A stretch of 64,000 nt of DNA from Thysanoteuthis rhombus (taxonomy: Eukaryota; Mollusca; Cephalopoda; Oegopsida; Thysanoteuthidae). The stretch spans positions 55,587,279 through 55,651,278 of the forward strand of contig OY735207.1 in assembly GCA_963457665.1 (NCBI GenBank). The letters run 5' to 3'. Below, one piece after another: positions 1 to 64,000 of this stretch. Made by a program: the position numbers and the translations under genes. Position 1 is the stretch's first letter, and each line of letters begins with the position of its first letter. The notes below the pieces were generated by a model. That model saw only the letters and a list, made by a program, of their open reading frames with translations. It had not been told where the DNA came from and made no database searches.

Positions 1-2772
1 TTTTCGGACCATAGATTAGTAAGGGCCCGAATGAATTTAGGTATAGCTAAGCCCTTCAAGTCTGGTTACTGGAAATTCAACACATCCCTCGTGGATATGG
101 AGGATTTTCGGGACCAGCTAACATCACTAATCCAGCGGGAACTGACGGGGGCTATCCTGGGTAATAAATTCTGGGGGAACCTCAAAAACAAAATTAGGTC
201 TTTTGCTGCCGATTACAGTAGGCGACTCAACCTAGTGAGACTAGCGGCACAAAAGGCACTAGAAGATCGGATCGAGAGGGCGGTGGAGGGAGGGGACTCT
301 AGCCAGGTTAAGATAGCTAAGGCAGAGTTGGCCTCCTTGCATGCCAAGAAGGATCAAGCTCTAGTAGTTAGAGCTAGATTAAAAAGAATGTCCCCCGAGG
401 CAACGAATATGGCCGATGAGCTGAGGCTAGAAGAAATTAGGAGTGCGTCTAGTCGGTATATCTCCAGCGTCACATCGCCGGACGGACGTCTTGTGACCAC
501 AAACGAAGGTATCTGTGAGGTGTTTCGTGCCAATTTTCAGGAACTATTCACCAGGGAAGCTAGACTGAATTCGGCTCAGTTCGACGCCTATTTAGCTGAC
601 TTCCCTCGCCTTGAGGCGACTGAAGCAGCTGGGTGCGAGGGGCCCATAACAGAGGATGAAATCCGGGAAGCGTTAAAGAGCATCGAGAAGGAGAAGACAC
701 CGGGGATCGATGGTTTACCTTACGAAGTGTATTTGAGGCTGTCGCCCATTTTTGTTCACTTGCTGGCTTTGATCTTTAACCACTGGTTAAAGCAGGGGAG
801 AATCCCCAGCCGCTTTACCAGAGGGGTAGTGAAATTGCTATGCAAGGACAAAGATGGAGGGGACGGGGTAGATAACTTCAGGCCCATAACTCTGCTCAAT
901 ACAGAGTTGAAGATTTTGGCCAAGGTCCTCGCCAACCGACTGCAGACTGTGCTGGAGAGTCTGATTGGCCCCGAGCAGACTTGCTCTGTAAAGGGTCGGA
1001 CTATCCAAGACAATCTGCACACGGTGCGCACGATCATTGAGAAAGTCGACAATGGAGCCGCGCTGATCAAGTTAGATCAGTCCAAAGCCTTCGATAGGGT
1101 CGACCATCGTTTTCTCGAGTCCGTCTTATCCGCGTCTGGCTTCGGTGAGATCTTTCGCTCCTGGATTCGTCTCTTGTATGCATCCCCCAGCTCGGTGGTG
1201 GAAGTGAATGGAGTGAGGTCGAAAGCCTTTCAGTTGTCCAGATCAGTTCGTCAAGGTTGTCCACTTTCGCCGATGCTGTACATTCTTGCGCTGGAACCTT
1301 TCCTGCGCAAAGTAAAGGCGAATCCGGTCCTGCGCGGGCTAACCTTGCCTGGTGGTCACACGCCAGTCAAGTATACCGCCTACGTTGATGACATAACTTT
1401 GCTTGTAACGAGCAGTGCCGAGATCAGGGAAATCAGCGTAGAGATCCAAAGGTATGAGACGGTGACAGGGGCCAAAGCCAACTGCGGCAAGTCTGAGGGC
1501 TTGTTGCTGGACTCGTGGAGAGGGCGCTCTCTCCCTGGTCCCTTTGCCTGGACGGAAGGGCCGTGCAAGATACTCGGCGTCTGGTTCGGTCCCGACCTCC
1601 AGTTGGAGAAAAATTGGTCGGGTGTACTGGAAAAGGTAGAGAAAGCAGTTAATCTGTGGACTCGGAGGAAGCTCTCCTTCAAGGGTAGGGCCGAGGTGTG
1701 CGTCTCTCACATCTACCCCCTTATCCTTTACCGACTTTCAGTGCTCCCTCTTCCGTGTACCGACCAACAAAAGTTGGAAGGTGCCATGTTTCGACTCCTA
1801 TGGGGTCACAGGCACCCTATGGTATCTCGCAAGATCTGTCAGCTCCAACCTGCGGAAGGCGGCCTAGGAATGCCGAACATCAAAGCTCGGCAACATAGCC
1901 TACGCTTGACTTTCTTAGGTCGGATGTGTACGCAAGAAGAGCAGAACGGCGAATTCTGGAAAGAAGACGCCAGGAAGGCTTTCCCAGCCTTAAGAAACGT
2001 GCATTCCGACGACGGGGGTGAGGCCCGCCGTAGACCCCGGGCGGAATGCTCTTTCTATCGAGAATGCCGACACGCTCTCCGAGTTTTTTCTCGGGTGAAG
2101 GTATGCCTCAACGACACCCAGTCGTTGTCGAGGAGGGCATTATATCGGGTAATAGTGAGGGGGTCCGTTCGAGACGAAATGATCGAGGGGCTCGGTTTAA
2201 CGAAGGCGGAGAGTCGCTCAATCTGGCCTTGGACGCCCGGACTGAGGTGCCTCAATAACAACGAGGCGTCCCTCACCTGGCTAGTCATACGGAATGCTCT
2301 CTGGGTCGGCAAACGGCTTTTTGCAGCGGGTCTGGTAGTTTCACCAGAGTGCATGCGCTGTGGTGGAATGGAGGAGTCTATTGAGCACGCCTTCTTCCAC
2401 TGCAGCGTGGTGCAACCGCTGTGCAAGCTGGTTGAAGGCCACATGGTTCGCATCGTCGGGGCACGGTTTTTTGCCTTGGATGCCAGTGTTGTCTGCAGCA
2501 ATGTGTTCCCATCGTTGGAGAAGGACGCACATATAGTGCTAATGTGCTTACTTGGCGTGATGCGAATGGTGATTTGGACGACGCGTCAGAAGGGGTTCCA
2601 CGAAGGAGAGCATTTCACTCCCGAACAACTGATTGCGTTCTTTGGGCACCAGCTCAAAGTCAAAATCAGGGTCGAGAGGAGGAGGCTCCCTTGGTCGGAA
2701 TTCAACGGAAGGTGGGTGAGAGTTGCCCGACTGTGTCGAGTGAAAGGTGCTGAATTAGAGTGGTTTTTTTGA
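1..2772 (+). CDS. LINE ORF2 (endonuclease-reverse transcriptase), partial, copy 1
   Basis: The reading frame is open from base 1 and gives 923 residues, equal to residues 227-1149 of the full ORF2. It begins within the APE-type endonuclease, at the SDH motif near the end of that domain. The reverse transcriptase is complete: motif A (LDQSKAFDRV), GCPLSP and the YVDD catalytic box are all present. A C-terminal CCHC finger (C-x2-C-x8-H-x4-C) follows. The ATG at 31 is internal, not the real start. The protein would nick target DNA and prime cDNA synthesis from the element RNA. Private changes relative to copies 3-5 include N for D in AVNLWTRR and R for G in ERRRLPW. RT details (LLNTELKILAKVLANRL, LLYASPSS, VRQGCPLSPMLY) point to the Tx1 branch of the L1 group. 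Confidence 0.9.
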   Translation, partial: FSDHRLVRARMNLGIAKPFKSGYWKFNTSLVDMEDFRDQLTSLIQRELTGAILGNKFWGNLKNKIRSFAADYSRRLNLVRLAAQKALEDRIERAVEGGDSSQVKIAKAELASLHAKKDQALVVRARLKRMSPEATNMADELRLEEIRSASSRYISSVTSPDGRLVTTNEGICEVFRANFQELFTREARLNSAQFDAYLADFPRLEATEAAGCEGPITEDEIREALKSIEKEKTPGIDGLPYEVYLRLSPIFVHLLALIFNHWLKQGRIPSRFTRGVVKLLCKDKDGGDGVDNFRPITLLNTELKILAKVLANRLQTVLESLIGPEQTCSVKGRTIQDNLHTVRTIIEKVDNGAALIKLDQSKAFDRVDHRFLESVLSASGFGEIFRSWIRLLYASPSSVVEVNGVRSKAFQLSRSVRQGCPLSPMLYILALEPFLRKVKANPVLRGLTLPGGHTPVKYTAYVDDITLLVTSSAEIREISVEIQRYETVTGAKANCGKSEGLLLDSWRGRSLPGPFAWTEGPCKILGVWFGPDLQLEKNWSGVLEKVEKAVNLWTRRKLSFKGRAEVCVSHIYPLILYRLSVLPLPCTDQQKLEGAMFRLLWGHRHPMVSRKICQLQPAEGGLGMPNIKARQHSLRLTFLGRMCTQEEQNGEFWKEDARKAFPALRNVHSDDGGEARRRPRAECSFYRECRHALRVFSRVKVCLNDTQSLSRRALYRVIVRGSVRDEMIEGLGLTKAESRSIWPWTPGLRCLNNNEASLTWLVIRNALWVGKRLFAAGLVVSPECMRCGGMEESIEHAFFHCSVVQPLCKLVEGHMVRIVGARFFALDASVVCSNVFPSLEKDAHIVLMCLLGVMRMVIWTTRQKGFHEGEHFTPEQLIAFFGHQLKVKIRVERRRLPWSEFNGRWVRVARLCRVKGAELEWFF

Positions 2773-2994
2773 GATCTATTGGTTAATTAAGGATTTTGCA
2801 GTCCTGACACGAACGTGCTAACCCAGCCCAGGTTAGGATAGATTAGATTTTCCTTTTCTGTTAGCCAACAGTTTCTTAGCTAGGGAGAGAATGATCATCA
2901 GCCCCCCTTTTTTTTCTGTCCTCCACTTTTTTCGATTCCCATCCCCTCCCCCTCTAGATGACAGAAGGTAAAGTTTTCCAGAGGATGTTTGAGA

Positions 2995-2997
<3 letters not shown>

Positions 2998-3033
<36 letters not shown>
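2998..3033 (+). repeat. Poly-T tract, 36 nt, in 3' UTR of copy 1
   Basis: This is an uninterrupted T run on the element's coding strand. It lies at the same place in every copy but differs in length: 36, 33, 38, 37 and 35 nt in copies 1 to 5. It sits about 230 nt after the ORF2 stop. It may be a fixed structural part of the RNA or the poly-A of an old antisense insertion. Confidence 0.95.
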
Positions 3034-3135
3034 CTGTCTCGACATCCATCTTTTCGTCTGGTTAAATTACTGTTCTGCCATGTTAGGTCTTTTGTGGGGG
3101 GTCACATACTAATTTCGTTTTCGTTTTTTTTTTCC

Positions 3136-3226
3136 TGTAAATATATATCAGTCATTGGGGTTCATTTTTATTTGTAAATATTCATCATAATTTTATTCCC
3201 CCCCCACACACACAAAATTGTAAATA
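3136..3226 (+). promoter_or_regulatory. Cluster of three Pumilio-type motifs (TGTAAATA)
   Basis: Exact TGTAAATA octamers start at 3136, 3173 and 3219 in the ORF2 3' UTR. The octamer fits the PUF/Pumilio recognition consensus UGUANAUA. The three motifs are kept in every copy, for example in copy 2 within about 9730-9820. Binding by a host PUF protein is inference. Confidence 0.35.
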
Positions 3227-3445
3227 GGGGTTTAGAGTAGTTTTTACATCATAGAGAGAATCTGACTTTATGGTAAATGCAGTATGAAAGAGACCAGGAA
3301 AAATGTGTTGTTTTGGTGAATGGATGTATATAGTGTGATTGGGTCAGTGCATGAGACTAGCTAAGATAAGATTAGGAATAGAGTTGACCAGTCCTTATAC
3401 CCCATTCCCCCCTTCGACTTCATGTCATATTTCTCTCTTTCAGAG

Positions 3446-3451
3446 AATAAA
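3446..3451 (+). terminator. Poly(A) signal AATAAA, copy 1
   Basis: A canonical AATAAA lies 5-10 nt before the junction heptamer. Cleavage 10-30 nt downstream would fall at or just past the junction, inside the next unit's leader. Confidence 0.55.
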
Positions 3452-3455
3452 TAAT

Positions 3456-3462
3456 CACAGAT
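3456..3462 (+). repeat. Junction heptamer CACAGAT (copy 1 / copy 2)
   Basis: CACAGAT separates the AATAAATAAT end of one unit from the CGCTCGAC start of the next. It recurs at all four internal junctions and at the array's outer 3' edge, where it runs into unrelated DNA. It is best read as a target-site duplication or a retained target. It could instead be the last bases of the element. Confidence 0.6.
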
Positions 3463-3693
3463 CGCTCGACGAGATTGTTGTGACTTTTTTTGGCAAAAAA
3501 AAAAAAAAAGACAAGTTTCCTGCGACCACACCGAACAAAATAACGGACTAGTAGGACCCCCTTGAAACTCTAGTTCGAAAAGATAAGCCCTTGGTTTTTT
3601 TTGACTCGATTTGACTCAAATTGACTCGATTTTTTTTTTTTATTATTTCGATTTTGTTGTTTGTCTCGATTTTGTATTTTTTTCTTTCCCTTC
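3463..3693 (+). promoter_or_regulatory. 5' leader of LINE copy 2
   Basis: This 231-nt stretch lies between the junction and the ORF1 ATG. Near its start a T7 run faces an A15 run (3495-3509) across GGC, a potential hairpin. Further on, GACTCGATTT, GACTCAAATT, TTTCGATTTTG and GTCTCGATTTTG form a loose series of TCGATTT repeats at about 3602-3675. In a tandem array it lies directly behind the previous unit's 3' end. No TATA box was recognised. An internal promoter here is expected for a LINE but is not shown. Confidence 0.45.
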
Positions 3694-5910
3694 ATGGCCG
3701 ACGAGGCCAGGAGGGCCTTGTTTGCTTCCCCCGATAAGGGGGAGGGCGGGGGCACATCCACACCCCCTAAAATAGGGAAAAAAAACAAAAAAAAACAAGA
3801 AAAAATGTCTACAACACAGACAAACAGTACAAGTGAAAAGAATTCAGACATGAAAAAATCCCCCGTCCATGAAGGGAGGGGGGAAAATACAGACTCGCCG
3901 ATTCCGGCGGGACAACAACAGCAACAAGAAAAGACAAGTGGGGACTCTCCTAACGTTTGGTCATCCCCTCCCGTAATAAATACAGTCAATGTGGCGGAAT
4001 TCGTCAAGCGTTGCCAGACATACAGTCACCTTGTAAAAGAGGACGGCTTACTGGTGGACTTGGTCGAATTGAAAGACATTGAGAAAAAAATGGTGTCCGT
4101 CTTTTTGGTCGACAAGAAGTCAAACCGAATTGTCCGATCAAACAAAGACATAGTGTTGAAAGCACTGGCTAGCTTAGGAATCAAAGCCAAACAAGTTGTT
4201 AAAGGCGATGGCTTTGCGATGTGGGACGTACTATTGCCCACTGAACAGGACTGTTCAGATCTCCTGCGCCGAGAGCTCCAAACGAAGGAGCATTACATTC
4301 GTGTTGAGTATCTCGGCCGGAGAAGGACCCGGGTAATAGCACATGAGGTGCCCAGCTTCGTACTCGGGGAACATATCGGGGCTTTTCTCCTGAAATACGG
4401 AGAAATTGTCTCGGTTGACTCCGAGGCGATGCGTGGGGAGTGGCGTTTTGATCTTATGATCGACAGGAAGGCGTTCCTGGCCATTCCCAACTATTTGGAC
4501 ATAGGTGGTCGGAGGCGACTGCCTCTTATCGTAAAAGGTAGGAGGCCAGTCTGCTGGATATGCGGGGAGGCCGGTCACCTCGCCGCTATCTGCAAAAAGA
4601 AACCGTCCAGCCTGACGCAAGACCCTTCCCACTCAGTTTCTGTGACCGCCCAAAAGGAGGCTCCCGTAGTCTCGCCTACTGCCATGACTGGAGGAATCCA
4701 GTCAGATGCCGGGAGAGGTAAAAGTCTCCCCTCACCTAAACCGTCGACTCCGTCACCAAAGGTGGTGGCACAAAAAGAGAAGACGGAGGGGGAGTGGCAG
4801 GTAGTAGGTCGTAGTGGGAAGAAGGCCCAAATAGAAGCACCCCTGTTGCCACATATCCTAAAGCGAACCGACACCGACAGTCCCCAAGGAGAGACCCCGC
4901 AGTCTTATGCGGAACGGGCTAGAGTGGGGGGTTACGCTAGTCCAGGACGAATAGGGAAGGAAAAGGCGGCGGCACTTCTTCAACAACTAAAGTCCAGGCA
5001 GCCAGCAGGGAGGGTTACCCCTCCGCCCTCCCCGAAAACATTACAAAGTCCACCCACGAAAAAATCAACCCCAGAAAAACCAAAACTGACAGTACTAGGA
5101 AAAAAATCTACCCCCCAAAAAACACCAATACCTTCACCTACACCCCCATTACCGCCCACATCACCGCTACCTCCGCCGCCGCCTCCACCGTTGATTATGT
5201 TTCCTCCCTCAACAACAGCAACACCAGCAGCCACACCAAAACCTTCCCCAAAAGTAACACCATCAGCATCACCAGCAACAACACCAGCAACAACACCAAC
5301 ATCAGCAACAACAACAACAAGCACACCCATGTCACCTACACAATCGGCCTCACAAAAGAGGCCGAGAAGCCCAGCCGGGGGTGATACCGGCGAGCCCACC
5401 AAAAAAGAGAAAAAAATCAGACACAAGAGAGGGGTCCACATCTGCCGTGTCGACCCGGACATTCTCGACAAGACAAAACTCCAGCAGCAGGCCCTGAGGG
5501 ATTTAAAGGTCCTCCACAACTTCCGGTTCGTCGAACCCGGAAGACGTGATGTGGAGGACCCTACCTTGTTCCCAGGGCTAAAGAAAGTACTGACTGTGGT
5601 CCGGGTTGGTGACACCTCACGGCAGGTGTGGGACATGTTAAAAGAAGCCAACTTAGCTTTCAAAATGTCATCACCGCTGGCTGTCTGGCATCATCCAGAC
5701 CTCCACAAACTGAAAAACTTTTGTTCAGGGAGGGTCCCCGTCTTCATGCACCCCTCCCTTTATAGGGCAGCAAAACTAACATTCCCTAGGCACGTCGGCG
5801 GCGTGTCCCTGGATGGCACCATCAGAACTGAGATGGGCACTGATCCTATGGGACCCGCTGTCGGTGTGCTATCACCGGCAATGTTCGCGTCAGGAGGGCA
5901 ACGCCAATAG
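3694..5910 (+). CDS. LINE ORF1, CCHC zinc-knuckle RNA-binding protein, copy 2
   Basis: A protein of 738 residues counted from ATG 3694 (MADEARRALF), the first ATG after the leader and present in every copy. Residues 28-60 are lysine-rich, and a short Q run lies near 72-78. Residues about 207-285 look like the RRM-like part of L1-group ORF1 proteins and lead into one CCHC knuckle (C287-x2-C-x4-H-x4-C300). A proline/serine/threonine-rich linker with a short P8-type run follows near 493-500. A basic patch (KRPRSP, KKEKK) then opens a conserved C-terminal region (about 551-738) with no family I recognise. The role is expected to be RNA binding in the retrotransposition RNP. From about 4930 to 5735 this copy differs heavily from copies 3-5, while both flanks are nearly identical. 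It lacks the lysine/proline decapeptide repeats of the other copies. Confidence 0.9.
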   Translation: MADEARRALFASPDKGEGGGTSTPPKIGKKNKKKQEKMSTTQTNSTSEKNSDMKKSPVHEGRGENTDSPIPAGQQQQQEKTSGDSPNVWSSPPVINTVNVAEFVKRCQTYSHLVKEDGLLVDLVELKDIEKKMVSVFLVDKKSNRIVRSNKDIVLKALASLGIKAKQVVKGDGFAMWDVLLPTEQDCSDLLRRELQTKEHYIRVEYLGRRRTRVIAHEVPSFVLGEHIGAFLLKYGEIVSVDSEAMRGEWRFDLMIDRKAFLAIPNYLDIGGRRRLPLIVKGRRPVCWICGEAGHLAAICKKKPSSLTQDPSHSVSVTAQKEAPVVSPTAMTGGIQSDAGRGKSLPSPKPSTPSPKVVAQKEKTEGEWQVVGRSGKKAQIEAPLLPHILKRTDTDSPQGETPQSYAERARVGGYASPGRIGKEKAAALLQQLKSRQPAGRVTPPPSPKTLQSPPTKKSTPEKPKLTVLGKKSTPQKTPIPSPTPPLPPTSPLPPPPPPPLIMFPPSTTATPAATPKPSPKVTPSASPATTPATTPTSATTTTSTPMSPTQSASQKRPRSPAGGDTGEPTKKEKKIRHKRGVHICRVDPDILDKTKLQQQALRDLKVLHNFRFVEPGRRDVEDPTLFPGLKKVLTVVRVGDTSRQVWDMLKEANLAFKMSSPLAVWHHPDLHKLKNFCSGRVPVFMHPSLYRAAKLTFPRHVGGVSLDGTIRTEMGTDPMGPAVGVLSPAMFASGGQRQ

Positions 5911-5919
5911 ATTAACAAG

Positions 5920-8900
5920 ATGGCTCTCTATTTAGCAAGTTTGAATGGTCGTGGTTGCCGGAATGAGTCGAGAAGAGCTAGACTCTGTCGTCTCCTCCGG
6001 CACCTCGACGTGAGTATTTGTTGTTTACAGGAGACTCATTTTATTTCGAGCGACAATGAGAGTGTGCTGTCTCGAGATTTCCGTCTCTTTTCAGCATATT
6101 TTGATTACCGCTCCAGAGGTGTCTCTTGGCTAATAAGCCATTCTTTGAATGCGGTGTGTTCCCTTGTGTATGCAGACCCGGCGGGCAGATTGTGCGTCGT
6201 TGATGTTACCATAAGAGGGGAGGCTTTTCGTTTGATTGGGGTTTATGCGCCCAACGGCCAGGGTGAGCGAATCAACTTCTTTCGGCAGATCGATCAGTTC
6301 GTAGTTCCGTCGAGACGGCTAGTGTTAGCGGGTGATTGGAATGCCGTCCTTGATCCCGATATAGACCGAGGGGTAAATAGGGGAACTAACAACGGTGACG
6401 TGATTCCGTTTCGGGATTTGATCAACAGGCTTGACCTGGTGGATAAATTCCGAAACGAACACCCCCGCCAAGTAGTATGGACTTGGACTAATAGTGGCGA
6501 CCCGAGTTCGGTGCAACGTTCCAGTTACATCGATCGGGTCTTAGCTAGAAGAGTCGACCATAAGTTTTTGGAATGTCCAAGTTTCCATAGCGTCCCCTTT
6601 TCGGACCATAGATTAGTAAGGGCCCGAATGAATTTAGGTATAGCTAAGCCCTTCAAGTCTGGTTACTGGAAATTCAACACATCCCTCGTGGATATGGAGG
6701 ATTTTCGGGACCAGCTAACATCACTAATCCAGCGGGAACTGACGGGGGCTATCCTGGGAAATAAATTCTGGGGGAACCTCAAAAACAAAATTAGGTCTTT
6801 TGCTGCCGATTACAGTAGGCGACTCAACCTAGTGAGACTAGCGGCACAAAAGGCACTAGAAGATCGGATCGAGAGGGCGGTGGAGGGAGGGGACTCTAGC
6901 CAGGTTAAGATAGCTAAGGCAGAGTTGGCCTCCTTGCATGCCAAGAAGGATCAAGCTCTAGTAGTTAGAGCTAGATTAAAGAGAATGTCCCCCGAGGCAA
7001 CGAATATGGCCGATGAGCTGAGGCTAGAAGAAATTAGGAGTGCGTCTAGTCGGCATATCTCCAGCGTCACATCGCCGGACGGACGTCTTGTGACCACAAA
7101 CGAAGGTATCTGTGAGGTGTTTCGTGCCAATTTTCAGGAACTATTCACCAGGGAAGCTAGACTGAATTCGGCTCAGTTCGACGCCTATTTAGCTGACTTC
7201 CCTCGCCTTGAGGCGACTGAAGCAGCTGGGTGCGAGGGGCCCATAACAGAGGATGAAATCCGGGAAGCGTTAAAGAGCATCGAGAAGGAGAAGACACCGG
7301 GGATCGATGGTTTACCTTACGAAGTGTATTTGAGGCTGTCGCCCATTTTTGTTCACTTGCTGGCTTTGATCTTTAACCACTGGTTAAAGCAGGGGAGCAT
7401 CCCCAGCCGCTTTACCAGAGGGGTAGTGAAATTGCTATGCAAGGACAAAGATGGAGGGGACGGGGTAGATAACTTCAGGCCCATAACTCTGCTCAATACA
7501 GAGTTAAAGATTTTGGCCAAGGTCCTCGCCAACCGACTGCAGACTGTGCTGGAGAGTCTGATTGGCCCCGAGCAGACTTGCTCTGTAAAGGGTCGGACTA
7601 TCCAAGACAATCTGCACACGGTGCGCACGATCATTGAGAAAGTCGACAATGGAGCCGCGCTGATCAAGTTAGATCAGTCCAAAGCATTCGATAGGGTCGA
7701 CCATCGTTTTCTCGAGTCCGTCTTATCCGCGTCTGGCTTCGGTGAGATCTTTCGCTCCTGGATTCGTCTCTTGTATGCATCCCCCAGCTCGGTGGTGGAG
7801 GTGAATGGAGTGAGGTCGAAAGCCTTTCAGTTGTCCAGATCAGTTCGTCAAGGTTGTCCACTTTCGCCGATGCTGTACATTCTTGCGCTGGAACCTTTCC
7901 TGCGCAAAGTAAAGGCGAATCCGGTCCTGCGCGGGCTAACCTTGCCTGGTGGTCACACGCCAGTCAAGTATACCGCCTACGTTGATGACATAACTTTGCT
8001 TGTAACGAGCAGTGCCGAGATCAGGGAAATCAGCGTAGAGATCCAAAGGTATGAGACGGTGACAGGGGCCAAAGCCAACTGCGGCAAGTCTGAGGGCTTG
8101 TTGCTGGACTCGTGGAGAGGGCGCTCTCTCCCTGGTCCCTTTGCCTGGACGGAAGGGCCGTGCAAGATACTCGGCGTCTGGTTCGGTCCCGACCTCCAGT
8201 TGGAGAAAAATTGGTCGGGTGTACTGGAAAAGGTAGAGAAAGCAGTTGATCTGTGGACTCGGAGGAAGCTCTCCTTCAAGGGTAGGGCCGAGGTGTGCGT
8301 CTCTCACATCTACCCCCTTATCCTTTACCGACTTTCAGTGCTCCCTCTTCCGTGTACCGACCAACTAAAGTTGGAAGGTGCCATGTTTCGACTCCTATGG
8401 GGTCACAGGCACCCTATGGTATCTCGCAAGATCTGTCAGCTCCAGCCTGCGGAAGGCGGCCTAGGAATGCCGAACATCGAAGCTCGGCAACATACCCTGC
8501 GCTTGACTTTCTTAGGTCGGATGTGTACGCAAGAAGAGCAGAACGGCGAATTCTGGAAAGAAGACGCCAGGAAGGCTTTCCCAGCCTTAAGAAACGTGCA
8601 TTCCGACGACGGGGGTGAGGCCCGCCGTAGACCCCGGGCGGAATGCTCTTTCTATCGAGAATGCCGACACGCTCTCCGAGTTTTTTCTCGGGTGAAGGAA
8701 TGCCTCAACGACACCCAGTCGTTGTCGAGGAGGGCATTATATCGGGTAATAGTGAGGGGGTCCGTTCGAGACGGAATGATCGAGGGGCTCGGTTTAACGA
8801 AGGCGGAGAGTCGCTCAATCTGGCCTTGGACGCCCGGACTGAGGTGCCTCAATAACAACGAGGCGTCCCTCACCTGGCTAGTCATACGGAATGCTCTCTG

Positions 8901-9369
8901 GGTCGGCAAACGGCTTTTTCTAGCGAATCTGGTAGATTCACCAGAGTGCATACGCTGTGGTGGAATGGAGGAGTCTATTGAGCACGCCTTCTTCCACTGC
9001 AGCGTGGTGCATCCGCTGTGCAAGCTGGTTGAAGGCTACATGGTCCGCATCGTCGGGGCACGGTTTTTTGCCTTGGATGCCAGTGTTGTCTGCAGCAATG
9101 TGCTCCCATCATTGGAGAAGGACGCACATATAGTGCTAATGTGCTTACTTGGCGTGATGCGAATGGTGATTTGGACGACGCGTCAGAAGGGGTTCCACGA
9201 AGGAGAGCATTTCACTCCCGAACAACTGATTGCGTTCTTTGGGCACCAGCTCAAAGTCAAAATCAGGGTCGAGAGGGAGAGGCTCCCTTGGTCGGAATTC
9301 AACGGAAGGTGGGTGAGAGTTGCGCGACTGTGTCGAGTGAAAGGTGCTGAATTAGAGTGGTTTTTTTGA
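5920..9369 (+). CDS. LINE ORF2, APE endonuclease-reverse transcriptase, copy 2
   Basis: A protein of 1149 residues. The APE-type endonuclease comes first, with N9 in LNGRG, E38 in QETH, YAPN, GDWN at 138-141, YIDRV and SDH at 228-230 all intact. The reverse transcriptase follows: D585 in LDQSKAFDRV, GCPLSP, and YVDD at 687-690. A C-terminal CCHC finger spans C1010 to C1027. The start lies 9 nt after the ORF1 stop, so reinitiation after ORF1 is plausible. Replacements found only here include H in SSRHISS, S in QGSIPSR, LANLVDSPECI, VVHPLC and NVLPSLE, mostly in the last third. None hits a catalytic motif, so the enzyme looks functional. Confidence 0.95.
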   Translation: MALYLASLNGRGCRNESRRARLCRLLRHLDVSICCLQETHFISSDNESVLSRDFRLFSAYFDYRSRGVSWLISHSLNAVCSLVYADPAGRLCVVDVTIRGEAFRLIGVYAPNGQGERINFFRQIDQFVVPSRRLVLAGDWNAVLDPDIDRGVNRGTNNGDVIPFRDLINRLDLVDKFRNEHPRQVVWTWTNSGDPSSVQRSSYIDRVLARRVDHKFLECPSFHSVPFSDHRLVRARMNLGIAKPFKSGYWKFNTSLVDMEDFRDQLTSLIQRELTGAILGNKFWGNLKNKIRSFAADYSRRLNLVRLAAQKALEDRIERAVEGGDSSQVKIAKAELASLHAKKDQALVVRARLKRMSPEATNMADELRLEEIRSASSRHISSVTSPDGRLVTTNEGICEVFRANFQELFTREARLNSAQFDAYLADFPRLEATEAAGCEGPITEDEIREALKSIEKEKTPGIDGLPYEVYLRLSPIFVHLLALIFNHWLKQGSIPSRFTRGVVKLLCKDKDGGDGVDNFRPITLLNTELKILAKVLANRLQTVLESLIGPEQTCSVKGRTIQDNLHTVRTIIEKVDNGAALIKLDQSKAFDRVDHRFLESVLSASGFGEIFRSWIRLLYASPSSVVEVNGVRSKAFQLSRSVRQGCPLSPMLYILALEPFLRKVKANPVLRGLTLPGGHTPVKYTAYVDDITLLVTSSAEIREISVEIQRYETVTGAKANCGKSEGLLLDSWRGRSLPGPFAWTEGPCKILGVWFGPDLQLEKNWSGVLEKVEKAVDLWTRRKLSFKGRAEVCVSHIYPLILYRLSVLPLPCTDQLKLEGAMFRLLWGHRHPMVSRKICQLQPAEGGLGMPNIEARQHTLRLTFLGRMCTQEEQNGEFWKEDARKAFPALRNVHSDDGGEARRRPRAECSFYRECRHALRVFSRVKECLNDTQSLSRRALYRVIVRGSVRDGMIEGLGLTKAESRSIWPWTPGLRCLNNNEASLTWLVIRNALWVGKRLFLANLVDSPECIRCGGMEESIEHAFFHCSVVHPLCKLVEGYMVRIVGARFFALDASVVCSNVLPSLEKDAHIVLMCLLGVMRMVIWTTRQKGFHEGEHFTPEQLIAFFGHQLKVKIRVERERLPWSEFNGRWVRVARLCRVKGAELEWFF

Positions 9370-9591
9370 AGGTCTATTGGTCAGTAAGGATTTTGCAGTC
9401 CTGACGCGAACGTGCTAACCCAGCCCAGGTTAGGATAGATTAGATTTTCCTTTTCTGTTAGCCAACAGTTTCTTAGCTAGGGAGAGAATGATCATCGGCC
9501 CCCCTTTTTTTTCTGTCCTTCACTTTTTTCGATTCCCATCCCCTCCCCCTCTAGATGACAGAAGGTAAAGTTTTCCAGAGGATGTTTGAGA

Positions 9592-9594
<3 letters not shown>

Positions 9595-9627
<33 letters not shown>
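9595..9627 (+). repeat. Poly-T tract, 33 nt, copy 2
   Basis: Positional equivalent of the copy 1 tract and the shortest of the five. Confidence 0.95.
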
Positions 9628-10042
9628 CTTCTCTCTCGACATCCATCTTTTCGTCTGGTTAACTTGCTGTTCTGCCATGTTAGGTCTTTTGTGGGGGGTC
9701 ACATACTAATTTCGTTTTCGTTTTTTTTTCTGTAAATATATATCAGTCATTGGGGTTCATTTTTATTTGTAAATATTTATCATAATTTTATTCCCCCCCC
9801 ACACACAAAATTGTAAATAGGGGTTTAGAGTAGCATCATAGAGAGAATCTGACTTTATGGTAAATGCAGTATGAGAGAGACCAGGAAAAATGTGTTGTTT
9901 TGGTGAACGGATGTATATAGTGTGATTGGGTCAGTGCATGAGACTAGCTAAGATAAGATTAGGAATAGAGTCGACCAGTCCTATTACCCATTACCCCCTC
10001 CGACTATATGTCAAATTTCTCTCTCTTTTTATATTTGTAGAG

Positions 10043-10048
10043 AATAAA
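10043..10048 (+). terminator. Poly(A) signal AATAAA, copy 2
   Basis: Same position relative to ORF2 as in the other copies. Here eight extra bases (10053-10060) separate it from the heptamer. Confidence 0.5.
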
Positions 10049-10060
10049 TAATGACAAGAG

Positions 10061-10067
10061 CACAGAT
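10061..10067 (+). repeat. Junction heptamer CACAGAT (copy 2 / copy 3)
   Basis: Preceded by GACAAGAG, which is absent at the other junctions. The heptamer is still intact and directly followed by CGCTCGACAG. This supports treating the heptamer as separate from the element's 3' end. Confidence 0.6.
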
Positions 10068-10289
10068 CGCTCGACAGTTTTGCTGTTACTTTTTTTGAAA
10101 AAAAAAAAAAAGACAAGTTTCCTGCGACCACACCGAACAAGATTACGGACTAGTAGGACCCCCTCGAAACTCTAGTTCGAAAAGATAAGCCCTTGGTTTT
10201 TTGACTCGATTTGACTCAAATTGACTCGATTTTTTTTATTATTTCGATTTTGTTGTTTGTCTCGATTTTGTATTTTTTTCTTTCCCTTC
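10068..10289 (+). promoter_or_regulatory. 5' leader of LINE copy 3
   Basis: 222 nt beginning CGCTCGACAGTTTTGCTG, then a T7-GA-rich stretch with an A run, then the TCGATTT series. It is nearly identical to the leaders of copies 4 and 5 and differs from copy 2 in its first 25 nt. Confidence 0.4.
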
Positions 10290-12599
10290 ATGGCCGACGA
10301 GGCCAGGAGGGCCTTGTTTGCTTCCCCCGATAAGGGGGAGGGCGGGGGCACATCCACACCCCCTAAAATAGGGAAAAAAAACAAAAAAAAACAAGAAAAA
10401 ATGTCTACAACACAGACAGACAGTACAAGTAAAAAGAATTCAGACATGAAAAAATCCCCCGTTCATGAAGGGAGGGGGGAAAATACAGACTCGCCGATTC
10501 CGGCGGGACAACAACAGCAACAAGAAAAGACAAGTGGGGACTCTCCTAACGTTTGGTCATCCCCTCCCGTAATAAATACAGTCAATGTGGCGGAATTCGT
10601 CAAGCGTTGCCAGACATACAGTCACCTTGTAAAAGAGGACGGCTTACTGGTGGACTTGGTCGAATTGAAAGACATTGAAAAGAAAATGGTGTCCGTCTTT
10701 TTGGTCGACAAGAAGTCAAACCGAATTGTCCGATCAAACAAAGACATAGTGTTGAAAGCACTGGCTAGCTTAGGAATCAAAGCCAAACAAGTTGTTAAAG
10801 GCGATGGCTTTGCGATGTGGGACGTACTATTGCCCACTGAACAGGACTGTTCAGATCTCCTGCGCCGAGAGCTCCAAACGAAGGAGCATTACATTCGTGT
10901 TGAGTATCTCGGCCGGAGAAGGACCCGGGTAATAGCACATGAGGTGCCCAGCTTCGTACTCGGGGAACATATCGGGGCTTTTCTCCTGAAATACGGAGAA
11001 ATTGTCTCGGTTGACTCCGAGGCGATGCGTGGGGAGTGGCGTTTTGATCTTATGATCGACAGGAAGGCGTTCCTGGCCATTCCCAACTATTTGGACATAG
11101 GTGGTCGGAGGCGACTGCCTCTTATCGTAAAAGGTAGGAGGCCAGTCTGCTGGATATGCGGGGAGGCCGGTCACCTCGCCGCTATCTGCAAAAAGAAACC
11201 GTCCAGCCTGACGCAAGACCCTTCCCACTCAGTTTCTGTGACCGCCCAAAAGGAGGCTCCCGTAGTCTCGCCTACTGCCATGACTGGAGGAATCCAGTCA
11301 GATGCCGGGAGAGGTAAAAGTCTCCCCTCACCTAAACCGTCGACTCCGTCACCAAAGGAGGTGGCACAAAAAGAGAAGACGGAGGGGGAGTGGCAGGTAG
11401 TAGGTCGTAGTGGGAAGAAGGCCCAAATAGAGGTACCCCTGTTGCCACATAGCCTAAAGCGAACCGACACCGACAGTCCCCAAGGAGAGACCCCGCAGTC
11501 TTATGCGGAACGGGCTAGAGTGGGGGGTTATGCTAGTCCAAGTCGTGAAAAAAAAGAAATGGCGGCGGCGTTGCTCATAAAACTTAAGTCCAGACAGCCA
11601 GCAGAGAGGGTTACCCCTCCACCCTCTCCCCGAACAATACACAGTCCTTCGGTAAAAAAATCACCCCCCAAAAAAACAGAATTGACAGTTTTAAAAAAAT
11701 CACCCCCCAAAGAAACACAATTGACATTTTTAAAAAAATCTTCCCCCCAAAAAACTGAAACAACAACTTTGAAAAAATCCCCCCCCAAAAAAACAGAACT
11801 GACAACATCTCCCAGACACACACCGAGACACACACCCAAGAAAAATCAGACAGTGCCAGAACCTACACCTTCTCCAACTCCTCCATTGCCGCCCACTCTA
11901 CTGTTATTTTCACAACCTCCCCCGCCACCGCCGCCGCCGCCGCCGCCATCACCGCCGCCGTCGTCGTCCCCCCCATCAACACCATCAACAATATCAACAA
12001 CACCAACACCTACACAAACACCAACACAATCGGCCTCACAAAAGAGGCCGAGAAGCCCAGCCGGGGGAGACGCCGGCGAGCCAACAACAAAAAAAGAGAA
12101 AAAAGTACGACACAAGAGAGGGGTCCACATCTGCCGTGTCGACCCGGACATTATAGAAAAATCGAAACTTCAGCAGCAAGCCCTAAGGAATTTAAAAGTC
12201 CTCCACAGTTTCCGGTTCGTCGAGCCCGGAAGACGCGACGTGGAGGACCCCACCTTGTTCCCAGGGCTTAAAAAGCTGCTAACAGTAGTCCGGGTCGGAG
12301 ACACCTCGCGGCAGGTGTGGGATATGCTCCGGGAGGCCAATGGGGCCTTCCAAATGACCACACCACTGGCTGTCTGGCATCATCCAGACTTGCAGAAATT
12401 AAAGAACTTTTGCTCTGGGAGGGTCCCCGTCTTCATGCACCCCTCCCTTTATAGGGCAGCAAAACTAACATTCCCTAGGCACGTCGGCGGCGTGTCCCTG
12501 GATGGCACCATCAGAACTGAGATGGGCACTGATCCTATGGGACCCGCTGTCGGTGTGCTATCACCGGCAATGTTCGCGTCAGGAGGGCAACGCCAATAG
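10290..12599 (+). CDS. LINE ORF1, CCHC zinc-knuckle RNA-binding protein, copy 3
   Basis: A protein of 769 residues from the MADEARRALF start. The frame is also open upstream of this ATG, but that extension is leader sequence. The RRM-like segment and CCHC knuckle (287-300) match copy 2. The linker differs: residues about 455-510 carry four imperfect repeats of a KKSPPKKTEL-type unit, followed by a longer proline run near 543-556 encoded by a (CCG)n-like tract. The C-terminal domain (about 580-769) keeps WHHPDL, HPSLYRAAK and a shared final stretch of about 60 residues. Expected to coat the element RNA. The linker length is the main variable between copies. Confidence 0.9.
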   Translation: MADEARRALFASPDKGEGGGTSTPPKIGKKNKKKQEKMSTTQTDSTSKKNSDMKKSPVHEGRGENTDSPIPAGQQQQQEKTSGDSPNVWSSPPVINTVNVAEFVKRCQTYSHLVKEDGLLVDLVELKDIEKKMVSVFLVDKKSNRIVRSNKDIVLKALASLGIKAKQVVKGDGFAMWDVLLPTEQDCSDLLRRELQTKEHYIRVEYLGRRRTRVIAHEVPSFVLGEHIGAFLLKYGEIVSVDSEAMRGEWRFDLMIDRKAFLAIPNYLDIGGRRRLPLIVKGRRPVCWICGEAGHLAAICKKKPSSLTQDPSHSVSVTAQKEAPVVSPTAMTGGIQSDAGRGKSLPSPKPSTPSPKEVAQKEKTEGEWQVVGRSGKKAQIEVPLLPHSLKRTDTDSPQGETPQSYAERARVGGYASPSREKKEMAAALLIKLKSRQPAERVTPPPSPRTIHSPSVKKSPPKKTELTVLKKSPPKETQLTFLKKSSPQKTETTTLKKSPPKKTELTTSPRHTPRHTPKKNQTVPEPTPSPTPPLPPTLLLFSQPPPPPPPPPPPSPPPSSSPPSTPSTISTTPTPTQTPTQSASQKRPRSPAGGDAGEPTTKKEKKVRHKRGVHICRVDPDIIEKSKLQQQALRNLKVLHSFRFVEPGRRDVEDPTLFPGLKKLLTVVRVGDTSRQVWDMLREANGAFQMTTPLAVWHHPDLQKLKNFCSGRVPVFMHPSLYRAAKLTFPRHVGGVSLDGTIRTEMGTDPMGPAVGVLSPAMFASGGQRQ

Positions 12600-12608
12600 A
12601 CTAACAAG

Positions 12609-15600
12609 ATGGCTCTCTATTTAGCAAGTTTGAATGGTCGTGGTTGCCGGAATGAGTCGAGAAGAGCTAGACTCTGTCGTCTCCTCCGGCACCTCGACGT
12701 GAGTATTTGTTGTTTACAGGAGACTCATTTTATTTCGAGCGACAATGAGAGTGTGCTGTCTCGAGATTTCCGTCTCTTTTCAGCATATTTTGATTACCGC
12801 TCCAGAGGTGTCTCTTGGCTAATAAGCCATTCTTTGAATGCGGTGTGTTCCCTTGTGTATGCAGACCCGGCGGGCAGATTGTGCGTCGTTGATGTTACCA
12901 TAAGAGGGGAGGCTTTTCGTTTGATTGGGGTTTATGCGCCCAACGGCCAGGGTGAGCGAATCAACTTCTTTCGGCAGATCGATCAGTTCGTAGTTCCGTC
13001 GAGACGGCTAGTGTTAGCGGGTGATTGGAATGCCGTCCTTGATCCCGATATAGACCGAGGGGTAAATAGGGGAACTAACAACGGTGACGTGATTCCGTTT
13101 CGGGATTTGATCAACAGGCTTGACCTGGTGGATAAATTCCGAAACGAACACCCCCGCCAAGTAGTATGGACTTGGACTAATAGTGGCGACCCGAGTTCGG
13201 TGCAACGTTCCAGTTACATCGATCGGGTCTTAGCTAGAAGAGTCGACCATAAGTTTTTGGAATGTCCAAGTTTCCATAGCGTCCCCTTTTCGGACCATAG
13301 ATTAGTAAGGGCCCGAATGAATTTAGGTATAGCTAAGCCCTTCAAGTCTGGTTACTGGAAATTCAACACATCCCTCGTGGATATGGAGGATTTTCGGGAC
13401 CAGCTAACATCACTAATCCAGCGGGAACTGACGGGGGCTATCCTGGGTAATAAATTCTGGGGGAACCTCAAAAATAAAATTAGGTCTTTTGCTGCCGATT
13501 ACAGTAGGCGACTCAACCTAGTGAGACTAGCGGCACAAAAGGCACTAGAAGATCGGATCGAGAGGGCGGTGGAGGGAGGGGACTCTAGCCAGGTTAAGAT
13601 AGCTAAGGCAGAGTTGGCCTCCTTGCATGCCAAGAAGGATCAAGCTCTAGTAGTTAGAGCTAGATTAAAAAGAATGTCCCCCGAGGCAACGAATATGGCC
13701 GATGAGCTGAGGCTAGAAGAAATTAGGAGTGCGTCTAGTCGGTATATCTCCAGCGTCACATCGCCGGACGGACGTCTTGTGACCACAAACGAAGGTATCT
13801 GTGAGGTGTTTCGTGCCAATTTTCAGGAACTATTCACCAGGGAAGCTAGACTGAATTCGGCTCAGTTCGACGCCTATTTAGCTGACTTCCCTCGCCTTGA
13901 GGCGACTGAAGCAGCTGGGTGCGAGGGGCCCATAACAGAGGATGAAATCCGGGAAGCGTTAAAGAGCATCGAGAAGGAGAAGACACCGGGGATCGATGGT
14001 TTACCTTACGAAGTGTATTTGAGGCTGTCGCCCATTTTTGTTCACTTGCTGGCTTTGATCTTTAACCACTGGTTAAAGCAGGGGAGAATCCCCAGCCGCT
14101 TTACCAGAGGGGTAGTGAAATTGCTATGCAAGGACAAAGATGGAGGGGACGGGGTAGATAACTTCAGGCCCATAACTCTGCTCAATACAGAGTTGAAGAT
14201 TTTGGCCAAGGTCCTCGCCAACCGACTGCAGACTGTGCTGGAGAGTCTGATTGGCCCCGAGCAGACTTGCTCTGTAAAGGGTCGGACTATCCAAGACAAT
14301 CTGCACACGGTGCGCACGATCATTGAGAAAGTCGACAATGGAGCCGCGCTGATCAAGTTAGATCAGTCCAAAGCATTCGATAGGGTCGACCATCGTTTTC
14401 TCGAGTCCGTCTTATCCGCGTCTGGCTTCGGTGAGATCTTTCGCTCCTGGATTCGTCTCTTGTATGCATCCCCCAGCTCGGTGGTGGAAGTGAATGGAGT
14501 GAGGTCGAAAGCCTTTCAGTTGTCCAGATCAGTTCGTCAAGGTTGTCCACTTTCGCCGATGCTGTACATTCTTGCGCTGGAACCTTTCCTGCGCAAAGTA
14601 AAGGCGAATCCGGTCCTGCGCGGGCTAACCTTGCCTGGTGGTCACACGCCAGTCAAGTATACCGCCTACGTTGATGACATAACTTTGCTTGTAACGAGCA
14701 GTGCCGAGATCAGGGAAATCAGCGTAGAGATCCAAAGGTATGAGACGGTGACAGGGGCCAAAGCCAACTGCCGCAAGTCTGAGGGCTTGTTGCTGGACTC
14801 GTGGAGAGGGCGCTCTCTCCCTGGTCCCTTTGCCTGGACGGAAGGGCCGTGCAAGATACTCGGCGTCTGGTTCGGTCCCGACCTCCAGTTGGAGAAAAAT
14901 TGGTCGGGTGTACTGGAAAAGGTAGAGAAAGCAGTTGATCTGTGGACTCGGAGGAAGCTCTCCTTCAAGGGTAGGGCCGAGGTGTGCGTCTCTCACATCT
15001 ACCCCCTTATCCTTTACCGACTTTCAGTGCTCCCTCTTCCGTGTACCGACCAACAAAAGTTGGAAGGTGCCATGTTTCGACTCCTATGGGGTCACAGGCA
15101 CCCCATGGTATCTCGCAAGATCTGTCAGCTCCAACCTGCGGAAGGCGGCCTAGGAATGCCGAACATCAAAGCTCGGCAACATAGTCTACGCTTGACTTTC
15201 TTAGGTCGGATGTGTACGCAAGAAGAGCAGAACGGCGAATTCTGGAAAGAAGACGCCAGGAAGGCTTTCCCAGCCTTAAGAAACGTGCATTCCGACGACG
15301 GGGGTGAGGCCCGCCGTAGACCCCGGGCGGAATGCTCTTTCTATCGAGAATGCCGACACGCTCTCCGAGTTTTTTCTCGGGTGAAGGTATGCCTCAACGA
15401 CACCCGGTCGTTGTCGAGGAGGGCATTATATCGGGTAATAGTGAGGGGGTCCGTTCGAGACGAAATGATCGAGGGGCTCGGTTTAACGAAGGCGGAGAGT
15501 CGCTCAATCTGGCCTTGGACGCCCGGACTGAGGTGCCTCAATAACAACGAGGCGTCCCTCACCTGGCTAGTCATACGGAATGCTCTCTGGGTCGGCAAAC

Positions 15601-16058
15601 GGCTTTTTGCAGCGGGTCTGGTAGTTTCACCAGAGTGCATGCGCTGTGGTGGAATGGAGGAGTCTATTGAGCACGCCTTCTTCCACTGCAGCGTGGTGCA
15701 ACCGCTGTGCAAGCTGGTTGAAGGCCACATGGTTCGCATCGTCGGGGCACGGTTTTTTGCCTTGGATGCCAGTGTTGTCTGCAGCAATGTGTTCCCATCG
15801 TTGGAGAAGGACGCACATATAGTGCTAATGTGCTTACTTGGCGTGATGCGAATGGTGATTTGGACGACGCGTCAGAAGGGGTTCCACGAAGGAGAGCGTT
15901 TCACTCCCGAACAACTGATTGCGTTCTTTGGGCACCAGCTCAAAGTCAAAATCAGGGTCGAGAGGGGGAGGCTCCCTTGGTCGGAATTCAACGGAAGGTG
16001 GGTGAGAGTTGCCCGACTGTGTCGAGTGAAAGGTGCTGAATTAGAGTGGTTTTTTTGA
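12609..16058 (+). CDS. LINE ORF2, APE endonuclease-reverse transcriptase, copy 3
   Basis: 1149 residues with all endonuclease motifs (N9, E38, GDWN 138-141, SDH 228-230) and the RT catalytic aspartates (D585, D689, D690) intact, plus the C-terminal CCHC at about 1010-1027. It starts 9 nt after the ORF1 stop. Marker residues are R in ANCRKSEG, R in NDTRSL, R in EGERFTP and G in VERGRLP. The last third reads FAAGLVVSPECM as in copies 1, 4 and 5, unlike copy 2. Confidence 0.95.
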   Translation: MALYLASLNGRGCRNESRRARLCRLLRHLDVSICCLQETHFISSDNESVLSRDFRLFSAYFDYRSRGVSWLISHSLNAVCSLVYADPAGRLCVVDVTIRGEAFRLIGVYAPNGQGERINFFRQIDQFVVPSRRLVLAGDWNAVLDPDIDRGVNRGTNNGDVIPFRDLINRLDLVDKFRNEHPRQVVWTWTNSGDPSSVQRSSYIDRVLARRVDHKFLECPSFHSVPFSDHRLVRARMNLGIAKPFKSGYWKFNTSLVDMEDFRDQLTSLIQRELTGAILGNKFWGNLKNKIRSFAADYSRRLNLVRLAAQKALEDRIERAVEGGDSSQVKIAKAELASLHAKKDQALVVRARLKRMSPEATNMADELRLEEIRSASSRYISSVTSPDGRLVTTNEGICEVFRANFQELFTREARLNSAQFDAYLADFPRLEATEAAGCEGPITEDEIREALKSIEKEKTPGIDGLPYEVYLRLSPIFVHLLALIFNHWLKQGRIPSRFTRGVVKLLCKDKDGGDGVDNFRPITLLNTELKILAKVLANRLQTVLESLIGPEQTCSVKGRTIQDNLHTVRTIIEKVDNGAALIKLDQSKAFDRVDHRFLESVLSASGFGEIFRSWIRLLYASPSSVVEVNGVRSKAFQLSRSVRQGCPLSPMLYILALEPFLRKVKANPVLRGLTLPGGHTPVKYTAYVDDITLLVTSSAEIREISVEIQRYETVTGAKANCRKSEGLLLDSWRGRSLPGPFAWTEGPCKILGVWFGPDLQLEKNWSGVLEKVEKAVDLWTRRKLSFKGRAEVCVSHIYPLILYRLSVLPLPCTDQQKLEGAMFRLLWGHRHPMVSRKICQLQPAEGGLGMPNIKARQHSLRLTFLGRMCTQEEQNGEFWKEDARKAFPALRNVHSDDGGEARRRPRAECSFYRECRHALRVFSRVKVCLNDTRSLSRRALYRVIVRGSVRDEMIEGLGLTKAESRSIWPWTPGLRCLNNNEASLTWLVIRNALWVGKRLFAAGLVVSPECMRCGGMEESIEHAFFHCSVVQPLCKLVEGHMVRIVGARFFALDASVVCSNVFPSLEKDAHIVLMCLLGVMRMVIWTTRQKGFHEGERFTPEQLIAFFGHQLKVKIRVERGRLPWSEFNGRWVRVARLCRVKGAELEWFF

Positions 16059-16279
16059 AAGTCTATTGGTTAGTAAGGATTTTGCAGTCCTGACACGAAC
16101 GTGCTAACCCAGCCCAGGTTAGGATAGATTAGATTTTCCTTTTCTGTTAGCCAACAGTTTCTTAGCTAGGGAGAGAATGATCATCAGCCCCCCTTTTTTT
16201 TCTGTCCTCCACTTTTTTCGATTCCCATCCCCTCCCCCTCTAGATGACAGAAGGTAAAGTTTTCCAGAGGATGTTTGAG

Positions 16280-16282
<3 letters not shown>

Positions 16283-16320
<38 letters not shown>
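16283..16320 (+). repeat. Poly-T tract, 38 nt, copy 3
   Basis: Longest of the five tracts, in the same 3' UTR position. Confidence 0.95.
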
Positions 16321-16726
16321 CTCGACATCCATCTTTTCGTCTGGTTAACTTGCTGTTCTGCCATGTTAGGTCTTTTGTGGGGGGTCACATACTAATTTCG
16401 TTTTCGTTTTTTTTTCCTGTAAATATATATCAGTCATTGGGGTTCATTTTTATTTGTAAATATTCATCATAATTTTATTTCCCCCCCACACACAAAAATT
16501 GTAAATAGGGGTTTAGAGTAGTTTTTACATCATAGAGAGAATCTGACTTTATGGTAAATGCAGTATGAAAGAGACCAGGAAAAATGTGTTGTTTTGGTGA
16601 ATGGATGTATATAGTGTGATTGGGTCAGTGCATGAGACTAGCTAAGATAAGATTAGGAATAGAGTTGACCAGTCCTTATACCCCATTCCCCCCTTCGACT
16701 TCATGTCATATTTCTCTCTTTCAGAG

Positions 16727-16732
16727 AATAAA
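16727..16732 (+). terminator. Poly(A) signal AATAAA, copy 3
   Basis: Same distance from the junction as in copies 1, 4 and 5. Confidence 0.5.
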
Positions 16733-16736
16733 TAAT

Positions 16737-16743
16737 CACAGAT
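16737..16743 (+). repeat. Junction heptamer CACAGAT (copy 3 / copy 4)
   Basis: Standard junction: AATAAATAAT, heptamer, then CGCTCGACAG. Confidence 0.6.
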
Positions 16744-16965
16744 CGCTCGACAGTTTTGCTGTTACTTTTTTTGAAAAAAAAAAAAAAGACAAGTTTCCTG
16801 CGACCACACCGAACAAGATTACGGACTAGTAGGACCCCCTCGAAACTCTAGTTCGAAAAGATAAGCCCTTGGTTTTTTGACTCGATTTGACTCAAATTGA
16901 CTCGATTTTTTTTATTATTTCGATTTTGTTGTTTGTCTCGATTTTGTATTTTTTTCTTTCCCTTC
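16744..16965 (+). promoter_or_regulatory. 5' leader of LINE copy 4
   Basis: 222 nt, same layout and almost the same sequence as the copy 3 leader. Confidence 0.4.
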
Positions 16966-19275
16966 ATGGCCGACGAGGCCAGGAGGGCCTTGTTTGCTTC
17001 CCCCGATAAGGGGGAGGGCGGGGGCACATCCACACCCCCTAAAATAGGGAAAAAAAACAAAAAAAAACAAGAAAAAATGTCTACAACACAGACAAACAGT
17101 CCAGTTAAAAAGAATACAGACATGAAAAAATCCCCCGTCCATGAAGGGAGGGGGGAAAATACAGACTCGCCGATTCCGGCGGGACAACAACAGCAACAAG
17201 AAAAGACAAGTGGGGACTCTCCTAACGTTTGGTCATCCCCTCCCGTAATAAATACAGTCAATGTGGCGGAATTCGTCAAGCGTTGCCAGACATACAGTCA
17301 CCTTGTAAAAGAGGACGGCTTACTGGTGGACTTGGTCGAATTGAAAGACATTGAAAAGAAAATGGTGTCCGTCTTTTTGGTCGACAAGAAGTCAAACCGA
17401 ATTGTCCGATCAAACAAAGACATAGTGTTGAAAGCACTGGCTAGCTTAGGAATCAAAGCCAAACAAGTTGTTAAAGGCGATGGCTTTGCGATGTGGGACG
17501 TACTATTGCCCACTGAACAGGACTGTTCAGATCTCCTGCGCCGAGAGCTCCAAACCAAGGAGTACTTTATTCGCGTTGAGTATCTCGGCCGGAGAAGGAC
17601 CCGGGTAATAGCACATGAGGTGCCCAGCTTCGTACTCGGGGAACATATCGGGGCTTTTCTCCTGAAATACGGAGAAATTGTCTCGGTTGACTCCGAGGCG
17701 ATGCGTGGGGAGTGGCGTTTTGATCTTATGATCGACAGGAAGGCGTTCCTGGCCATTCCCAACTATTTGGACATAGGTGGTCGGAGGCGGCTGCCTCTTA
17801 TCGTAAAAGGTAGGAGGCCAGTCTGCTGGATATGCGGGGAGGCCGGTCACCTCGCCGCTATCTGCAAAAAGAAACCGTCCAGCCTGACGCAAGACCCTTC
17901 CCACTCAGTTTCTGTGACCGCCCAAAAGGAGGCTCCCGTAGTCTCGCCTACTGCCATGACTGGAGGAATCCAGTCAGATGCCGGGAGAGGTAAAAGTCTC
18001 CCCTCACCTAAACCGTCGACTCCGTCACCAAAGGAGGTGGCACAAAAAGAGAAGACGGAGGGGGAGTGGCAGGTAGTAGGTCGTAGTGGGAAGAAGGCCC
18101 AAATAGAGGTACCCCTGTTGCCACATAGCCTAAAGCGAACCGACACCGACAGTCCCCAAGGAGAGACCCCGCAGTCTTATGCGGAACGGGCTAGAGTGGG
18201 GGGTTATGCTAGTCCAAGTCGTGAAAAAAAAGAAATGGCGGCGGCGTTGCTCATAAAACTTAAGTCCAGACAGCCAGCAGAGAGGGTTACCCCTCCACCC
18301 TCTCCCCGAACAATACACAGTCCTTCGGTAAAAAAATCACCCCCCAAAAAAACAGAATTGACAGTTTTAAAAAAATCACCCCCCAAAGAAACACAATTGA
18401 CATTTTTAAAAAAATCTTCCCCCCAAAAAACTGAAACAACAACTTTGAAAAAATCCCCCCCCAAAAAAACAGAACTGACAACATCTCCCAGACACACACC
18501 GAGACACACACCCAAGAAAAATCAGACAGTGCCAGAACCTACACCTTCTCCAACTCCTCCATTGCCGCCCACTCTACTGTTATTTTCACAACCTCCCCCG
18601 CCACCGCCGCCGCCGCCGCCGCCATCACCGCCGCCGTCGTCGTCCCCCCCATCAACACCATCAACAATATCAACAACACCAACACCTACACAAACACCAA
18701 CACAATCGGCCTCACAAAAGAGGCCGAGAAGCCCAGCCGGGGGAGACGCCGGCGAGCCAACAACAAAAAAAGAGAAAAAAGTACGACACAAGAGAGGGGT
18801 CCACATCTGCCGTGTCGACCCGGACATTATAGAAAAATCGAAACTTCAGCAGCAAGCCCTAAGGAATTTAAAAGTCCTCCACAGTTTCCGGTTCGTCGAG
18901 CCCGGAAGACGCGACGTGGAGGACCCCACCTTGTTCCCAGGGCTTAAAAAGCTGCTAACAGTAGTCCGGGTCGGAGACACCTCGCGGCAGGTGTGGGATA
19001 TGCTCCGGGAGGCCAATGGGGCCTTCCAAATGACCACACCACTGGCTGTCTGGCATCATCCAGACTTGCAGAAATTAAAGAACTTTTGCTCTGGGAGGGT
19101 CCCCGTCTTCATGCACCCCTCCCTTTATAGGGCAGCAAAACTAACATTCCCTAGGCACGTCGGCGGCGTGTCCCTGGATGGCACCATCAGAACTGAGATG
19201 GGCACTGATCCTATGGGACCCGCTGTCGGTGTGCTATCACCGGCAATGTTCGCGTCAGGAGGGCAACGCCAATAG
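16966..19275 (+). CDS. LINE ORF1, CCHC zinc-knuckle RNA-binding protein, copy 4
   Basis: 769 residues, same domain order as copy 3: lysine-rich N-terminus, RRM-like segment, CCHC knuckle at 287-300, KKSPP-type repeats, poly-proline, basic patch and conserved C-terminal domain. It differs from copy 3 by the cluster NSPVKKNTD near residue 45 and by YF for HY in the segment before the RRM-like part. The repeat region and C-terminus are the same as in copy 3, which supports recent common origin. Confidence 0.9.
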   Translation: MADEARRALFASPDKGEGGGTSTPPKIGKKNKKKQEKMSTTQTNSPVKKNTDMKKSPVHEGRGENTDSPIPAGQQQQQEKTSGDSPNVWSSPPVINTVNVAEFVKRCQTYSHLVKEDGLLVDLVELKDIEKKMVSVFLVDKKSNRIVRSNKDIVLKALASLGIKAKQVVKGDGFAMWDVLLPTEQDCSDLLRRELQTKEYFIRVEYLGRRRTRVIAHEVPSFVLGEHIGAFLLKYGEIVSVDSEAMRGEWRFDLMIDRKAFLAIPNYLDIGGRRRLPLIVKGRRPVCWICGEAGHLAAICKKKPSSLTQDPSHSVSVTAQKEAPVVSPTAMTGGIQSDAGRGKSLPSPKPSTPSPKEVAQKEKTEGEWQVVGRSGKKAQIEVPLLPHSLKRTDTDSPQGETPQSYAERARVGGYASPSREKKEMAAALLIKLKSRQPAERVTPPPSPRTIHSPSVKKSPPKKTELTVLKKSPPKETQLTFLKKSSPQKTETTTLKKSPPKKTELTTSPRHTPRHTPKKNQTVPEPTPSPTPPLPPTLLLFSQPPPPPPPPPPPSPPPSSSPPSTPSTISTTPTPTQTPTQSASQKRPRSPAGGDAGEPTTKKEKKVRHKRGVHICRVDPDIIEKSKLQQQALRNLKVLHSFRFVEPGRRDVEDPTLFPGLKKLLTVVRVGDTSRQVWDMLREANGAFQMTTPLAVWHHPDLQKLKNFCSGRVPVFMHPSLYRAAKLTFPRHVGGVSLDGTIRTEMGTDPMGPAVGVLSPAMFASGGQRQ

Positions 19276-19284
19276 ACTAACAAG

Positions 19285-22200
19285 ATGGCTCTCTATTTAG
19301 CAAGTTTGAATGGTCGTGGTTGCCGGAATGAGTCGAGAAGAGCTAGACTCTGTCGTCTCCTCCGGCACCTCGACGTGAGTATTTGTTGTTTACAGGAGAC
19401 TCATTTTATTTCGAGCGACAATGAGAGTGTGCTGTCTCGAGATTTCCGTCTCTTTTCAGCATATTTTGATTACCGCTCCAGAGGTGTCTCTTGGCTAATA
19501 AGCCATTCTTTGAATGCGGTGTGTTCCCTTGTGTATGCAGACCCGGCGGGCAGATTGTGCGTCGTTGATGTTACCATAAGAGGGGAGGCTTTTCGTTTGA
19601 TTGGGGTTTATGCGCCCAACGGCCAGGGTGAGCGAATCAACTTCTTTCGGCAGATCGATCAGTTCGTAGTTCCGTCGAGACGGCTAGTGTTAGCGGGTGA
19701 TTGGAATGCCGTCCTTGATCCCGATATAGACCGAGGGGTAAATAGGGGAACTAACAACGGTGACGTGATTCCGTTTCGGGATTTGATCAACAGGCTTGAC
19801 CTGGTGGATAAATTCCGAAACGAACACCCCCGCCAAGTAGTATGGACTTGGACTAATAGTGGCGACCCGAGTTCGGTGCAACGTTCCAGTTACATCGATC
19901 GGGTCTTAGCTAGAAGAGTCGACCATAAGTTTTTGGAATGTCCAAGTTTCCATAGCGTCCCCTTTTCGGACCATAGATTAGTAAGGGCCCGAATGAATTT
20001 AGGTATAGCTAAGCCCTTAAAGTCTGGTTACTGGAAATTCAACACATCCCTCGTGGATATGGAGGATTTTCGGGACCAGCTAACATCACTAATCCAGCGG
20101 GAACTGACGGGGGCTATCCTGGGTAATAAATTCTGGGGGAACCTCAAAAATAAAATTAGGTCTTTTGCTGCCGATTACAGTAGGCGACTCAACCTAGTGA
20201 GACTAGCGGCACAAAAGGCACTAGAAGATCGGATCGAGAGGGCGGTGGAGGGAGGGGACTCTAGCCAGGTTAAGATAGCTAAGGCAGAGTTGGCCTCCTT
20301 GCATGCCAAGAAGGATCAAGCTCTAGTAGTTAGAGCTAGATTAAAAAGAATGTCCCCCGAGGCAACGAATATGGCCGATGAGCTGAGGCTAGAAGAAATT
20401 AGGAGTGCGTCTAGTCGGTATATCTCCAGCGTCACATCGCCGGACGGACGTCTTGTGACCACAAACGAAGGTATCTGTGAGGTGTTTCGTGCCAATTTTC
20501 AGGAACTATTCACCAGGGAAGCTAGACTGAATTCGGCTCAGTTCGACGCCTATTTAGCTGACTTCCCTCGCCTTGAGGCGACTGAAGCAGCTGGGTGCGA
20601 GGGGCCCATAACAGAGGATGAAATCCGGGAAGCGTTAAAGAGCATCGAGAAGGAGAAGACACCGGGGATCGATGGTTTACCTTACGAAGTGTATTTGAGG
20701 CTGTCGCCCATTTTTGTTCACTTGCTGGCTTTGATCTTTAACCACTGGTTAAAGCAGGGGAGAATCCCCAGCCGCTTTACCAGAGGGGTAGTGAAATTGC
20801 TATGCAAGGACAAAGATGGAGGGGACGGGGTAGATAACTTCAGGCCCATAACTCTGCTCAATACAGAGTTGAAGATTTTGGCCAAGGTCCTCGCCAACCG
20901 ACTGCAGACTGTGCTGGAGAGTCTGATTGGCCCCGAGCAGACTTGCTCTGTAAAGGGTCGGACTATCCAAGACAATCTGCACACGGTGCGCACGATCATT
21001 GAGAAAGTCGACAATGGAGCCGCGCTGATCAAGTTAGATCAGTCCAAAGCATTCGATAGGGTCGACCATCGTTTTCTCGAGTCCGTCTTATCCGCGTCTG
21101 GCTTCGGTGAGATTTTTCGCTCCTGGATTCGTCTCTTGTATGCATCCCCCAGCTCGGTGGTGGAAGTGAATGGAGTGAGGTCGAAAGCTTTTCAGTTGTC
21201 CAGATCAGTTCGTCAAGGTTGTCCACTTTCGCCGATGCTGTACATTCTTGCGCTGGAACCTTTCCTGCGCAAAGTAAAGGCGAATCCGGTCCTGCGCGGG
21301 CTAACCTTGCCTGGTGGTCACACGCCAGTCAAGTATACCGCCTACGTTGATGACATAACTTTGCTTGTAACGAGCAGTGCCGAGATCAGGGAAATCAGCG
21401 TAGAGATCCAAAGGTATGAGACGGTGACAGGGGCCAAAGCCAACTGCCGCAAGTCTGAGGGCTTGTTGCTGGACTCGTGGAGAGGGCGCTCTCTCCCTGG
21501 TCCCTTTGCCTGGACGGAAGGGCCGTGCAAGATACTCGGCGTCTGGTTCGGTCCCGACCTCCAGTTGGAGAAAAATTGGTCGGGTGTACTGGAAAAGGTA
21601 GAGAAAGCAGTTGATCTGTGGACTCGGAGGAAGCTCTCCTTCAAGGGTAGGGCCGAGGTGTGCGTCTCTCACATCTACCCCCTTATCCTTTACCGACTTT
21701 CAGTGCTCCCTCTTCCGTGTACCGACCAACAAAAGTTGGAAGGTGCCATGTTTCGACTCCTATGGGGTCACAGGCACCCCATGGTATCTCGCAAGATCTG
21801 TCAGCTCCAACCTGCGGAAGGCGGCCTAGGAATGCCGAACATCAAAGCTCGGCAACATAGTCTACGCTTGACTTTCTTAGGTCGGATGTGTACGCAAGAA
21901 GAGCAGAACGGCGAATTCTGGAAAGAAGACGCCAGGAAGGCTTTCCCAGCCTTAAGAAACGTGCATTCCGACGACGGGGGTGAGGCCCGCCGTAGACCCC
22001 GGGCGGAATGCTCTTTCTATCGAGAATGCCGACACGCTCTCCGAGTTTTTTCTCGGGTGAAGGTATGCCTCAACGACACCCGGTCGTTGTCGAGGAGGGC
22101 ATTATATCGGGTAATAGTGAGGGGGTCCGTTCGAGACGAAATGATCGAGGGGCTCGGTTTAACGAAGGCGGAGAGTCGCTCAATCTGGCCTTGGACGCCC

Positions 22201-22734
22201 GGACTGAGGTGCCTCAATAACAACGAGGCGTCCCTCACCTGGCTAGTCATACGGAATGCTCTCTGGGTCGGCAAACGGCTTTTTGCAGCGGGTCTGGTAG
22301 TTTCACCAGAGTGCATGCGCTGTGGTGGAATGGAGGAGTCTATTGAGCACGCCTTCTTCCACTGCAGCGTGGTGCAACCGCTGTGCAAGCTGGTTGAAGG
22401 CCACATGGTTCGCATCGTCGGGGCACGGTTTTTTGCCTTGGATGCCAGTGTTGTCTGCAGCAATGTGTTCCCATCGTTGGAGAAGGACGCACATATAGTG
22501 CTAATGTGCTTACTTGGCGTGATGCGAATGGTGATTTGGACGACGCGTCAGAAGGGGTTCCACGAAGGAGAGCGTTTCACTCCCGAACAACTGATTGCGT
22601 TCTTTGGGCACCAGCTCAAAGTCAAAATCAGGGTCGAGAGGGGGAGGCTCCCTTGGTCGGAATTCAACGGAAGGTGGGTGAGAGTTGCCCGACTGTGTCG
22701 AGTGAAAGGTGCTGAATTAGAGTGGTTTTTTTGA
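19285..22734 (+). CDS. LINE ORF2, APE endonuclease-reverse transcriptase, copy 4
   Basis: 1149 residues; endonuclease, RT (YVDD box) and CCHC finger intact. It shares ANCRKSEG and NDTRSL with copy 3 and adds KPLKSGYW just after the endonuclease domain. It starts 9 nt after ORF1. Confidence 0.95.
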   Translation: MALYLASLNGRGCRNESRRARLCRLLRHLDVSICCLQETHFISSDNESVLSRDFRLFSAYFDYRSRGVSWLISHSLNAVCSLVYADPAGRLCVVDVTIRGEAFRLIGVYAPNGQGERINFFRQIDQFVVPSRRLVLAGDWNAVLDPDIDRGVNRGTNNGDVIPFRDLINRLDLVDKFRNEHPRQVVWTWTNSGDPSSVQRSSYIDRVLARRVDHKFLECPSFHSVPFSDHRLVRARMNLGIAKPLKSGYWKFNTSLVDMEDFRDQLTSLIQRELTGAILGNKFWGNLKNKIRSFAADYSRRLNLVRLAAQKALEDRIERAVEGGDSSQVKIAKAELASLHAKKDQALVVRARLKRMSPEATNMADELRLEEIRSASSRYISSVTSPDGRLVTTNEGICEVFRANFQELFTREARLNSAQFDAYLADFPRLEATEAAGCEGPITEDEIREALKSIEKEKTPGIDGLPYEVYLRLSPIFVHLLALIFNHWLKQGRIPSRFTRGVVKLLCKDKDGGDGVDNFRPITLLNTELKILAKVLANRLQTVLESLIGPEQTCSVKGRTIQDNLHTVRTIIEKVDNGAALIKLDQSKAFDRVDHRFLESVLSASGFGEIFRSWIRLLYASPSSVVEVNGVRSKAFQLSRSVRQGCPLSPMLYILALEPFLRKVKANPVLRGLTLPGGHTPVKYTAYVDDITLLVTSSAEIREISVEIQRYETVTGAKANCRKSEGLLLDSWRGRSLPGPFAWTEGPCKILGVWFGPDLQLEKNWSGVLEKVEKAVDLWTRRKLSFKGRAEVCVSHIYPLILYRLSVLPLPCTDQQKLEGAMFRLLWGHRHPMVSRKICQLQPAEGGLGMPNIKARQHSLRLTFLGRMCTQEEQNGEFWKEDARKAFPALRNVHSDDGGEARRRPRAECSFYRECRHALRVFSRVKVCLNDTRSLSRRALYRVIVRGSVRDEMIEGLGLTKAESRSIWPWTPGLRCLNNNEASLTWLVIRNALWVGKRLFAAGLVVSPECMRCGGMEESIEHAFFHCSVVQPLCKLVEGHMVRIVGARFFALDASVVCSNVFPSLEKDAHIVLMCLLGVMRMVIWTTRQKGFHEGERFTPEQLIAFFGHQLKVKIRVERGRLPWSEFNGRWVRVARLCRVKGAELEWFF

Positions 22735-22952
22735 AAGTCTATTGGTTAGTAAGGATTTTGCAGTCCTGACACGAACGTGCTAACCCAGCCCAGGTTAGGA
22801 TAGATTAGATTTTCCTTTTCTGTTAGCCAACAGTTTCTTAGCTAGGGAGAGAATGATCATCAGCCCCCCTTTTTTTTCTGTCCTCCACTTTTTTCGATTC
22901 CCATCCCCTCCCCCTCTAGATGACAGAAGGTAAAGTTTTCCAGAGGATGTTT

Positions 22953-22957
<5 letters not shown>

Positions 22958-22994
<37 letters not shown>
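22958..22994 (+). repeat. Poly-T tract, 37 nt, copy 4
   Basis: Equivalent 3' UTR position; the flanking GAGAGG is reduced to GAGAG here. Confidence 0.95.
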
Positions 22995-23401
22995 CTCGAC
23001 ATCCATCTTTTCGTCTGGTTAACTTGCTGTTCTGCCATGTTAGGTCTTTTGTGGGGGGTCACATACTAATTTCGTTTTCGTTTTTTTTTTCCTGTAAATA
23101 TATATCAGTCATTGGGGTTCATTTTTATTTGTAAATATTCATCATAATTTTATTCCCCCCCCACACACAAAAATTGTAAATAGGGGTTTAGAGTAGTTTT
23201 TACATCATAGAGAGAATCTGACTTTATGGTAAATGCAGTATGAAAGAGACCAGGAAAAATGTGTTGTTTTGGTGAATGGATGTATATAGTGTGATTGGGT
23301 CAGTGCATGAGACTAGCTAAGATAAGATTAGGAATAGAGTTGACCAGTCCTTATACCCCATTCCCCCCTTCGACTTCATGTCATATTTCTCTCTTTCAGA
23401 G

Positions 23402-23407
23402 AATAAA
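23402..23407 (+). terminator. Poly(A) signal AATAAA, copy 4
   Basis: Same layout as copies 1 and 3. Confidence 0.5.
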
Positions 23408-23411
23408 TAAT

Positions 23412-23418
23412 CACAGAT
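23412..23418 (+). repeat. Junction heptamer CACAGAT (copy 4 / copy 5)
   Basis: Standard junction sequence. Confidence 0.6.
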
Positions 23419-23640
23419 CGCTCGACAGTTTTGCTGTTACTTTTTTTGAAAAAAAAAAAAAAGACAAGTTTCCTGCGACCACACCGAACAAGATTACGGA
23501 CTAGTAGGACCCCCTCGAAACTCTAGTTCGAAAAGATAAGCCCTTGGTTTTTTGACTCGATTTGACTCAAATTGACTCGACTTTTTTTATTATTTCGATT
23601 TTGTTGTTTGTCTCGATTTTGTATTTTTTTCTTTCCCTTC
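23419..23640 (+). promoter_or_regulatory. 5' leader of LINE copy 5
   Basis: 222 nt of the copy 3/4 type, with one TCGATTT element changed to TCGACTT. Confidence 0.4.
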
Positions 23641-25947
23641 ATGGCCGACGAGGCCAGGAGGGCCTTGTTTGCTTCCCCCGATAAGGGGGAGGGCGGGGGC
23701 ACATCCACACCCCCTAAAATAGGGAAAAAAAAACAAAAAAAACAAGAAAAAATGTCTACAACACAGACAAACAGTACAAGTGAAAAGAATTCAGACATGA
23801 AAAAATCCCCCGTCCATGAAGGGAGGGGGGAAAATACAGACTCGCCGATTCCGGCGGGACAACAACAGCAACAAGAAAAGACAAGTGGGGACTCTCCTAA
23901 CGTTTGGTCATCCCCTCCCGTAATAAATACAGTCAATGTGGCGGAATTCGTCAAGCGTTGCCAGACATACAGTCACCTTGTAAAAGAGGACGGCTTACTG
24001 GTGGACTTGGTCGAATTGAAAGACATTGAGAAAAAAATGGTGTCCGTCTTTTTGGTCGACAAGAAGTCAAACCGAATTGTCCGATCAAACAAAGACATAG
24101 TGTTGAAAGCACTGGCTAGCTTAGGAATCAAAGCCAAACAAGTTGTTAAAGGCGATGGCTTTGCGATGTGGGACGTACTATTGCCCACTGAACAGGACTG
24201 TTCAGATCTCCTGCGCCGAGAGCTCCAAACGAAGGAGCATTACATTCGTGTTGAGTATCTCGGCCGGAGAAGGACCCGGGTAATAGCACATGAGGTGCCC
24301 AGCTTCGTACTCGGGGAACATATCGGGGCTTTTCTCCTGAAATACGGAGAAATTGTCTCGGTTGACTCCGAGGCGATGCGTGGGGAGTGGCGTTTTGATC
24401 TTATGATCGACAGGAAGGCGTTCCTGGCCATTCCCAACTATTTGGACATAGGTGGTCGGAGGCGACTGCCTCTTATCGTAAAAGGTAGGAGGCCAGTCTG
24501 CTGGATATGCGGGGAGGCCGGTCACCTCGCCGCTATCTGCAAAAAGAAACCGTCCAGCCTGACGCAAGACCCTTCCCACTCAGTTTCTGTGACCGCCCAA
24601 AAGGAGGCTCCCGTAGTCTCGCCTACTGCCATGACTGGAGGAATCCAGTCAGATGCCGGGAGAGGTAAAAGTCTCCCCTCACCTAAACCGTCGACTCCGT
24701 CACCAAAGGTGGTGGCACAAAAAGAGAAGACGGAGGGGGAGTGGCAGGTAGTAGGTCGTAGTGGGAAGAAGGCCCAAATAGAAGCACCCCTGTTGCCACA
24801 TAGCCTAAAGCGAACCGACACCGACAGTCCCCAAGGAGAGACCCCGCAGTCTTATGCGGAACGGGCTAGAGTGGGGGGTTATGCTAGTCCAAGTCGTGAA
24901 AAAAAAGAAATGGCGGCGGCGTTGCTCATAAAACTTAAGTCCAGACAGCCAGCAGAGAGGGTTACCCCTCCACCCTCTCCCCGAACAATACACAGTCCTT
25001 CAATCAAAAAATCACCCCCCAAAAAAACAGAATTGACAGTTTTAAAAAAATCACCTCCCAAAGAAACACAATTGACAGTTTTAAAAAAATCTTCCCCCCA
25101 AAAAACTGAAATAACAACTTTGAAAAAATCCCCCCCCAAAAAAACAGAACTGACAACATCTCCCAGACACACACCCAGACACACACCCAAGAAAAATCAG
25201 ACAAAACCAGAACTCACATCTTCTCCAACTCCTCCATTGCCGCCCACTCTACTGTTATTTTCGCAACCTCCCCCGCCACCGCCGCCGCCGCCGCCGCCAT
25301 CACCGCCGCCGTCGTCGTCCCCCCCATCAACACCATCAACAATATCAACAACACCAACACCTACACAAACACCAACACAATCGGCCTCACAAAAGAGGCC
25401 GAGAAGCCCAGCCGGGGGAGACGCCGGCGAGCCAACAAAAAAAGAAAAAAAAGTGAGACACAAGAGAGGGGTCCACATCTGCCGTGTCGACCCGGACATT
25501 ATAGAAAAATCGAAGCTTCAGCAGCAAGCCCTAAGGAATTTAAAAGTCCTCCACAGTTTCCGGTTCGTCGAGCCCGGAAGACGCGACGTGGAGGACCCCA
25601 CCTTGTTCCCAGGGCTTAAAAAGCTGCTAACAGTAGTCCGGGTCGGAGACACCTCGCGGCAGGTGTGGGATATGCTCCGGGAGGCCAATGGGGCCTTCCA
25701 AATGACCACACCACTGGCTGTCTGGCATCATCCAGACTTGCAGAAACTAAAGAACTTTTGCTCTGGGAGGGTCCCCGTCTTCATGCACCCCTCCCTTTAT
25801 AGGGCAGCAAAACTAACATTCCCTAGGCACGTCGGCGGCGTGTCCCTGGATGGCACCATCAGAACTGAGATGGGCACTGATCCTATGGGACCCGCTGTCG
25901 GTGTGCTATCACCGGCAATGTTCGCGTCAGGAGGGCAACGCCAATAG
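23641..25947 (+). CDS. LINE ORF1, CCHC zinc-knuckle RNA-binding protein, copy 5
   Basis: 768 residues from MADEARRALF; RRM-like segment and CCHC knuckle at 287-300. The N-terminal half resembles copy 2 and the linker and C-terminal domain resemble copies 3 and 4, with its own variants in the KKSPP-type repeats (SIKKSPP, TQLTVLKK, TEITTL) and TKPELTSSP before the poly-proline run. One codon is missing in the basic patch (EPTKKEKK, where copies 3 and 4 have EPTTKKEKK). Confidence 0.9.
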   Translation: MADEARRALFASPDKGEGGGTSTPPKIGKKKQKKQEKMSTTQTNSTSEKNSDMKKSPVHEGRGENTDSPIPAGQQQQQEKTSGDSPNVWSSPPVINTVNVAEFVKRCQTYSHLVKEDGLLVDLVELKDIEKKMVSVFLVDKKSNRIVRSNKDIVLKALASLGIKAKQVVKGDGFAMWDVLLPTEQDCSDLLRRELQTKEHYIRVEYLGRRRTRVIAHEVPSFVLGEHIGAFLLKYGEIVSVDSEAMRGEWRFDLMIDRKAFLAIPNYLDIGGRRRLPLIVKGRRPVCWICGEAGHLAAICKKKPSSLTQDPSHSVSVTAQKEAPVVSPTAMTGGIQSDAGRGKSLPSPKPSTPSPKVVAQKEKTEGEWQVVGRSGKKAQIEAPLLPHSLKRTDTDSPQGETPQSYAERARVGGYASPSREKKEMAAALLIKLKSRQPAERVTPPPSPRTIHSPSIKKSPPKKTELTVLKKSPPKETQLTVLKKSSPQKTEITTLKKSPPKKTELTTSPRHTPRHTPKKNQTKPELTSSPTPPLPPTLLLFSQPPPPPPPPPPPSPPPSSSPPSTPSTISTTPTPTQTPTQSASQKRPRSPAGGDAGEPTKKEKKVRHKRGVHICRVDPDIIEKSKLQQQALRNLKVLHSFRFVEPGRRDVEDPTLFPGLKKLLTVVRVGDTSRQVWDMLREANGAFQMTTPLAVWHHPDLQKLKNFCSGRVPVFMHPSLYRAAKLTFPRHVGGVSLDGTIRTEMGTDPMGPAVGVLSPAMFASGGQRQ

Positions 25948-25957
25948 ATTAAACAAG

Positions 25958-28900
25958 ATGGCTCTCTATTTAGCAAGTTTGAATGGTCGTGGTTGCCGGA
26001 ATGAGTCGAGAAGAGCTAGACTCTGTCGTCTCCTCCGGCACCTCGACGTGAGTATTTGTTGTTTACAGGAGACTCATTTTATTTCGAGCGACAATGAGAG
26101 TGTGCTGTCTCGAGATTTCCGTCTCTTTTCAGCATATTTTGATTACCGCTCCAGAGGTGTCTCTTGGCTAATAAGCCATTCTTTGAATGCGGTGTGTTCC
26201 CTTGTGTATGCAGACCCGGCGGGCAGATTGTGCGTCGTTGATGTTACCATAAGAGGGGAGGCTTTTCGTCTGATTGGGGTTTATGCGCCCAACGGCCAGG
26301 GTGAGCGAATCAACTTCTTTCGGCAGATCGATCAGTTCGTAGTTCCGTCGAGACGGCTAGTGTTAGCGGGTGATTGGAATGCCGTCCTTGATCCCGATAT
26401 AGACCGAGGGGTAAATAGGGGAACTAACAACGGTGACGTGATTCCGTTTCGGGATTTGATCAACAGGCTTGACCTGGTGGATAAATTCCGAAACGAACAC
26501 CCCCGCCAAGTAGTATGGACTTGGACTAATAGTGGCGACCCGAGTTCGGTGCAACGTTCCAGTTACATCGATCGGGTCTTAGCTAGAAGAGTCGACCATA
26601 AGTTTTTGGAATGTCCAAGTTTCCATAGCGTCCCCTTTTCGGACCATAGATTAGTAAGGGCCCGAATGAATTTAGGTATAGCTAAGCCCTTCAAGTCTGG
26701 TTACTGGAAATTCAACACATCCCTCGTGGATATGGAGGATTTTCGGGACCAGCTAACATCACTAATCCAGCGGGAACTGACGGGGGCTATCCTGGGTAAT
26801 AAATTCTGGGGGAACCTCAAAAACAAAATTAGGTCTTTTGCTGCCGATTACAGTAGGCGACTCAACCTAGTGAGACTAGCGGCACAAAAGGCACTAGAAG
26901 ATCGGATCGAGAGGGCGGTGGAGGGAGGGGACTCTAGCCAGGTTAAGATAGCTAAGGCAGAGTTGGCCTCCTTGCATGCCAAGAAGGATCAAGCTCTAGT
27001 AGTTAGAGCTAGATTAAAAAGAATGTCCCCCGAGGCAACGAATATGGCCGATGAGCTGAGGCTAGAAGAAATTAGGAGTGCGTCTAGTCGGTATATCTCC
27101 AGCGTCACATCGCCGGACGGACGTCTTGTGACCACAAACGAAGGTATCTGTGAGGTGTTTCGTGCCAATTTTCAGGAACTATTCACCAGGGAAGCTAGAC
27201 TGAATTCGGCTCAGTTCGACGCCTATTTAGCTGACTTCCCTCGCCTTGAGGCGACTGAAGCAGCTGGGTGCGAGGGGCCCATAACAGAGGATGAAATCCG
27301 GGAAGCGTTAAAGAGCATCGAGAAGGAGAAGACACCGGGGATCGATGGTTTACCTTACGAAGTGTATTTGAGGCTGTCGCCCATTTTTGTTCACTTGCTG
27401 GCTTTGATCTTTAACCACTGGTTAAAGCAGGGGAGAATCCCCAGCCGCTTTACCAGAGGGGTAGTGAAATTGCTATGCAAGGACAAAGATGGAGGGGACG
27501 GGGTAGATAACTTCAGGCCCATAACTCTGCTCAATACAGAGTTGAAGATTTTGGCCAAGGTCCTCGCCAACCGACTGCAGACTGTGCTGGAGAGTCTGAT
27601 TGGCCCCGAGCAGACTTGCTCTGTAAAGGGTCGGACTATCCAAGACAATCTGCACACGGTGCGCACGATCATTGAGAAAGTCGACAATGGAGCCGCGCTG
27701 ATCAAGTTAGATCAGTCCAAAGCATTCGATAGGGTCGACCATCGTTTTCTCGAGTCCGTCTTATCCGCGTCTGGCTTCGGTGAGATCTTTCGCTCCTGGA
27801 TTCGTCTCTTGTATGCATCCCCCAGCTCGGTGGTGGAAGTGAATGGAGTGAGGTCGAAAGCCTTTCAGTTGTCCAGATCAGTTCGTCAAGGTTGTCCACT
27901 TTCGCCGATGCTGTACATTCTTGCGCTGGAACCTTTCCTGCGCAAAGTAAAGGCGAATCCGGTCCTGCGCGGGCTAACCTTGCCTGGTGGTCACACGCCA
28001 GTCAAGTATACCGCCTACGTTGATGACATAACTTTGCTTGTAACGAGCAGTGCCGAGATCAGGGAAATCAGCGTAGAGATCCAAAGGTATGAGACGGTGA
28101 CAGGGGCCAAAGCCAACTGCGGCAAGTCTGAGGGCTTGTTGCTGGACTCGTGGAGAGGGCGCTCTCTCCCTGGTCCCTTTGCCTGGACGGAAGGGCCGTG
28201 CAAGATACTCGGCGTCTGGTTCGGTCCCGACCTCCAGTTGGAGAAAAATTGGTCGGGTGTACTGGAAAAGGTAGAGAAAGCAGTTGATCTGTGGACTCGG
28301 AGGAAGCTCTCCTTCAAGGGTAGGGCCGAGGTGTGCGTCTCTCACATCTACCCCCTTATCCTTTACCGACTTTCAGTGCTCCCTCTTCCGTGTACCGACC
28401 AACAAAAGTTGGAAGGTGCCATGTTTCGACTCCTATGGGGTCACAGGCACCCCATGGTATCTCGCAAGATCTGTCAGCTCCAACCTGCGGAAGGCGGCCT
28501 AGGAATGCCGAACATCAAAGCTCGGCAACATAGTCTACGCTTGACTTTCTTAGGTCGGATGTGTACGCAAGAAGAGCAGAACGGCGAATTCTGGAAAGAA
28601 GACGCCAGGAAGGCTTTCCCAGCCTTAAGAAACGTGCATTCCGACGACGGGGGTGAGGCCCGCCGTAGACCCCGGGCGGAATGCTCTTTCTATCGAGAAT
28701 GCCGACACGCTCTCCGAGTTTTTTCTCGGGTGAAGGTATGCCTCAACGACACCCAGTCGTTGTCGAGGAGGGCATTATATCGGGTAATAGTGAGGGGGTC
28801 CGTTCGAGACGAAATGATCGAGGGGCTCGGTTTAACGAAGGCGGAGAGTCGCTCAATCTGGCCTTGGACGCCCGGACTGAGGTGCCTCAATAACAACGAG

Positions 28901-29407
28901 GCGTCCCTCACCTGGCTAGTCATACGGAATGCTCTCTGGGTCGGCAAACGGCTTTTTGCAGCGGGTCTGGTAGTTTCACCAGAGTGCATGCGCTGTGGTG
29001 GAATGGAGGAGTCTATTGAGCACGCCTTCTTCCACTGCAGCGTGGTGCAGCCGCTGTGCAAGCTGGTTGAAGGCCACATGGTTCGCATCGTCGGGGCACG
29101 GTTTTTTGCCTTGGATGCCAGTGTTGTCTGCAGCAATGTGTTCCCATCGTTGGAGAAGGACGCACATATAGTGCTAATGTGCTTACTTGGCGTGATGCGA
29201 ATGGTGATTTGGACGACGCGTCAGAAGGGGTTCCACGAAGGAGAGCGTTTCACTCCCGAACAACTGATTGCGTTCTTTGGGCACCAGCTCAAAGTCAAAA
29301 TCAGGGTCGAGAGGGGGAGGCTCCCTTGGTCGGAATTCAACGGAAGGTGGGTGAGAGTTGCCCGACTGTGTCGAGTGAAAGGTGCTGAATTAGAGTGGTT
29401 TTTTTGA
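25958..29407 (+). CDS. LINE ORF2, APE endonuclease-reverse transcriptase, copy 5
   Basis: 1149 residues from ATG 25958. An upstream in-frame ATG at 25850 exists only because an extra A in the intercistronic gap joins the frame to out-of-frame ORF1 sequence; the conserved MALYLASLNG start is preferred. All endonuclease, RT and CCHC motifs are intact. It reads ANCGKSEG and NDTQSL like copies 1 and 2, but EGERFTP and VERGRLP like copies 3 and 4. Confidence 0.95.
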   Translation: MALYLASLNGRGCRNESRRARLCRLLRHLDVSICCLQETHFISSDNESVLSRDFRLFSAYFDYRSRGVSWLISHSLNAVCSLVYADPAGRLCVVDVTIRGEAFRLIGVYAPNGQGERINFFRQIDQFVVPSRRLVLAGDWNAVLDPDIDRGVNRGTNNGDVIPFRDLINRLDLVDKFRNEHPRQVVWTWTNSGDPSSVQRSSYIDRVLARRVDHKFLECPSFHSVPFSDHRLVRARMNLGIAKPFKSGYWKFNTSLVDMEDFRDQLTSLIQRELTGAILGNKFWGNLKNKIRSFAADYSRRLNLVRLAAQKALEDRIERAVEGGDSSQVKIAKAELASLHAKKDQALVVRARLKRMSPEATNMADELRLEEIRSASSRYISSVTSPDGRLVTTNEGICEVFRANFQELFTREARLNSAQFDAYLADFPRLEATEAAGCEGPITEDEIREALKSIEKEKTPGIDGLPYEVYLRLSPIFVHLLALIFNHWLKQGRIPSRFTRGVVKLLCKDKDGGDGVDNFRPITLLNTELKILAKVLANRLQTVLESLIGPEQTCSVKGRTIQDNLHTVRTIIEKVDNGAALIKLDQSKAFDRVDHRFLESVLSASGFGEIFRSWIRLLYASPSSVVEVNGVRSKAFQLSRSVRQGCPLSPMLYILALEPFLRKVKANPVLRGLTLPGGHTPVKYTAYVDDITLLVTSSAEIREISVEIQRYETVTGAKANCGKSEGLLLDSWRGRSLPGPFAWTEGPCKILGVWFGPDLQLEKNWSGVLEKVEKAVDLWTRRKLSFKGRAEVCVSHIYPLILYRLSVLPLPCTDQQKLEGAMFRLLWGHRHPMVSRKICQLQPAEGGLGMPNIKARQHSLRLTFLGRMCTQEEQNGEFWKEDARKAFPALRNVHSDDGGEARRRPRAECSFYRECRHALRVFSRVKVCLNDTQSLSRRALYRVIVRGSVRDEMIEGLGLTKAESRSIWPWTPGLRCLNNNEASLTWLVIRNALWVGKRLFAAGLVVSPECMRCGGMEESIEHAFFHCSVVQPLCKLVEGHMVRIVGARFFALDASVVCSNVFPSLEKDAHIVLMCLLGVMRMVIWTTRQKGFHEGERFTPEQLIAFFGHQLKVKIRVERGRLPWSEFNGRWVRVARLCRVKGAELEWFF

Positions 29408-29631
29408 AAGTCTATTGGTTAGTAAGGATTTTGCAGTCCTGACACGAACGTGCTAACCCAGCCCAGGTTAGGATAGATTAGATTTTCTTTTTCTGTTAGC
29501 CAACAGTTTCTTAGCTAGGGAGAGAATGATCATCAGCCCCCTTTTTTTTTCTGTCCTCCACTTTTTTCGATTCCCATCCCCTCCCCCTCTAGATGACAGA
29601 AGGTAAAGTTTTCCAGAGGATGTTTGAGAGG

Positions 29632-29633
<2 letters not shown>

Positions 29634-29668
<35 letters not shown>
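29634..29668 (+). repeat. Poly-T tract, 35 nt, copy 5
   Basis: Equivalent 3' UTR position, preceded by GGGG. Confidence 0.95.
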
Positions 29669-30074
29669 CTCGACATCCATCTTTTCGTCTGGTTAACTTA
29701 CTGTTCTGCCATGTTAGGTCTTTTGTGGGGGGTCACATACTAATTTCGTTTTCGTTTTTTTTTTCCTGTAAATATATATCAGTCATTGGGGTTCATTTTT
29801 ATTTGTAAATATTCATCATAATTTTATTCCCCCCCCACACACAAAATTGTAAATAGGGGTTTAGAGTAGTTTTTACATCATAGAGAGAATCTGACTTTAT
29901 GGTAAATGCAGTATGAAAGAGACCAGGAAAAATGTGTTGTTTTGGTGAATGGATGTATATAGTGTGATTGGGTCAGTGCATGAGACTAGCTAAGATAAGA
30001 TTAGGAATAGAGTTGACCAGTCCTTATACCCCATTCCCCCCTTCGACTTCATGTCACATTTCTCTCTTTCAGAG

Positions 30075-30080
30075 AATAAA
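30075..30080 (+). terminator. Poly(A) signal AATAAA, copy 5
   Basis: Last AATAAA of the array. Transcripts from copy 5 would end in the unique flank. Confidence 0.5.
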
Positions 30081-30084
30081 TAAT

Positions 30085-30091
30085 CACAGAT
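30085..30091 (+). repeat. Outer junction heptamer CACAGAT (end of array)
   Basis: The heptamer is followed by TGCGAGACAGAGGG and not by CGCTCGAC. This is the only place where the 3' flank of the array can be seen, and it shows that the heptamer is also present next to non-element DNA. Confidence 0.6.
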
Positions 30092-30220
30092 TGCGAGACA
30101 GAGGGTAGAAGCAGCATATTAATCTTTCGGCAAAGAGGTACATTTCTTTCCTTGAATGATTTCTGGTGATTGACTTTGAAAACTAACTCAGACTAAACTC
30201 TTATACGTATATTGTCTCAA
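30092..30220. other. Unique flank between the two retrotransposon systems
   Basis: 129 nt of sequence with no recognised gene or repeat. It separates the LINE array from the TAA repeat that borders the next element. From memory it does not resemble U1, U2, U4, U5, U6 or 5S RNA genes, the known targets of some Tx1-clade families. Confidence 0.5.
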
Positions 30221-30241
30221 TAATAATAATAATAATAATAA
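30221..30241 (+). repeat. (TAA)7 microsatellite
   Basis: Seven TAA units, followed by AT-rich degenerate sequence to about 30280. It mirrors the TAA tract at the other end of the neighbouring retrotransposon and probably represents the target. Confidence 0.9.
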
Positions 30242-30325
30242 CAATAATTTTAATAATTTTAATTATAATTATAAGTGGTAGTTGTAACATTTGGACCGCA
30301 GGCCACTACCCTGAATGAGCCCTGT

Positions 30326-30837
30326 GATGATTTTCGAAGGTTCAAAAGATATTTTACTTTAGGCTTTAAGTGACTATTCTTGATATTTTGATGATTTTCG
30401 AAGGTTCAAAAGATATTTTACTTTAGGCTTTAAGTGACTATTCTTGATATTTTGATGATTTTCGAAGGTTCAAAAGATATTTTACTTTAGGCTTTAAGTG
30501 ACTATTCTTGATATTTTGATGATTTTCGAAGGTTCAAAAGATATTTTACTTTAGGCTTTAAGTGACTATTCTTGATATTTTGATGATTTTCGAAGGTTCA
30601 AAAGATATTTTACTTTAGGCTTTAAGTGACTATTCTTGATATTTTGATGATTTTCGAAGGTTCAAAAGATATTTTACTTTAGGCTTTAAGTGACTATTCT
30701 TGATATTTTGATGATTTTCGAAGGTTCAAAAGATATTTTACTTTAGGCTTTAAGTGACTATTCTTGATATTTTGATGATTTTTGAAGGTTCAAAAGATAT
30801 GTTACTTTAGGCTTTAAGAATGATTATTCTTGACATA
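30326..30837 (+). repeat. Eight tandem 64-bp repeats in the leader of the RLE element
   Basis: Units start at 30326, 30390, 30454, 30518, 30582, 30646, 30710 and 30774. The first seven appear identical; the eighth is diverged and slightly longer. Each begins GATGATTTTCGAAGG. Tandem leader monomers of this kind carry promoter activity in some LINE families; that role is inference here. Confidence 0.95.
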
Positions 30838-31380
30838 TTGATATTTCTACTTCTGAGATGGTTTTCCTTGCGATTCCGATAAGTTTTCACCTGGATGAAT
30901 TGCCCACTGCCAGATTCTGCCTAATGAAAAAGACAAAAAAAAAAAAAAAAAGTTGAGAGAGTGGTCTGTTGTTTCTTGGAGCTGCACGTGGGTAAGTGGA
31001 ATTAAATTTATAATTTATAATTTAAAATTAATAACTCTCCACCCCCCCCACCGAGATAAGAGGTGTCTTATGGGAAAGTAATGCCTAGCTACCCCTCCCC
31101 CGAGTATGAATGAATGGAGTCTGTCCACCACTGACCGTTAGGACCCCTCAGTAGATATAAGCTAGCAGGGGGAAATCCACCGTGGGGGAAGAACACAGAT
31201 TGCGAGAATTATACTAAGATTTAAGGGAGACGTATGATCCCCAAGGTTGTTAATTTCACGCAGACGAAGCTTAGTGCTAATTTTTAGGCCTGAATTTAGG
31301 AGGGGATGGTCATACCACGAAATAGATATATCTGTGCAGCAGAATGGCCTATCCACGTAAGGTCGTACCATGGGTTGTAA
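30838..31380 (+). other. RLE element leader, non-repetitive part
   Basis: Leader sequence with an A17-type run near 30937, a C-run near 31045 and no convincing ORF. Minor open frames here lack any recognised domain. Confidence 0.4.
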
Positions 31381-31555
31381 GAACTGGTGGAACTCTGAGA
31401 ATGCCACTGAACTCATTGCCCTCAACGAACCCACCAAGGTCTGGTGCTACCTTAAAAGAACCAAAAAGAGCTGGTGGGGCTCTTCGGTTATTTCTGAACC
31501 ACATCGGTCTTAACCAACCCACCAAGGTCTGGCGCTACCTCAAAGAACCAAAAAA
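31381..31555 (+). repeat. Two diverged 87-88 bp repeats upstream of the RLE ORF
   Basis: Unit A is 31381-31467 and unit B is 31468-31555. Both contain CCCACCAAGGTCTGG and would encode PTKVWCYLK and PTKVWRYLK, but in different frames. This suggests former coding sequence, now broken by frameshift, or a repeated RNA element. Confidence 0.75.
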
Positions 31556-31563
31556 CCCCTATC

Positions 31564-34500
31564 ATGACAGTACAACCAAACCATTTTACCGCAAAAAACG
31601 GGGCACAAATTCAAGATTTGTGTGTCGTAACCGGCAGGTGTTCCCTTGTTAGCCACCAGGAGGGACCCGGTCGTCATCCTGTGACTGCTGGCCAAAACTC
31701 CGGCTCGTGTACCCTTAATGGCCTTCAGGAGGGACACAGTCGTCACATAGCTACTGTTGGCCAAGACTCATATACCTCTAACGACACCCAGGGAAGGCGC
31801 GGTCCTCTCGGAGTGACTGCTATAAAAAACAAGAGAAAGAGATGGACAAGGGAGGAGAATAGGCTAGTTATGTATTGTTACTTTAAAAGCAAGCCTTCAG
31901 TGCGATCTTATAGGGAGCGTATGCTCCAAATATGGAGGGAAAAATCTGATGTGGAAGTATCGAACCAACGCCTTGCTGACCAAGTAAAGCAAATTCAAAA
32001 GAAGAAATGGCTGTCTGAGACTGAACTACTAGAGATTCGCATTAATGTAGAGAGAGGTTCAGGTGACACATCTGAAGAATGCCCCCCCAGCACAATTAGT
32101 ACCAATAACAAAACTAGAATAACTCCCCATGAGACCCCCACAGTAAGCTATGTATCAGAGGGTGACGACGAGGCACCAACGGAAGAAGAGAACACCAAAA
32201 TACAAGCTTTGAAAGAGATCATGCGAGGAGAGAAAACAACACTCCCCTCCCTAAGAGACAAAGACAGAAAGAAAGTCGGAGAAGTGACCGAGCAGGTCAA
32301 CTGCCTCTTACAGCACATAGAAACAAACACCCTCCTAGAACTTAACAACCTAATTTACGCAGGGGCGAAAATGGTAGCACAAAGCTTTACAACACAAGAT
32401 AGGAGCCCGAGCAATAATAGGGAAGGGAAACCCAACTGGGAGAGAAGGTTACAAAGGCAGATCTCCCAACTACAGAGAGATGAAGTACTGCTTAGAAATA
32501 CACCACACACAGACAGACCACGAGTAAGACTTTATAACAAATACAAGGTAACGCAAAAAGGCATCGCCACTGTAGTCGAAGAGTTACACCAGAAAAGACT
32601 AGCCAAAGAGGCAAGACTAAAAAGATACAGACTAAGAACGGCCCAATACACACAAAACCGCACATTCCAAAACAATGAGAAAAAGTTTTATCGAGATTTA
32701 AATGGGGAAAGAAGGCAGGACATGAAACCAGATGCCACAGAGGCCAAGAACTATTGGGAAAGCATATGGGGGCACCCAAAAAGACATAACGTAACACCGC
32801 AATGGTTAGGAAACATGAGAAAAGAACTAGGAGATATAGACAAGGGAGAACCAATAGTACTGAATGAAACCACATTGAAACATACTCTTAGGAAAGTAGC
32901 CAACTGGAAAGCACCGGGTCCCGACGGGATCCATGGGTATTGGTTCAAAAAATTTACCACGTTACACGGCAGACTCACTCACCTACTCCAAAATTGTCTG
33001 AATGAAGGCAAAGCACCAGAATGGATGACTAAAGGCAGAACCACCCTCATCCAAAAAGACCCGGGAAAGGGGAACATAGCAAGCAACTATAGACCAATCA
33101 CTTGCCTACCACTTATGTGGAAAATCCTGACCGGGCAAATAGCAGAGAGAATATACATGTCAATGGATAGAAGGGGGCTACTACCAGAAGAACAGAAAGG
33201 ATGTAGGATAGGAACCAAAGGGGCAAACGATTTACTCTACATAGACCAGATGATCTTAAAAGAAGTAAGGAAAAGGAGAAAGAATATCGCAATGGGATGG
33301 ATAGATTACAGAAAGGCATACGATATGATCCCACATAGCTGGATACTCGAATGCCTTAGAATGTTCAAAATTAGCGAACCGGTGGTTAAATTCATTGGTA
33401 ATTCAATGGAAGACTGGAAAGTAGATTTGACAGCTGCAGGGGACAAACTAGCCGAGGTAGGGATAAAAAGGGGGATCTTCCAAGGGGACTCGTTGTCCCC
33501 ACTGTTATTTGTTCTAACAATGATACCGCTTAACAGAATCCTGAAAAACAGCAAAGGATACCACTTCTCTAAAACAAAAGGAAAGGTCAACCACTTAATG
33601 TACATGGACGATATTAAATTGTTCGCGAAAAACAGGGGAGAGCTTGAGACTCTGTTCAACGAAGTAAGGGAATATAGTGAGGACATAGGAATGGAGTTTG
33701 GGATAGAAAAATGCGCAATAATGGTGATGCATAAAGGAAGGCTTTCAATGACTGAGGGAATTGAACTTCCGGACAACAACAAGATTAGGGCATTGACTGC
33801 ACAAGACCGATACAAGTACCTAGGTGTCCTTGAATGTGACACGATAAAACGGGAAGAGATGAAGGAGAAAATTAAGAGGGAATACCTTAGAAGGATAAGG
33901 AAAATATTAGAAACCAAATTAAATAGCAGAAATCTAATAAAAGGAATGAACACCTGGGCTGTGTCAGTAGTTAGGTATACAGGACCATTCTTAGGATGGA
34001 CAAAGGAAGAGCTCCAATCAATGGATAGGCGAACAAGGAAACTTATGACGATGCATAAAGCATTACACCCTAGGGATGATACAGATAGACTATACGTTAA
34101 GAGAAAAGAAGGTGGTAGGGGGCTCATCAGCATAGAAGATTGTGTCCAGAGAGCTAGAGTAGTCCTAGATAAATATGTGCAAACAAATAGTGAAGAAATC
34201 ATAAAGAGCGCGAGGGATAGTGCAACAAACAAAGTAGAAAGCAATGGAACGGTACAGCAAACTAGAAAAGAAAAGTGGGAAGGGAAAAAATTGTACGGCG
34301 AGTTTAAAAGACAGATAAAAGATATAGCAGACGAGAAATCATGGACGTGGTTACGAAAGGGAAACCTTAAGAGAGAAACAGAATCGCTCATCATGGCAGC
34401 CCAAAACAAAAGCATAAGGACAAACTACATAAAAGCTAAAATCGACAGAACACAGGCAAACAGCAAATGCCGCATGTGCGGTGAAAGAGATGAGACAGTA

Positions 34501-35034
34501 AACCACATAACTAGTGAATGTAGTCAACTCGCCCAGAAGGAGTATAAGCATAGACACGATAGAGTAGCAACGATGATACACTGGGAACTAAGTAAACAAA
34601 TGGGATTCAACCATGGGGAAAAGTGGTATCAGCACAAGCCAGAGGCAGTTTTGGAGAATGACAACCACAAACTACTGTGGGATTTTGACATCCAAACTGA
34701 CCACCTCATCCAGGCAAGAAGGCCGGACTTAGTAATAGTAGACAAAAAAAAGAAGGCCTGCCAAATAGTAGACGTGGCTGTGCCAGCAGACCATAGAGTA
34801 AAAAAGAAGGAGGGTGAAAAAAGGGAAAAATACCAGGACCTAGCAAGGGAGTTAAAGAAAATGTGGAACATGAAAACTAGGGTAGTACCAGTCATAGTGG
34901 GAGCACTAGGAACTGTCCCCAGAACGCTGAGGGAGAGACTGGAGGAGATCGGGATTAGGGGGAGGATAGAGACCGTACAGACCACAGCACTACTGGGAAC
35001 TGCACGGGTACTGAGGAAGGTGCTAGAGATATAA
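31564..35034 (+). CDS. RLE-type retrotransposon polyprotein (Myb-like, RT, restriction-like endonuclease)
   Basis: 1156 residues. The N-terminus has two 23-residue repeats plus a partial third (GRCSLVSHQEG / GSCTLNGLQEG types), then a Myb/SANT-like DNA-binding segment at about 88-150 (RKRWTREEN, W94). The RT spans about 440-750 with KAPGPDGIHG, motif A aspartate D581 in WIDYRKAYD, GDSLSPLLF and YMDD at 680-683. Near the C-terminus a CCHC (C969-x2-C972-x8-H981-x4-C986) precedes a PD-(D/E)xK-like nuclease core: RRPD with D1055, then VDVAVP with D1070. It would bind and cut a specific site and copy its own RNA there. No frameshift or stop interrupts the frame, so recent activity is possible. Clade assignment to R4/Dong is an inference from motif style and the TAA target. 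Confidence 0.88.
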   Translation: MTVQPNHFTAKNGAQIQDLCVVTGRCSLVSHQEGPGRHPVTAGQNSGSCTLNGLQEGHSRHIATVGQDSYTSNDTQGRRGPLGVTAIKNKRKRWTREENRLVMYCYFKSKPSVRSYRERMLQIWREKSDVEVSNQRLADQVKQIQKKKWLSETELLEIRINVERGSGDTSEECPPSTISTNNKTRITPHETPTVSYVSEGDDEAPTEEENTKIQALKEIMRGEKTTLPSLRDKDRKKVGEVTEQVNCLLQHIETNTLLELNNLIYAGAKMVAQSFTTQDRSPSNNREGKPNWERRLQRQISQLQRDEVLLRNTPHTDRPRVRLYNKYKVTQKGIATVVEELHQKRLAKEARLKRYRLRTAQYTQNRTFQNNEKKFYRDLNGERRQDMKPDATEAKNYWESIWGHPKRHNVTPQWLGNMRKELGDIDKGEPIVLNETTLKHTLRKVANWKAPGPDGIHGYWFKKFTTLHGRLTHLLQNCLNEGKAPEWMTKGRTTLIQKDPGKGNIASNYRPITCLPLMWKILTGQIAERIYMSMDRRGLLPEEQKGCRIGTKGANDLLYIDQMILKEVRKRRKNIAMGWIDYRKAYDMIPHSWILECLRMFKISEPVVKFIGNSMEDWKVDLTAAGDKLAEVGIKRGIFQGDSLSPLLFVLTMIPLNRILKNSKGYHFSKTKGKVNHLMYMDDIKLFAKNRGELETLFNEVREYSEDIGMEFGIEKCAIMVMHKGRLSMTEGIELPDNNKIRALTAQDRYKYLGVLECDTIKREEMKEKIKREYLRRIRKILETKLNSRNLIKGMNTWAVSVVRYTGPFLGWTKEELQSMDRRTRKLMTMHKALHPRDDTDRLYVKRKEGGRGLISIEDCVQRARVVLDKYVQTNSEEIIKSARDSATNKVESNGTVQQTRKEKWEGKKLYGEFKRQIKDIADEKSWTWLRKGNLKRETESLIMAAQNKSIRTNYIKAKIDRTQANSKCRMCGERDETVNHITSECSQLAQKEYKHRHDRVATMIHWELSKQMGFNHGEKWYQHKPEAVLENDNHKLLWDFDIQTDHLIQARRPDLVIVDKKKKACQIVDVAVPADHRVKKKEGEKREKYQDLARELKKMWNMKTRVVPVIVGALGTVPRTLRERLEEIGIRGRIETVQTTALLGTARVLRKVLEI
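31631..31830 (+). repeat. In-frame 69-bp (23-residue) repeats at N-terminus of RLE ORF
   Basis: Units 31631-31699 and 31700-31768 align well (both contain CAGGAGGGAC and CTGGCCAA or TTGGCCAA). A shortened third unit follows. They precede the Myb-like segment. No classical C2H2 spacing is present. Confidence 0.75.
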
Positions 35035-35089
35035 GTACTGCAACGAATTGTAACTCTGTCATGATATGCGAAAGAGGGAGGAGACGGTA

Positions 35090-35152
35090 GCTGAAGACCT
35101 GAGGAGACTTATTGTCACTCAGCCCTCAGCGATAACCACTGGGCAACCGGTG
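35090..35152 (+). ncRNA. 3' UTR structured RNA module, copy 1, with GCAA tetraloop
   Basis: Pairings seen: 35090-35096 with 35124-35130 (one mismatch), 35099-35103 with 35118-35122, and 35106-35108 with 35114-35116. A separate hairpin has 35137-35142 paired with 35147-35152 closing a GCAA loop. The module is transcribed as part of the element RNA and may be what its RT recognises for target-primed synthesis; that role is inferred. Confidence 0.6.
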
Positions 35153-35204
35153 TGAAACTGTAAATCGCAGAATTACTGCGACCTGCTAGTACTAGGAGAG
35201 GAGG

Positions 35205-35267
35205 GCTGGAGACTTGAGGAGACTTGCTGTCACTCAAACTCCAGCGGTTACCACCAGGCAACTGGTG
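35205..35267 (+). ncRNA. 3' UTR structured RNA module, copy 2, with GCAA tetraloop
   Basis: Same fold as the module 115 nt upstream, but with perfect stems: 35205-35211 with 35239-35245, 35214-35218 with 35233-35237, 35221-35223 with 35229-35231, and 35252-35257 with 35262-35267 around GCAA. Several pairs differ from the first module on both sides, preserving pairing. It ends 9 nt before the TAA tail. Confidence 0.65.
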
Positions 35268-35276
35268 TGAGATTCC

Positions 35277-35286
35277 TAATAATAAT

Positions 35287-35291
<5 letters not shown>
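35277..35291 (+). repeat. (TAA)5 tail / target of the RLE element
   Basis: Five TAA units directly after GATTCC, the inferred 3' end, running into (TA)n. Confidence 0.85.

Positions 35292-35322
<31 letters not shown>
35292..35322. repeat. (TA)n microsatellite
   Basis: About 15 perfect TA units. Confidence 0.95.
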
Positions 35323-35325
<3 letters not shown>

Positions 35326-35468
35326 GGAAGGTTGTTGGTTATCAAATATAGAACATATGTAGATACAGTCAGTGTAGACACAGAAATCAACCGAATGGTG
35401 ACTGCCAGTTTCACGCTTCCACGATCTTCCGACCAAGCATGAAAATGGCAATCACTGTGAAGTGGTAA

Positions 35469-35471
<3 letters not shown>

Positions 35472-35520
<49 letters not shown>

Positions 35521-35542
35521 TCTCTCTCTCTCTCTCTTTCTC
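35472..35542. repeat. (CA)n followed by (TC)n microsatellite
   Basis: A CA run to about 35518 passes into a slightly interrupted TC run. Confidence 0.95.
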
Positions 35543-35649
35543 TGTATTTCTGTATATGTGCACGTGTGTGTGTGTATATATTGTATTTATGTATGAATGA
35601 AAGCAATACATATAAAGGATAGAGGAGAGCAATATACATCAATGATAGA

Positions 35650-35970
35650 CATGTTAAAATCTAAATGTTCGATAAACATAATTTCCGGTACTTATTTGAT
35701 TACATTGACTGTTCAACAACAGCAACAATCACAGCCGAAGCATTCTCCGTTCGTTTCGTTAATTACACACGAGGATTCATATTTATGATGTAATCTCGTA
35801 TCGACTCAATGTCCTTTCTCTTACATTTTTGTTTCGCTGTCTGCGAAATTAAATCGAACGTACAGAAGTAAATAAAGAAATTGAAATGAAAAAAAAAAAA
35901 AGAAAGAAAAGAAAAAGCTAGAAATTCGCCAGGCAGCTGTAAGTACATCGCCCCATTTTTCAATTGATAA
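35650..35970. repeat. Diverged local duplicate, unit A
   Basis: It shares order and sequence with 37005-37490: TTCGATAAACATAATTTCCGG, a CAA-rich stretch, an ATGATGTAATCT-type block, CTGTCTGCGAA, an A-rich run and CAGGCAGCTG. The unit is shorter because its trinucleotide stretch is shorter. Confidence 0.75.
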
Positions 35971-36054
35971 ACTTTAATCTAATCCTTGAACAAACCCTTC
36001 ATTCTTTCCAGAATCCACACTTAATTCTGCCTTCGTTCTTTCCTGTATGCATTG

Positions 36055-36240
36055 TCAGTATTTCTAATCATCATCAGTAGCAGTAGCCGGAGCAGTAGCC
36101 AATATGGATCCACTGCTGGAAAAAGGCCTTTCCTATCTCCTTTCATGACGACTGCGATTACACTAACCTTTGCCATGTCTTACCGGCAAACTTTTCTATC
36201 ACACCCTTCCATCTTATGTCGGGTCTCCCACGGGCTCTAA
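36055..36240 (-). mobile_element. Fragment of a non-LTR retrotransposon 3' end
   Basis: The stretch containing GGATCCACTGCTGG, AAAAGGCCTTTCC, CATGACGAC and TCTCCCACGGGCTCTAAT resembles, in reverse orientation, the 3' region seen in many invertebrate LINE copies with a CACTGCTGGA..AGGCCT signature. It starts near a CATCATCA motif, as expected for a reversed 3' tail. Family assignment is uncertain. Confidence 0.4.
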
Positions 36241-36794
36241 TCGGTTAGTTTGTTTGCTCTCTTCGTATACCCTCTTTATTGCTTACTATCTAACCCATCT
36301 CCACTTTTGTTGCTCAAATATTCGAATAATATATTTCACTCTAGTACTCTCTCTAGATCCATGTTGATTTCTTTTGATGTCTTAGAGCTGTAGTTTCGGA
36401 ACTTAGAAAACTTAACGACCCCGTTCTGCGATGAAAATATCCTAGCGGACTTGTACTCTCAGGAATAATTTTAAAGCAGTAATCAATAAATCCAATCAAT
36501 AAGCAAATAATGGATTACATTTGTTCGAATCCGAATATGTGGTCCGTGTACAATGGTTGTGGTTTCCGATTGTTGAGCTCCATTACCCTGATTTCGAATT
36601 CATGTTCTTAATTCAAGTCTCCATTTACAGATCTCACAAACATAATTTGACGAAATCCCAATTTCAAAACATTTGTCTTAGATTTATTCCTAACATTGCT
36701 CTTTCCATGGTTCTCTCTGCGATTCTAAGTCGTTTTTCAGTTTGCTATTTTATATATACACTGTTTGCATATACACACACATATGCATATCGTT

Positions 36795-36795
<1 letters not shown>

Positions 36796-36862
<67 letters not shown>
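36796..36862. repeat. (TA)n microsatellite
   Basis: About 33 TA units. Confidence 0.95.
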
Positions 36863-36866
<4 letters not shown>

Positions 36867-36877
36867 TATAATTGATA

Positions 36878-36912
36878 ATTGTGTCATCCAGACAGCTGTT
36901 TCGTTGTATTAC
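36878..36912 (-). mobile_element. Short 3' piece of the 300-bp SINE-like family
   Basis: The reverse complement of this stretch (AAACAGCTGTCTGGATGAC core) matches the 3' part of the repeat at 43280-43595 (AAACAGCTGTCCGTGGATGAC). It is adjacent to (TA)n, as at the other copies, and followed by a (TG)n-rich stretch. Confidence 0.5.
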
Positions 36913-37004
36913 AACATGTGTGTATGTGTGTGTGTGTATATGTGCACGCACATGCGTGTGAGTGCGTATGTGAACAAGATATATATAAGAAAGGTAAACA
37001 GGTT

Positions 37005-37490
37005 GAAACACAAATATTCGATAAACATAATTTCCGGTTTTTATTTGATTCCATTGTCTGTTTTGCAAAAACAACACCACCATCACCATCACCAACATCA
37101 CCACCATCACCACCATGACGACGACGACCACCACCACCAACAACAACAACAACAACGACAACGACAAAAGGCAGAATTCCACTTTTGGCTTCTTAATTAA
37201 ATATACTATAATAGGTTCTATCTTCATGATGCAATCTGGTACAATCTAAACTCGTATATCGACTCAGCATCTCCTTCTCTCGCATTATTGTTTCCCTGTC
37301 TGCGAAGTGAAATCAAGCTAAAACATAGATGAAGAAAGGAATAAGAAAAAAAAAATGGAAAAATAAAAACAAAAAACAACAACCCTAAAACAAACGAGCA
37401 AACAAACAACAACAACAAAAAAAAAAAACCCACAGAAAGTATCCAGGCAGCTGCAAATAGATTATATTCAATTGTTCAACGTATAAATAA
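37005..37490. repeat. Diverged local duplicate, unit B
   Basis: Partner of 35650-35970. It contains an expanded CAC/GAC/CAA trinucleotide stretch at about 37073-37165. Open frames through this stretch on both strands are low-complexity only. Confidence 0.75.
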
Positions 37491-37965
37491 AACTGACTTC
37501 TGCATTGCTTACGCTTCAATCTTTATCTGAAAAGATCAATATTTTAAAGCCTTATTGGTCGCTGCTTTTTCTCAGCGATTATTTTACAAACTGTTTAATT
37601 CTGCTATTCGGAATTTATAAATACTACATATAACTACAAAGTATAAAAGCTATATTTGCTTTTATGTAAGCACAAAGGGATTCTCCGCTTATCACGTTAT
37701 CAATATACATCAAAATAAAATGCTCTTTTGATTTTGACTTTATTGAAAAATCTTTGTTCACACAGAGTTGTTTTAAAACGTTTGTGGAATAGCTTAATTA
37801 TACGAAAAACATTTTTCGACGCATTTATGCGAAACTGTTTTGTTCTTGTCGGATAATACAGAATCACTTTGTGCAGATTACGTAACAAATGCATGTTTAA
37901 ATGGTTAGTTCTGGTTTATCACTCAATAGAATCCGTTGTATGAACTACATCATTTGGCCTTATGC
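37491..37965. other. AT-rich spacer
   Basis: No gene, repeat family or RNA recognised. Confidence 0.3.
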
Positions 37966-39603
37966 CGTGTTTGGGGTAATCAATTAAAAAATTGGAAAGG
38001 GTGTTGATCAATAAGAAAGGTATTTTTTCACCTTTCGGGAGTTGTGATCATTATAAAACACTGGATTTCCAAGAATGCATACATGAATGCTGCCGGACAA
38101 AAAACAAGGGATCAATTGAGTATTAACATCCATTGCAAATTGAACCCTCTTCAAAAACCCATTAATGAGGAGGAGAGTCAAAAAGTAAACAAAAAATTAT
38201 TTTTGTAGACATGATAAGGAATAAATATTCAAATTTCAGTCTTTTAGCTCCATTGGAGCATACATACATACAAAGCCAGCCAAACTGACTTGAAAACCGA
38301 AGAAGACTCTAAGTCAGTCAGAGCATGCCTGTTTTCGTTTAATGGCCAATATAAAGCTAGCATTATATAGAAAAGTTAATTTTTTTTAGATTACCAAGAA
38401 CCATCGATCCAAATAATTTCAAGCTCGGTTCTATGATGCCTAGTGCACTGATTAATATATCTAGAGAATATCAATTTCATACAATAGCCAGTTGTTGAGT
38501 AATTGCGATGCTCACTCACAAACACATAATATATTTCTTCAATTATAGTGGTATGATAAACCTGCAGGTGAGATATCAGGTAACTCTGAAGGACCCTACA
38601 ATACTTCATATTCAAATTATGTAAGCTTGGGCACGGTCAGCTGAAAAATGTGAAGTCTTGCGCTGTCATGGGGTATTTCATTCACGTTCTGGAAGACCCA
38701 TTTCTCCAAATTTTTAATCTTTCCAAAAAGAGATCAAGCCGTAGCTCATGGTTCGTTGGCCACTGTCGTCGATATTTAGAAATGACTAGGGACTCTTTCA
38801 AAGATTTTTATTGATATTTACACCTGAATCCATTGAATCACTACTGAACTGTTTGCGCTGTTGTGGGGTTCACTCCTAATTCATTATCAAAGGCTTGAGC
38901 TAAATTTTATTCTTGATTTGAAAATTTGTCCAATCTCTTGAGTAACTGCCATTGCTGTTGAGGGCTCAAAAGCCACAGATACTAACATATTTGAAACTGT
39001 AAACCGTCACAAAAACTGTCAACAAAGGGTTATCCAGTTTACAAACTGTTTGGTCTGTCTGTCTGTCTGTTTGGTTGGGTATTTAAATGTATCCCACGTA
39101 CAAGCCACACCAATGGAGTTTCGGGGCTGAAAATGTAAACATTTGCTCGTTATGATGCTTAGAAAAAAACACTTTTTTCGTTTTTTACCTCCACCAATAG
39201 ATTTTTATTGGGGTTCAAATTGCAATGCCAAATTGGTCTTAGGTCTGTGTCCAGCAGCAATCAAGCTCATTTCTTCAGTTTCCAAGTCAGTCCAGCTGGC
39301 TAAATAACTGTATTACGTGTACAGGTCGCACATGAGGACAGAAATTTTAAACATTCATTCCTTATTATGTCCACAAAAAACTTTTTTCGAAATCCTCCCC
39401 CTAAATACTGTTTTAGCGGGGGTCAATTTGCAATGTAATTTTTATGCAAAACTGATCCCCAGTTTACGTCCGCTTGACTTCTTTTTAAAGATTCATACGT
39501 TTATAGTGATCACTGACGCCCCCAAATGCAAGGAAAGTAGCTCATTCCTCGATCAATCTTTTTTCCCAATTTTTTAACTGATCACTCCCAACACAACATG
39601 TTT
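37966..39603 (-). mobile_element. Degenerate mariner-like DNA transposon with long inverted repeats
   Basis: The segment at 37966-38310 is the diverged inverted copy of 39270-39603. Both ends carry a TTGGGGTGATCAATTAAAA-like terminus, and inner parts share a CAATTTGCAATG core and a CCAAGTCAG/CAAGTCAG block. Between them, minus-strand sequence reads an ELGVNPTTAQTVQ-like helix-turn-helix piece and later an HDSARLH-like piece, suggestive of a broken Tc1/mariner-type transposase. A further internal repeat of the terminus lies at about 39100-39260. No intact ORF remains. Confidence 0.45.
38630..38960 (-). pseudogene. Transposase remnant (mariner-like)
   Basis: The reverse strand contains a short helix-turn-helix-like peptide (LGVNPTTAQTVQ) shared in a better form with the repeat at 51420-51945 (LGVNTTTVRTVQ). 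Stops and frameshifts are frequent. Assignment rests on short matches only. Confidence 0.35.
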
Positions 39604-40918
39604 CTAAAGATCACGTGACAGTTTCTTATTGAGCGACAATCACTTTTTACATTGAAACTGAAAAAAAAAATCCAATAACCTTAGTAAATTTTCAATTATC
39701 TGCAATCTTTCCGTGATTTAAAAACGTGACATTTCATTTGTGAAAACCTAATATCTTGGTGAAATCTTTCGACCTGTTCATAAGTCCTTCATATTTCTAT
39801 CGGAGAAAAATCCATTCAGCATCCCAGTGTTCCATAAATCATATTAAAATTTCTCTGTCAGCTGTTCGTAATTCTCTTTTTAATTTATTTTTTTTATAAT
39901 CTTTAATTTTTTTTTGTCCCTCAACACATTTTTCAACCACTTCCCTAAACGCCCGCCAAGCGTTTCCTTCCTTTCATGTCTTTTTTCCCCCCACAGATCT
40001 CCATGAGAGGGGCATCTGGTGAACATCTGGTCTGGCTGAGGTACCTCCTTCGAATTTTGTTTTTGACAGATGTATAAACACTGGAATGTGTTTTTAAGCT
40101 TCCCTCTTTCTGTGTTCAGTGTTTTCATTAACTGTTCAACATGCACAAGTTGGGTTTACAGTAAAGACATGGCGACTCTCTCGTAGGAGATATTCATTAG
40201 GCTTAGTATGACACAAGGACCCGAGTATAGAGCACCTAATGAAGAGAGAACTCGTTACGCTAGTTATGGTACACAAGAAAAACTTGTTAACCATTACCGC
40301 CAAAACATTGAAGCATCCTGAACGTCTTTCTAAAACAGTACTCAATATTGGTAGCTTAGTGCAAAACATATACTGAAGACAAATAAAATAACAGACTTTC
40401 TAGATCTTAAATTTATACCAGTTTTGTTAATTCAGCGCGTGTGTAAAAATGCGTTGGTTAGCGCAGGCGTGCTTAAACGTTCTCACCATTGTTTATGTAT
40501 TTTTGACCATTTTAAGCATCCTTGAGGTGTTTTATGCCATTTCGGCGTTTTTTTGGCGACCTTTTCTTCATATCTAGCGATTTTTAGTGGTCAAACTAGC
40601 GAGAAAATAATTTATGAGTTGGCAACATTGCTTATGGCATCTATATTTCATGTTCTTGATAATGGTCAGAGACTGGTTGAAAGTATCTTGACTCATAATT
40701 AGGAACACATTTCACTTGACCCATATTTTTGTTACTTTGAAGGAAAACGCGAGAAATTCGGTATAAAATCGATGAAACAATCCTTGTCAGTCGACTTAAC
40801 CAAATCCTACGTCTAGATAGATATATGAATATACATATATACAAACTTGACAGGTAGCGAAAATGATCTGGAGATAGATTGATTTATTTTGTATTATTTA
40901 CCCCCAAGCAGATATACA
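39604..40918. other. AT-rich spacer
   Basis: No recognised gene. Open frames of 67-88 codons on the minus strand (for example 40136-40369) have no domain I recognise and look like chance. Confidence 0.3.
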
Positions 40919-40941
40919 ACACACACACACACGTACGTACA

Positions 40942-40980
<39 letters not shown>
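40919..40980. repeat. (CA)n microsatellite with ACGT interruptions
   Basis: The CA run is interrupted near 40932-40946 by GTACGTACACGTA. Confidence 0.95.
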
Positions 40981-40984
<4 letters not shown>

Positions 40985-41504
40985 CTTTCAATAAATATGA
41001 CAGACAATCTTTTGTGATCATTTCTTCTTTTAATACAAGTGAACAGATCTTTGGTCTCGACGACTATAAATCTTGCTTAAGAGATAAAGCGCTTTCGGTA
41101 GCTTCATTCGCCATTTACATTACTAGGCTAGAGAAGTATTCCTCACTACGAGGGAGGGAAGATTTGAACCTTGTTTAATATTCTCATTATTCAATTTTCA
41201 CCGTTAGGTGCTATTTATTTTTTGTTCGTTGCTATCGGTATTTCAGTGATGCCATTCGGTGGTGTGTGAGCTTTAGTGATTTTTCTTTTCGTTTGGAGGC
41301 TTTATTTCAATTATCAAATGTATCCAAGTAATTAATTAAAAGCGCTTATCTTTTGGGTAATATTTATTTTCATTGAAACCGTGAATATCCGTTCATTGGT
41401 ATGGAAAAAAAAAAAGAAAAAGATTACAAAAATATCAAAAACATGCTCCATTGTCTGTCCTTTTTAATGAAAGATGAATCAAAGAAAACTCACCAAAGTA
41501 AATA
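40981..41504. other. AT-rich spacer
   Basis: No gene or repeat family recognised; one short A run at about 41404-41420. Confidence 0.3.
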
Positions 41505-41819
<315 letters not shown>

Positions 41820-42249
41820 AATAATCTGAAGTATCCAAAGGAAAAAAGAAGACGCTTTCAATTTTGGACAACTAAAAAATAGATTCCCGAGACATCAGTA
41901 CAATAATATAAAAACTTTGGAAGAACAGAAAGCCTGGATGATTGAGTGTCTTAATCGGATTTGGTTTTAACCAGCGAATCAATCATCTTCATTATTCAAG
42001 ATTATCACAAAAAAACTTAAATACCTTCTTCTCTAAGAATTTCAATTCTAATCTTGCATTTCTCTTGGTTTCACTAATAGAAAAACTGCCAACAAATTGA
42101 GGCGGAGATTTTATTCCGGATTTATTTGATTTGTTTAGTGTAAGTAGAAAAGAAAGAAAACAAAAAGGAAAGAGGATATAACGATAACTGGCTATCACAG
42201 TCAATAATTGAACGACCGTAGCGTCAAAATTTGAAGATGAAGTAAATGA

Positions 42250-42945
42250 AGGGAGCAAGGAGGTCGGCCTTCAGAAGAACTTCAGTAAAACAAAGGTCGT
42301 GCGCAACAATCACATCGGGGATAAACACACAATAATCAAAACTGAAAACGCAAAAGTGGAGAGAGAAGATAACAACATCTACGTAAGACAACAAATCTCC
42401 ATGAAATACTCAAAATCAAGCAAAGAATCATTCTAGGGATTTAAGCTTTCAGCAGAGTAAGCTCAACCTTCACAAACAAAAGAAAAATCCCATGTCCTAA
42501 AAAGAAGAGTTTACTACGTATTCAGTCTCCTGACAGTCACCTATGGAGCTGAAACATGGACCCTAACAAAGAAACTGACCCTCAAAGTGAGAAGCATACA
42601 ACGTGCGCATGGAAAAATCATGCCCAACCTGACATGGGGAGATCACTAGACAGCACAGTATATTTGGAAGAACACTGGGGCCTAAGACATCATCGGAACC
42701 CCCAGAAAACTCAAATGGCAATGGGCTGGTCATGTTGCAAGAGAGAAAGACAACTGATGGACATCACGACATACATCCCAGAAGATCACAAGCATAATTG
42801 AAGCCGATAGAATACAAAATGGAAAGACAAACTAGACAAGTTCAGAAAGTACTGGCTCCACAACGCTCATGATAGAGAGGTATGTCGAACCCCAGGGAAG
42901 GTCTACATACAATGAGAGACGTTCAAAGACTGATGATGATGAAAG
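42250..42945 (+). mobile_element. RTE-type LINE 3' fragment
   Basis: Broken frames read YGAETWTLTKK and LKWQWAGHVAR, the hallmark C-terminal motifs of RTE-type endonuclease-reverse transcriptases. The upstream piece NFSKTKVV matches NLSETKVM in the minus-strand copy at 51955-54400. It ends at GATGATGATGA near 42930-42942, typical of RTE tails. Stops show it is inactive. Confidence 0.8.
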
Positions 42946-43279
42946 AAAATTCCAATGGAGAAGCAATATGGTCAGAATAAATCCTATTTGTGATAGATCT
43001 TCAAGGTCTGTTTATGATATCTATTTATAGCTATTGTTCACCAGTGGTAATTATCTGAAATGAAGCAAAAAATGATGCTAATAACCCCCGTCAAAATAAG
43101 GCTTCCAAATTATCAGAAAAGCTTCTTTTTTTGAAAGAAAAGACTAGTTAACTCTGATCATCTTGCCAATTTAGGACCGGATTGTGCACCTGTTCTTCTC
43201 TCACGGACATTCTGCTCCACGAAGAGCACATGAAAGCGCCCTCCTTAGGAGCCCCGTACTCGTTCGAGTGACAGCAATT

Positions 43280-43595
43280 CATATATATGTAATTCAGGGT
43301 TGAGCACTCTTTAAGTGAGGTAACTCATCCATAGTAAGCTTATGCAATGCTCTTCCATTGGAATAGAGCACTCTGTTGGATGGGGAATCTATACGTATAT
43401 AAACATATCATTTGAATACAACTTTACTGACCGTCCAGTTCCGTAGCTCAGAGGTAGGATATCGACCTCCCGGTCTGAAGCGAAGGTTTCAATCCTGGTA
43501 CTGGATGGCATAATGGAAAGTCTACAGCCGCACTGAAGAGATGTAATACATCGAAACAGCTGTCCGTGGATGACACAATAATATATTTATATATA
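43280..43595 (+). mobile_element. tRNA-related SINE-like repeat, copy 1
   Basis: Shares about 300 bp with 56155-56455. Its middle holds a pol III A box (TAGCTCAGAGG, 43444-43454) and a B-box-like GGTTTCAATCC (43485-43495) inside a 74-nt tRNA-like unit whose ends GTCCAGT (43433-43439) and ACTGGAT (43500-43506) can pair as an acceptor stem. The upstream part has an imperfect hairpin (CAATGCTCTTCC ... GGAATAGAGCA). The 3' end passes into a TA-rich run. Confidence 0.65.
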
Positions 43596-44870
43596 TACAA
43601 TCCACTTTCTGAAACTTTAAGGGACGGAACTGACGTAGTAAAAATTGGACTTTTAATGATCTGATGACGTAGTGAAAATGCTCAATTTAAAGAATATTAA
43701 AAGTATTAAAAGAAGAGTTGATGAATACATGTCTTTTGGTCTACAGAAAGCTATTGTCCAAGATGGTTGTGCTGCAGATATTTATTATTCAAGTATATCG
43801 TGTACGCTGTATTTTCCGGCGGCAAGGTTAAACTAGTGATATATAACAAAGCGGTGTTTCACATGCCCTTTCATAGAGCATATATTCTATCTGCGTCCCC
43901 CAACGCCCGTATAGGGAGTTAAAAATGATACATTGAAAAATATCATCTGTTTTATTTGCTTCTAGCTTCCGACGATATTCTTTCCTCACCTTTGACACCA
44001 ATCACACCTAACTGTCCATTCAACTTCCAACGCCTCCACACCGTCCAATTATTTAGAGCGACTCCTGGCCCTTACTTACCAACGCCTCCCAATGATCTCT
44101 TGCCCACCAATGTTCCAGCCCCTCCATGAGAGTAGTAGCGCCAACCTTGAGAATCACTGAAACGAAGACTGCAAACCAAAGGTTCCCGACTTTTTTGACG
44201 TGTTTTCTCCCGGCAGCTTTTCGAAATTAGGTCTACCCCGTTTCGTTATTTGAGTTCACACCCCTAATCTAACAAAGCAATCAGCGATGGGGAAATTTGA
44301 AAAAATTCTGTTTTTAACATTATTATTTCAAGTCCAAAAAAAAACAAACAAAAAAACAATGATAATAGCACATGGCAATGCTTTTTATTGGATTATTATA
44401 AAAACAATAAGGACCAGTCCAGAATCAGCAAATCTACCCCAGGTTTGGTAACACCCACCGTAAATGTTTTGTTTGTTCGTTTCAATATCAACAATTCTGT
44501 AGCTTCATTGATACCTTTCTCTCAGCTGTAGAATATCAGACTCTGAGAATATTCTCAGTCTGAGAAGTTTTCTGGTTTTTATTGATTTCTCGGGAATGTA
44601 ATTAGCAGGCAGCATCTTGTCCAAGTTTAAAGAAACCTGAATGTCACTGAGTATCTCAGCGGCAAGTGGAGATGAATAGACATCTTTCAGACTCTCAATT
44701 GAAATGGAGTTTTTTCGGAATGAAAAATTGATTTACAAACCAAACAATACAATTTATCTTCAATATTTTACTTTACATGTATGTACTACCCGTCAAAAAT
44801 AAGTTTAGAAAAAATGTTATCATTGGATAGGATCAATATTTCTGAATATTTCTATTTTAAAACATCGTTT

Positions 44871-44872
<2 letters not shown>
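43596..44872. other. Spacer with no recognised gene
   Basis: Mixed unique sequence; short A runs near 44335-44360. Nothing else supported. Confidence 0.3.

Positions 44873-44942
<70 letters not shown>
44873..44942. repeat. (TA)n microsatellite
   Basis: About 34 TA units. Confidence 0.95.
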
Positions 44943-44944
<2 letters not shown>

Positions 44945-45070
44945 GTTTTGGATCTTCAGCTACTACATTCATACACTGACACAAAGCTTCGACCATTAGT
45001 CACATAGGTTCACTGTCTTCCTCTCTCCAAAGCTGATGTCTCCTAGACCTGAACAGACTGACATACTTAC

Positions 45071-45118
45071 CAAAAAAAAAAAAAAAAAAAAAATAAATAA
45101 ATAAATAAAAATAAAAAA
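45071..45118. repeat. Poly-A with (AAAT)n
   Basis: A run of about 23 A followed by AAAT units; possibly the tail of an unidentified retroposed sequence on its left. Confidence 0.8.
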
Positions 45119-45484
45119 TCAACCAATCAGATATGGGCCATACTGGGCATGCATGAACATACACTCTCCTGTGGGATTGCTCAGTCGGCTGGGGATCGCA
45201 ATCAACTAATCGTGTGTTCTGTGTCGCTGCTGCATTCACAATGGCCAAGATGAACATACTTCATGGTTGGTGCAGTTTTTTTGTTTTTTTTTTGCAAAGC
45301 ATTGTATCAGCCAGGTCTCCCCCCCCATCAACTCCCACTTGCCAGATTTGGCTCCCTGTGACTTTTGACTCACCGGCAATTAAAGAGAGGAGATCTCAAA
45401 CCATGTTTAGAATTAAGGAGAACACATCAAGACATCAGATGATAATCACTAGATAGGTTTTTCATATTTTACCGGTCATGTTCT

Positions 45485-45655
45485 CCCATGCGATCTCTAG
45501 GGATCCGCGCTGTGAATCATGATGTCCAGGGGTTATCCAACAAAACCAGCCTATTACCATTTGAGCTTTCTGATGAATTCTGTGATATTTCTGACTTCTT
45601 GTGATCTCTCCAACTGATGTTGAGTATGGTTACTTTTATTTCCTGTTGTACTGTG
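45485..45655 (-). mobile_element. RTE-type LINE fragment, inverted partner
   Basis: Its reverse complement matches the adjacent plus-strand fragment (TTGGAGAGATCACAAG, AAGCTCAAATGGTAATAGGCTGG, CCTAGAGATCGCATG). It joins the plus fragment nearly head to head. Confidence 0.6.
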
Positions 45656-46060
45656 AGACAGACCTGCAAACTGAGAAGATCACAACGCGCGCATGAGAGA
45701 ATCATGCTCAACTTCACATGGAGAGATTACAAGGCAGCACAATAAATCAGGGAGAAAATAGGAATCCGAGACATCATTGAATCTACTAGAAATCTGAAAT
45801 GGCAATGGGCCGGTCATGTTGCAAGAATAGCAGAGAACCGATGGACACCATGACTCACAAAATGGATCTCTAGAGATCACATGTGGAACCAAAGCCGACA
45901 GAATACAAGATGGAGAGATGAACTAGACAAATTCAGAAAATACTGGCTCTGCGACGCCTGAGATTGAGAAACGTAGTGGATCTTGGGAAAGGTATACGTC
46001 CATCGACGGACGATAAAAGATTGATGATGATGATGATGATGATAATGATGATGGACTGTG
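45656..46060 (+). mobile_element. RTE-type LINE 3' fragment
   Basis: Contains the LKWQWAGHVAR coding remnant, DKFRKYWL, and a terminal GATGATGATGATGATGAT run at about 46021-46053. Confidence 0.75.
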
Positions 46061-46655
46061 ATTCGATTTATTCTGTCAATTCTCCGTTGCAGCGAAAATT
46101 TTCTTATCAAAAAACTCTCAGATTTTTTTTTCTTTCTCTCTTTTTCTTTCTTTTTTTTTGATCAAGCTCAATTCCATCGAATCTCCTTCTGATGTTCGGA
46201 GCGTTAAGCTGTTCATTTATTAAATTTTCACGCCTCCTCCCTCGTTTCATTTTCTGGAGAAGAATTTCTCAATTGAAATCTTTACAAGGTTAAAAACCAG
46301 GAGAGAAAACATTTATAGAAAACAACGAATACACACTTGAAAACAAATGTCGAGATTTCAGATAAACATCTATCAAATTGGTCCCAATGCTAAATATCGA
46401 TTTGCAGGGTTTTTTTTTTCTCAAGCGCTTAATGGAATTCTTTGATTCCTAGGATTTGGCAAAGATGGATATCTTGGTCAATATTATTCAATTTTGCTAC
46501 TATTTGCTTTTATCTCTTTTGTTGGAGCTTTTATCGCAACTAGACCTGACGAAAAGCATCAACAATTGAGATGAAGGCAAATAGTAGCATAAATGATTTA
46601 CAATACTTTATGTAATAAAATGAATAAAACAGGTCTGCTTAGTCACTCAACTGAA
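46061..46655. other. AT-rich spacer
   Basis: T-rich runs near 46123-46160; no gene recognised. Confidence 0.3.
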
Positions 46656-47010
46656 ACCGTATTTTAGGTGATCAATTAAAAAAAATGAAAAAAAGAGTGA
46701 TCACTGAATAAGTTACATCTCTCGTCTTTTGCTGGGCTGAGATCACTAAAAATTTCCAAGTAAAAAAAAAACCGAAAGCAATCTGACAGAAGATAAAGAT
46801 CAATTAAGCATGAATTTACATTGCAAATTGAACACCAAGCTAAAAAAAAAAAAATTATCGAGGGGCGCTATTTTCACAACACAAACTTTTTAGTACGTAA
46901 AATAAGAGTAAATGTTGAAATTTTCAACCCTCTAGCTCCAATGGAGCGGCCAGCACGTGTAAAACATACAACAAGACAGTCTGACGTAACGACTTGAAAA
47001 CCGAAGAAAC
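46656..47010. repeat. Solo inverted-repeat end of the mariner-like family (left orientation)
   Basis: Starts TAGGTGATCAATTAAAA and shares the GCAAATTGAAC core, the AGCTCCAATGGAGC palindrome and GACTTGAAAACCGAAGAA with 37966-38330. Confidence 0.6.
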
Positions 47011-47739
47011 TTGTGTTGACATTTTAGATGACACTTCTAGTTGACAGTTTCTTATCAATAACATTGATTTACAGTTCTTCTTCTAATAAAATAAATGAAA
47101 TGGAATTGGATCCTGGGCATCGAGGTTCTTCAGGTTTGTGTCGTTCCCCATCGTATCTGTTCGTCGTAGGAAAATATGATGTGTGAATGCATGTCATGTC
47201 CTGTTGTTCATCTTATCTCTGCTGCCTTTTATCGCAACTTTCATATTGTTATTCAACAACTGTTAAACAAGTCGGAGGAGATAAGCATGGATCTAGAATA
47301 AGGAATAAATTTCAATATTTTTTTTTTTTCAAAATTTGATTAGTGTTCTTGGCACAAAATGATAACGACTGTTTTTGTTTCCTCAAAGAAAGCTATTATT
47401 CAAGCTATTTATATGCAGCGATCAACTATACTTTGAACAAAACTGACTGTCCCAGAGTCAAACTCCTCTCTGACTCCATCGATGCAGCCTACACACGTGA
47501 CTCTCAAAGAGGGGAGTGTGTGTACAAAATATCAAGTTTCTACTTTCTACAGTCGGTTGGGACTGAACAGTGTTGAGAGGAAAGAGATAGAGACAGTGGA
47601 AAAAGTAATAAATTCTAATGAAAAAAAACTGGTTAGTGACTCCAGATAATTCAATCTAGCGTCCATAGATGTCCAATTTTCTATTCTTCATTTCTCTCTC
47701 CCCCTTTTTTAAAATCTTTCTTTCTTTCTCTCTTTCTAT
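47011..47739. other. Spacer with no recognised gene
   Basis: A 77-codon plus-strand frame at 47343-47576 has no domain I recognise. Confidence 0.3.
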
Positions 47740-47877
47740 CGTTGATTGATGACATAGAAACAGAATCTGTCTCTCTTTTTCCCCAAATGAATTTCGATGA
47801 CATTTTGTGGAAGAGTAGGCCGTGGACAAAGAAAAATTGTTTAATCCAAGATTATTGTCCAATCGAGAGATACTTTT

Positions 47878-47952
<75 letters not shown>

Positions 47953-48160
47953 AACATTATGGTACTCTTTTCACAAAATATCTCCTGAAAATCCCAATAA
48001 AATTCGATGACATAGAGTGGAAGGTTGGGCCATTGGATGAGAAAACATTGACAAAACTTAGAGGCTGACCAACATTTATTCTTCGATTGAGAAATATTCT
48101 TCCATATATCACGACGATAGTCCCCAATATGGAAAAATCGGAACACCCTGTATCGTAGTT
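47740..48160. repeat. Two units of the ~150-bp GATGACATTTTGTGGAAG family, split by microsatellites
   Basis: Units around 47780-47875 and 47995-48100 share AATTTCGATGACAT, TGGAAG and a GAAAA block with the tandem set at 62755-63235. A (CA)n(TA)n run (47879-47952) lies between them. Confidence 0.55.
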
Positions 48161-48344
48161 ATGGATACTGACCTTTCCCTATCTCTTAGAGGCGCTCCTT
48201 TTATTTTCATGTATAAATATAGTCATTATCGTTTACATACATGTGTAATTTATATCTAAAACTATTCAAGCAACGTCATGTTTATATACGGTGAATGTGC
48301 CAGTTGGCCTAGACAGTGTAAATAGAATAAACAATTAAAGAAAT

Positions 48345-48440
48345 ACCCTGTTGCAGGTAATGAACCTGCGTCCAACAGGAGGCCGTCTCAACGCGTCTGC
48401 GATCTTACTACTGAGCTGAACAGCCAGTTGGTAAGTTGGC
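48345..48440 (-). mobile_element. tRNA-like SINE fragment 1
   Basis: The reverse complement has CAGCTCAGTAGTAAG (A-box region) and GGTTCATTACC (B-box-like), about 70 nt apart in total. Too degenerate for a working tRNA. Confidence 0.5.
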
Positions 48441-48614
48441 AGCTTGAATAACTGCTTTATATCCTAATCTTATCTTGTTCATGCACTGTCCATATCAAGA
48501 AATGTATATACATAGTCCGACAGAATAATTACAAATGCGTTTGAAATCTATTTAAAATGACCCTTCGCGGAGAATGTGTCACTAACAGCGTGAATTGGAT
48601 AAAAATTTAAAGAG

Positions 48615-48710
48615 AATGAGGTTGCTGCAAGTATCAAACCTGCCTCCGATAAGGTAGCCACTCTAACGTAGCGTCGCTCTTTGCATTGAGCTGTACAAGT
48701 ATAATATGTA
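48615..48710 (-). mobile_element. tRNA-like SINE fragment 2
   Basis: Same family and orientation as the copy about 270 bp upstream: CAGCTCAATGCAAAG and GGTTTGATACT on the minus strand, with GTTGCTGCAAGTATC corresponding to GTTGCAGGTAATG. Confidence 0.5.
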
Positions 48711-48949
48711 TGTTTGTCAATGTCAGCAACATAATGGTGGCAAAAGAATTTTTTTTACACGACAAGAATTTATCCTTTCCCGGCCATTGGGTATTATTTT
48801 CCTTTCACCTCAGTCGTTGTGATAGGGAACCGAGCATGATTGGATAACAGCAGTGGATGTGGTTGTGTATGCAGTGTTTACCCTAGCAGCAGTCAGAAAG
48901 GCATTGCCAGGGGAGAACACTGTAGCTCGGGATCGCTGTAGCTTGAGAT

Positions 48950-48950
<1 letters not shown>

Positions 48951-48994
<44 letters not shown>
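48951..48994. repeat. (TA)n microsatellite
   Basis: About 20 TA units. Confidence 0.95.
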
Positions 48995-48996
<2 letters not shown>

Positions 48997-49560
48997 TTAT
49001 TGTGTGGATGTGAGGTAATCTGGAAGAATGTTGGTAAAATGATAATTTGAAAGTGGGGAGAAATTCAAGAGAAGAATAAAAAGCAACCAAAAGAAAACAA
49101 AAAACAAAACAGACATAACACCTCAATTTTATTAATTATCATGTTGGCATGTTCTAATGTATTTCAACGGTTGCCAGCCATCTCTTTCAGAGAGACTTGC
49201 AGTGTTTGCAGAGAAAACTGCATGCTGTTTACAGGTTTGAGATCAGAGGAATGAAGGGGAGGAGATGAGAATCTGGTTTGGTCTGAAATAAGAAGGGTCT
49301 GTGGAAGGAGAGGGCAAGACGTGTTTATTTCCTTGTCCACGGGTATCAGGCAGGTTCTACATAAGAAGGGTCTGTGAAAGATGGAGTTGGGATGTTTTTT
49401 TTCTCTTGAATTTCTCTTCACTTTCCAATTGCCATTTTACTCACATGTATATATGCAAGAGTGATTTAAACTAAAGAAGATTCGATGTGATGAAGATTTG
49501 ATACCAATACCAGTAATGTCTCAGTATTGCTGGCATCATCAGCCACTGAATGGTACGAGT
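48995..49560. other. Spacer with no recognised gene
   Basis: Contains a loosely repeated AAGAAGGGTCTGTG motif near 49288 and 49363. Confidence 0.3.
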
Positions 49561-49561
49561 C

Positions 49562-49690
49562 GTTATTATCATCATCATCATCAGTCTTTCAACGTCCGTC
49601 GGTGGACATAGACCTTCCCCAGGATTCGCCAAACTTCTCTATCATGGGCGTTACGGAGTCAATAGAGTCTGAATCGATTTGGTATCAAGC
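49562..49690 (-). mobile_element. RTE-type LINE 3' tail fragment
   Basis: CATCATCATCATCAGTCTTTC followed by the AACGTCC..GGACATAGACCTTCCCCAGGATT block, the reversed 3' end also seen at 51955, 56475 and 60640. Confidence 0.75.
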
Positions 49691-50762
49691 TTCTATTCTA
49701 TTTTGGCCCTTTTTGATATCTCTCCGAATATTTGGTAATGCGTTCGAAAGATTCGGTACGATTAGGCAATTCAATCGGGGGAAGAATTTAAATGTTTTTT
49801 TCGTCTCACGTTCTGCAGGGTGCTTGTAAAGTTGTGTAATTTCCTGAAACTGGTGAGGTAATACTAGAGTTGAGCTTCGTATGGCGCGGCCGACAAGGAC
49901 CACCACCACCACCACCACTGTTATCTAAGAAGAAACTCGTCTGAAAAATATAAATAAGATGCAAGAAAAATGTCATTCAATTGAAATATGAATGAAAATG
50001 AAGCAGTTTTTCATAATTGAAAGGGAGGCAAAGGGTTTTTATCCTTCTTCATACGTGTTTGCGTGTCTCAGTGCTCTAGACGATACTGTTCTATCTACAG
50101 ACTTGAAAAATTGTCACCCCATTTGACCATTTCTAAAAAAAAAAAAACTTTTATTGTGACACTACAGTAGTCCAATTACTGACACAGATGGCGTGTTTGA
50201 GTCTAACGGCAATTATCTTTTTTTTAATATCTGTTCATTTCTATTCGATGAAGTATTGTAAACCGCTCTGAATAGAATTTCATGCTTTAAACTGACGTAG
50301 TAAATAGAATTTCATTTACGTTCTTAGGCTGAAATATTTTACGAATTATAATTATATATATAAATAAATTACGAATTTAAATTATAGAAAAATAGACGGA
50401 AATAATAAAACCAAAACGTAGAATAATTCCCATTTGTAGTCGAGAGCGCTATTCTTCACGCTTACTGCAAAGCAGATATCTTTGATCCACGGGTATAAAA
50501 TGCAATGTGTATATCTAAATATTCCATCTATGCCGTTATTTTCAACGGCACAGATAAGCTAGTTAGCTAATGATAATTATTAAAAAAACTGCTATTACTA
50601 CTCCATTTGATTTCATTAGTATTTAACAAAGTTTTTTTTTCCTAATTTGGTACTTTTATAGACGATTTGGTAAGTTTTGCTTTCTTTTGGTACATTTTCT
50701 GAAGACTCTATGGCACTTGACAATTGCAGCATTCTCTTTCATTCCATCATTTGACTCAGCTG
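49691..50762. other. Spacer with no recognised gene
   Basis: Mostly unique AT-rich sequence; a CCACCA run lies near 49899-49917. Confidence 0.3.
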
Positions 50763-51103
50763 GTTGCCATGGCGACGGAGCAAAGAAACTGTATTAGAAC
50801 TTGACTTCTTCTGACGACAGACATTCCTGCTCCCTGGAGACTCGGGCACGTGTTATTGTCTTCTTCCATACCATCGCCGATTCCCTCCTTCATCCTCCCC
50901 CACCCCCCCCGCCATCACCATCATCACGTTTCCGATCGACGCTGCCGTTTATTGGTAGCGAGTGCGCATGCGTATAAGTCATTATGGATTTCGAACAAAC
51001 TTCTCTCTCCCCCCCCTCTCTCTCTCCTTTTGCTTCTTCCTTTCCAGTAAACAGATTCTTTTAATTTTTCTTTACCTTGCAGGCTGACATTTTCCCGCCC
51101 AAA
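50763..51103. promoter_or_regulatory. Candidate promoter: X-box, inverted CCAAT, NRF1-like and E2F-like motifs
   Basis: GTTGCCATGGCGAC at 50763-50776 is a near-perfect RFX X-box palindrome. ATTGG (inverted CCAAT) is at 50951-50955, TGCGCATGCGTA (NRF1-like) at 50963-50974 and TTTTCCCGCCCAAA (E2F-like) at 51090-51103. The stretch is less AT-rich than its surroundings. No attached gene was identified on either strand. Motif matches could be chance. Confidence 0.3.
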
Positions 51104-51154
51104 GCGCTTGTCATCTTTCAAAAGCTGATACAGGAAAAGGGTGTTCAGGGCAAA

Positions 51155-51155
<1 letters not shown>

Positions 51156-51234
<79 letters not shown>

Positions 51235-51244
51235 TTATATATGT
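51156..51244. repeat. (TA)n microsatellite
   Basis: Long TA run ending in degenerate TATATTTATA. Confidence 0.95.
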
Positions 51245-51419
51245 ATATCGCAGTAATGACAGACCGATTTTAGCACGGGAATTTTAATTTTTTGAATTAT
51301 CCAGTTATCGGGGTATCACCTACAAGAATACGTGTGTTTTATTGTTTTAGGTAATGGCTTATAGAAAAGTGGCCTATTTTTCTGATATATATTTATAAAA
51401 CACAGTGTTTGATAAAACA

Positions 51420-51945
51420 AATCTTGAGATTTCAGGATAACAAAATCACATGTCACCTAAAAACCTGCGCCTTGTCACTGCAGACGTGCATGTCATGAGT
51501 TAGCTGTCACTGATATAGATAAAGAATTCTTATGAATAATGACCCCGAATTATCAAATGTATTCCTAAATTAACCTCAAAACGAAGAAACTATCACATCC
51601 GTTGTCTTATCAGTCAGACAGGATAAAGAAAATGGACGCCCACCTTACACAATATCAAAACCTCCAGAAAGGAGGTCATTGGAAGGTCGTCGGCGAATGT
51701 CGTCGATAATTCGTCATCATTAATAACAGGTGTGAGACTCCGTCGTGATTTGTTATTGGTATCCGAGTTTCCAGATCTAAACCCAGTTAACTAACCCTGA
51801 ACAGTTCGTACGGTTGTGGTGTTTACTCCTAGCGTTTTGTTGAAGTTACGAACAGTTATATCAGCATTCCTACTTGAAAATCAATCGAACTTCTAGGGAA
51901 GATGCAATTGCAGCCAAGGGCTTGAAACACTTCTCGTCTAATAAT
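51420..51945 (-). pseudogene. Mariner-like transposon remnant
   Basis: The minus strand reads TLGVNTTTVRTVQ, then broken sequence with SGNSDTNNKSRRSLT. It shares the CTGAACAGTT..GTTGTGGTGTTTACTCCTA block with 38860-38900, and an AAAACGAAGAAAC motif with the family's inner end sequence. Confidence 0.4.
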
Positions 51946-51954
51946 AACGAATTA

Positions 51955-54400
51955 TCATGATCATCATCAGCCTTTTAACGTCGGTCGTTGGACATAGACC
52001 TTCCCCAGGATTTGCCACACCTCTCTATCATGGGCTTCGTGGGGCTAGTACTTTCTGAATTTGTCTAGTTATTTATCTTGATCTTGTATTCTACCGGCCT
52101 CGTTTGCGCATGTAATCTCTGGATATCCATGTCGTGAGTCGTGATATCCGTCGGTTGTCTACCATTCTTGCTACATGACCAGCCCATTGCCATTCAAATT
52201 TTTTGTAGATTTAATGAAGTGTTCAGTTTTTCCAGTTTTGCATCTTCAATTACGATAGTTGTGTTCTTATTCTCGACATGGTTGTTGCACATGACCTTTG
52301 TTTCACTGAGGTTCATGTGTGCGCCGACATTTTTTCCTTCTTTGTTCAGTTCATCTAGCATTAATTGTAGGTTACGTACGTTCTCTGTGAAAAGGTCGAT
52401 ATACGGTGCAAAACAGAGGTTGCTCAGATATTTGCCGTTCGTTTCGATTCCTCTATTTTCCCAGTCCAGGTAACGGAAGATCATCTCGAGGCAGGCTATG
52501 GAGAGTTTGAGTGTGCTGGTATCGCCTTGTTTTACTCCTTTTTGGAGTTGGAAGGGTCCAGAGTCTTTATGTAGCCTGAGAAAGGAGTTTCTATGACTGT
52601 ATATATATATTGCAGTACTCTGACGTATACAGGGTCTACACTTTGTAGTGAAGGACTCCATGACCATGAGAATTTCCACAGAGAACCTTTTTGAAGTCTA
52701 TAAATGCTACAACGTGTTGCATTTTGTATTCTGTTGCCTTTTCTTTCTGCTGATTGATTGGATCTGGGTAGTCCATGGTCGAGTAGCTTCTTCTAAAGCC
52801 AGCTTGTTCCCGTAGTGGGTTTTCATCGAGTGTTTCAGATCCTTCCAGCTTTTATGAGTATATCGATGATGATATCATCTGGTCCAGAAGCTTTTCCTCT
52901 TTTGTTTGTTTGATGGCTTGTTTAACCTCGCATGGAGTAACTCCTGGGAAGTCCTCGAACTGATTGTCCGCATCTTGCGTGTCCTATTCAGTGTTTCGTT
53001 GTCCGTGTCTTGGAGAGCAGAGTGCTTGGTAGAATTCTTATGTGCGTTTGTCAATTATGTCGTTATGTCTCTGTTTTTTGTTTTTTTTTAGTATGCTCGT
53101 TATTTGCTTGTATCCTACATTGAGAGTTTTGTCTGTGGCTCTGGAGCCCTGATGTTTTTAGAGAGTTATTCCGATGATTACTGTCGTGTACCATCTTTTG
53201 GCTTCTCTTAGTTTCTTTTTAGTTGTTTTGTTGAGTTCAGTTACTTCTATTTTCCTTCTTGTTGCTGTCGATGTTTTGAGGTTTCTGTGCTTTTTAATGA
53301 GTCTCCTGGTTTCGTCTGAGATTTTACAAATGGTTTCTCTGCTTCTTAGTTTAAACATCGTGACAGCTTCTAATAGAGATGTTGTTATTTTGCTGAGGAG
53401 TTCATTGATGTTGGTGTCGTTCTTTTCGGTGAGAATTTTACATCTATTTTTAATTCTAGCTCGAAGGATCGGATGAGTTCAATTGGTACGTTCAGCAATT
53501 GTGTTTTGATGTGGAACATTTTTCTGCGTTCTTTATTGGTGTTTAATTGCGTCTTACATCAGACCATTTTATGGCTGCTTTCTATGTTTATTTGGTTTAG
53601 AACTTGGATATATTTGATGGTGTCGCTTCTGTCTGTTAAGATGTAGTCTATTTCGTTTTTGGTTTCGTGGTTGGGGCTCTTCCAAGTCCATTTCCTATTG
53701 GGTTTCTTTTTGAAGAATGTATTCATGATATTAATGTCGTTTACGGTTGGAAAATATATTAGATTTTCACATCTCTCGTCCCGTATCTTGTATCCGAACT
53801 CGCCTACGCAGCTTTTGTTTCATTGTCTTACCTGTGCGTTGAAATCTCTCATGATGACAATGAAGTATTTTTAGAGTCTTGCATCGGGGAGTTCAAGTCA
53901 TCATAGAAGTTGCCTATTTTTTCTTTGGTTGATGGTGAAGTGGAAGCGTAGACTTTAATGACATTCAGTTTGTATCTCTTTCAGAGTTGTATGATGACGC
54001 TGGCCATGCGGTCTGAGACAGCTTTGAAGCCTACCACGTAGTTTTTTTTAGGTCTTTATTGATGAGAAAGCCTAATCCACTTTGTTTTACTCACTCTCTC
54101 TCTTCCGTTGTTGTTGAGAGGAGGTGTGATTTTCAGTTCTATTAGTTTTTCTCCTGGTCTCCTCATTTCGGTAATGCCGATGATGTCCCATTTGATGTTT
54201 TTCATTTTGTTTTCTAGATGGGTTAGGTGAGAGTCTGTTGAGAGTGTCATGACGTTGTAGGTGCTAATGTACAATTTTATTCTCTTGGAGGGGAGTTTTG
54301 AGTTTGGATTTTAGTTGGACGGTTGGTGCTGGAGAGCATCACTCCCATCCAAGGCAAGTGATGTTGCAGGGCCTTTTGGGACCGATGACCCAACAGAAAC
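51955..54400 (-). pseudogene. Longest RTE-type LINE copy, endonuclease plus RT, broken
   Basis: Reading the minus strand, STYNVMTLS and IKWDIIGITEMRRPGE near 54270-54130 mark the APE endonuclease start. RT pieces AGFRRSYSTMDY and VVAFIDFKKV (motif A) occur near 52800-52700, NLSETKVMCNN near 52330, and a C-terminal DKFRKY piece near 52060. The 3' tail is TCATCATGATAAT on the plus strand at about 51955. Many stops and frameshifts interrupt it, so it is inactive. It is probably near full length for a compact RTE element. Confidence 0.8.
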
Positions 54401-54537
54401 GGGCCTTTTCCTGGTGTAAATCGAATTTTCAAAAAATGCAACTACTTTCTATAAATCTTCAACGTTTGGTATAGTTTTCTAAGATGTAATAAAAAATGGA
54501 ATTTCATGTGTAACAACCTATTGTCTTGGTGCGATAA

Positions 54538-54690
54538 TATCTATCTATGCATCTATGTCTAACCCTATTAATCTATCTATGTATAATCTATTTATTTATG
54601 TCTAATTCTATCTATTCATCTACGGATAATTCTATCTACATATGGGAAATCCTATCAATCTATTTATGTTCAATCCTATCTGTGTATCCC
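54538..54690. repeat. Degenerate TCTATCTATGTATAATC minisatellite
   Basis: Imperfect alternation of ATCTATCTATG and TAATCCTATC-like units, roughly 30-40 bp per repeat. Confidence 0.6.
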
Positions 54691-54699
54691 CGTGATTCT

Positions 54700-54800
54700 C
54701 AGAAAGGAGGTACCCGGGGAGGAAATTCCTTAAGAGAAGAATTTCCTCGGGGGAGGAATTCTATTGGGGGGGGGGGGAGGAATTGGATGGGAATTTCAAT
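54700..54800. repeat. GGAGGAATT repeat with a G12 run
   Basis: GAGGAAATTCC, GAAGAATTTCC, GGAGGAATTC and GGAGGAATT recur; the G run is at 54766-54777. Confidence 0.6.
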
Positions 54801-56115
54801 CAAGGGAAAACATATAATGGAAAGTACTATGACAAAAAACTATTTAATGACTATTTACGACTGAGGAGGAATTGGGGAAAACCTTGGATCGCAAGGGGAG
54901 CTACGTCACTTTGGACTCAGAGAATAACACATCTATTCAAATCTGTCAATACATATATAATGACATCTCAGTACCTTTTTTCCATGAAATGAATTTTAAT
55001 CTTTTCATCTTTCTTAGAACACAGAATGAATTCCAAGAAAAGGACTATAATGTTGGTTAGTTGGTGTATTGACTGATTGGTTGGTTTAACAGAATATCTA
55101 CCAATGGATTATTTAATACCAAAATCAACTCTAAGTTAGTTTCCATAGTTTTTCTTTTCACAAAAAGAGAAAAAAAAAAAGATTGGGAATGTAGTTTTTT
55201 TTTGTCACGGAATAAAGTTAGGAATATATTTTTTATACGAGAGATGCAATTGAAAATATAGTTTCTCTTTTACAAAAATTGGGAACATATTTTTTGGGGG
55301 GATAAGGGGGTTGAATGAAGTTTGGTTTAGTTCCTTTCCTTTAACCTGTCTGACTTGGTTGGAACTACAAGAAATTGAATTTCCGCCAGTCTCTGGGTCA
55401 TTGGAATATGCAAGCCACTCCATCACGCTAAGGTATTTATTCGTGAAGTGGCACAGACTCTAATGCTTTTACAAACTGAAAATTATTTCCCAAACAAAAT
55501 AACCTCTTTTAGGGGGCTACACCCTTGAAGGCTCCGCGACGCCCACGGAATAGAAGTGCAGCGAATCCTGGAAGTTTATGTCCAACGACAGACGTTAAGA
55601 GACTGACAAAGATGATTCTTGAAAATTTGAATGCATTCACCACTAGGCACCATCTAAATCCATTTCTCTTTATTTTTCAAATGCACCTTTTTGGCTCTCT
55701 ATGATCATTATAGACCAACAATGCCCAAATATTTTGCTGGTATATTCAAGATAGTTTCAGATAAAAGATCTTTTTTTCGGGGGGGGGGTTAATTTTAGAT
55801 AATCTCTTAGATGATTAAATCTGGTACACTTGCAAGCTACGGGGATCCATTTATGCGAAGTACGGACATCATATAATCGTTGAAACTGTATTTTTCAGCC
55901 TCGTTGTATGGATAACACCGGAGTTGATTCTGATTCAAAACATCTATGGTGTCTTAACTGGCAAAACATGAATAAAATCTACATACGCATTCTTAGATGT
56001 ACGTTTCGTCTCAAACCCTTTACAAAAATATAAACAAATATATTGACGCATTACACAATGATATTTATTTATGCAGGCAGTTTCTTAAAATTTGGAGTAA
56101 TCTCAGCTATTACAA
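54801..56115. other. Spacer with no recognised gene
   Basis: Includes a TTGGTTAGTTGG-like stretch near 55055-55085, repeated ATTGGGAA motifs near 55180-55290 and a G10 run near 55780. A short RTE-like tail (CCAACGACAGACGTTAAGAGAC) lies at about 55590. Confidence 0.3.
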
Positions 56116-56143
56116 AGTGTATATATATATATATATATATATT
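56116..56143. repeat. (TA)n microsatellite
   Basis: Short TA run just upstream of the second SINE-like copy. Confidence 0.9.
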
Positions 56144-56154
56144 TGTATATAACG

Positions 56155-56455
56155 CTCCTCTATTCAGGGTTGAGTGCTCTTTAAGTGAGTATCTCGTTCA
56201 TTGTAAGCTCATGCAATGCTCTTCCATAGGAATAGAGCATTGTAGTTGATGGGGAATATATTCGTAAATAAGTATTTCGCTTAAATTCAACGTCACTGAC
56301 CGTCCAGTTTTGTGGAGTTGAGGTAGGATACCAGCCTCCGGGTCTGAAGCTTGTGTTAAATCCTGCCACGTGGTACTGGATGGGATAATGGATAGTCTAT
56401 AGCCACACTGAAGAGTTGTAATACAACAAAATAGCTGTGTATTGTTAAAAAAAAA
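56155..56455 (+). mobile_element. tRNA-related SINE-like repeat, copy 2
   Basis: Diverged copy of 43280-43595 in the same orientation. The upstream hairpin is longer here (CAATGCTCTTCC ATA GGAATAGAGCATTG). The A/B-box region is more decayed (GAGTTGAGGTAGGA; GTGTTAAATCC). It ends in a TA-rich run like the other copy. Confidence 0.6.
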
Positions 56456-56469
56456 TATATATATATTGC

Positions 56470-57350
56470 TATATGATGATGATGATCATCATCACCATCA
56501 CCAGTCTTTTATCGTTGGACTTGGACCTTCCTCAAGTTTTCGCCTGATGGTCGTCGCGGAGCGAATACTTTGTGAACTTGTCTAATTTGTCTCTTCATTT
56601 TATATTCTTCTGGCCTTGGTTTCCCTAATGAAATCTAGGGATACCTGTTGCGAGTCATGATGTCTATCTGTTATCTGCCATTCTTACAACATGATCAGCC
56701 CATTGCCATTTGCCTGATGTTTCCTTATGATGTCTTACACACCTATTTTCCCTCTAATATACTATGCTGTCTTGCAATCTCTCCATGTGAGGTTGGGCAT
56801 GATTCTTTCCTGTGCACGTTGTATGCTTCTCAGTTTGAGGGTTTGTCTCTTGGTTTTGTTCCATGTTTTGGCTCCTCAAGTGACTATCGGGAGGGAGCAT
56901 TGGTTATATACCCTTCTTATAAGCACTTGCAGGATTTTCTTGTTCTTGAAGACTTGTCACCCAAAGTGATTCTTCAATTGATTTCTTCTTATGGAGATTC
57001 GTTGTCCTAGGTTGATGTAGTGGTATACTTTCTTCAGTTTTGCGTTTTCAATTCTGATTTTTTTGTGTTTATTTCCAACGTAATTGTTTCACTTGACCTT
57101 TGTTTTGCTGAAGTTCATGTGAAGGCTGACTTTCACGCTCCTTTCATTCAGTTCATCTAGCATTAACCGGCGGTCATGAAGGTTCTGTGCAAAAAGGACA
57201 ATGTCGTTTGCAAATCTGAAGTTGCTTTGCAATTCACTGTTTATTCTGATTCCATTATTTTACCAGTTTAGGTCTCAAAAGATCATGCCGAGGTGAAGTG
57301 TTTGTGTGAGCTGGTATCTCCTTGTCTTACCCCTGATAATACCCTATATA
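56470..57350 (-). mobile_element. RTE-type LINE 3' fragment
   Basis: Begins with ATGATCATCATCACC and CAGTCTTTTATCGTTGGACTTGGACC, the reversed RTE tail. It continues through the reversed AGGCCAGTGG-type coding region (TGATCAGCCCATTGCCATTTG) to ACTGGTAAAATAATGG-equivalent sequence. Broken. Confidence 0.75.
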
Positions 57351-57694
57351 AAATAACAAACTACATACATGACATTAGCTATATATTTAAATCTTGCAGT
57401 AAAGAGGGGGTGATAGATCAACACAGCTTCGTGGCATGTTGATATTACTGTTTTATTCTAAAAATTTCCGAAACGGTAACATGGTAAATAACTGATGATC
57501 TCAATAAGATAAAATTTACACATCGTACCATGATGTCAAAATATACATAAAGCATGAAAAACACTGAAGAAAATTACATTCATAACATTAGCAGATATTT
57601 GGAAATAAGTGACTGAAATGACACAAAGATCTTTTGAAAAAACTTGTTAATGTGTTTAGTGTTTAAAGCGGTAAAGCTTTCTAGACTCTCTCTC

Positions 57695-57696
<2 letters not shown>
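57351..57696. other. AT-rich spacer
   Basis: ACATACATGACATTAGC near 57361 and ACATTCATAACATTAGC near 57577 are similar short motifs; no gene recognised. Confidence 0.3.

Positions 57697-57744
<48 letters not shown>
57697..57744. repeat. (TA)n microsatellite
   Basis: About 22 TA units. Confidence 0.95.
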
Positions 57745-57746
<2 letters not shown>

Positions 57747-58189
57747 ACCATTACCTTAGTCAAATTCCTTTCATTCCAACCATTCCTTCTCCTTGCTCAA
57801 AAGAACAATGTCTTACTCAAATTTAGCATAAAAATTAGGATTTTAATTATTGAACTTATATAATAAACGTAATTAATCGAGTGGGGTCACTGCTCTCAAC
57901 GGGTAAATAATTATAAAGCTAAATGCTTTTCCTTATTTACCATCTACATAAATTGTGACAAGAGAAACTTGCATGTATAAATGACAAAGATGGTGAGCCA
58001 TATACAATGGATAATTGGTTTTTCTAGGATAATAAGGCTTTCTATAAATCCAATCAAATAATTAGTTTGATTACTTTTACCCACAACAGACCAGTTTGAT
58101 GACCGCTGGGTTTAAGTTATCTATGAGTTCTGAAATTTATATGTATCTATGAATCTAGCCAGACCTTGCCAAGCCTTTACAGTCAATAG
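57745..58189. other. AT-rich spacer
   Basis: No gene or repeat recognised. Confidence 0.3.
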
Positions 58190-58465
58190 TAGAAACTAGA
58201 AATTTTTTCACAACCACTCCTCTCATTGAGTAAGAAAATTTCATCATTATTTTTTCGAAATCCCACTTCAAAATCTATTTTCAGTGGGGATTCAATTTGC
58301 AATGTTAGTTAATGTTAATTTGGTCACAGGTTTGTACTCGTTTTTTTTATATTATTCAGACTTTCTTGTTAATGATTACTGCCTAACTAGTGGCGTTGGC
58401 ATTAATTCATTCATTGATCACCAACTTTTTTCTAACTTTTAATTGATCACCCCAACATATGTAGG
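58190..58465. repeat. Solo inverted-repeat end of the mariner-like family (right orientation)
   Basis: Shares GGGGATTCAATTTGCAATG and the terminus TTTTAATTGATCACCCCAAC with 39270-39603. Confidence 0.6.
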
Positions 58466-59281
58466 CGATGGTGATTCATGATTTTTGTTGGAATGTTATT
58501 GTTTATCTATTTAATAAAAGAATTAAAAAAAATCCCTTCGATCTTTTTTAATCTTCTTTTTTTTACGTTTGAAATGGTATACCCCTCTATTAAATTTTCA
58601 TACGTACAGTCAAACACCCTCCCACCCTTTCCCACATTATTTTTCTCGTTTTAATCTACTTGATATACTTTCATTGTGAAGGACTCTTTCTGAAAATTAT
58701 ATATCTTTTCTAATATGGAAATTATGTTTTTCAACATTGTTTCCCTTATAGAAATATCGCTTTGATCACTTTTCTTTGGGAAGCCGAATGTTTGGCAAGA
58801 TTATCGATGGCAGATCATAGGAAGGAACGGTCGCAGAGGAATCTTTGTTGCTGCTTACGGTATCTTGTATTCCCATATGGTTACCCACCTAAGAAATGAC
58901 CAGACAATGTTGCTTAACTTAGAATGTTGATCGGTTGCAATCATTAGTCATTGACTCAATCCTGTGTTTTTTTATATCCTCAACAGAATCCGGAAGAGAT
59001 AAACATGGTATTTCCACAGACCAATCCTCGGTAATTGTACCCTGAAAGGATTGGTCATAAAATGAATGAAATTGTTAGGGTAATGGACTTGTTTGGGCCT
59101 CAATTTTAATGACTTGTAAAGATAGAAAAGGTCTTCCTAGTACTTCTTCGTTATCTGAACACTACTCACTGCACCTTGTTTAACAGGTCAAGAAGATAAA
59201 GTACAACAGAATATTGGATTTTGGACCAAAGATGAATAAGCTAAAAAGTGTACATTTAGTTCAAAAGCAAGAATGATAAAA
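58466..59281. other. AT-rich spacer
   Basis: No gene recognised. Confidence 0.3.
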
Positions 59282-59289
59282 CTTTAAAT

Positions 59290-59580
59290 CTGGGGTAGGC
59301 GACCCATAGCTCGCTGGACTAATTAAAGATTTTAACCGGTCCGCGAGGGAATATTTGGATAGTACGCTGATTTTTCATGTTATTGAGCTGCTAAATTGAG
59401 TCATTCTTTTACTAATTGGCGTTTTTGGTTGAGCAGAAATGATCTTTTAGTTCACGTTATTCAAAATAAAACCAGATTATTTCGATATTCCACACACTTG
59501 GCATATACTTGACCCAATGTTCGCTCAGAAAAACACAAATCGTGTAAAAAAATGTAAAAAAAAAAAGTCGTTGATCCTTG
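59290..59580. mobile_element. hAT-like MITE, 291 bp
   Basis: The left end CTGGGGTAGGCGAC and the inverted right end CAAGGATCAACGAC resemble the CAGGGGTNGGCAAC-type termini of hAT elements. The 8-bp flanks CTTTAAAT (59282-59289) and GTTTAAAT (59581-59588) agree at 7 of 8 positions, as expected for a hAT target duplication. It is non-coding. Confidence 0.6.
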
Positions 59581-59588
59581 GTTTAAAT

Positions 59589-59904
59589 AAAGAAGTCTTC
59601 GTGTGGAGTGTGTGTCAAGGTGTGTTTTGAGACAGTATAAAAAAAAAAAAAACCCAAAAAATCAGATAAATTGAACTAACATTTGGCACACCCATGCTTT
59701 TTGTCCCCCGACCTGCTTTAGGTATATTTACTCGTTACTGAAAAAAAAATATGTTGTCAGATGCATTTGAAAAGTAAACGATTATCATTTGACAAAACAA
59801 TATCAAAGTCATTGATCTTTAGTTTGATAACCGATACTTCCCAGTAGATATCAAGATTAACTGAAACATTAATAACGAACCATTTCTTTTTATTAATTTA
59901 GAAT
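59589..59904. other. AT-rich spacer
   Basis: Poly-A near 59640-59652; nothing else recognised. Confidence 0.3.
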
Positions 59905-60260
59905 AAAAGTTTTCCAAGAAGAAAACCTGTTATCTCAGAAGATTTTCCATTTTTATTAGAATGCCACCATTTCTATAAAGATTTTCAAGAATAAGACGTT
60001 TTATCCAATGAAATCATCCGTCTGTTTTCAGACGCCTCCAGTTCTTACAAAAGGTTTCCAAGAAGCAAAACCTCTTATCCCATATAATCTTCACTTTGCA
60101 TTTAAATGCCTTCATTTTCTATGAAAGGTCTACAAGAAAAAGACCACTTGTCTCACATGATCTTTCGTTTGTATTTAAATGCCATCATTTCCTACAAAAG
60201 ATTTACGAACGAGAAAACCTCTTATCCCACATGATCTATAATCTGTATTCAAATGATTTA
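59905..60260. repeat. Five diverged tandem repeats of about 73 bp
   Basis: Anchors of the AAAACCTCTTATCCCACATG type occur near 59922, 59994, 60067, 60140 and 60213. Between anchors each unit has a TTTAAATGCC..CATTTTCTA..AAG block. Confidence 0.7.
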
Positions 60261-60634
60261 ATTTCGCAACAAATGGAATTTCACCGTCGCCAAATTCTCG
60301 TTAACTCTATAAGTCTCATATTTTCATACAATTTTATACGATTTCCAGCGTTAGTTGATGACAGTCAACCATGACAGCATTCTTTTCATTGTGACAGCGG
60401 GAAGATACAGAGTTGACTGTTAAAGAAACTCAATTTTTAATTTGATTATTTTCGTTCTTATTTGCAGTATTATTTTGATTTTTTTATACAGTCTTAGTTG
60501 TTAGTTTTGCTACTTAGGCCTCTTGGTGCTTTGGACCCTTGAACACTGCACGTTTGTCCGACTGCTTCAGTACACCAGTGTTACAAACATACTAATATTT
60601 TTTACAGATAAATACCTTTAATTTCCACTGGTTC
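60261..60634. other. Spacer with no recognised gene
   Basis: Nothing supported beyond AT-rich unique sequence. Confidence 0.3.
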
Positions 60635-61485
60635 ATCATTATGATCGTCAGTCTTTTCACGTCCGTCGTTGGACATAGATCTTCTCCAGGGTTCGCCACA
60701 TTTCTCTATCTCAGGCTTCGCAGAGCCAATATTTTCTTAATTTGTCTAGTTCATCTCTCCATCTTATATTCTGTCAGCCTCAGTTTCTCATCTGATCTCT
60801 GAGGATCCAAGTTGTGAGTCCATCGGTCGTCTGCTATTCTTGCAACATGACCTGCCCATTGCCATTAAAGTTTTTAAATAGATTCTATGATGTCTCGGAT
60901 TCCTGTTTTCTTCCTGATACACTGTGTTGTCTTGTGATCTCTCCGTGTAAGGTTGAGCATGATTCTCTCATGCTTGCATTGCATGCTTCTCAGTTGGTGG
61001 GTCTATATCTTAGTTAGGTTCCATGTTTCAGCTCCATAAGTGACTACCAGGAGAATGCATTGGTTGTATAGTCTTCATTTTAGGATTATTGGGATCGTCT
61101 GGTTTTTGAAAGTTGAGCTTGCTCTACCGGTGGGTTGCTATCCTAGAGTGATTCTTCACTTGATTTTCTCTTCTTTTGAGAATCTCATGGAGATTCATTG
61201 TCCTAGGTAGATGTAGTGGTCAACCTTCCCCAGTGTTTTATTTTCGATTTTGAAAGTTACGTCATTATTCTCGATGTGATTGTTGCATATGATCTTCGTT
61301 TTACTGAATTTCGAGTGCAGGCCAACTTTTTGCTCTCTTCGTTCAGTTCATCTGGCATATGTTGGAGGTCATGTAGTTTCTTTGCGAGAAGGATAATGTC
61401 GTCTGATGTTGCTCAGATATTCGCCATCTATTTTGATTCCTCTGTTCTTCCAGTCCAGGTTTCAGAAAATCATCTTTGGTAAATC
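60635..61485 (-). mobile_element. RTE-type LINE 3' fragment
   Basis: Starts with CATCATTATGATCGTCAGTC and the CGTCCGTCGTTGGACATAGA block, then reversed coding debris including CATGACCTGCCCATTGCCATT. Co-linear with 51955-52500 and 56470-57350. Confidence 0.75.
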
Positions 61486-62754
61486 ATTACATCTTATCAA
61501 TTCCATCGGTAGATTTTCCAACTCTATTGTTTACAATAAAATGACAAAACACAAAACTGGGCGTTCATAGTACTTAACACAGATTAGTCTGATACAAGGT
61601 CAATTGTGCAGCGCACTCAGCAAGAAAAGAACTCACACAGTTTTGTCAGATATACGGCCATAAGTGGATTGAATTCACTACAACAGTAAAAGTGTGCAAA
61701 GTGAGCGTTCGGAAATACAAAAAGATTAGACCTTGCCCAGTGGCCATAGCTCCGTCTCAGTGGACGCGTATACACACATTTGCAATCTGCGCACACCTGG
61801 AATTAATGTTTGCGTAAAAAATTTCTAATTCTATAGTCAACTCATTGAGTTTTGATCGTACGAAATTTTGTTTCTAAAAGTTCACACATGCTTTTGTCGC
61901 ACTTTTTCTCATCGGCTACCCCCAAAGCGGCAGCAAATAGCCAAAATAGCGCCAAATGACCAAAGCACACCAGAAAGATGCTAAAAATGGCCAATAAGAT
62001 CGCATTTGAATAATGTTTTTCACACTTCCAAAACAAGAAAATGCAGCGAATCCAGTGGGAAAAGCGCTAAATTGGTAATACGATGGTAGCTGAGGTCAAT
62101 GTTCAAATTTTGGTAGAAAAAGCAAATTTCGAATCTTGATTTTCGATGTAGTGAGACATAACTTATTTTGAATAATCTTCTTTCACTCTGTTTCATAAGC
62201 CTGTCGACTTGCGCTACAGATTTAGAAAAAGGTCACATCTTTTTGATATTCAGTTGGATATTCCTATATTTTTGGAATTGTTGGGGCAAGATAGCATCCT
62301 CTTCATGGAACGATACATAATCGTTTAATATCAACTGTTAGTCTCACGAGTTATCACGAGACCGAAAGATGGTCAGACGAAAACAAAATCGCCACAAGAC
62401 GAGAGGCACCCGACCAGCGACGTTTGATGTGCAGGGCATTCAACAAGAAAACAAAATATGGCAGAACCAACGATACCAGGACTCACAAAAATACCTACTA
62501 GACGAAACATGTCCAGAAAAATGAAAATCCCAGAGGATATCGATATCAAAGAGACTGGTTGATGGTGTCACGAGAGCTTGGAGGGTCTTTGTCTTCTTTT
62601 GATGACGATGAAGGACCGTGAAAAAAAATACTGCCATGAAAAAAAACAAAAAAAACAAACAAATAGACCGAGATATTTCTTCAAAATCTTTCAACTTCGT
62701 TGACAGATGTTTGTATTTAATCATTCATGTCAATCTGTTCAGTCGTCTGTCCGT
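61486..62754. other. Spacer with no recognised gene
   Basis: Unique AT-rich sequence; no ORF with a recognisable domain. Confidence 0.3.
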
Positions 62755-63235
62755 CTGCACAATATCACCTAAAGCTCTCAATTAATTCCAATGACATTTT
62801 GTGGAAGGGTAAATCATAAGTTGAGGTAGAATCGATTGAATTTTAAGGCAAATCAAGGAATATTTTTGTACCTAGCACCCATGAATCCTAGCTATATGCC
62901 TGTCCATACAATATCTCACAGAGTTCACAATGAATTCCAATGGTAGCACACGTAGTAGGGAAACATTGATTAAATTTTGTGCTGGATTCGGTAATCTTTT
63001 ATAGATTTTTCTATCCTTTGTTCACATACACTTATGTATCAATTCATGTATATCTACACAGTATCTCTTAAAGTTCTCTATGAACTTCGATGACATTTTG
63101 TGGAAGGGTAGACCAAGGGGTGAAGAAAAACGGTTTGAATTTCGGGCCAGATCCAGGATTTTATTTTCTAGAGATACCTCATCTGCATCGTAGCTATGTG
63201 TGAACTGATTTTCATTCAGTTTTTTAAAATTTTTT
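62755..63235. repeat. Three tandem units of the ~150-bp GATGACATTTTGTGGAAGGG family
   Basis: Related blocks start near 62777, 62927 and 63078, each with AATTCCAATG or ACTTCGATGACATTTTGTGG, a GTAGGG or GGGGTGAAG block, a TTGAATTTT-like block, and a pre-block like ATCTCWYAAAGTTCTC. Confidence 0.65.
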
Positions 63236-63615
63236 AGTTAGAATGGCAGTGGCCAAGATATGCGCTCTCTGTTTTCTTGCTTGTTTTCGTCTCTATCAGA
63301 TTTCAATCTGAATTTTTATTTCTTTCTCCTCAGTGCCTTGGAATCATATGGAAAATAAATTAAAAGAGAGAGGAAGGGATAGTGTGTGTGAGAGAGTAGT
63401 GATTTGGAAATAAGATGTAGTAAAAGAAAATGTTATTGACACATTGACACTGTGCAATGTGCAATGTGTTCGGGTCTATAACCTCAAGAGAAGTCAAGCA
63501 ATTGAACAACTGACTTTTCGCTGTCAAAATCCAATGTTCGTCGCAGTATGAAACAGATGGACTGTTAACATTTGTGCACATAGAGGAAAATGACATGCAT
63601 GAATATATTTGTACA
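63236..63615. other. Spacer with no recognised gene
   Basis: A 78-codon minus-strand frame at 63360-63596 has no recognised domain. Confidence 0.3.
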
Positions 63616-64000
63616 TCTATATAATACTAAAACTCTGATTTTGTTCGTCTGTTTCTTTCTGAATGGCCGAAACTGTGCGTTGTAATCAGTGGTATTGAAT
63701 CAAAGAAGCCAAAAAAATACGCAACTTTGAATGCAAAGAAAATTTGGGTGATTTGCAACTGTTACATTATATCTTGGAAGGGTGGGGTCTATTTACAATA
63801 GTGACTACAATAATGGACTAGACTCTTGCTCTCCGTCCTTCATGCAAAACTACATCTTTGAGTTATTTTGATTCTAGATCATTTTTTCAAAACTCTAGAT
63901 TTGACCAAGGGAAGGGTTTTATATACAATGTATCTATACTGCTGAACTGGATCCTCATTTTCCATCCATCGTGCGACATGACGACTTGAAGTGATGACGT
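63616..64000 (+). other. Possible Helitron-like 5' end and internal repeats
   Basis: ATCTATATAATACTAAAACTC at 63615-63635 resembles Helitron 5' termini (A|TC insertion). Downstream, AAGGGTGGGGTCTATTTACAAT and AAGGGAAGGGTTTTATATACAAT are related blocks about 140 bp apart. The window ends before any 3' terminus could be seen. Confidence 0.2.

What the first reader, a model, noticed from the sequence alone, without database searches (positions are those of the whole stretch)
1..30091. Head-to-tail array of at least five full-size LINEs with open ORFs
LINEs normally scatter as 5'-truncated single copies. Here four complete units plus one partial lie directly abutted with almost constant spacing (6605, 6676, 6675, 6673 bp), and all nine ORF instances are open. 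The RT looks Tx1-clade, a group known to contain site-specific families. Possible causes are serial insertion at one target, unequal exchange, or an assembly or rolling-type amplification. An active or recently homogenised array would act as a retrotransposon factory.
Basis: partly seen in the sequence, partly recalled or inferred. Interest (0 to 1): 0.85.

Follow-up and report, generated by a model that had tools for sequence, protein, structure and literature searches.

The report
Site-specific LINE building self-targeted tandem arrays
A jumping gene in this animal genome appears to land at one short sequence inside another jumping gene and then at the front of its own earlier copies, so that intact copies pile up nose to tail in rows of up to twelve.

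Summary
The window holds the right end of a complete 12-unit head-to-tail array (about 80 kb); both ORFs are open in 12 of 12 units. The arrangement recurs: of 88 element 3' ends found with a junction pattern, 61 run into the next copy's 5' end and 27 into a native target motif. That motif, CACAGATTGCGAGA (972 exact places), lies in the 5' region of a second, R2-like LINE, one copy of which sits just right of the array. Best explanation: site-specific serial insertion. The element inserts before CACAGAT; each insertion leaves CACAGAT plus its own first bases at its left edge, a usable site again, so the array grows leftward without breaking older copies. Adjacent copies share identical tracts anchored at the 5' end in both arrays tested, which suggests that 5' ends are completed from the neighbour. 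R1 of Drosophila forms tandem arrays by the same principle, so this is a new variant of a known kind. New points: an L1/Tx1-group element, a LINE as target, long intact arrays, and the 5' tracts. Long reads and a Tx1 tree could not be run.

The parts
1..3455 (+). unit 8 of the 12-unit array, 3' half (end of ORF2 at 2772, then 3' UTR)
3463..10052 (+). unit 9, complete; second 3' UTR type and divergent ORF1 middle
10053..10060 (+). 8-mer GACAAGAG after unit 9, identical to the 8-mer at the left edge of the whole array
10068..16736 (+). unit 10, complete
16744..23411 (+). unit 11, complete
23419..30084 (+). unit 12, complete, rightmost of the array
10290..12599 (+). ORF1 of unit 10, 769 aa, one CCHC zinc knuckle; equivalents at 3694-5910, 16966-19275, 23641-25947 (only unit 10's was scanned against Pfam)
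5920..9369 (+). ORF2 of unit 9, 1149 aa: APE-type endonuclease, RT, zf-RVT; equivalents at 12609-16058, 19285-22734, 25958-29407 and partial 1-2772 (only unit 9's was scanned)
3456..3477 (+). junction CACAGAT + CGCTCGAC..., read as a re-created insertion site; the same at 10061, 16737 and 23412
30085..30098 (+). native target motif CACAGATTGCGAGA at the array's right edge
30099..31193 (+). 5' region of the host LINE (first monomer, with about 8 copies of a 64-bp repeat at 30325-30846)
31194..31207 (+). second target motif CACAGATTGCGAGA in the host LINE's 5' region, empty
31564..35034 (+). ORF of the host LINE (1156 aa, RT nearest to R2 among solved chains), open

Best explanation
This is a target-specific, APE-type LINE of the L1/Tx1 group. 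Shown: its copies share one joint, AATAAATAAT then CACAGAT, at a site ..AAGAA^CACAGATTGCGAGA in the 5' region of a different, R2-like LINE, and stand head to tail because one copy's 3' end meets CACAGAT at the 5' end of the next copy. Inferred: the bottom strand is nicked just before CAC and primes reverse transcription (TPRT). Each insertion leaves CACAGAT followed by the element's own start (CGCTCGACRG, somewhat like native TGCGAGACAG), which can be cut again, so newer copies land on the left of older ones and no ORF is broken. Copies with a second 3' UTR type carry an 8-mer after their end that mostly equals the left edge's 8-mer, as expected if it was copied as part of a target-site duplication. 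Inferred, less sure: the 5' end of a new copy is often finished by homology with its right-hand neighbour, giving shared 5' tracts and full-length units in the arrays read.
For: Target: 7 of 7 native left edges printed carry one repeat and 12 of 12 native right edges read CACAGAYTGCGAGA (window included); 16 native left edges by pattern, control 0; the 30 target sites fetched (the first listed, not a random sample) have the same left context in two main versions, one more diverged. Single insert on C3: left CACAGATTGCGAGACAG fused to the element, right CACAGATTGCGAGACAGAGGG, a duplication of up to 17 bp. Junctions: 35 of 88 AATAAATAAT+CACAGATCGC, 26 of 88 with an 8-mer before CACARATCGC, 25 of 88 into CACAGATTGC, 2 of 88 an 8-mer then CACAGATTGC; control 0 (counted from its list). 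The internal 8-mers equal the left edge of the same array in 20 of 23 joints, 6 of 7 arrays; 2 of 5040 label permutations reach 20 joints, 4 of 5040 reach 6 arrays. Tracts: C10 neighbours are closer than in 2000 shuffled orders at 0-125 bp (p 0.001) and 125-260 bp (p 0.035); C21 p 0.0008 at 0-130 bp. ORFs: both open in 20 of 21 units; the 40 best-scored ORF2 copies of 18119 loose candidates have no stop; ORF2 dN/dS mean 0.26 over the 192 of 210 pairs with dS above 0.005.
Against: 28 of 83 exact 3' ends of the first type are not followed by CACARATYGC. Of those 28 I read 12: 2 are at the target with a mutated motif (C25 joint, C8 edge), 8 lie inside the element's own sequence, 2 in other DNA; 10 of the 11 read still begin CAC. 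So specificity is not absolute. Likeness of the element's start to the target is modest: 16 of 22 at the left edge of C10 (next best window of that unit 14), but outside CACAGAT 10 of 15, which other windows equal. Three of 23 internal 8-mers do not match their left edge, and joints of one array are not independent. Of the 22 other windows, 2 have p below 0.05, one of them in the 3' UTR (6260-6560, p 0.034), so a weak 3' likeness of neighbours is not excluded. Gene conversion could also give shared 5' tracts. No transcript, cleavage or insertion data.
Confidence: 0.78

Rival explanations
1. One insertion was amplified by unequal crossing over (or replication slippage) alone into an array, as for satellite DNA.
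For: Units 10 and 11 are 0.27% apart over their whole length; units are mosaics, so exchange among copies does occur; one 3' UTR window also shows neighbour likeness (p 0.034).
Against: A one-step crossover makes a chimera whose 5' part equals its right neighbour and whose 3' part equals its left neighbour; the strong likeness is at the 5' end only. Some C10 units are closer to units on other contigs than to any C10 unit (unit 2 and C4: 0.55%; unit 9 and C26: 0.81%). It does not by itself make the first head-to-tail junction, nor put left-edge 8-mers inside arrays.
Confidence: 0.1
2. Mixed origin, a version of the best explanation: junctions founded by serial insertion, later length change and homogenisation mainly by unequal exchange and gene conversion.
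For: Whole-length near-identity of units 10 and 11 and blocks of units with the same 5' type.
Against: Neighbour likeness is weak or absent along the body of the C10 units.
Confidence: 0.35
3. Assembly artefact: reads of one copy laid end to end.
For: Long near-identical repeats are hard to assemble; I could not map reads.
Against: All 12 units of C10 differ (0.27-4.55%), T-tract lengths differ, the edges match a real target repeat, and unit-length spacing recurs in 17 other groups.
Confidence: 0.03

Closest known systems
R1 of Drosophila, tandem arrays in 28S rDNA (Stage and Eickbush 2009, PMC2718515; passages and section 13 read)
   Same: APE-type (recalled for R1), site-specific LINE; head-to-tail copies separated by the target-site duplication; proposed mechanism is insertion into the duplication at the 5' end of an earlier copy; flanking target sequence on the RNA 3' end proposed to pair with the target.
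   Different: R1 is another clade and targets rRNA genes; the highest levels reported there average two to three R1 per inserted unit. Here the target is another LINE, one array has 12 intact units, and neighbours share 5'-anchored tracts.
Target-specific families Mutsu (5S rRNA), Keno (U2 snRNA), Dewa (tRNA-Leu spacer) (PMC3706591, PMC4640811, passages read; that Mutsu and Dewa are Tx1 clade is recalled)
   Same: Non-LTR retrotransposons with a precise target in a repeated sequence; Tx1-clade ones carry an APE-type endonuclease.
   Different: Targets are RNA genes or spacers; the passages read do not describe long intact arrays. Clade membership not tested here.
Tx1-1_ACar of anole telomeres, and telomeric elements such as HeT-A/TART, Zepp1, GilM/GilT (PMC10088271, passages read)
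   Same: Retrotransposons concentrated at one repeated target; HeT-A/TART/TAHRE stand head to tail.
   Different: Telomeric targets; here the native target is in another LINE.
Utopia-1_NVit, occasionally in tandem in U2 genes (PMC4640811, passages read)
   Same: Site-specific LINE found in tandem at its target.
   Different: Restriction-like endonuclease; tandem state occasional.
Tx1L inserted in the Tx1D transposon of Xenopus (recalled, no call)
   Same: A LINE whose specific target is another mobile element.
   Different: Tx1D is a DNA-type element; here the target is a LINE's 5' region.

Membership tests
L1/Tx1 group of APE-type LINEs | APE-type endonuclease followed by LINE RT in ORF2, RT closer to L1 than to R2 | tested here: met
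   Pfam Exo_endo_phos 1.2e-13, RVT_1 5.2e-32; LINE-1 ORF2p 2.6e-77 against R2 7.7e-22
L1/Tx1 group of APE-type LINEs | separate ORF1 upstream with a nucleic-acid-binding motif | tested here: met
   ORF1 738-769 aa; unit 10's shows the pattern C-x2-C-x4-H-x4-C, Pfam zf-CCHC 7.5e-4, 19.9 bits, just under the 20.8 cut-off
Tx1 clade | RT groups with Tx1, Keno, Mutsu, Dewa in a tree | not testable with these tools
   I had no reference sequences of these families; zf-RVT at the C-terminus is compatible, from recall only
Target-specific LINE | insertions share one nucleotide position in one repeated sequence | tested here: met
Target-specific LINE | few or no insertions elsewhere | tested here: inconclusive
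   55 of 83 exact 3' ends have the motif; of the 28 others 12 were read: 2 at a mutated target, 8 in own sequence, 2 elsewhere
R1-type tandem arrays by insertion into the 5' duplication | copies separated by the target-site duplication | tested here: met
   CACAGAT, or 8-mer + CACARAT, between units in 61 of 88 junctions; duplication of up to 17 bp at a single insert
R1-type tandem arrays by insertion into the 5' duplication | 28S rDNA target (R1 itself) | tested here: not met
   target is the 5' region of another LINE; so it works like R1 arrays but is not filed as R1; an R1-clade RT tree was not run

The most novel reading that the evidence does not exclude
Arrays repair themselves: a cDNA that stops short is finished by homology with the 5' end of the copy it has landed on, so each new unit is full length and keeps an intact site and ORF1 start. 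The element thus escapes 5' truncation, the usual fate of LINEs, by targeting itself, while using another LINE's 5' region as its foothold.
Probability: 0.35. Interest if true: 0.85.

Novelty: new variant of a known kind. Interest (0 to 1): 0.7.

Why it matters
LINEs are normally seen as scattered, often 5'-truncated single copies. Here one is found in long rows of intact copies, with an inferred direction of growth, a LINE as its specific landing site, and a pattern that bears on the poorly understood last step of LINE integration (how the 5' end is joined). It offers a natural record of successive insertions at one site, and a candidate enzyme with a short defined target.

Tried and rejected
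Rfam and ARAGORN found no RNA gene at the target; the two hits near it (E 1.9 and 7.9) are chance-level. A resemblance of window 31183-31207 to 5.8S rRNA and of about 30110-30135 to U5 snRNA was considered from recall and dropped, as neither family was reported there. In the viral-contig collection nothing matched the six peptide patterns of ORF2 or the 25-base junction. The reading 'CACAGAT is the element's 3' end' was dropped because the second 3' UTR type has eight other bases first, and because the motif is in the empty target. A strong claim that the element's 5' end mimics the target was weakened after a scan of one unit. Unequal crossing over as sole cause was set aside. Host identity: the repeats and contig sizes look cephalopod to me, from recall only; not tested. 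Copy number of the host LINE by protein search did not complete. Literature: 10 answered searches, listings only, plus passages of PMC2718515 (and its section 13), PMC3706591, PMC4640811, PMC10088271, PMC4700185, PMC13218726. None of the listings showed this element; the library is partial.
Full report
WHAT IS THERE. The five junctions and their spacings are exactly as described, and self-comparison shows units abutting end to end. Complete units of C10 are 6589-6693 bp (one of them, unit 9, was cut a few bases short there). A unit has a 5' UTR of about 230 bp, ORF1 (738-769 aa in the window) with a zinc knuckle, ORF2 (1149 aa) with APE-type endonuclease, RT and zf-RVT, and a 3' UTR of about 700 bp with a T-tract (33-38 in the five window units) and the end AATAAATAAT, without a poly(A) tail. 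ORF2 is nearest to LINE-1 ORF2p among solved structures, far ahead of R2.

THE WHOLE ARRAY. The window lies at C10:55587279-55651278 of a 2.73-Gb assembly of 514 contigs. Reading leftwards gave a complete array of 12 full units, C10:55537530-55617362, with the target repeat on both sides. Both ORFs are open in 12 of 12 units, and in 20 of 21 when nine units from other places are added; the exception is ORF1 of the C30 unit, and one of the 21 (C36, L020) lacks its first bases because the fetched stretch began inside it. Pairwise differences within C10 run from 0.27% to 4.55%.

IT RECURS. The exact junction CACAGATCGCTCGAC occurs 44 times, control 1. A looser pattern for 3' ends gave 88 places, control 0: 35 run into CACAGATCGC, 26 into an extra 8-mer then CACARATCGC, 25 into CACAGATTGC and 2 into an 8-mer then CACAGATTGC (counted from its list; native or not is judged by the motif, not read in each case). 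So 61 of 88 lead into another copy. With 11 more exact 3' ends that lie in these series or carry the junction 15-mer at their 5' end, there are 99 ends in 26 groups; apart from C10, 17 groups show unit-length spacing, the largest with 10 ends (C21), 10 (C36, two target sites), 8 (C26, two target sites), 7 (C2), 6 (C25 and C36) and 5 (C8 and C37). The best 40 scored ORF2 matches, of 18119 loose candidates, are all open and most lie in such series. That is the best end of a ranking, not a sample: weaker, broken or scattered copies were not scored.

THE TARGET. All 7 native left edges printed, and 16 found by pattern with control 0, show one repeat. The 12 native right edges printed, window included, read CACAGAYTGCGAGA followed by one of two kinds of sequence. 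Both kinds occur in the window: at 30085, and at 31194 upstream of an open ORF of 1156 aa whose RT is nearest to R2 among solved chains (R2 1.3e-23, LINE-1 2.5e-17; its endonuclease was not tested). The exact 14-mer occurs at 972 places, control 6. The 30 that were fetched, the first in the list, share the left context in two main versions, one more diverged; their right sides fall into the same two kinds with variants. So the target is a site in the 5' region of a second LINE. On C3, 43 listed sites stand mostly 0.7-1.5 kb apart in a tandem block; the end of it that I read is made of the host LINE's 5' region and holds one insertion of the element, with a duplication of up to 17 bp, CACAGATTGCGAGACAG.

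HOW IT WORKS. Shown: a fixed 3' joint before CAC; target copies on both sides; head-to-tail joints that carry CACAGAT. Inferred: bottom-strand nick before CAC, TPRT, and re-use of the site formed by the older copy's 5' end. In this model the rightmost unit is the oldest and the left edge keeps its sequence. A check: the 8-mers found before CACARAT at internal joints equal the left edge's 8-mer of the same array in 20 of 23 joints from seven arrays; 2 of 5040 permutations of labels reach that, and 4 of 5040 reach the six matched arrays. The seven arrays are those with both a left edge and at least one such joint; joints of one array are not independent, and C2 and C37 share a label. C10 (GACAAGAG) and C18 (GATAAGAG) have 8-mers seen at no other listed joint or edge. 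The three misses are two joints in a C36 array and one in C21; source-templated tails could explain them.

5'-ANCHORED TRACTS. In C10, 6 of 11 adjacent pairs are identical, or differ by only an indel or one base, from the first base to a break between about 160 and 1740 bp, then diverge. Neighbours beat shuffled orders at 0-125 bp (p 0.001) and 125-260 bp (p 0.035, 2000 shuffles). Among the 22 further windows two have p below 0.05 (2660-2960, p 0.017; 6260-6560, p 0.034), about what that many tests give. In C21 (11 units, first 390 bp only) p is 0.0008 for 0-130, 0.032 for 130-265 and 0.045 for 265-386 (5000 shuffles); units 10 and 11 differ by 1 base in 1350 and then part sharply. One-step unequal crossover would also make the 3' side equal to the left neighbour, which is not clearly seen. 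I read this as completion of 5' ends by homology with the neighbour; gene conversion with 5' polarity is not excluded.

EXCEPTIONS. Of 83 exact 3' ends of the first type, 55 are followed by CACARATYGC and 28 are not. I read 12 of the 28: a mutated array joint on C25 (CACCGATCGC), a mutated native edge on C8 (CACAGACTGC), eight inside the element's own sequence and two elsewhere; 10 of the 11 begin CAC. Eleven of the 28 are in C12:2.4-3.95 Mb; of the five read there, three lie in the element's own ORFs and two in other DNA. Whether these arose by insertion or by later rearrangement was not tested.

MOSAICISM. Unit 9 differs from its neighbours by about 1-2% over much of its length, but by 9-39% per 300-column window in the middle of ORF1 next to units 8 and 10, and is nearly identical to them just after. 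It shares this ORF1 type with a C26 unit (0.22%). Pairwise dN/dS between unit 9 and units 10-12 is about 0.22 for ORF1 and about 0.5 for ORF2; over all ORF2 pairs with dS above 0.005 (192 of 210) the mean is 0.26. Two ORF1 types thus appear to recombine within the family.

AGAINST KNOWN SYSTEMS. R1 of Drosophila forms tandem arrays separated by its 14-bp duplication, explained by insertion into the duplication at the 5' end of an earlier copy, with an average of two to three elements per inserted unit in the highest cases (PMC2718515, section 13). That is the same principle. What differs here is the L1/Tx1-group element, the target in another LINE, the length and intactness of arrays, and the 5' tracts. 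Ten literature searches did not list a description of this element, but the library is partial.

LIMITS.

Noticed in passing
C3:30537319-30589147: 43 listed target motifs, mostly 0.7-1.5 kb apart, a tandem block whose end (L059) is made of the host LINE's 5' region and holds one insertion of the element.
   Followed up: partly
L022, L024, L026, L029: 3' parts of the host LINE lie beside or shortly before its own 5' monomers, so the host LINE may itself stand head to tail.
   Followed up: no
window 30325-30846: About eight near-identical copies of a 64-bp repeat inside the host LINE's 5' region.
   Followed up: no
C12:2439865-3950314: Eleven exact 3' ends without the target motif; of five read, three lie in the element's own ORFs and two in other DNA.
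   Followed up: partly
window about 4920-5750 (ORF1 of unit 9): ORF1 middle belongs to a second, strongly divergent type embedded in otherwise 1-2% divergent sequence; a recombinant unit.
   Followed up: partly
L019 (C30:7774000-7782500): Two successive target sites of one host LINE are both occupied by the element, about 600 bp apart.
   Followed up: partly
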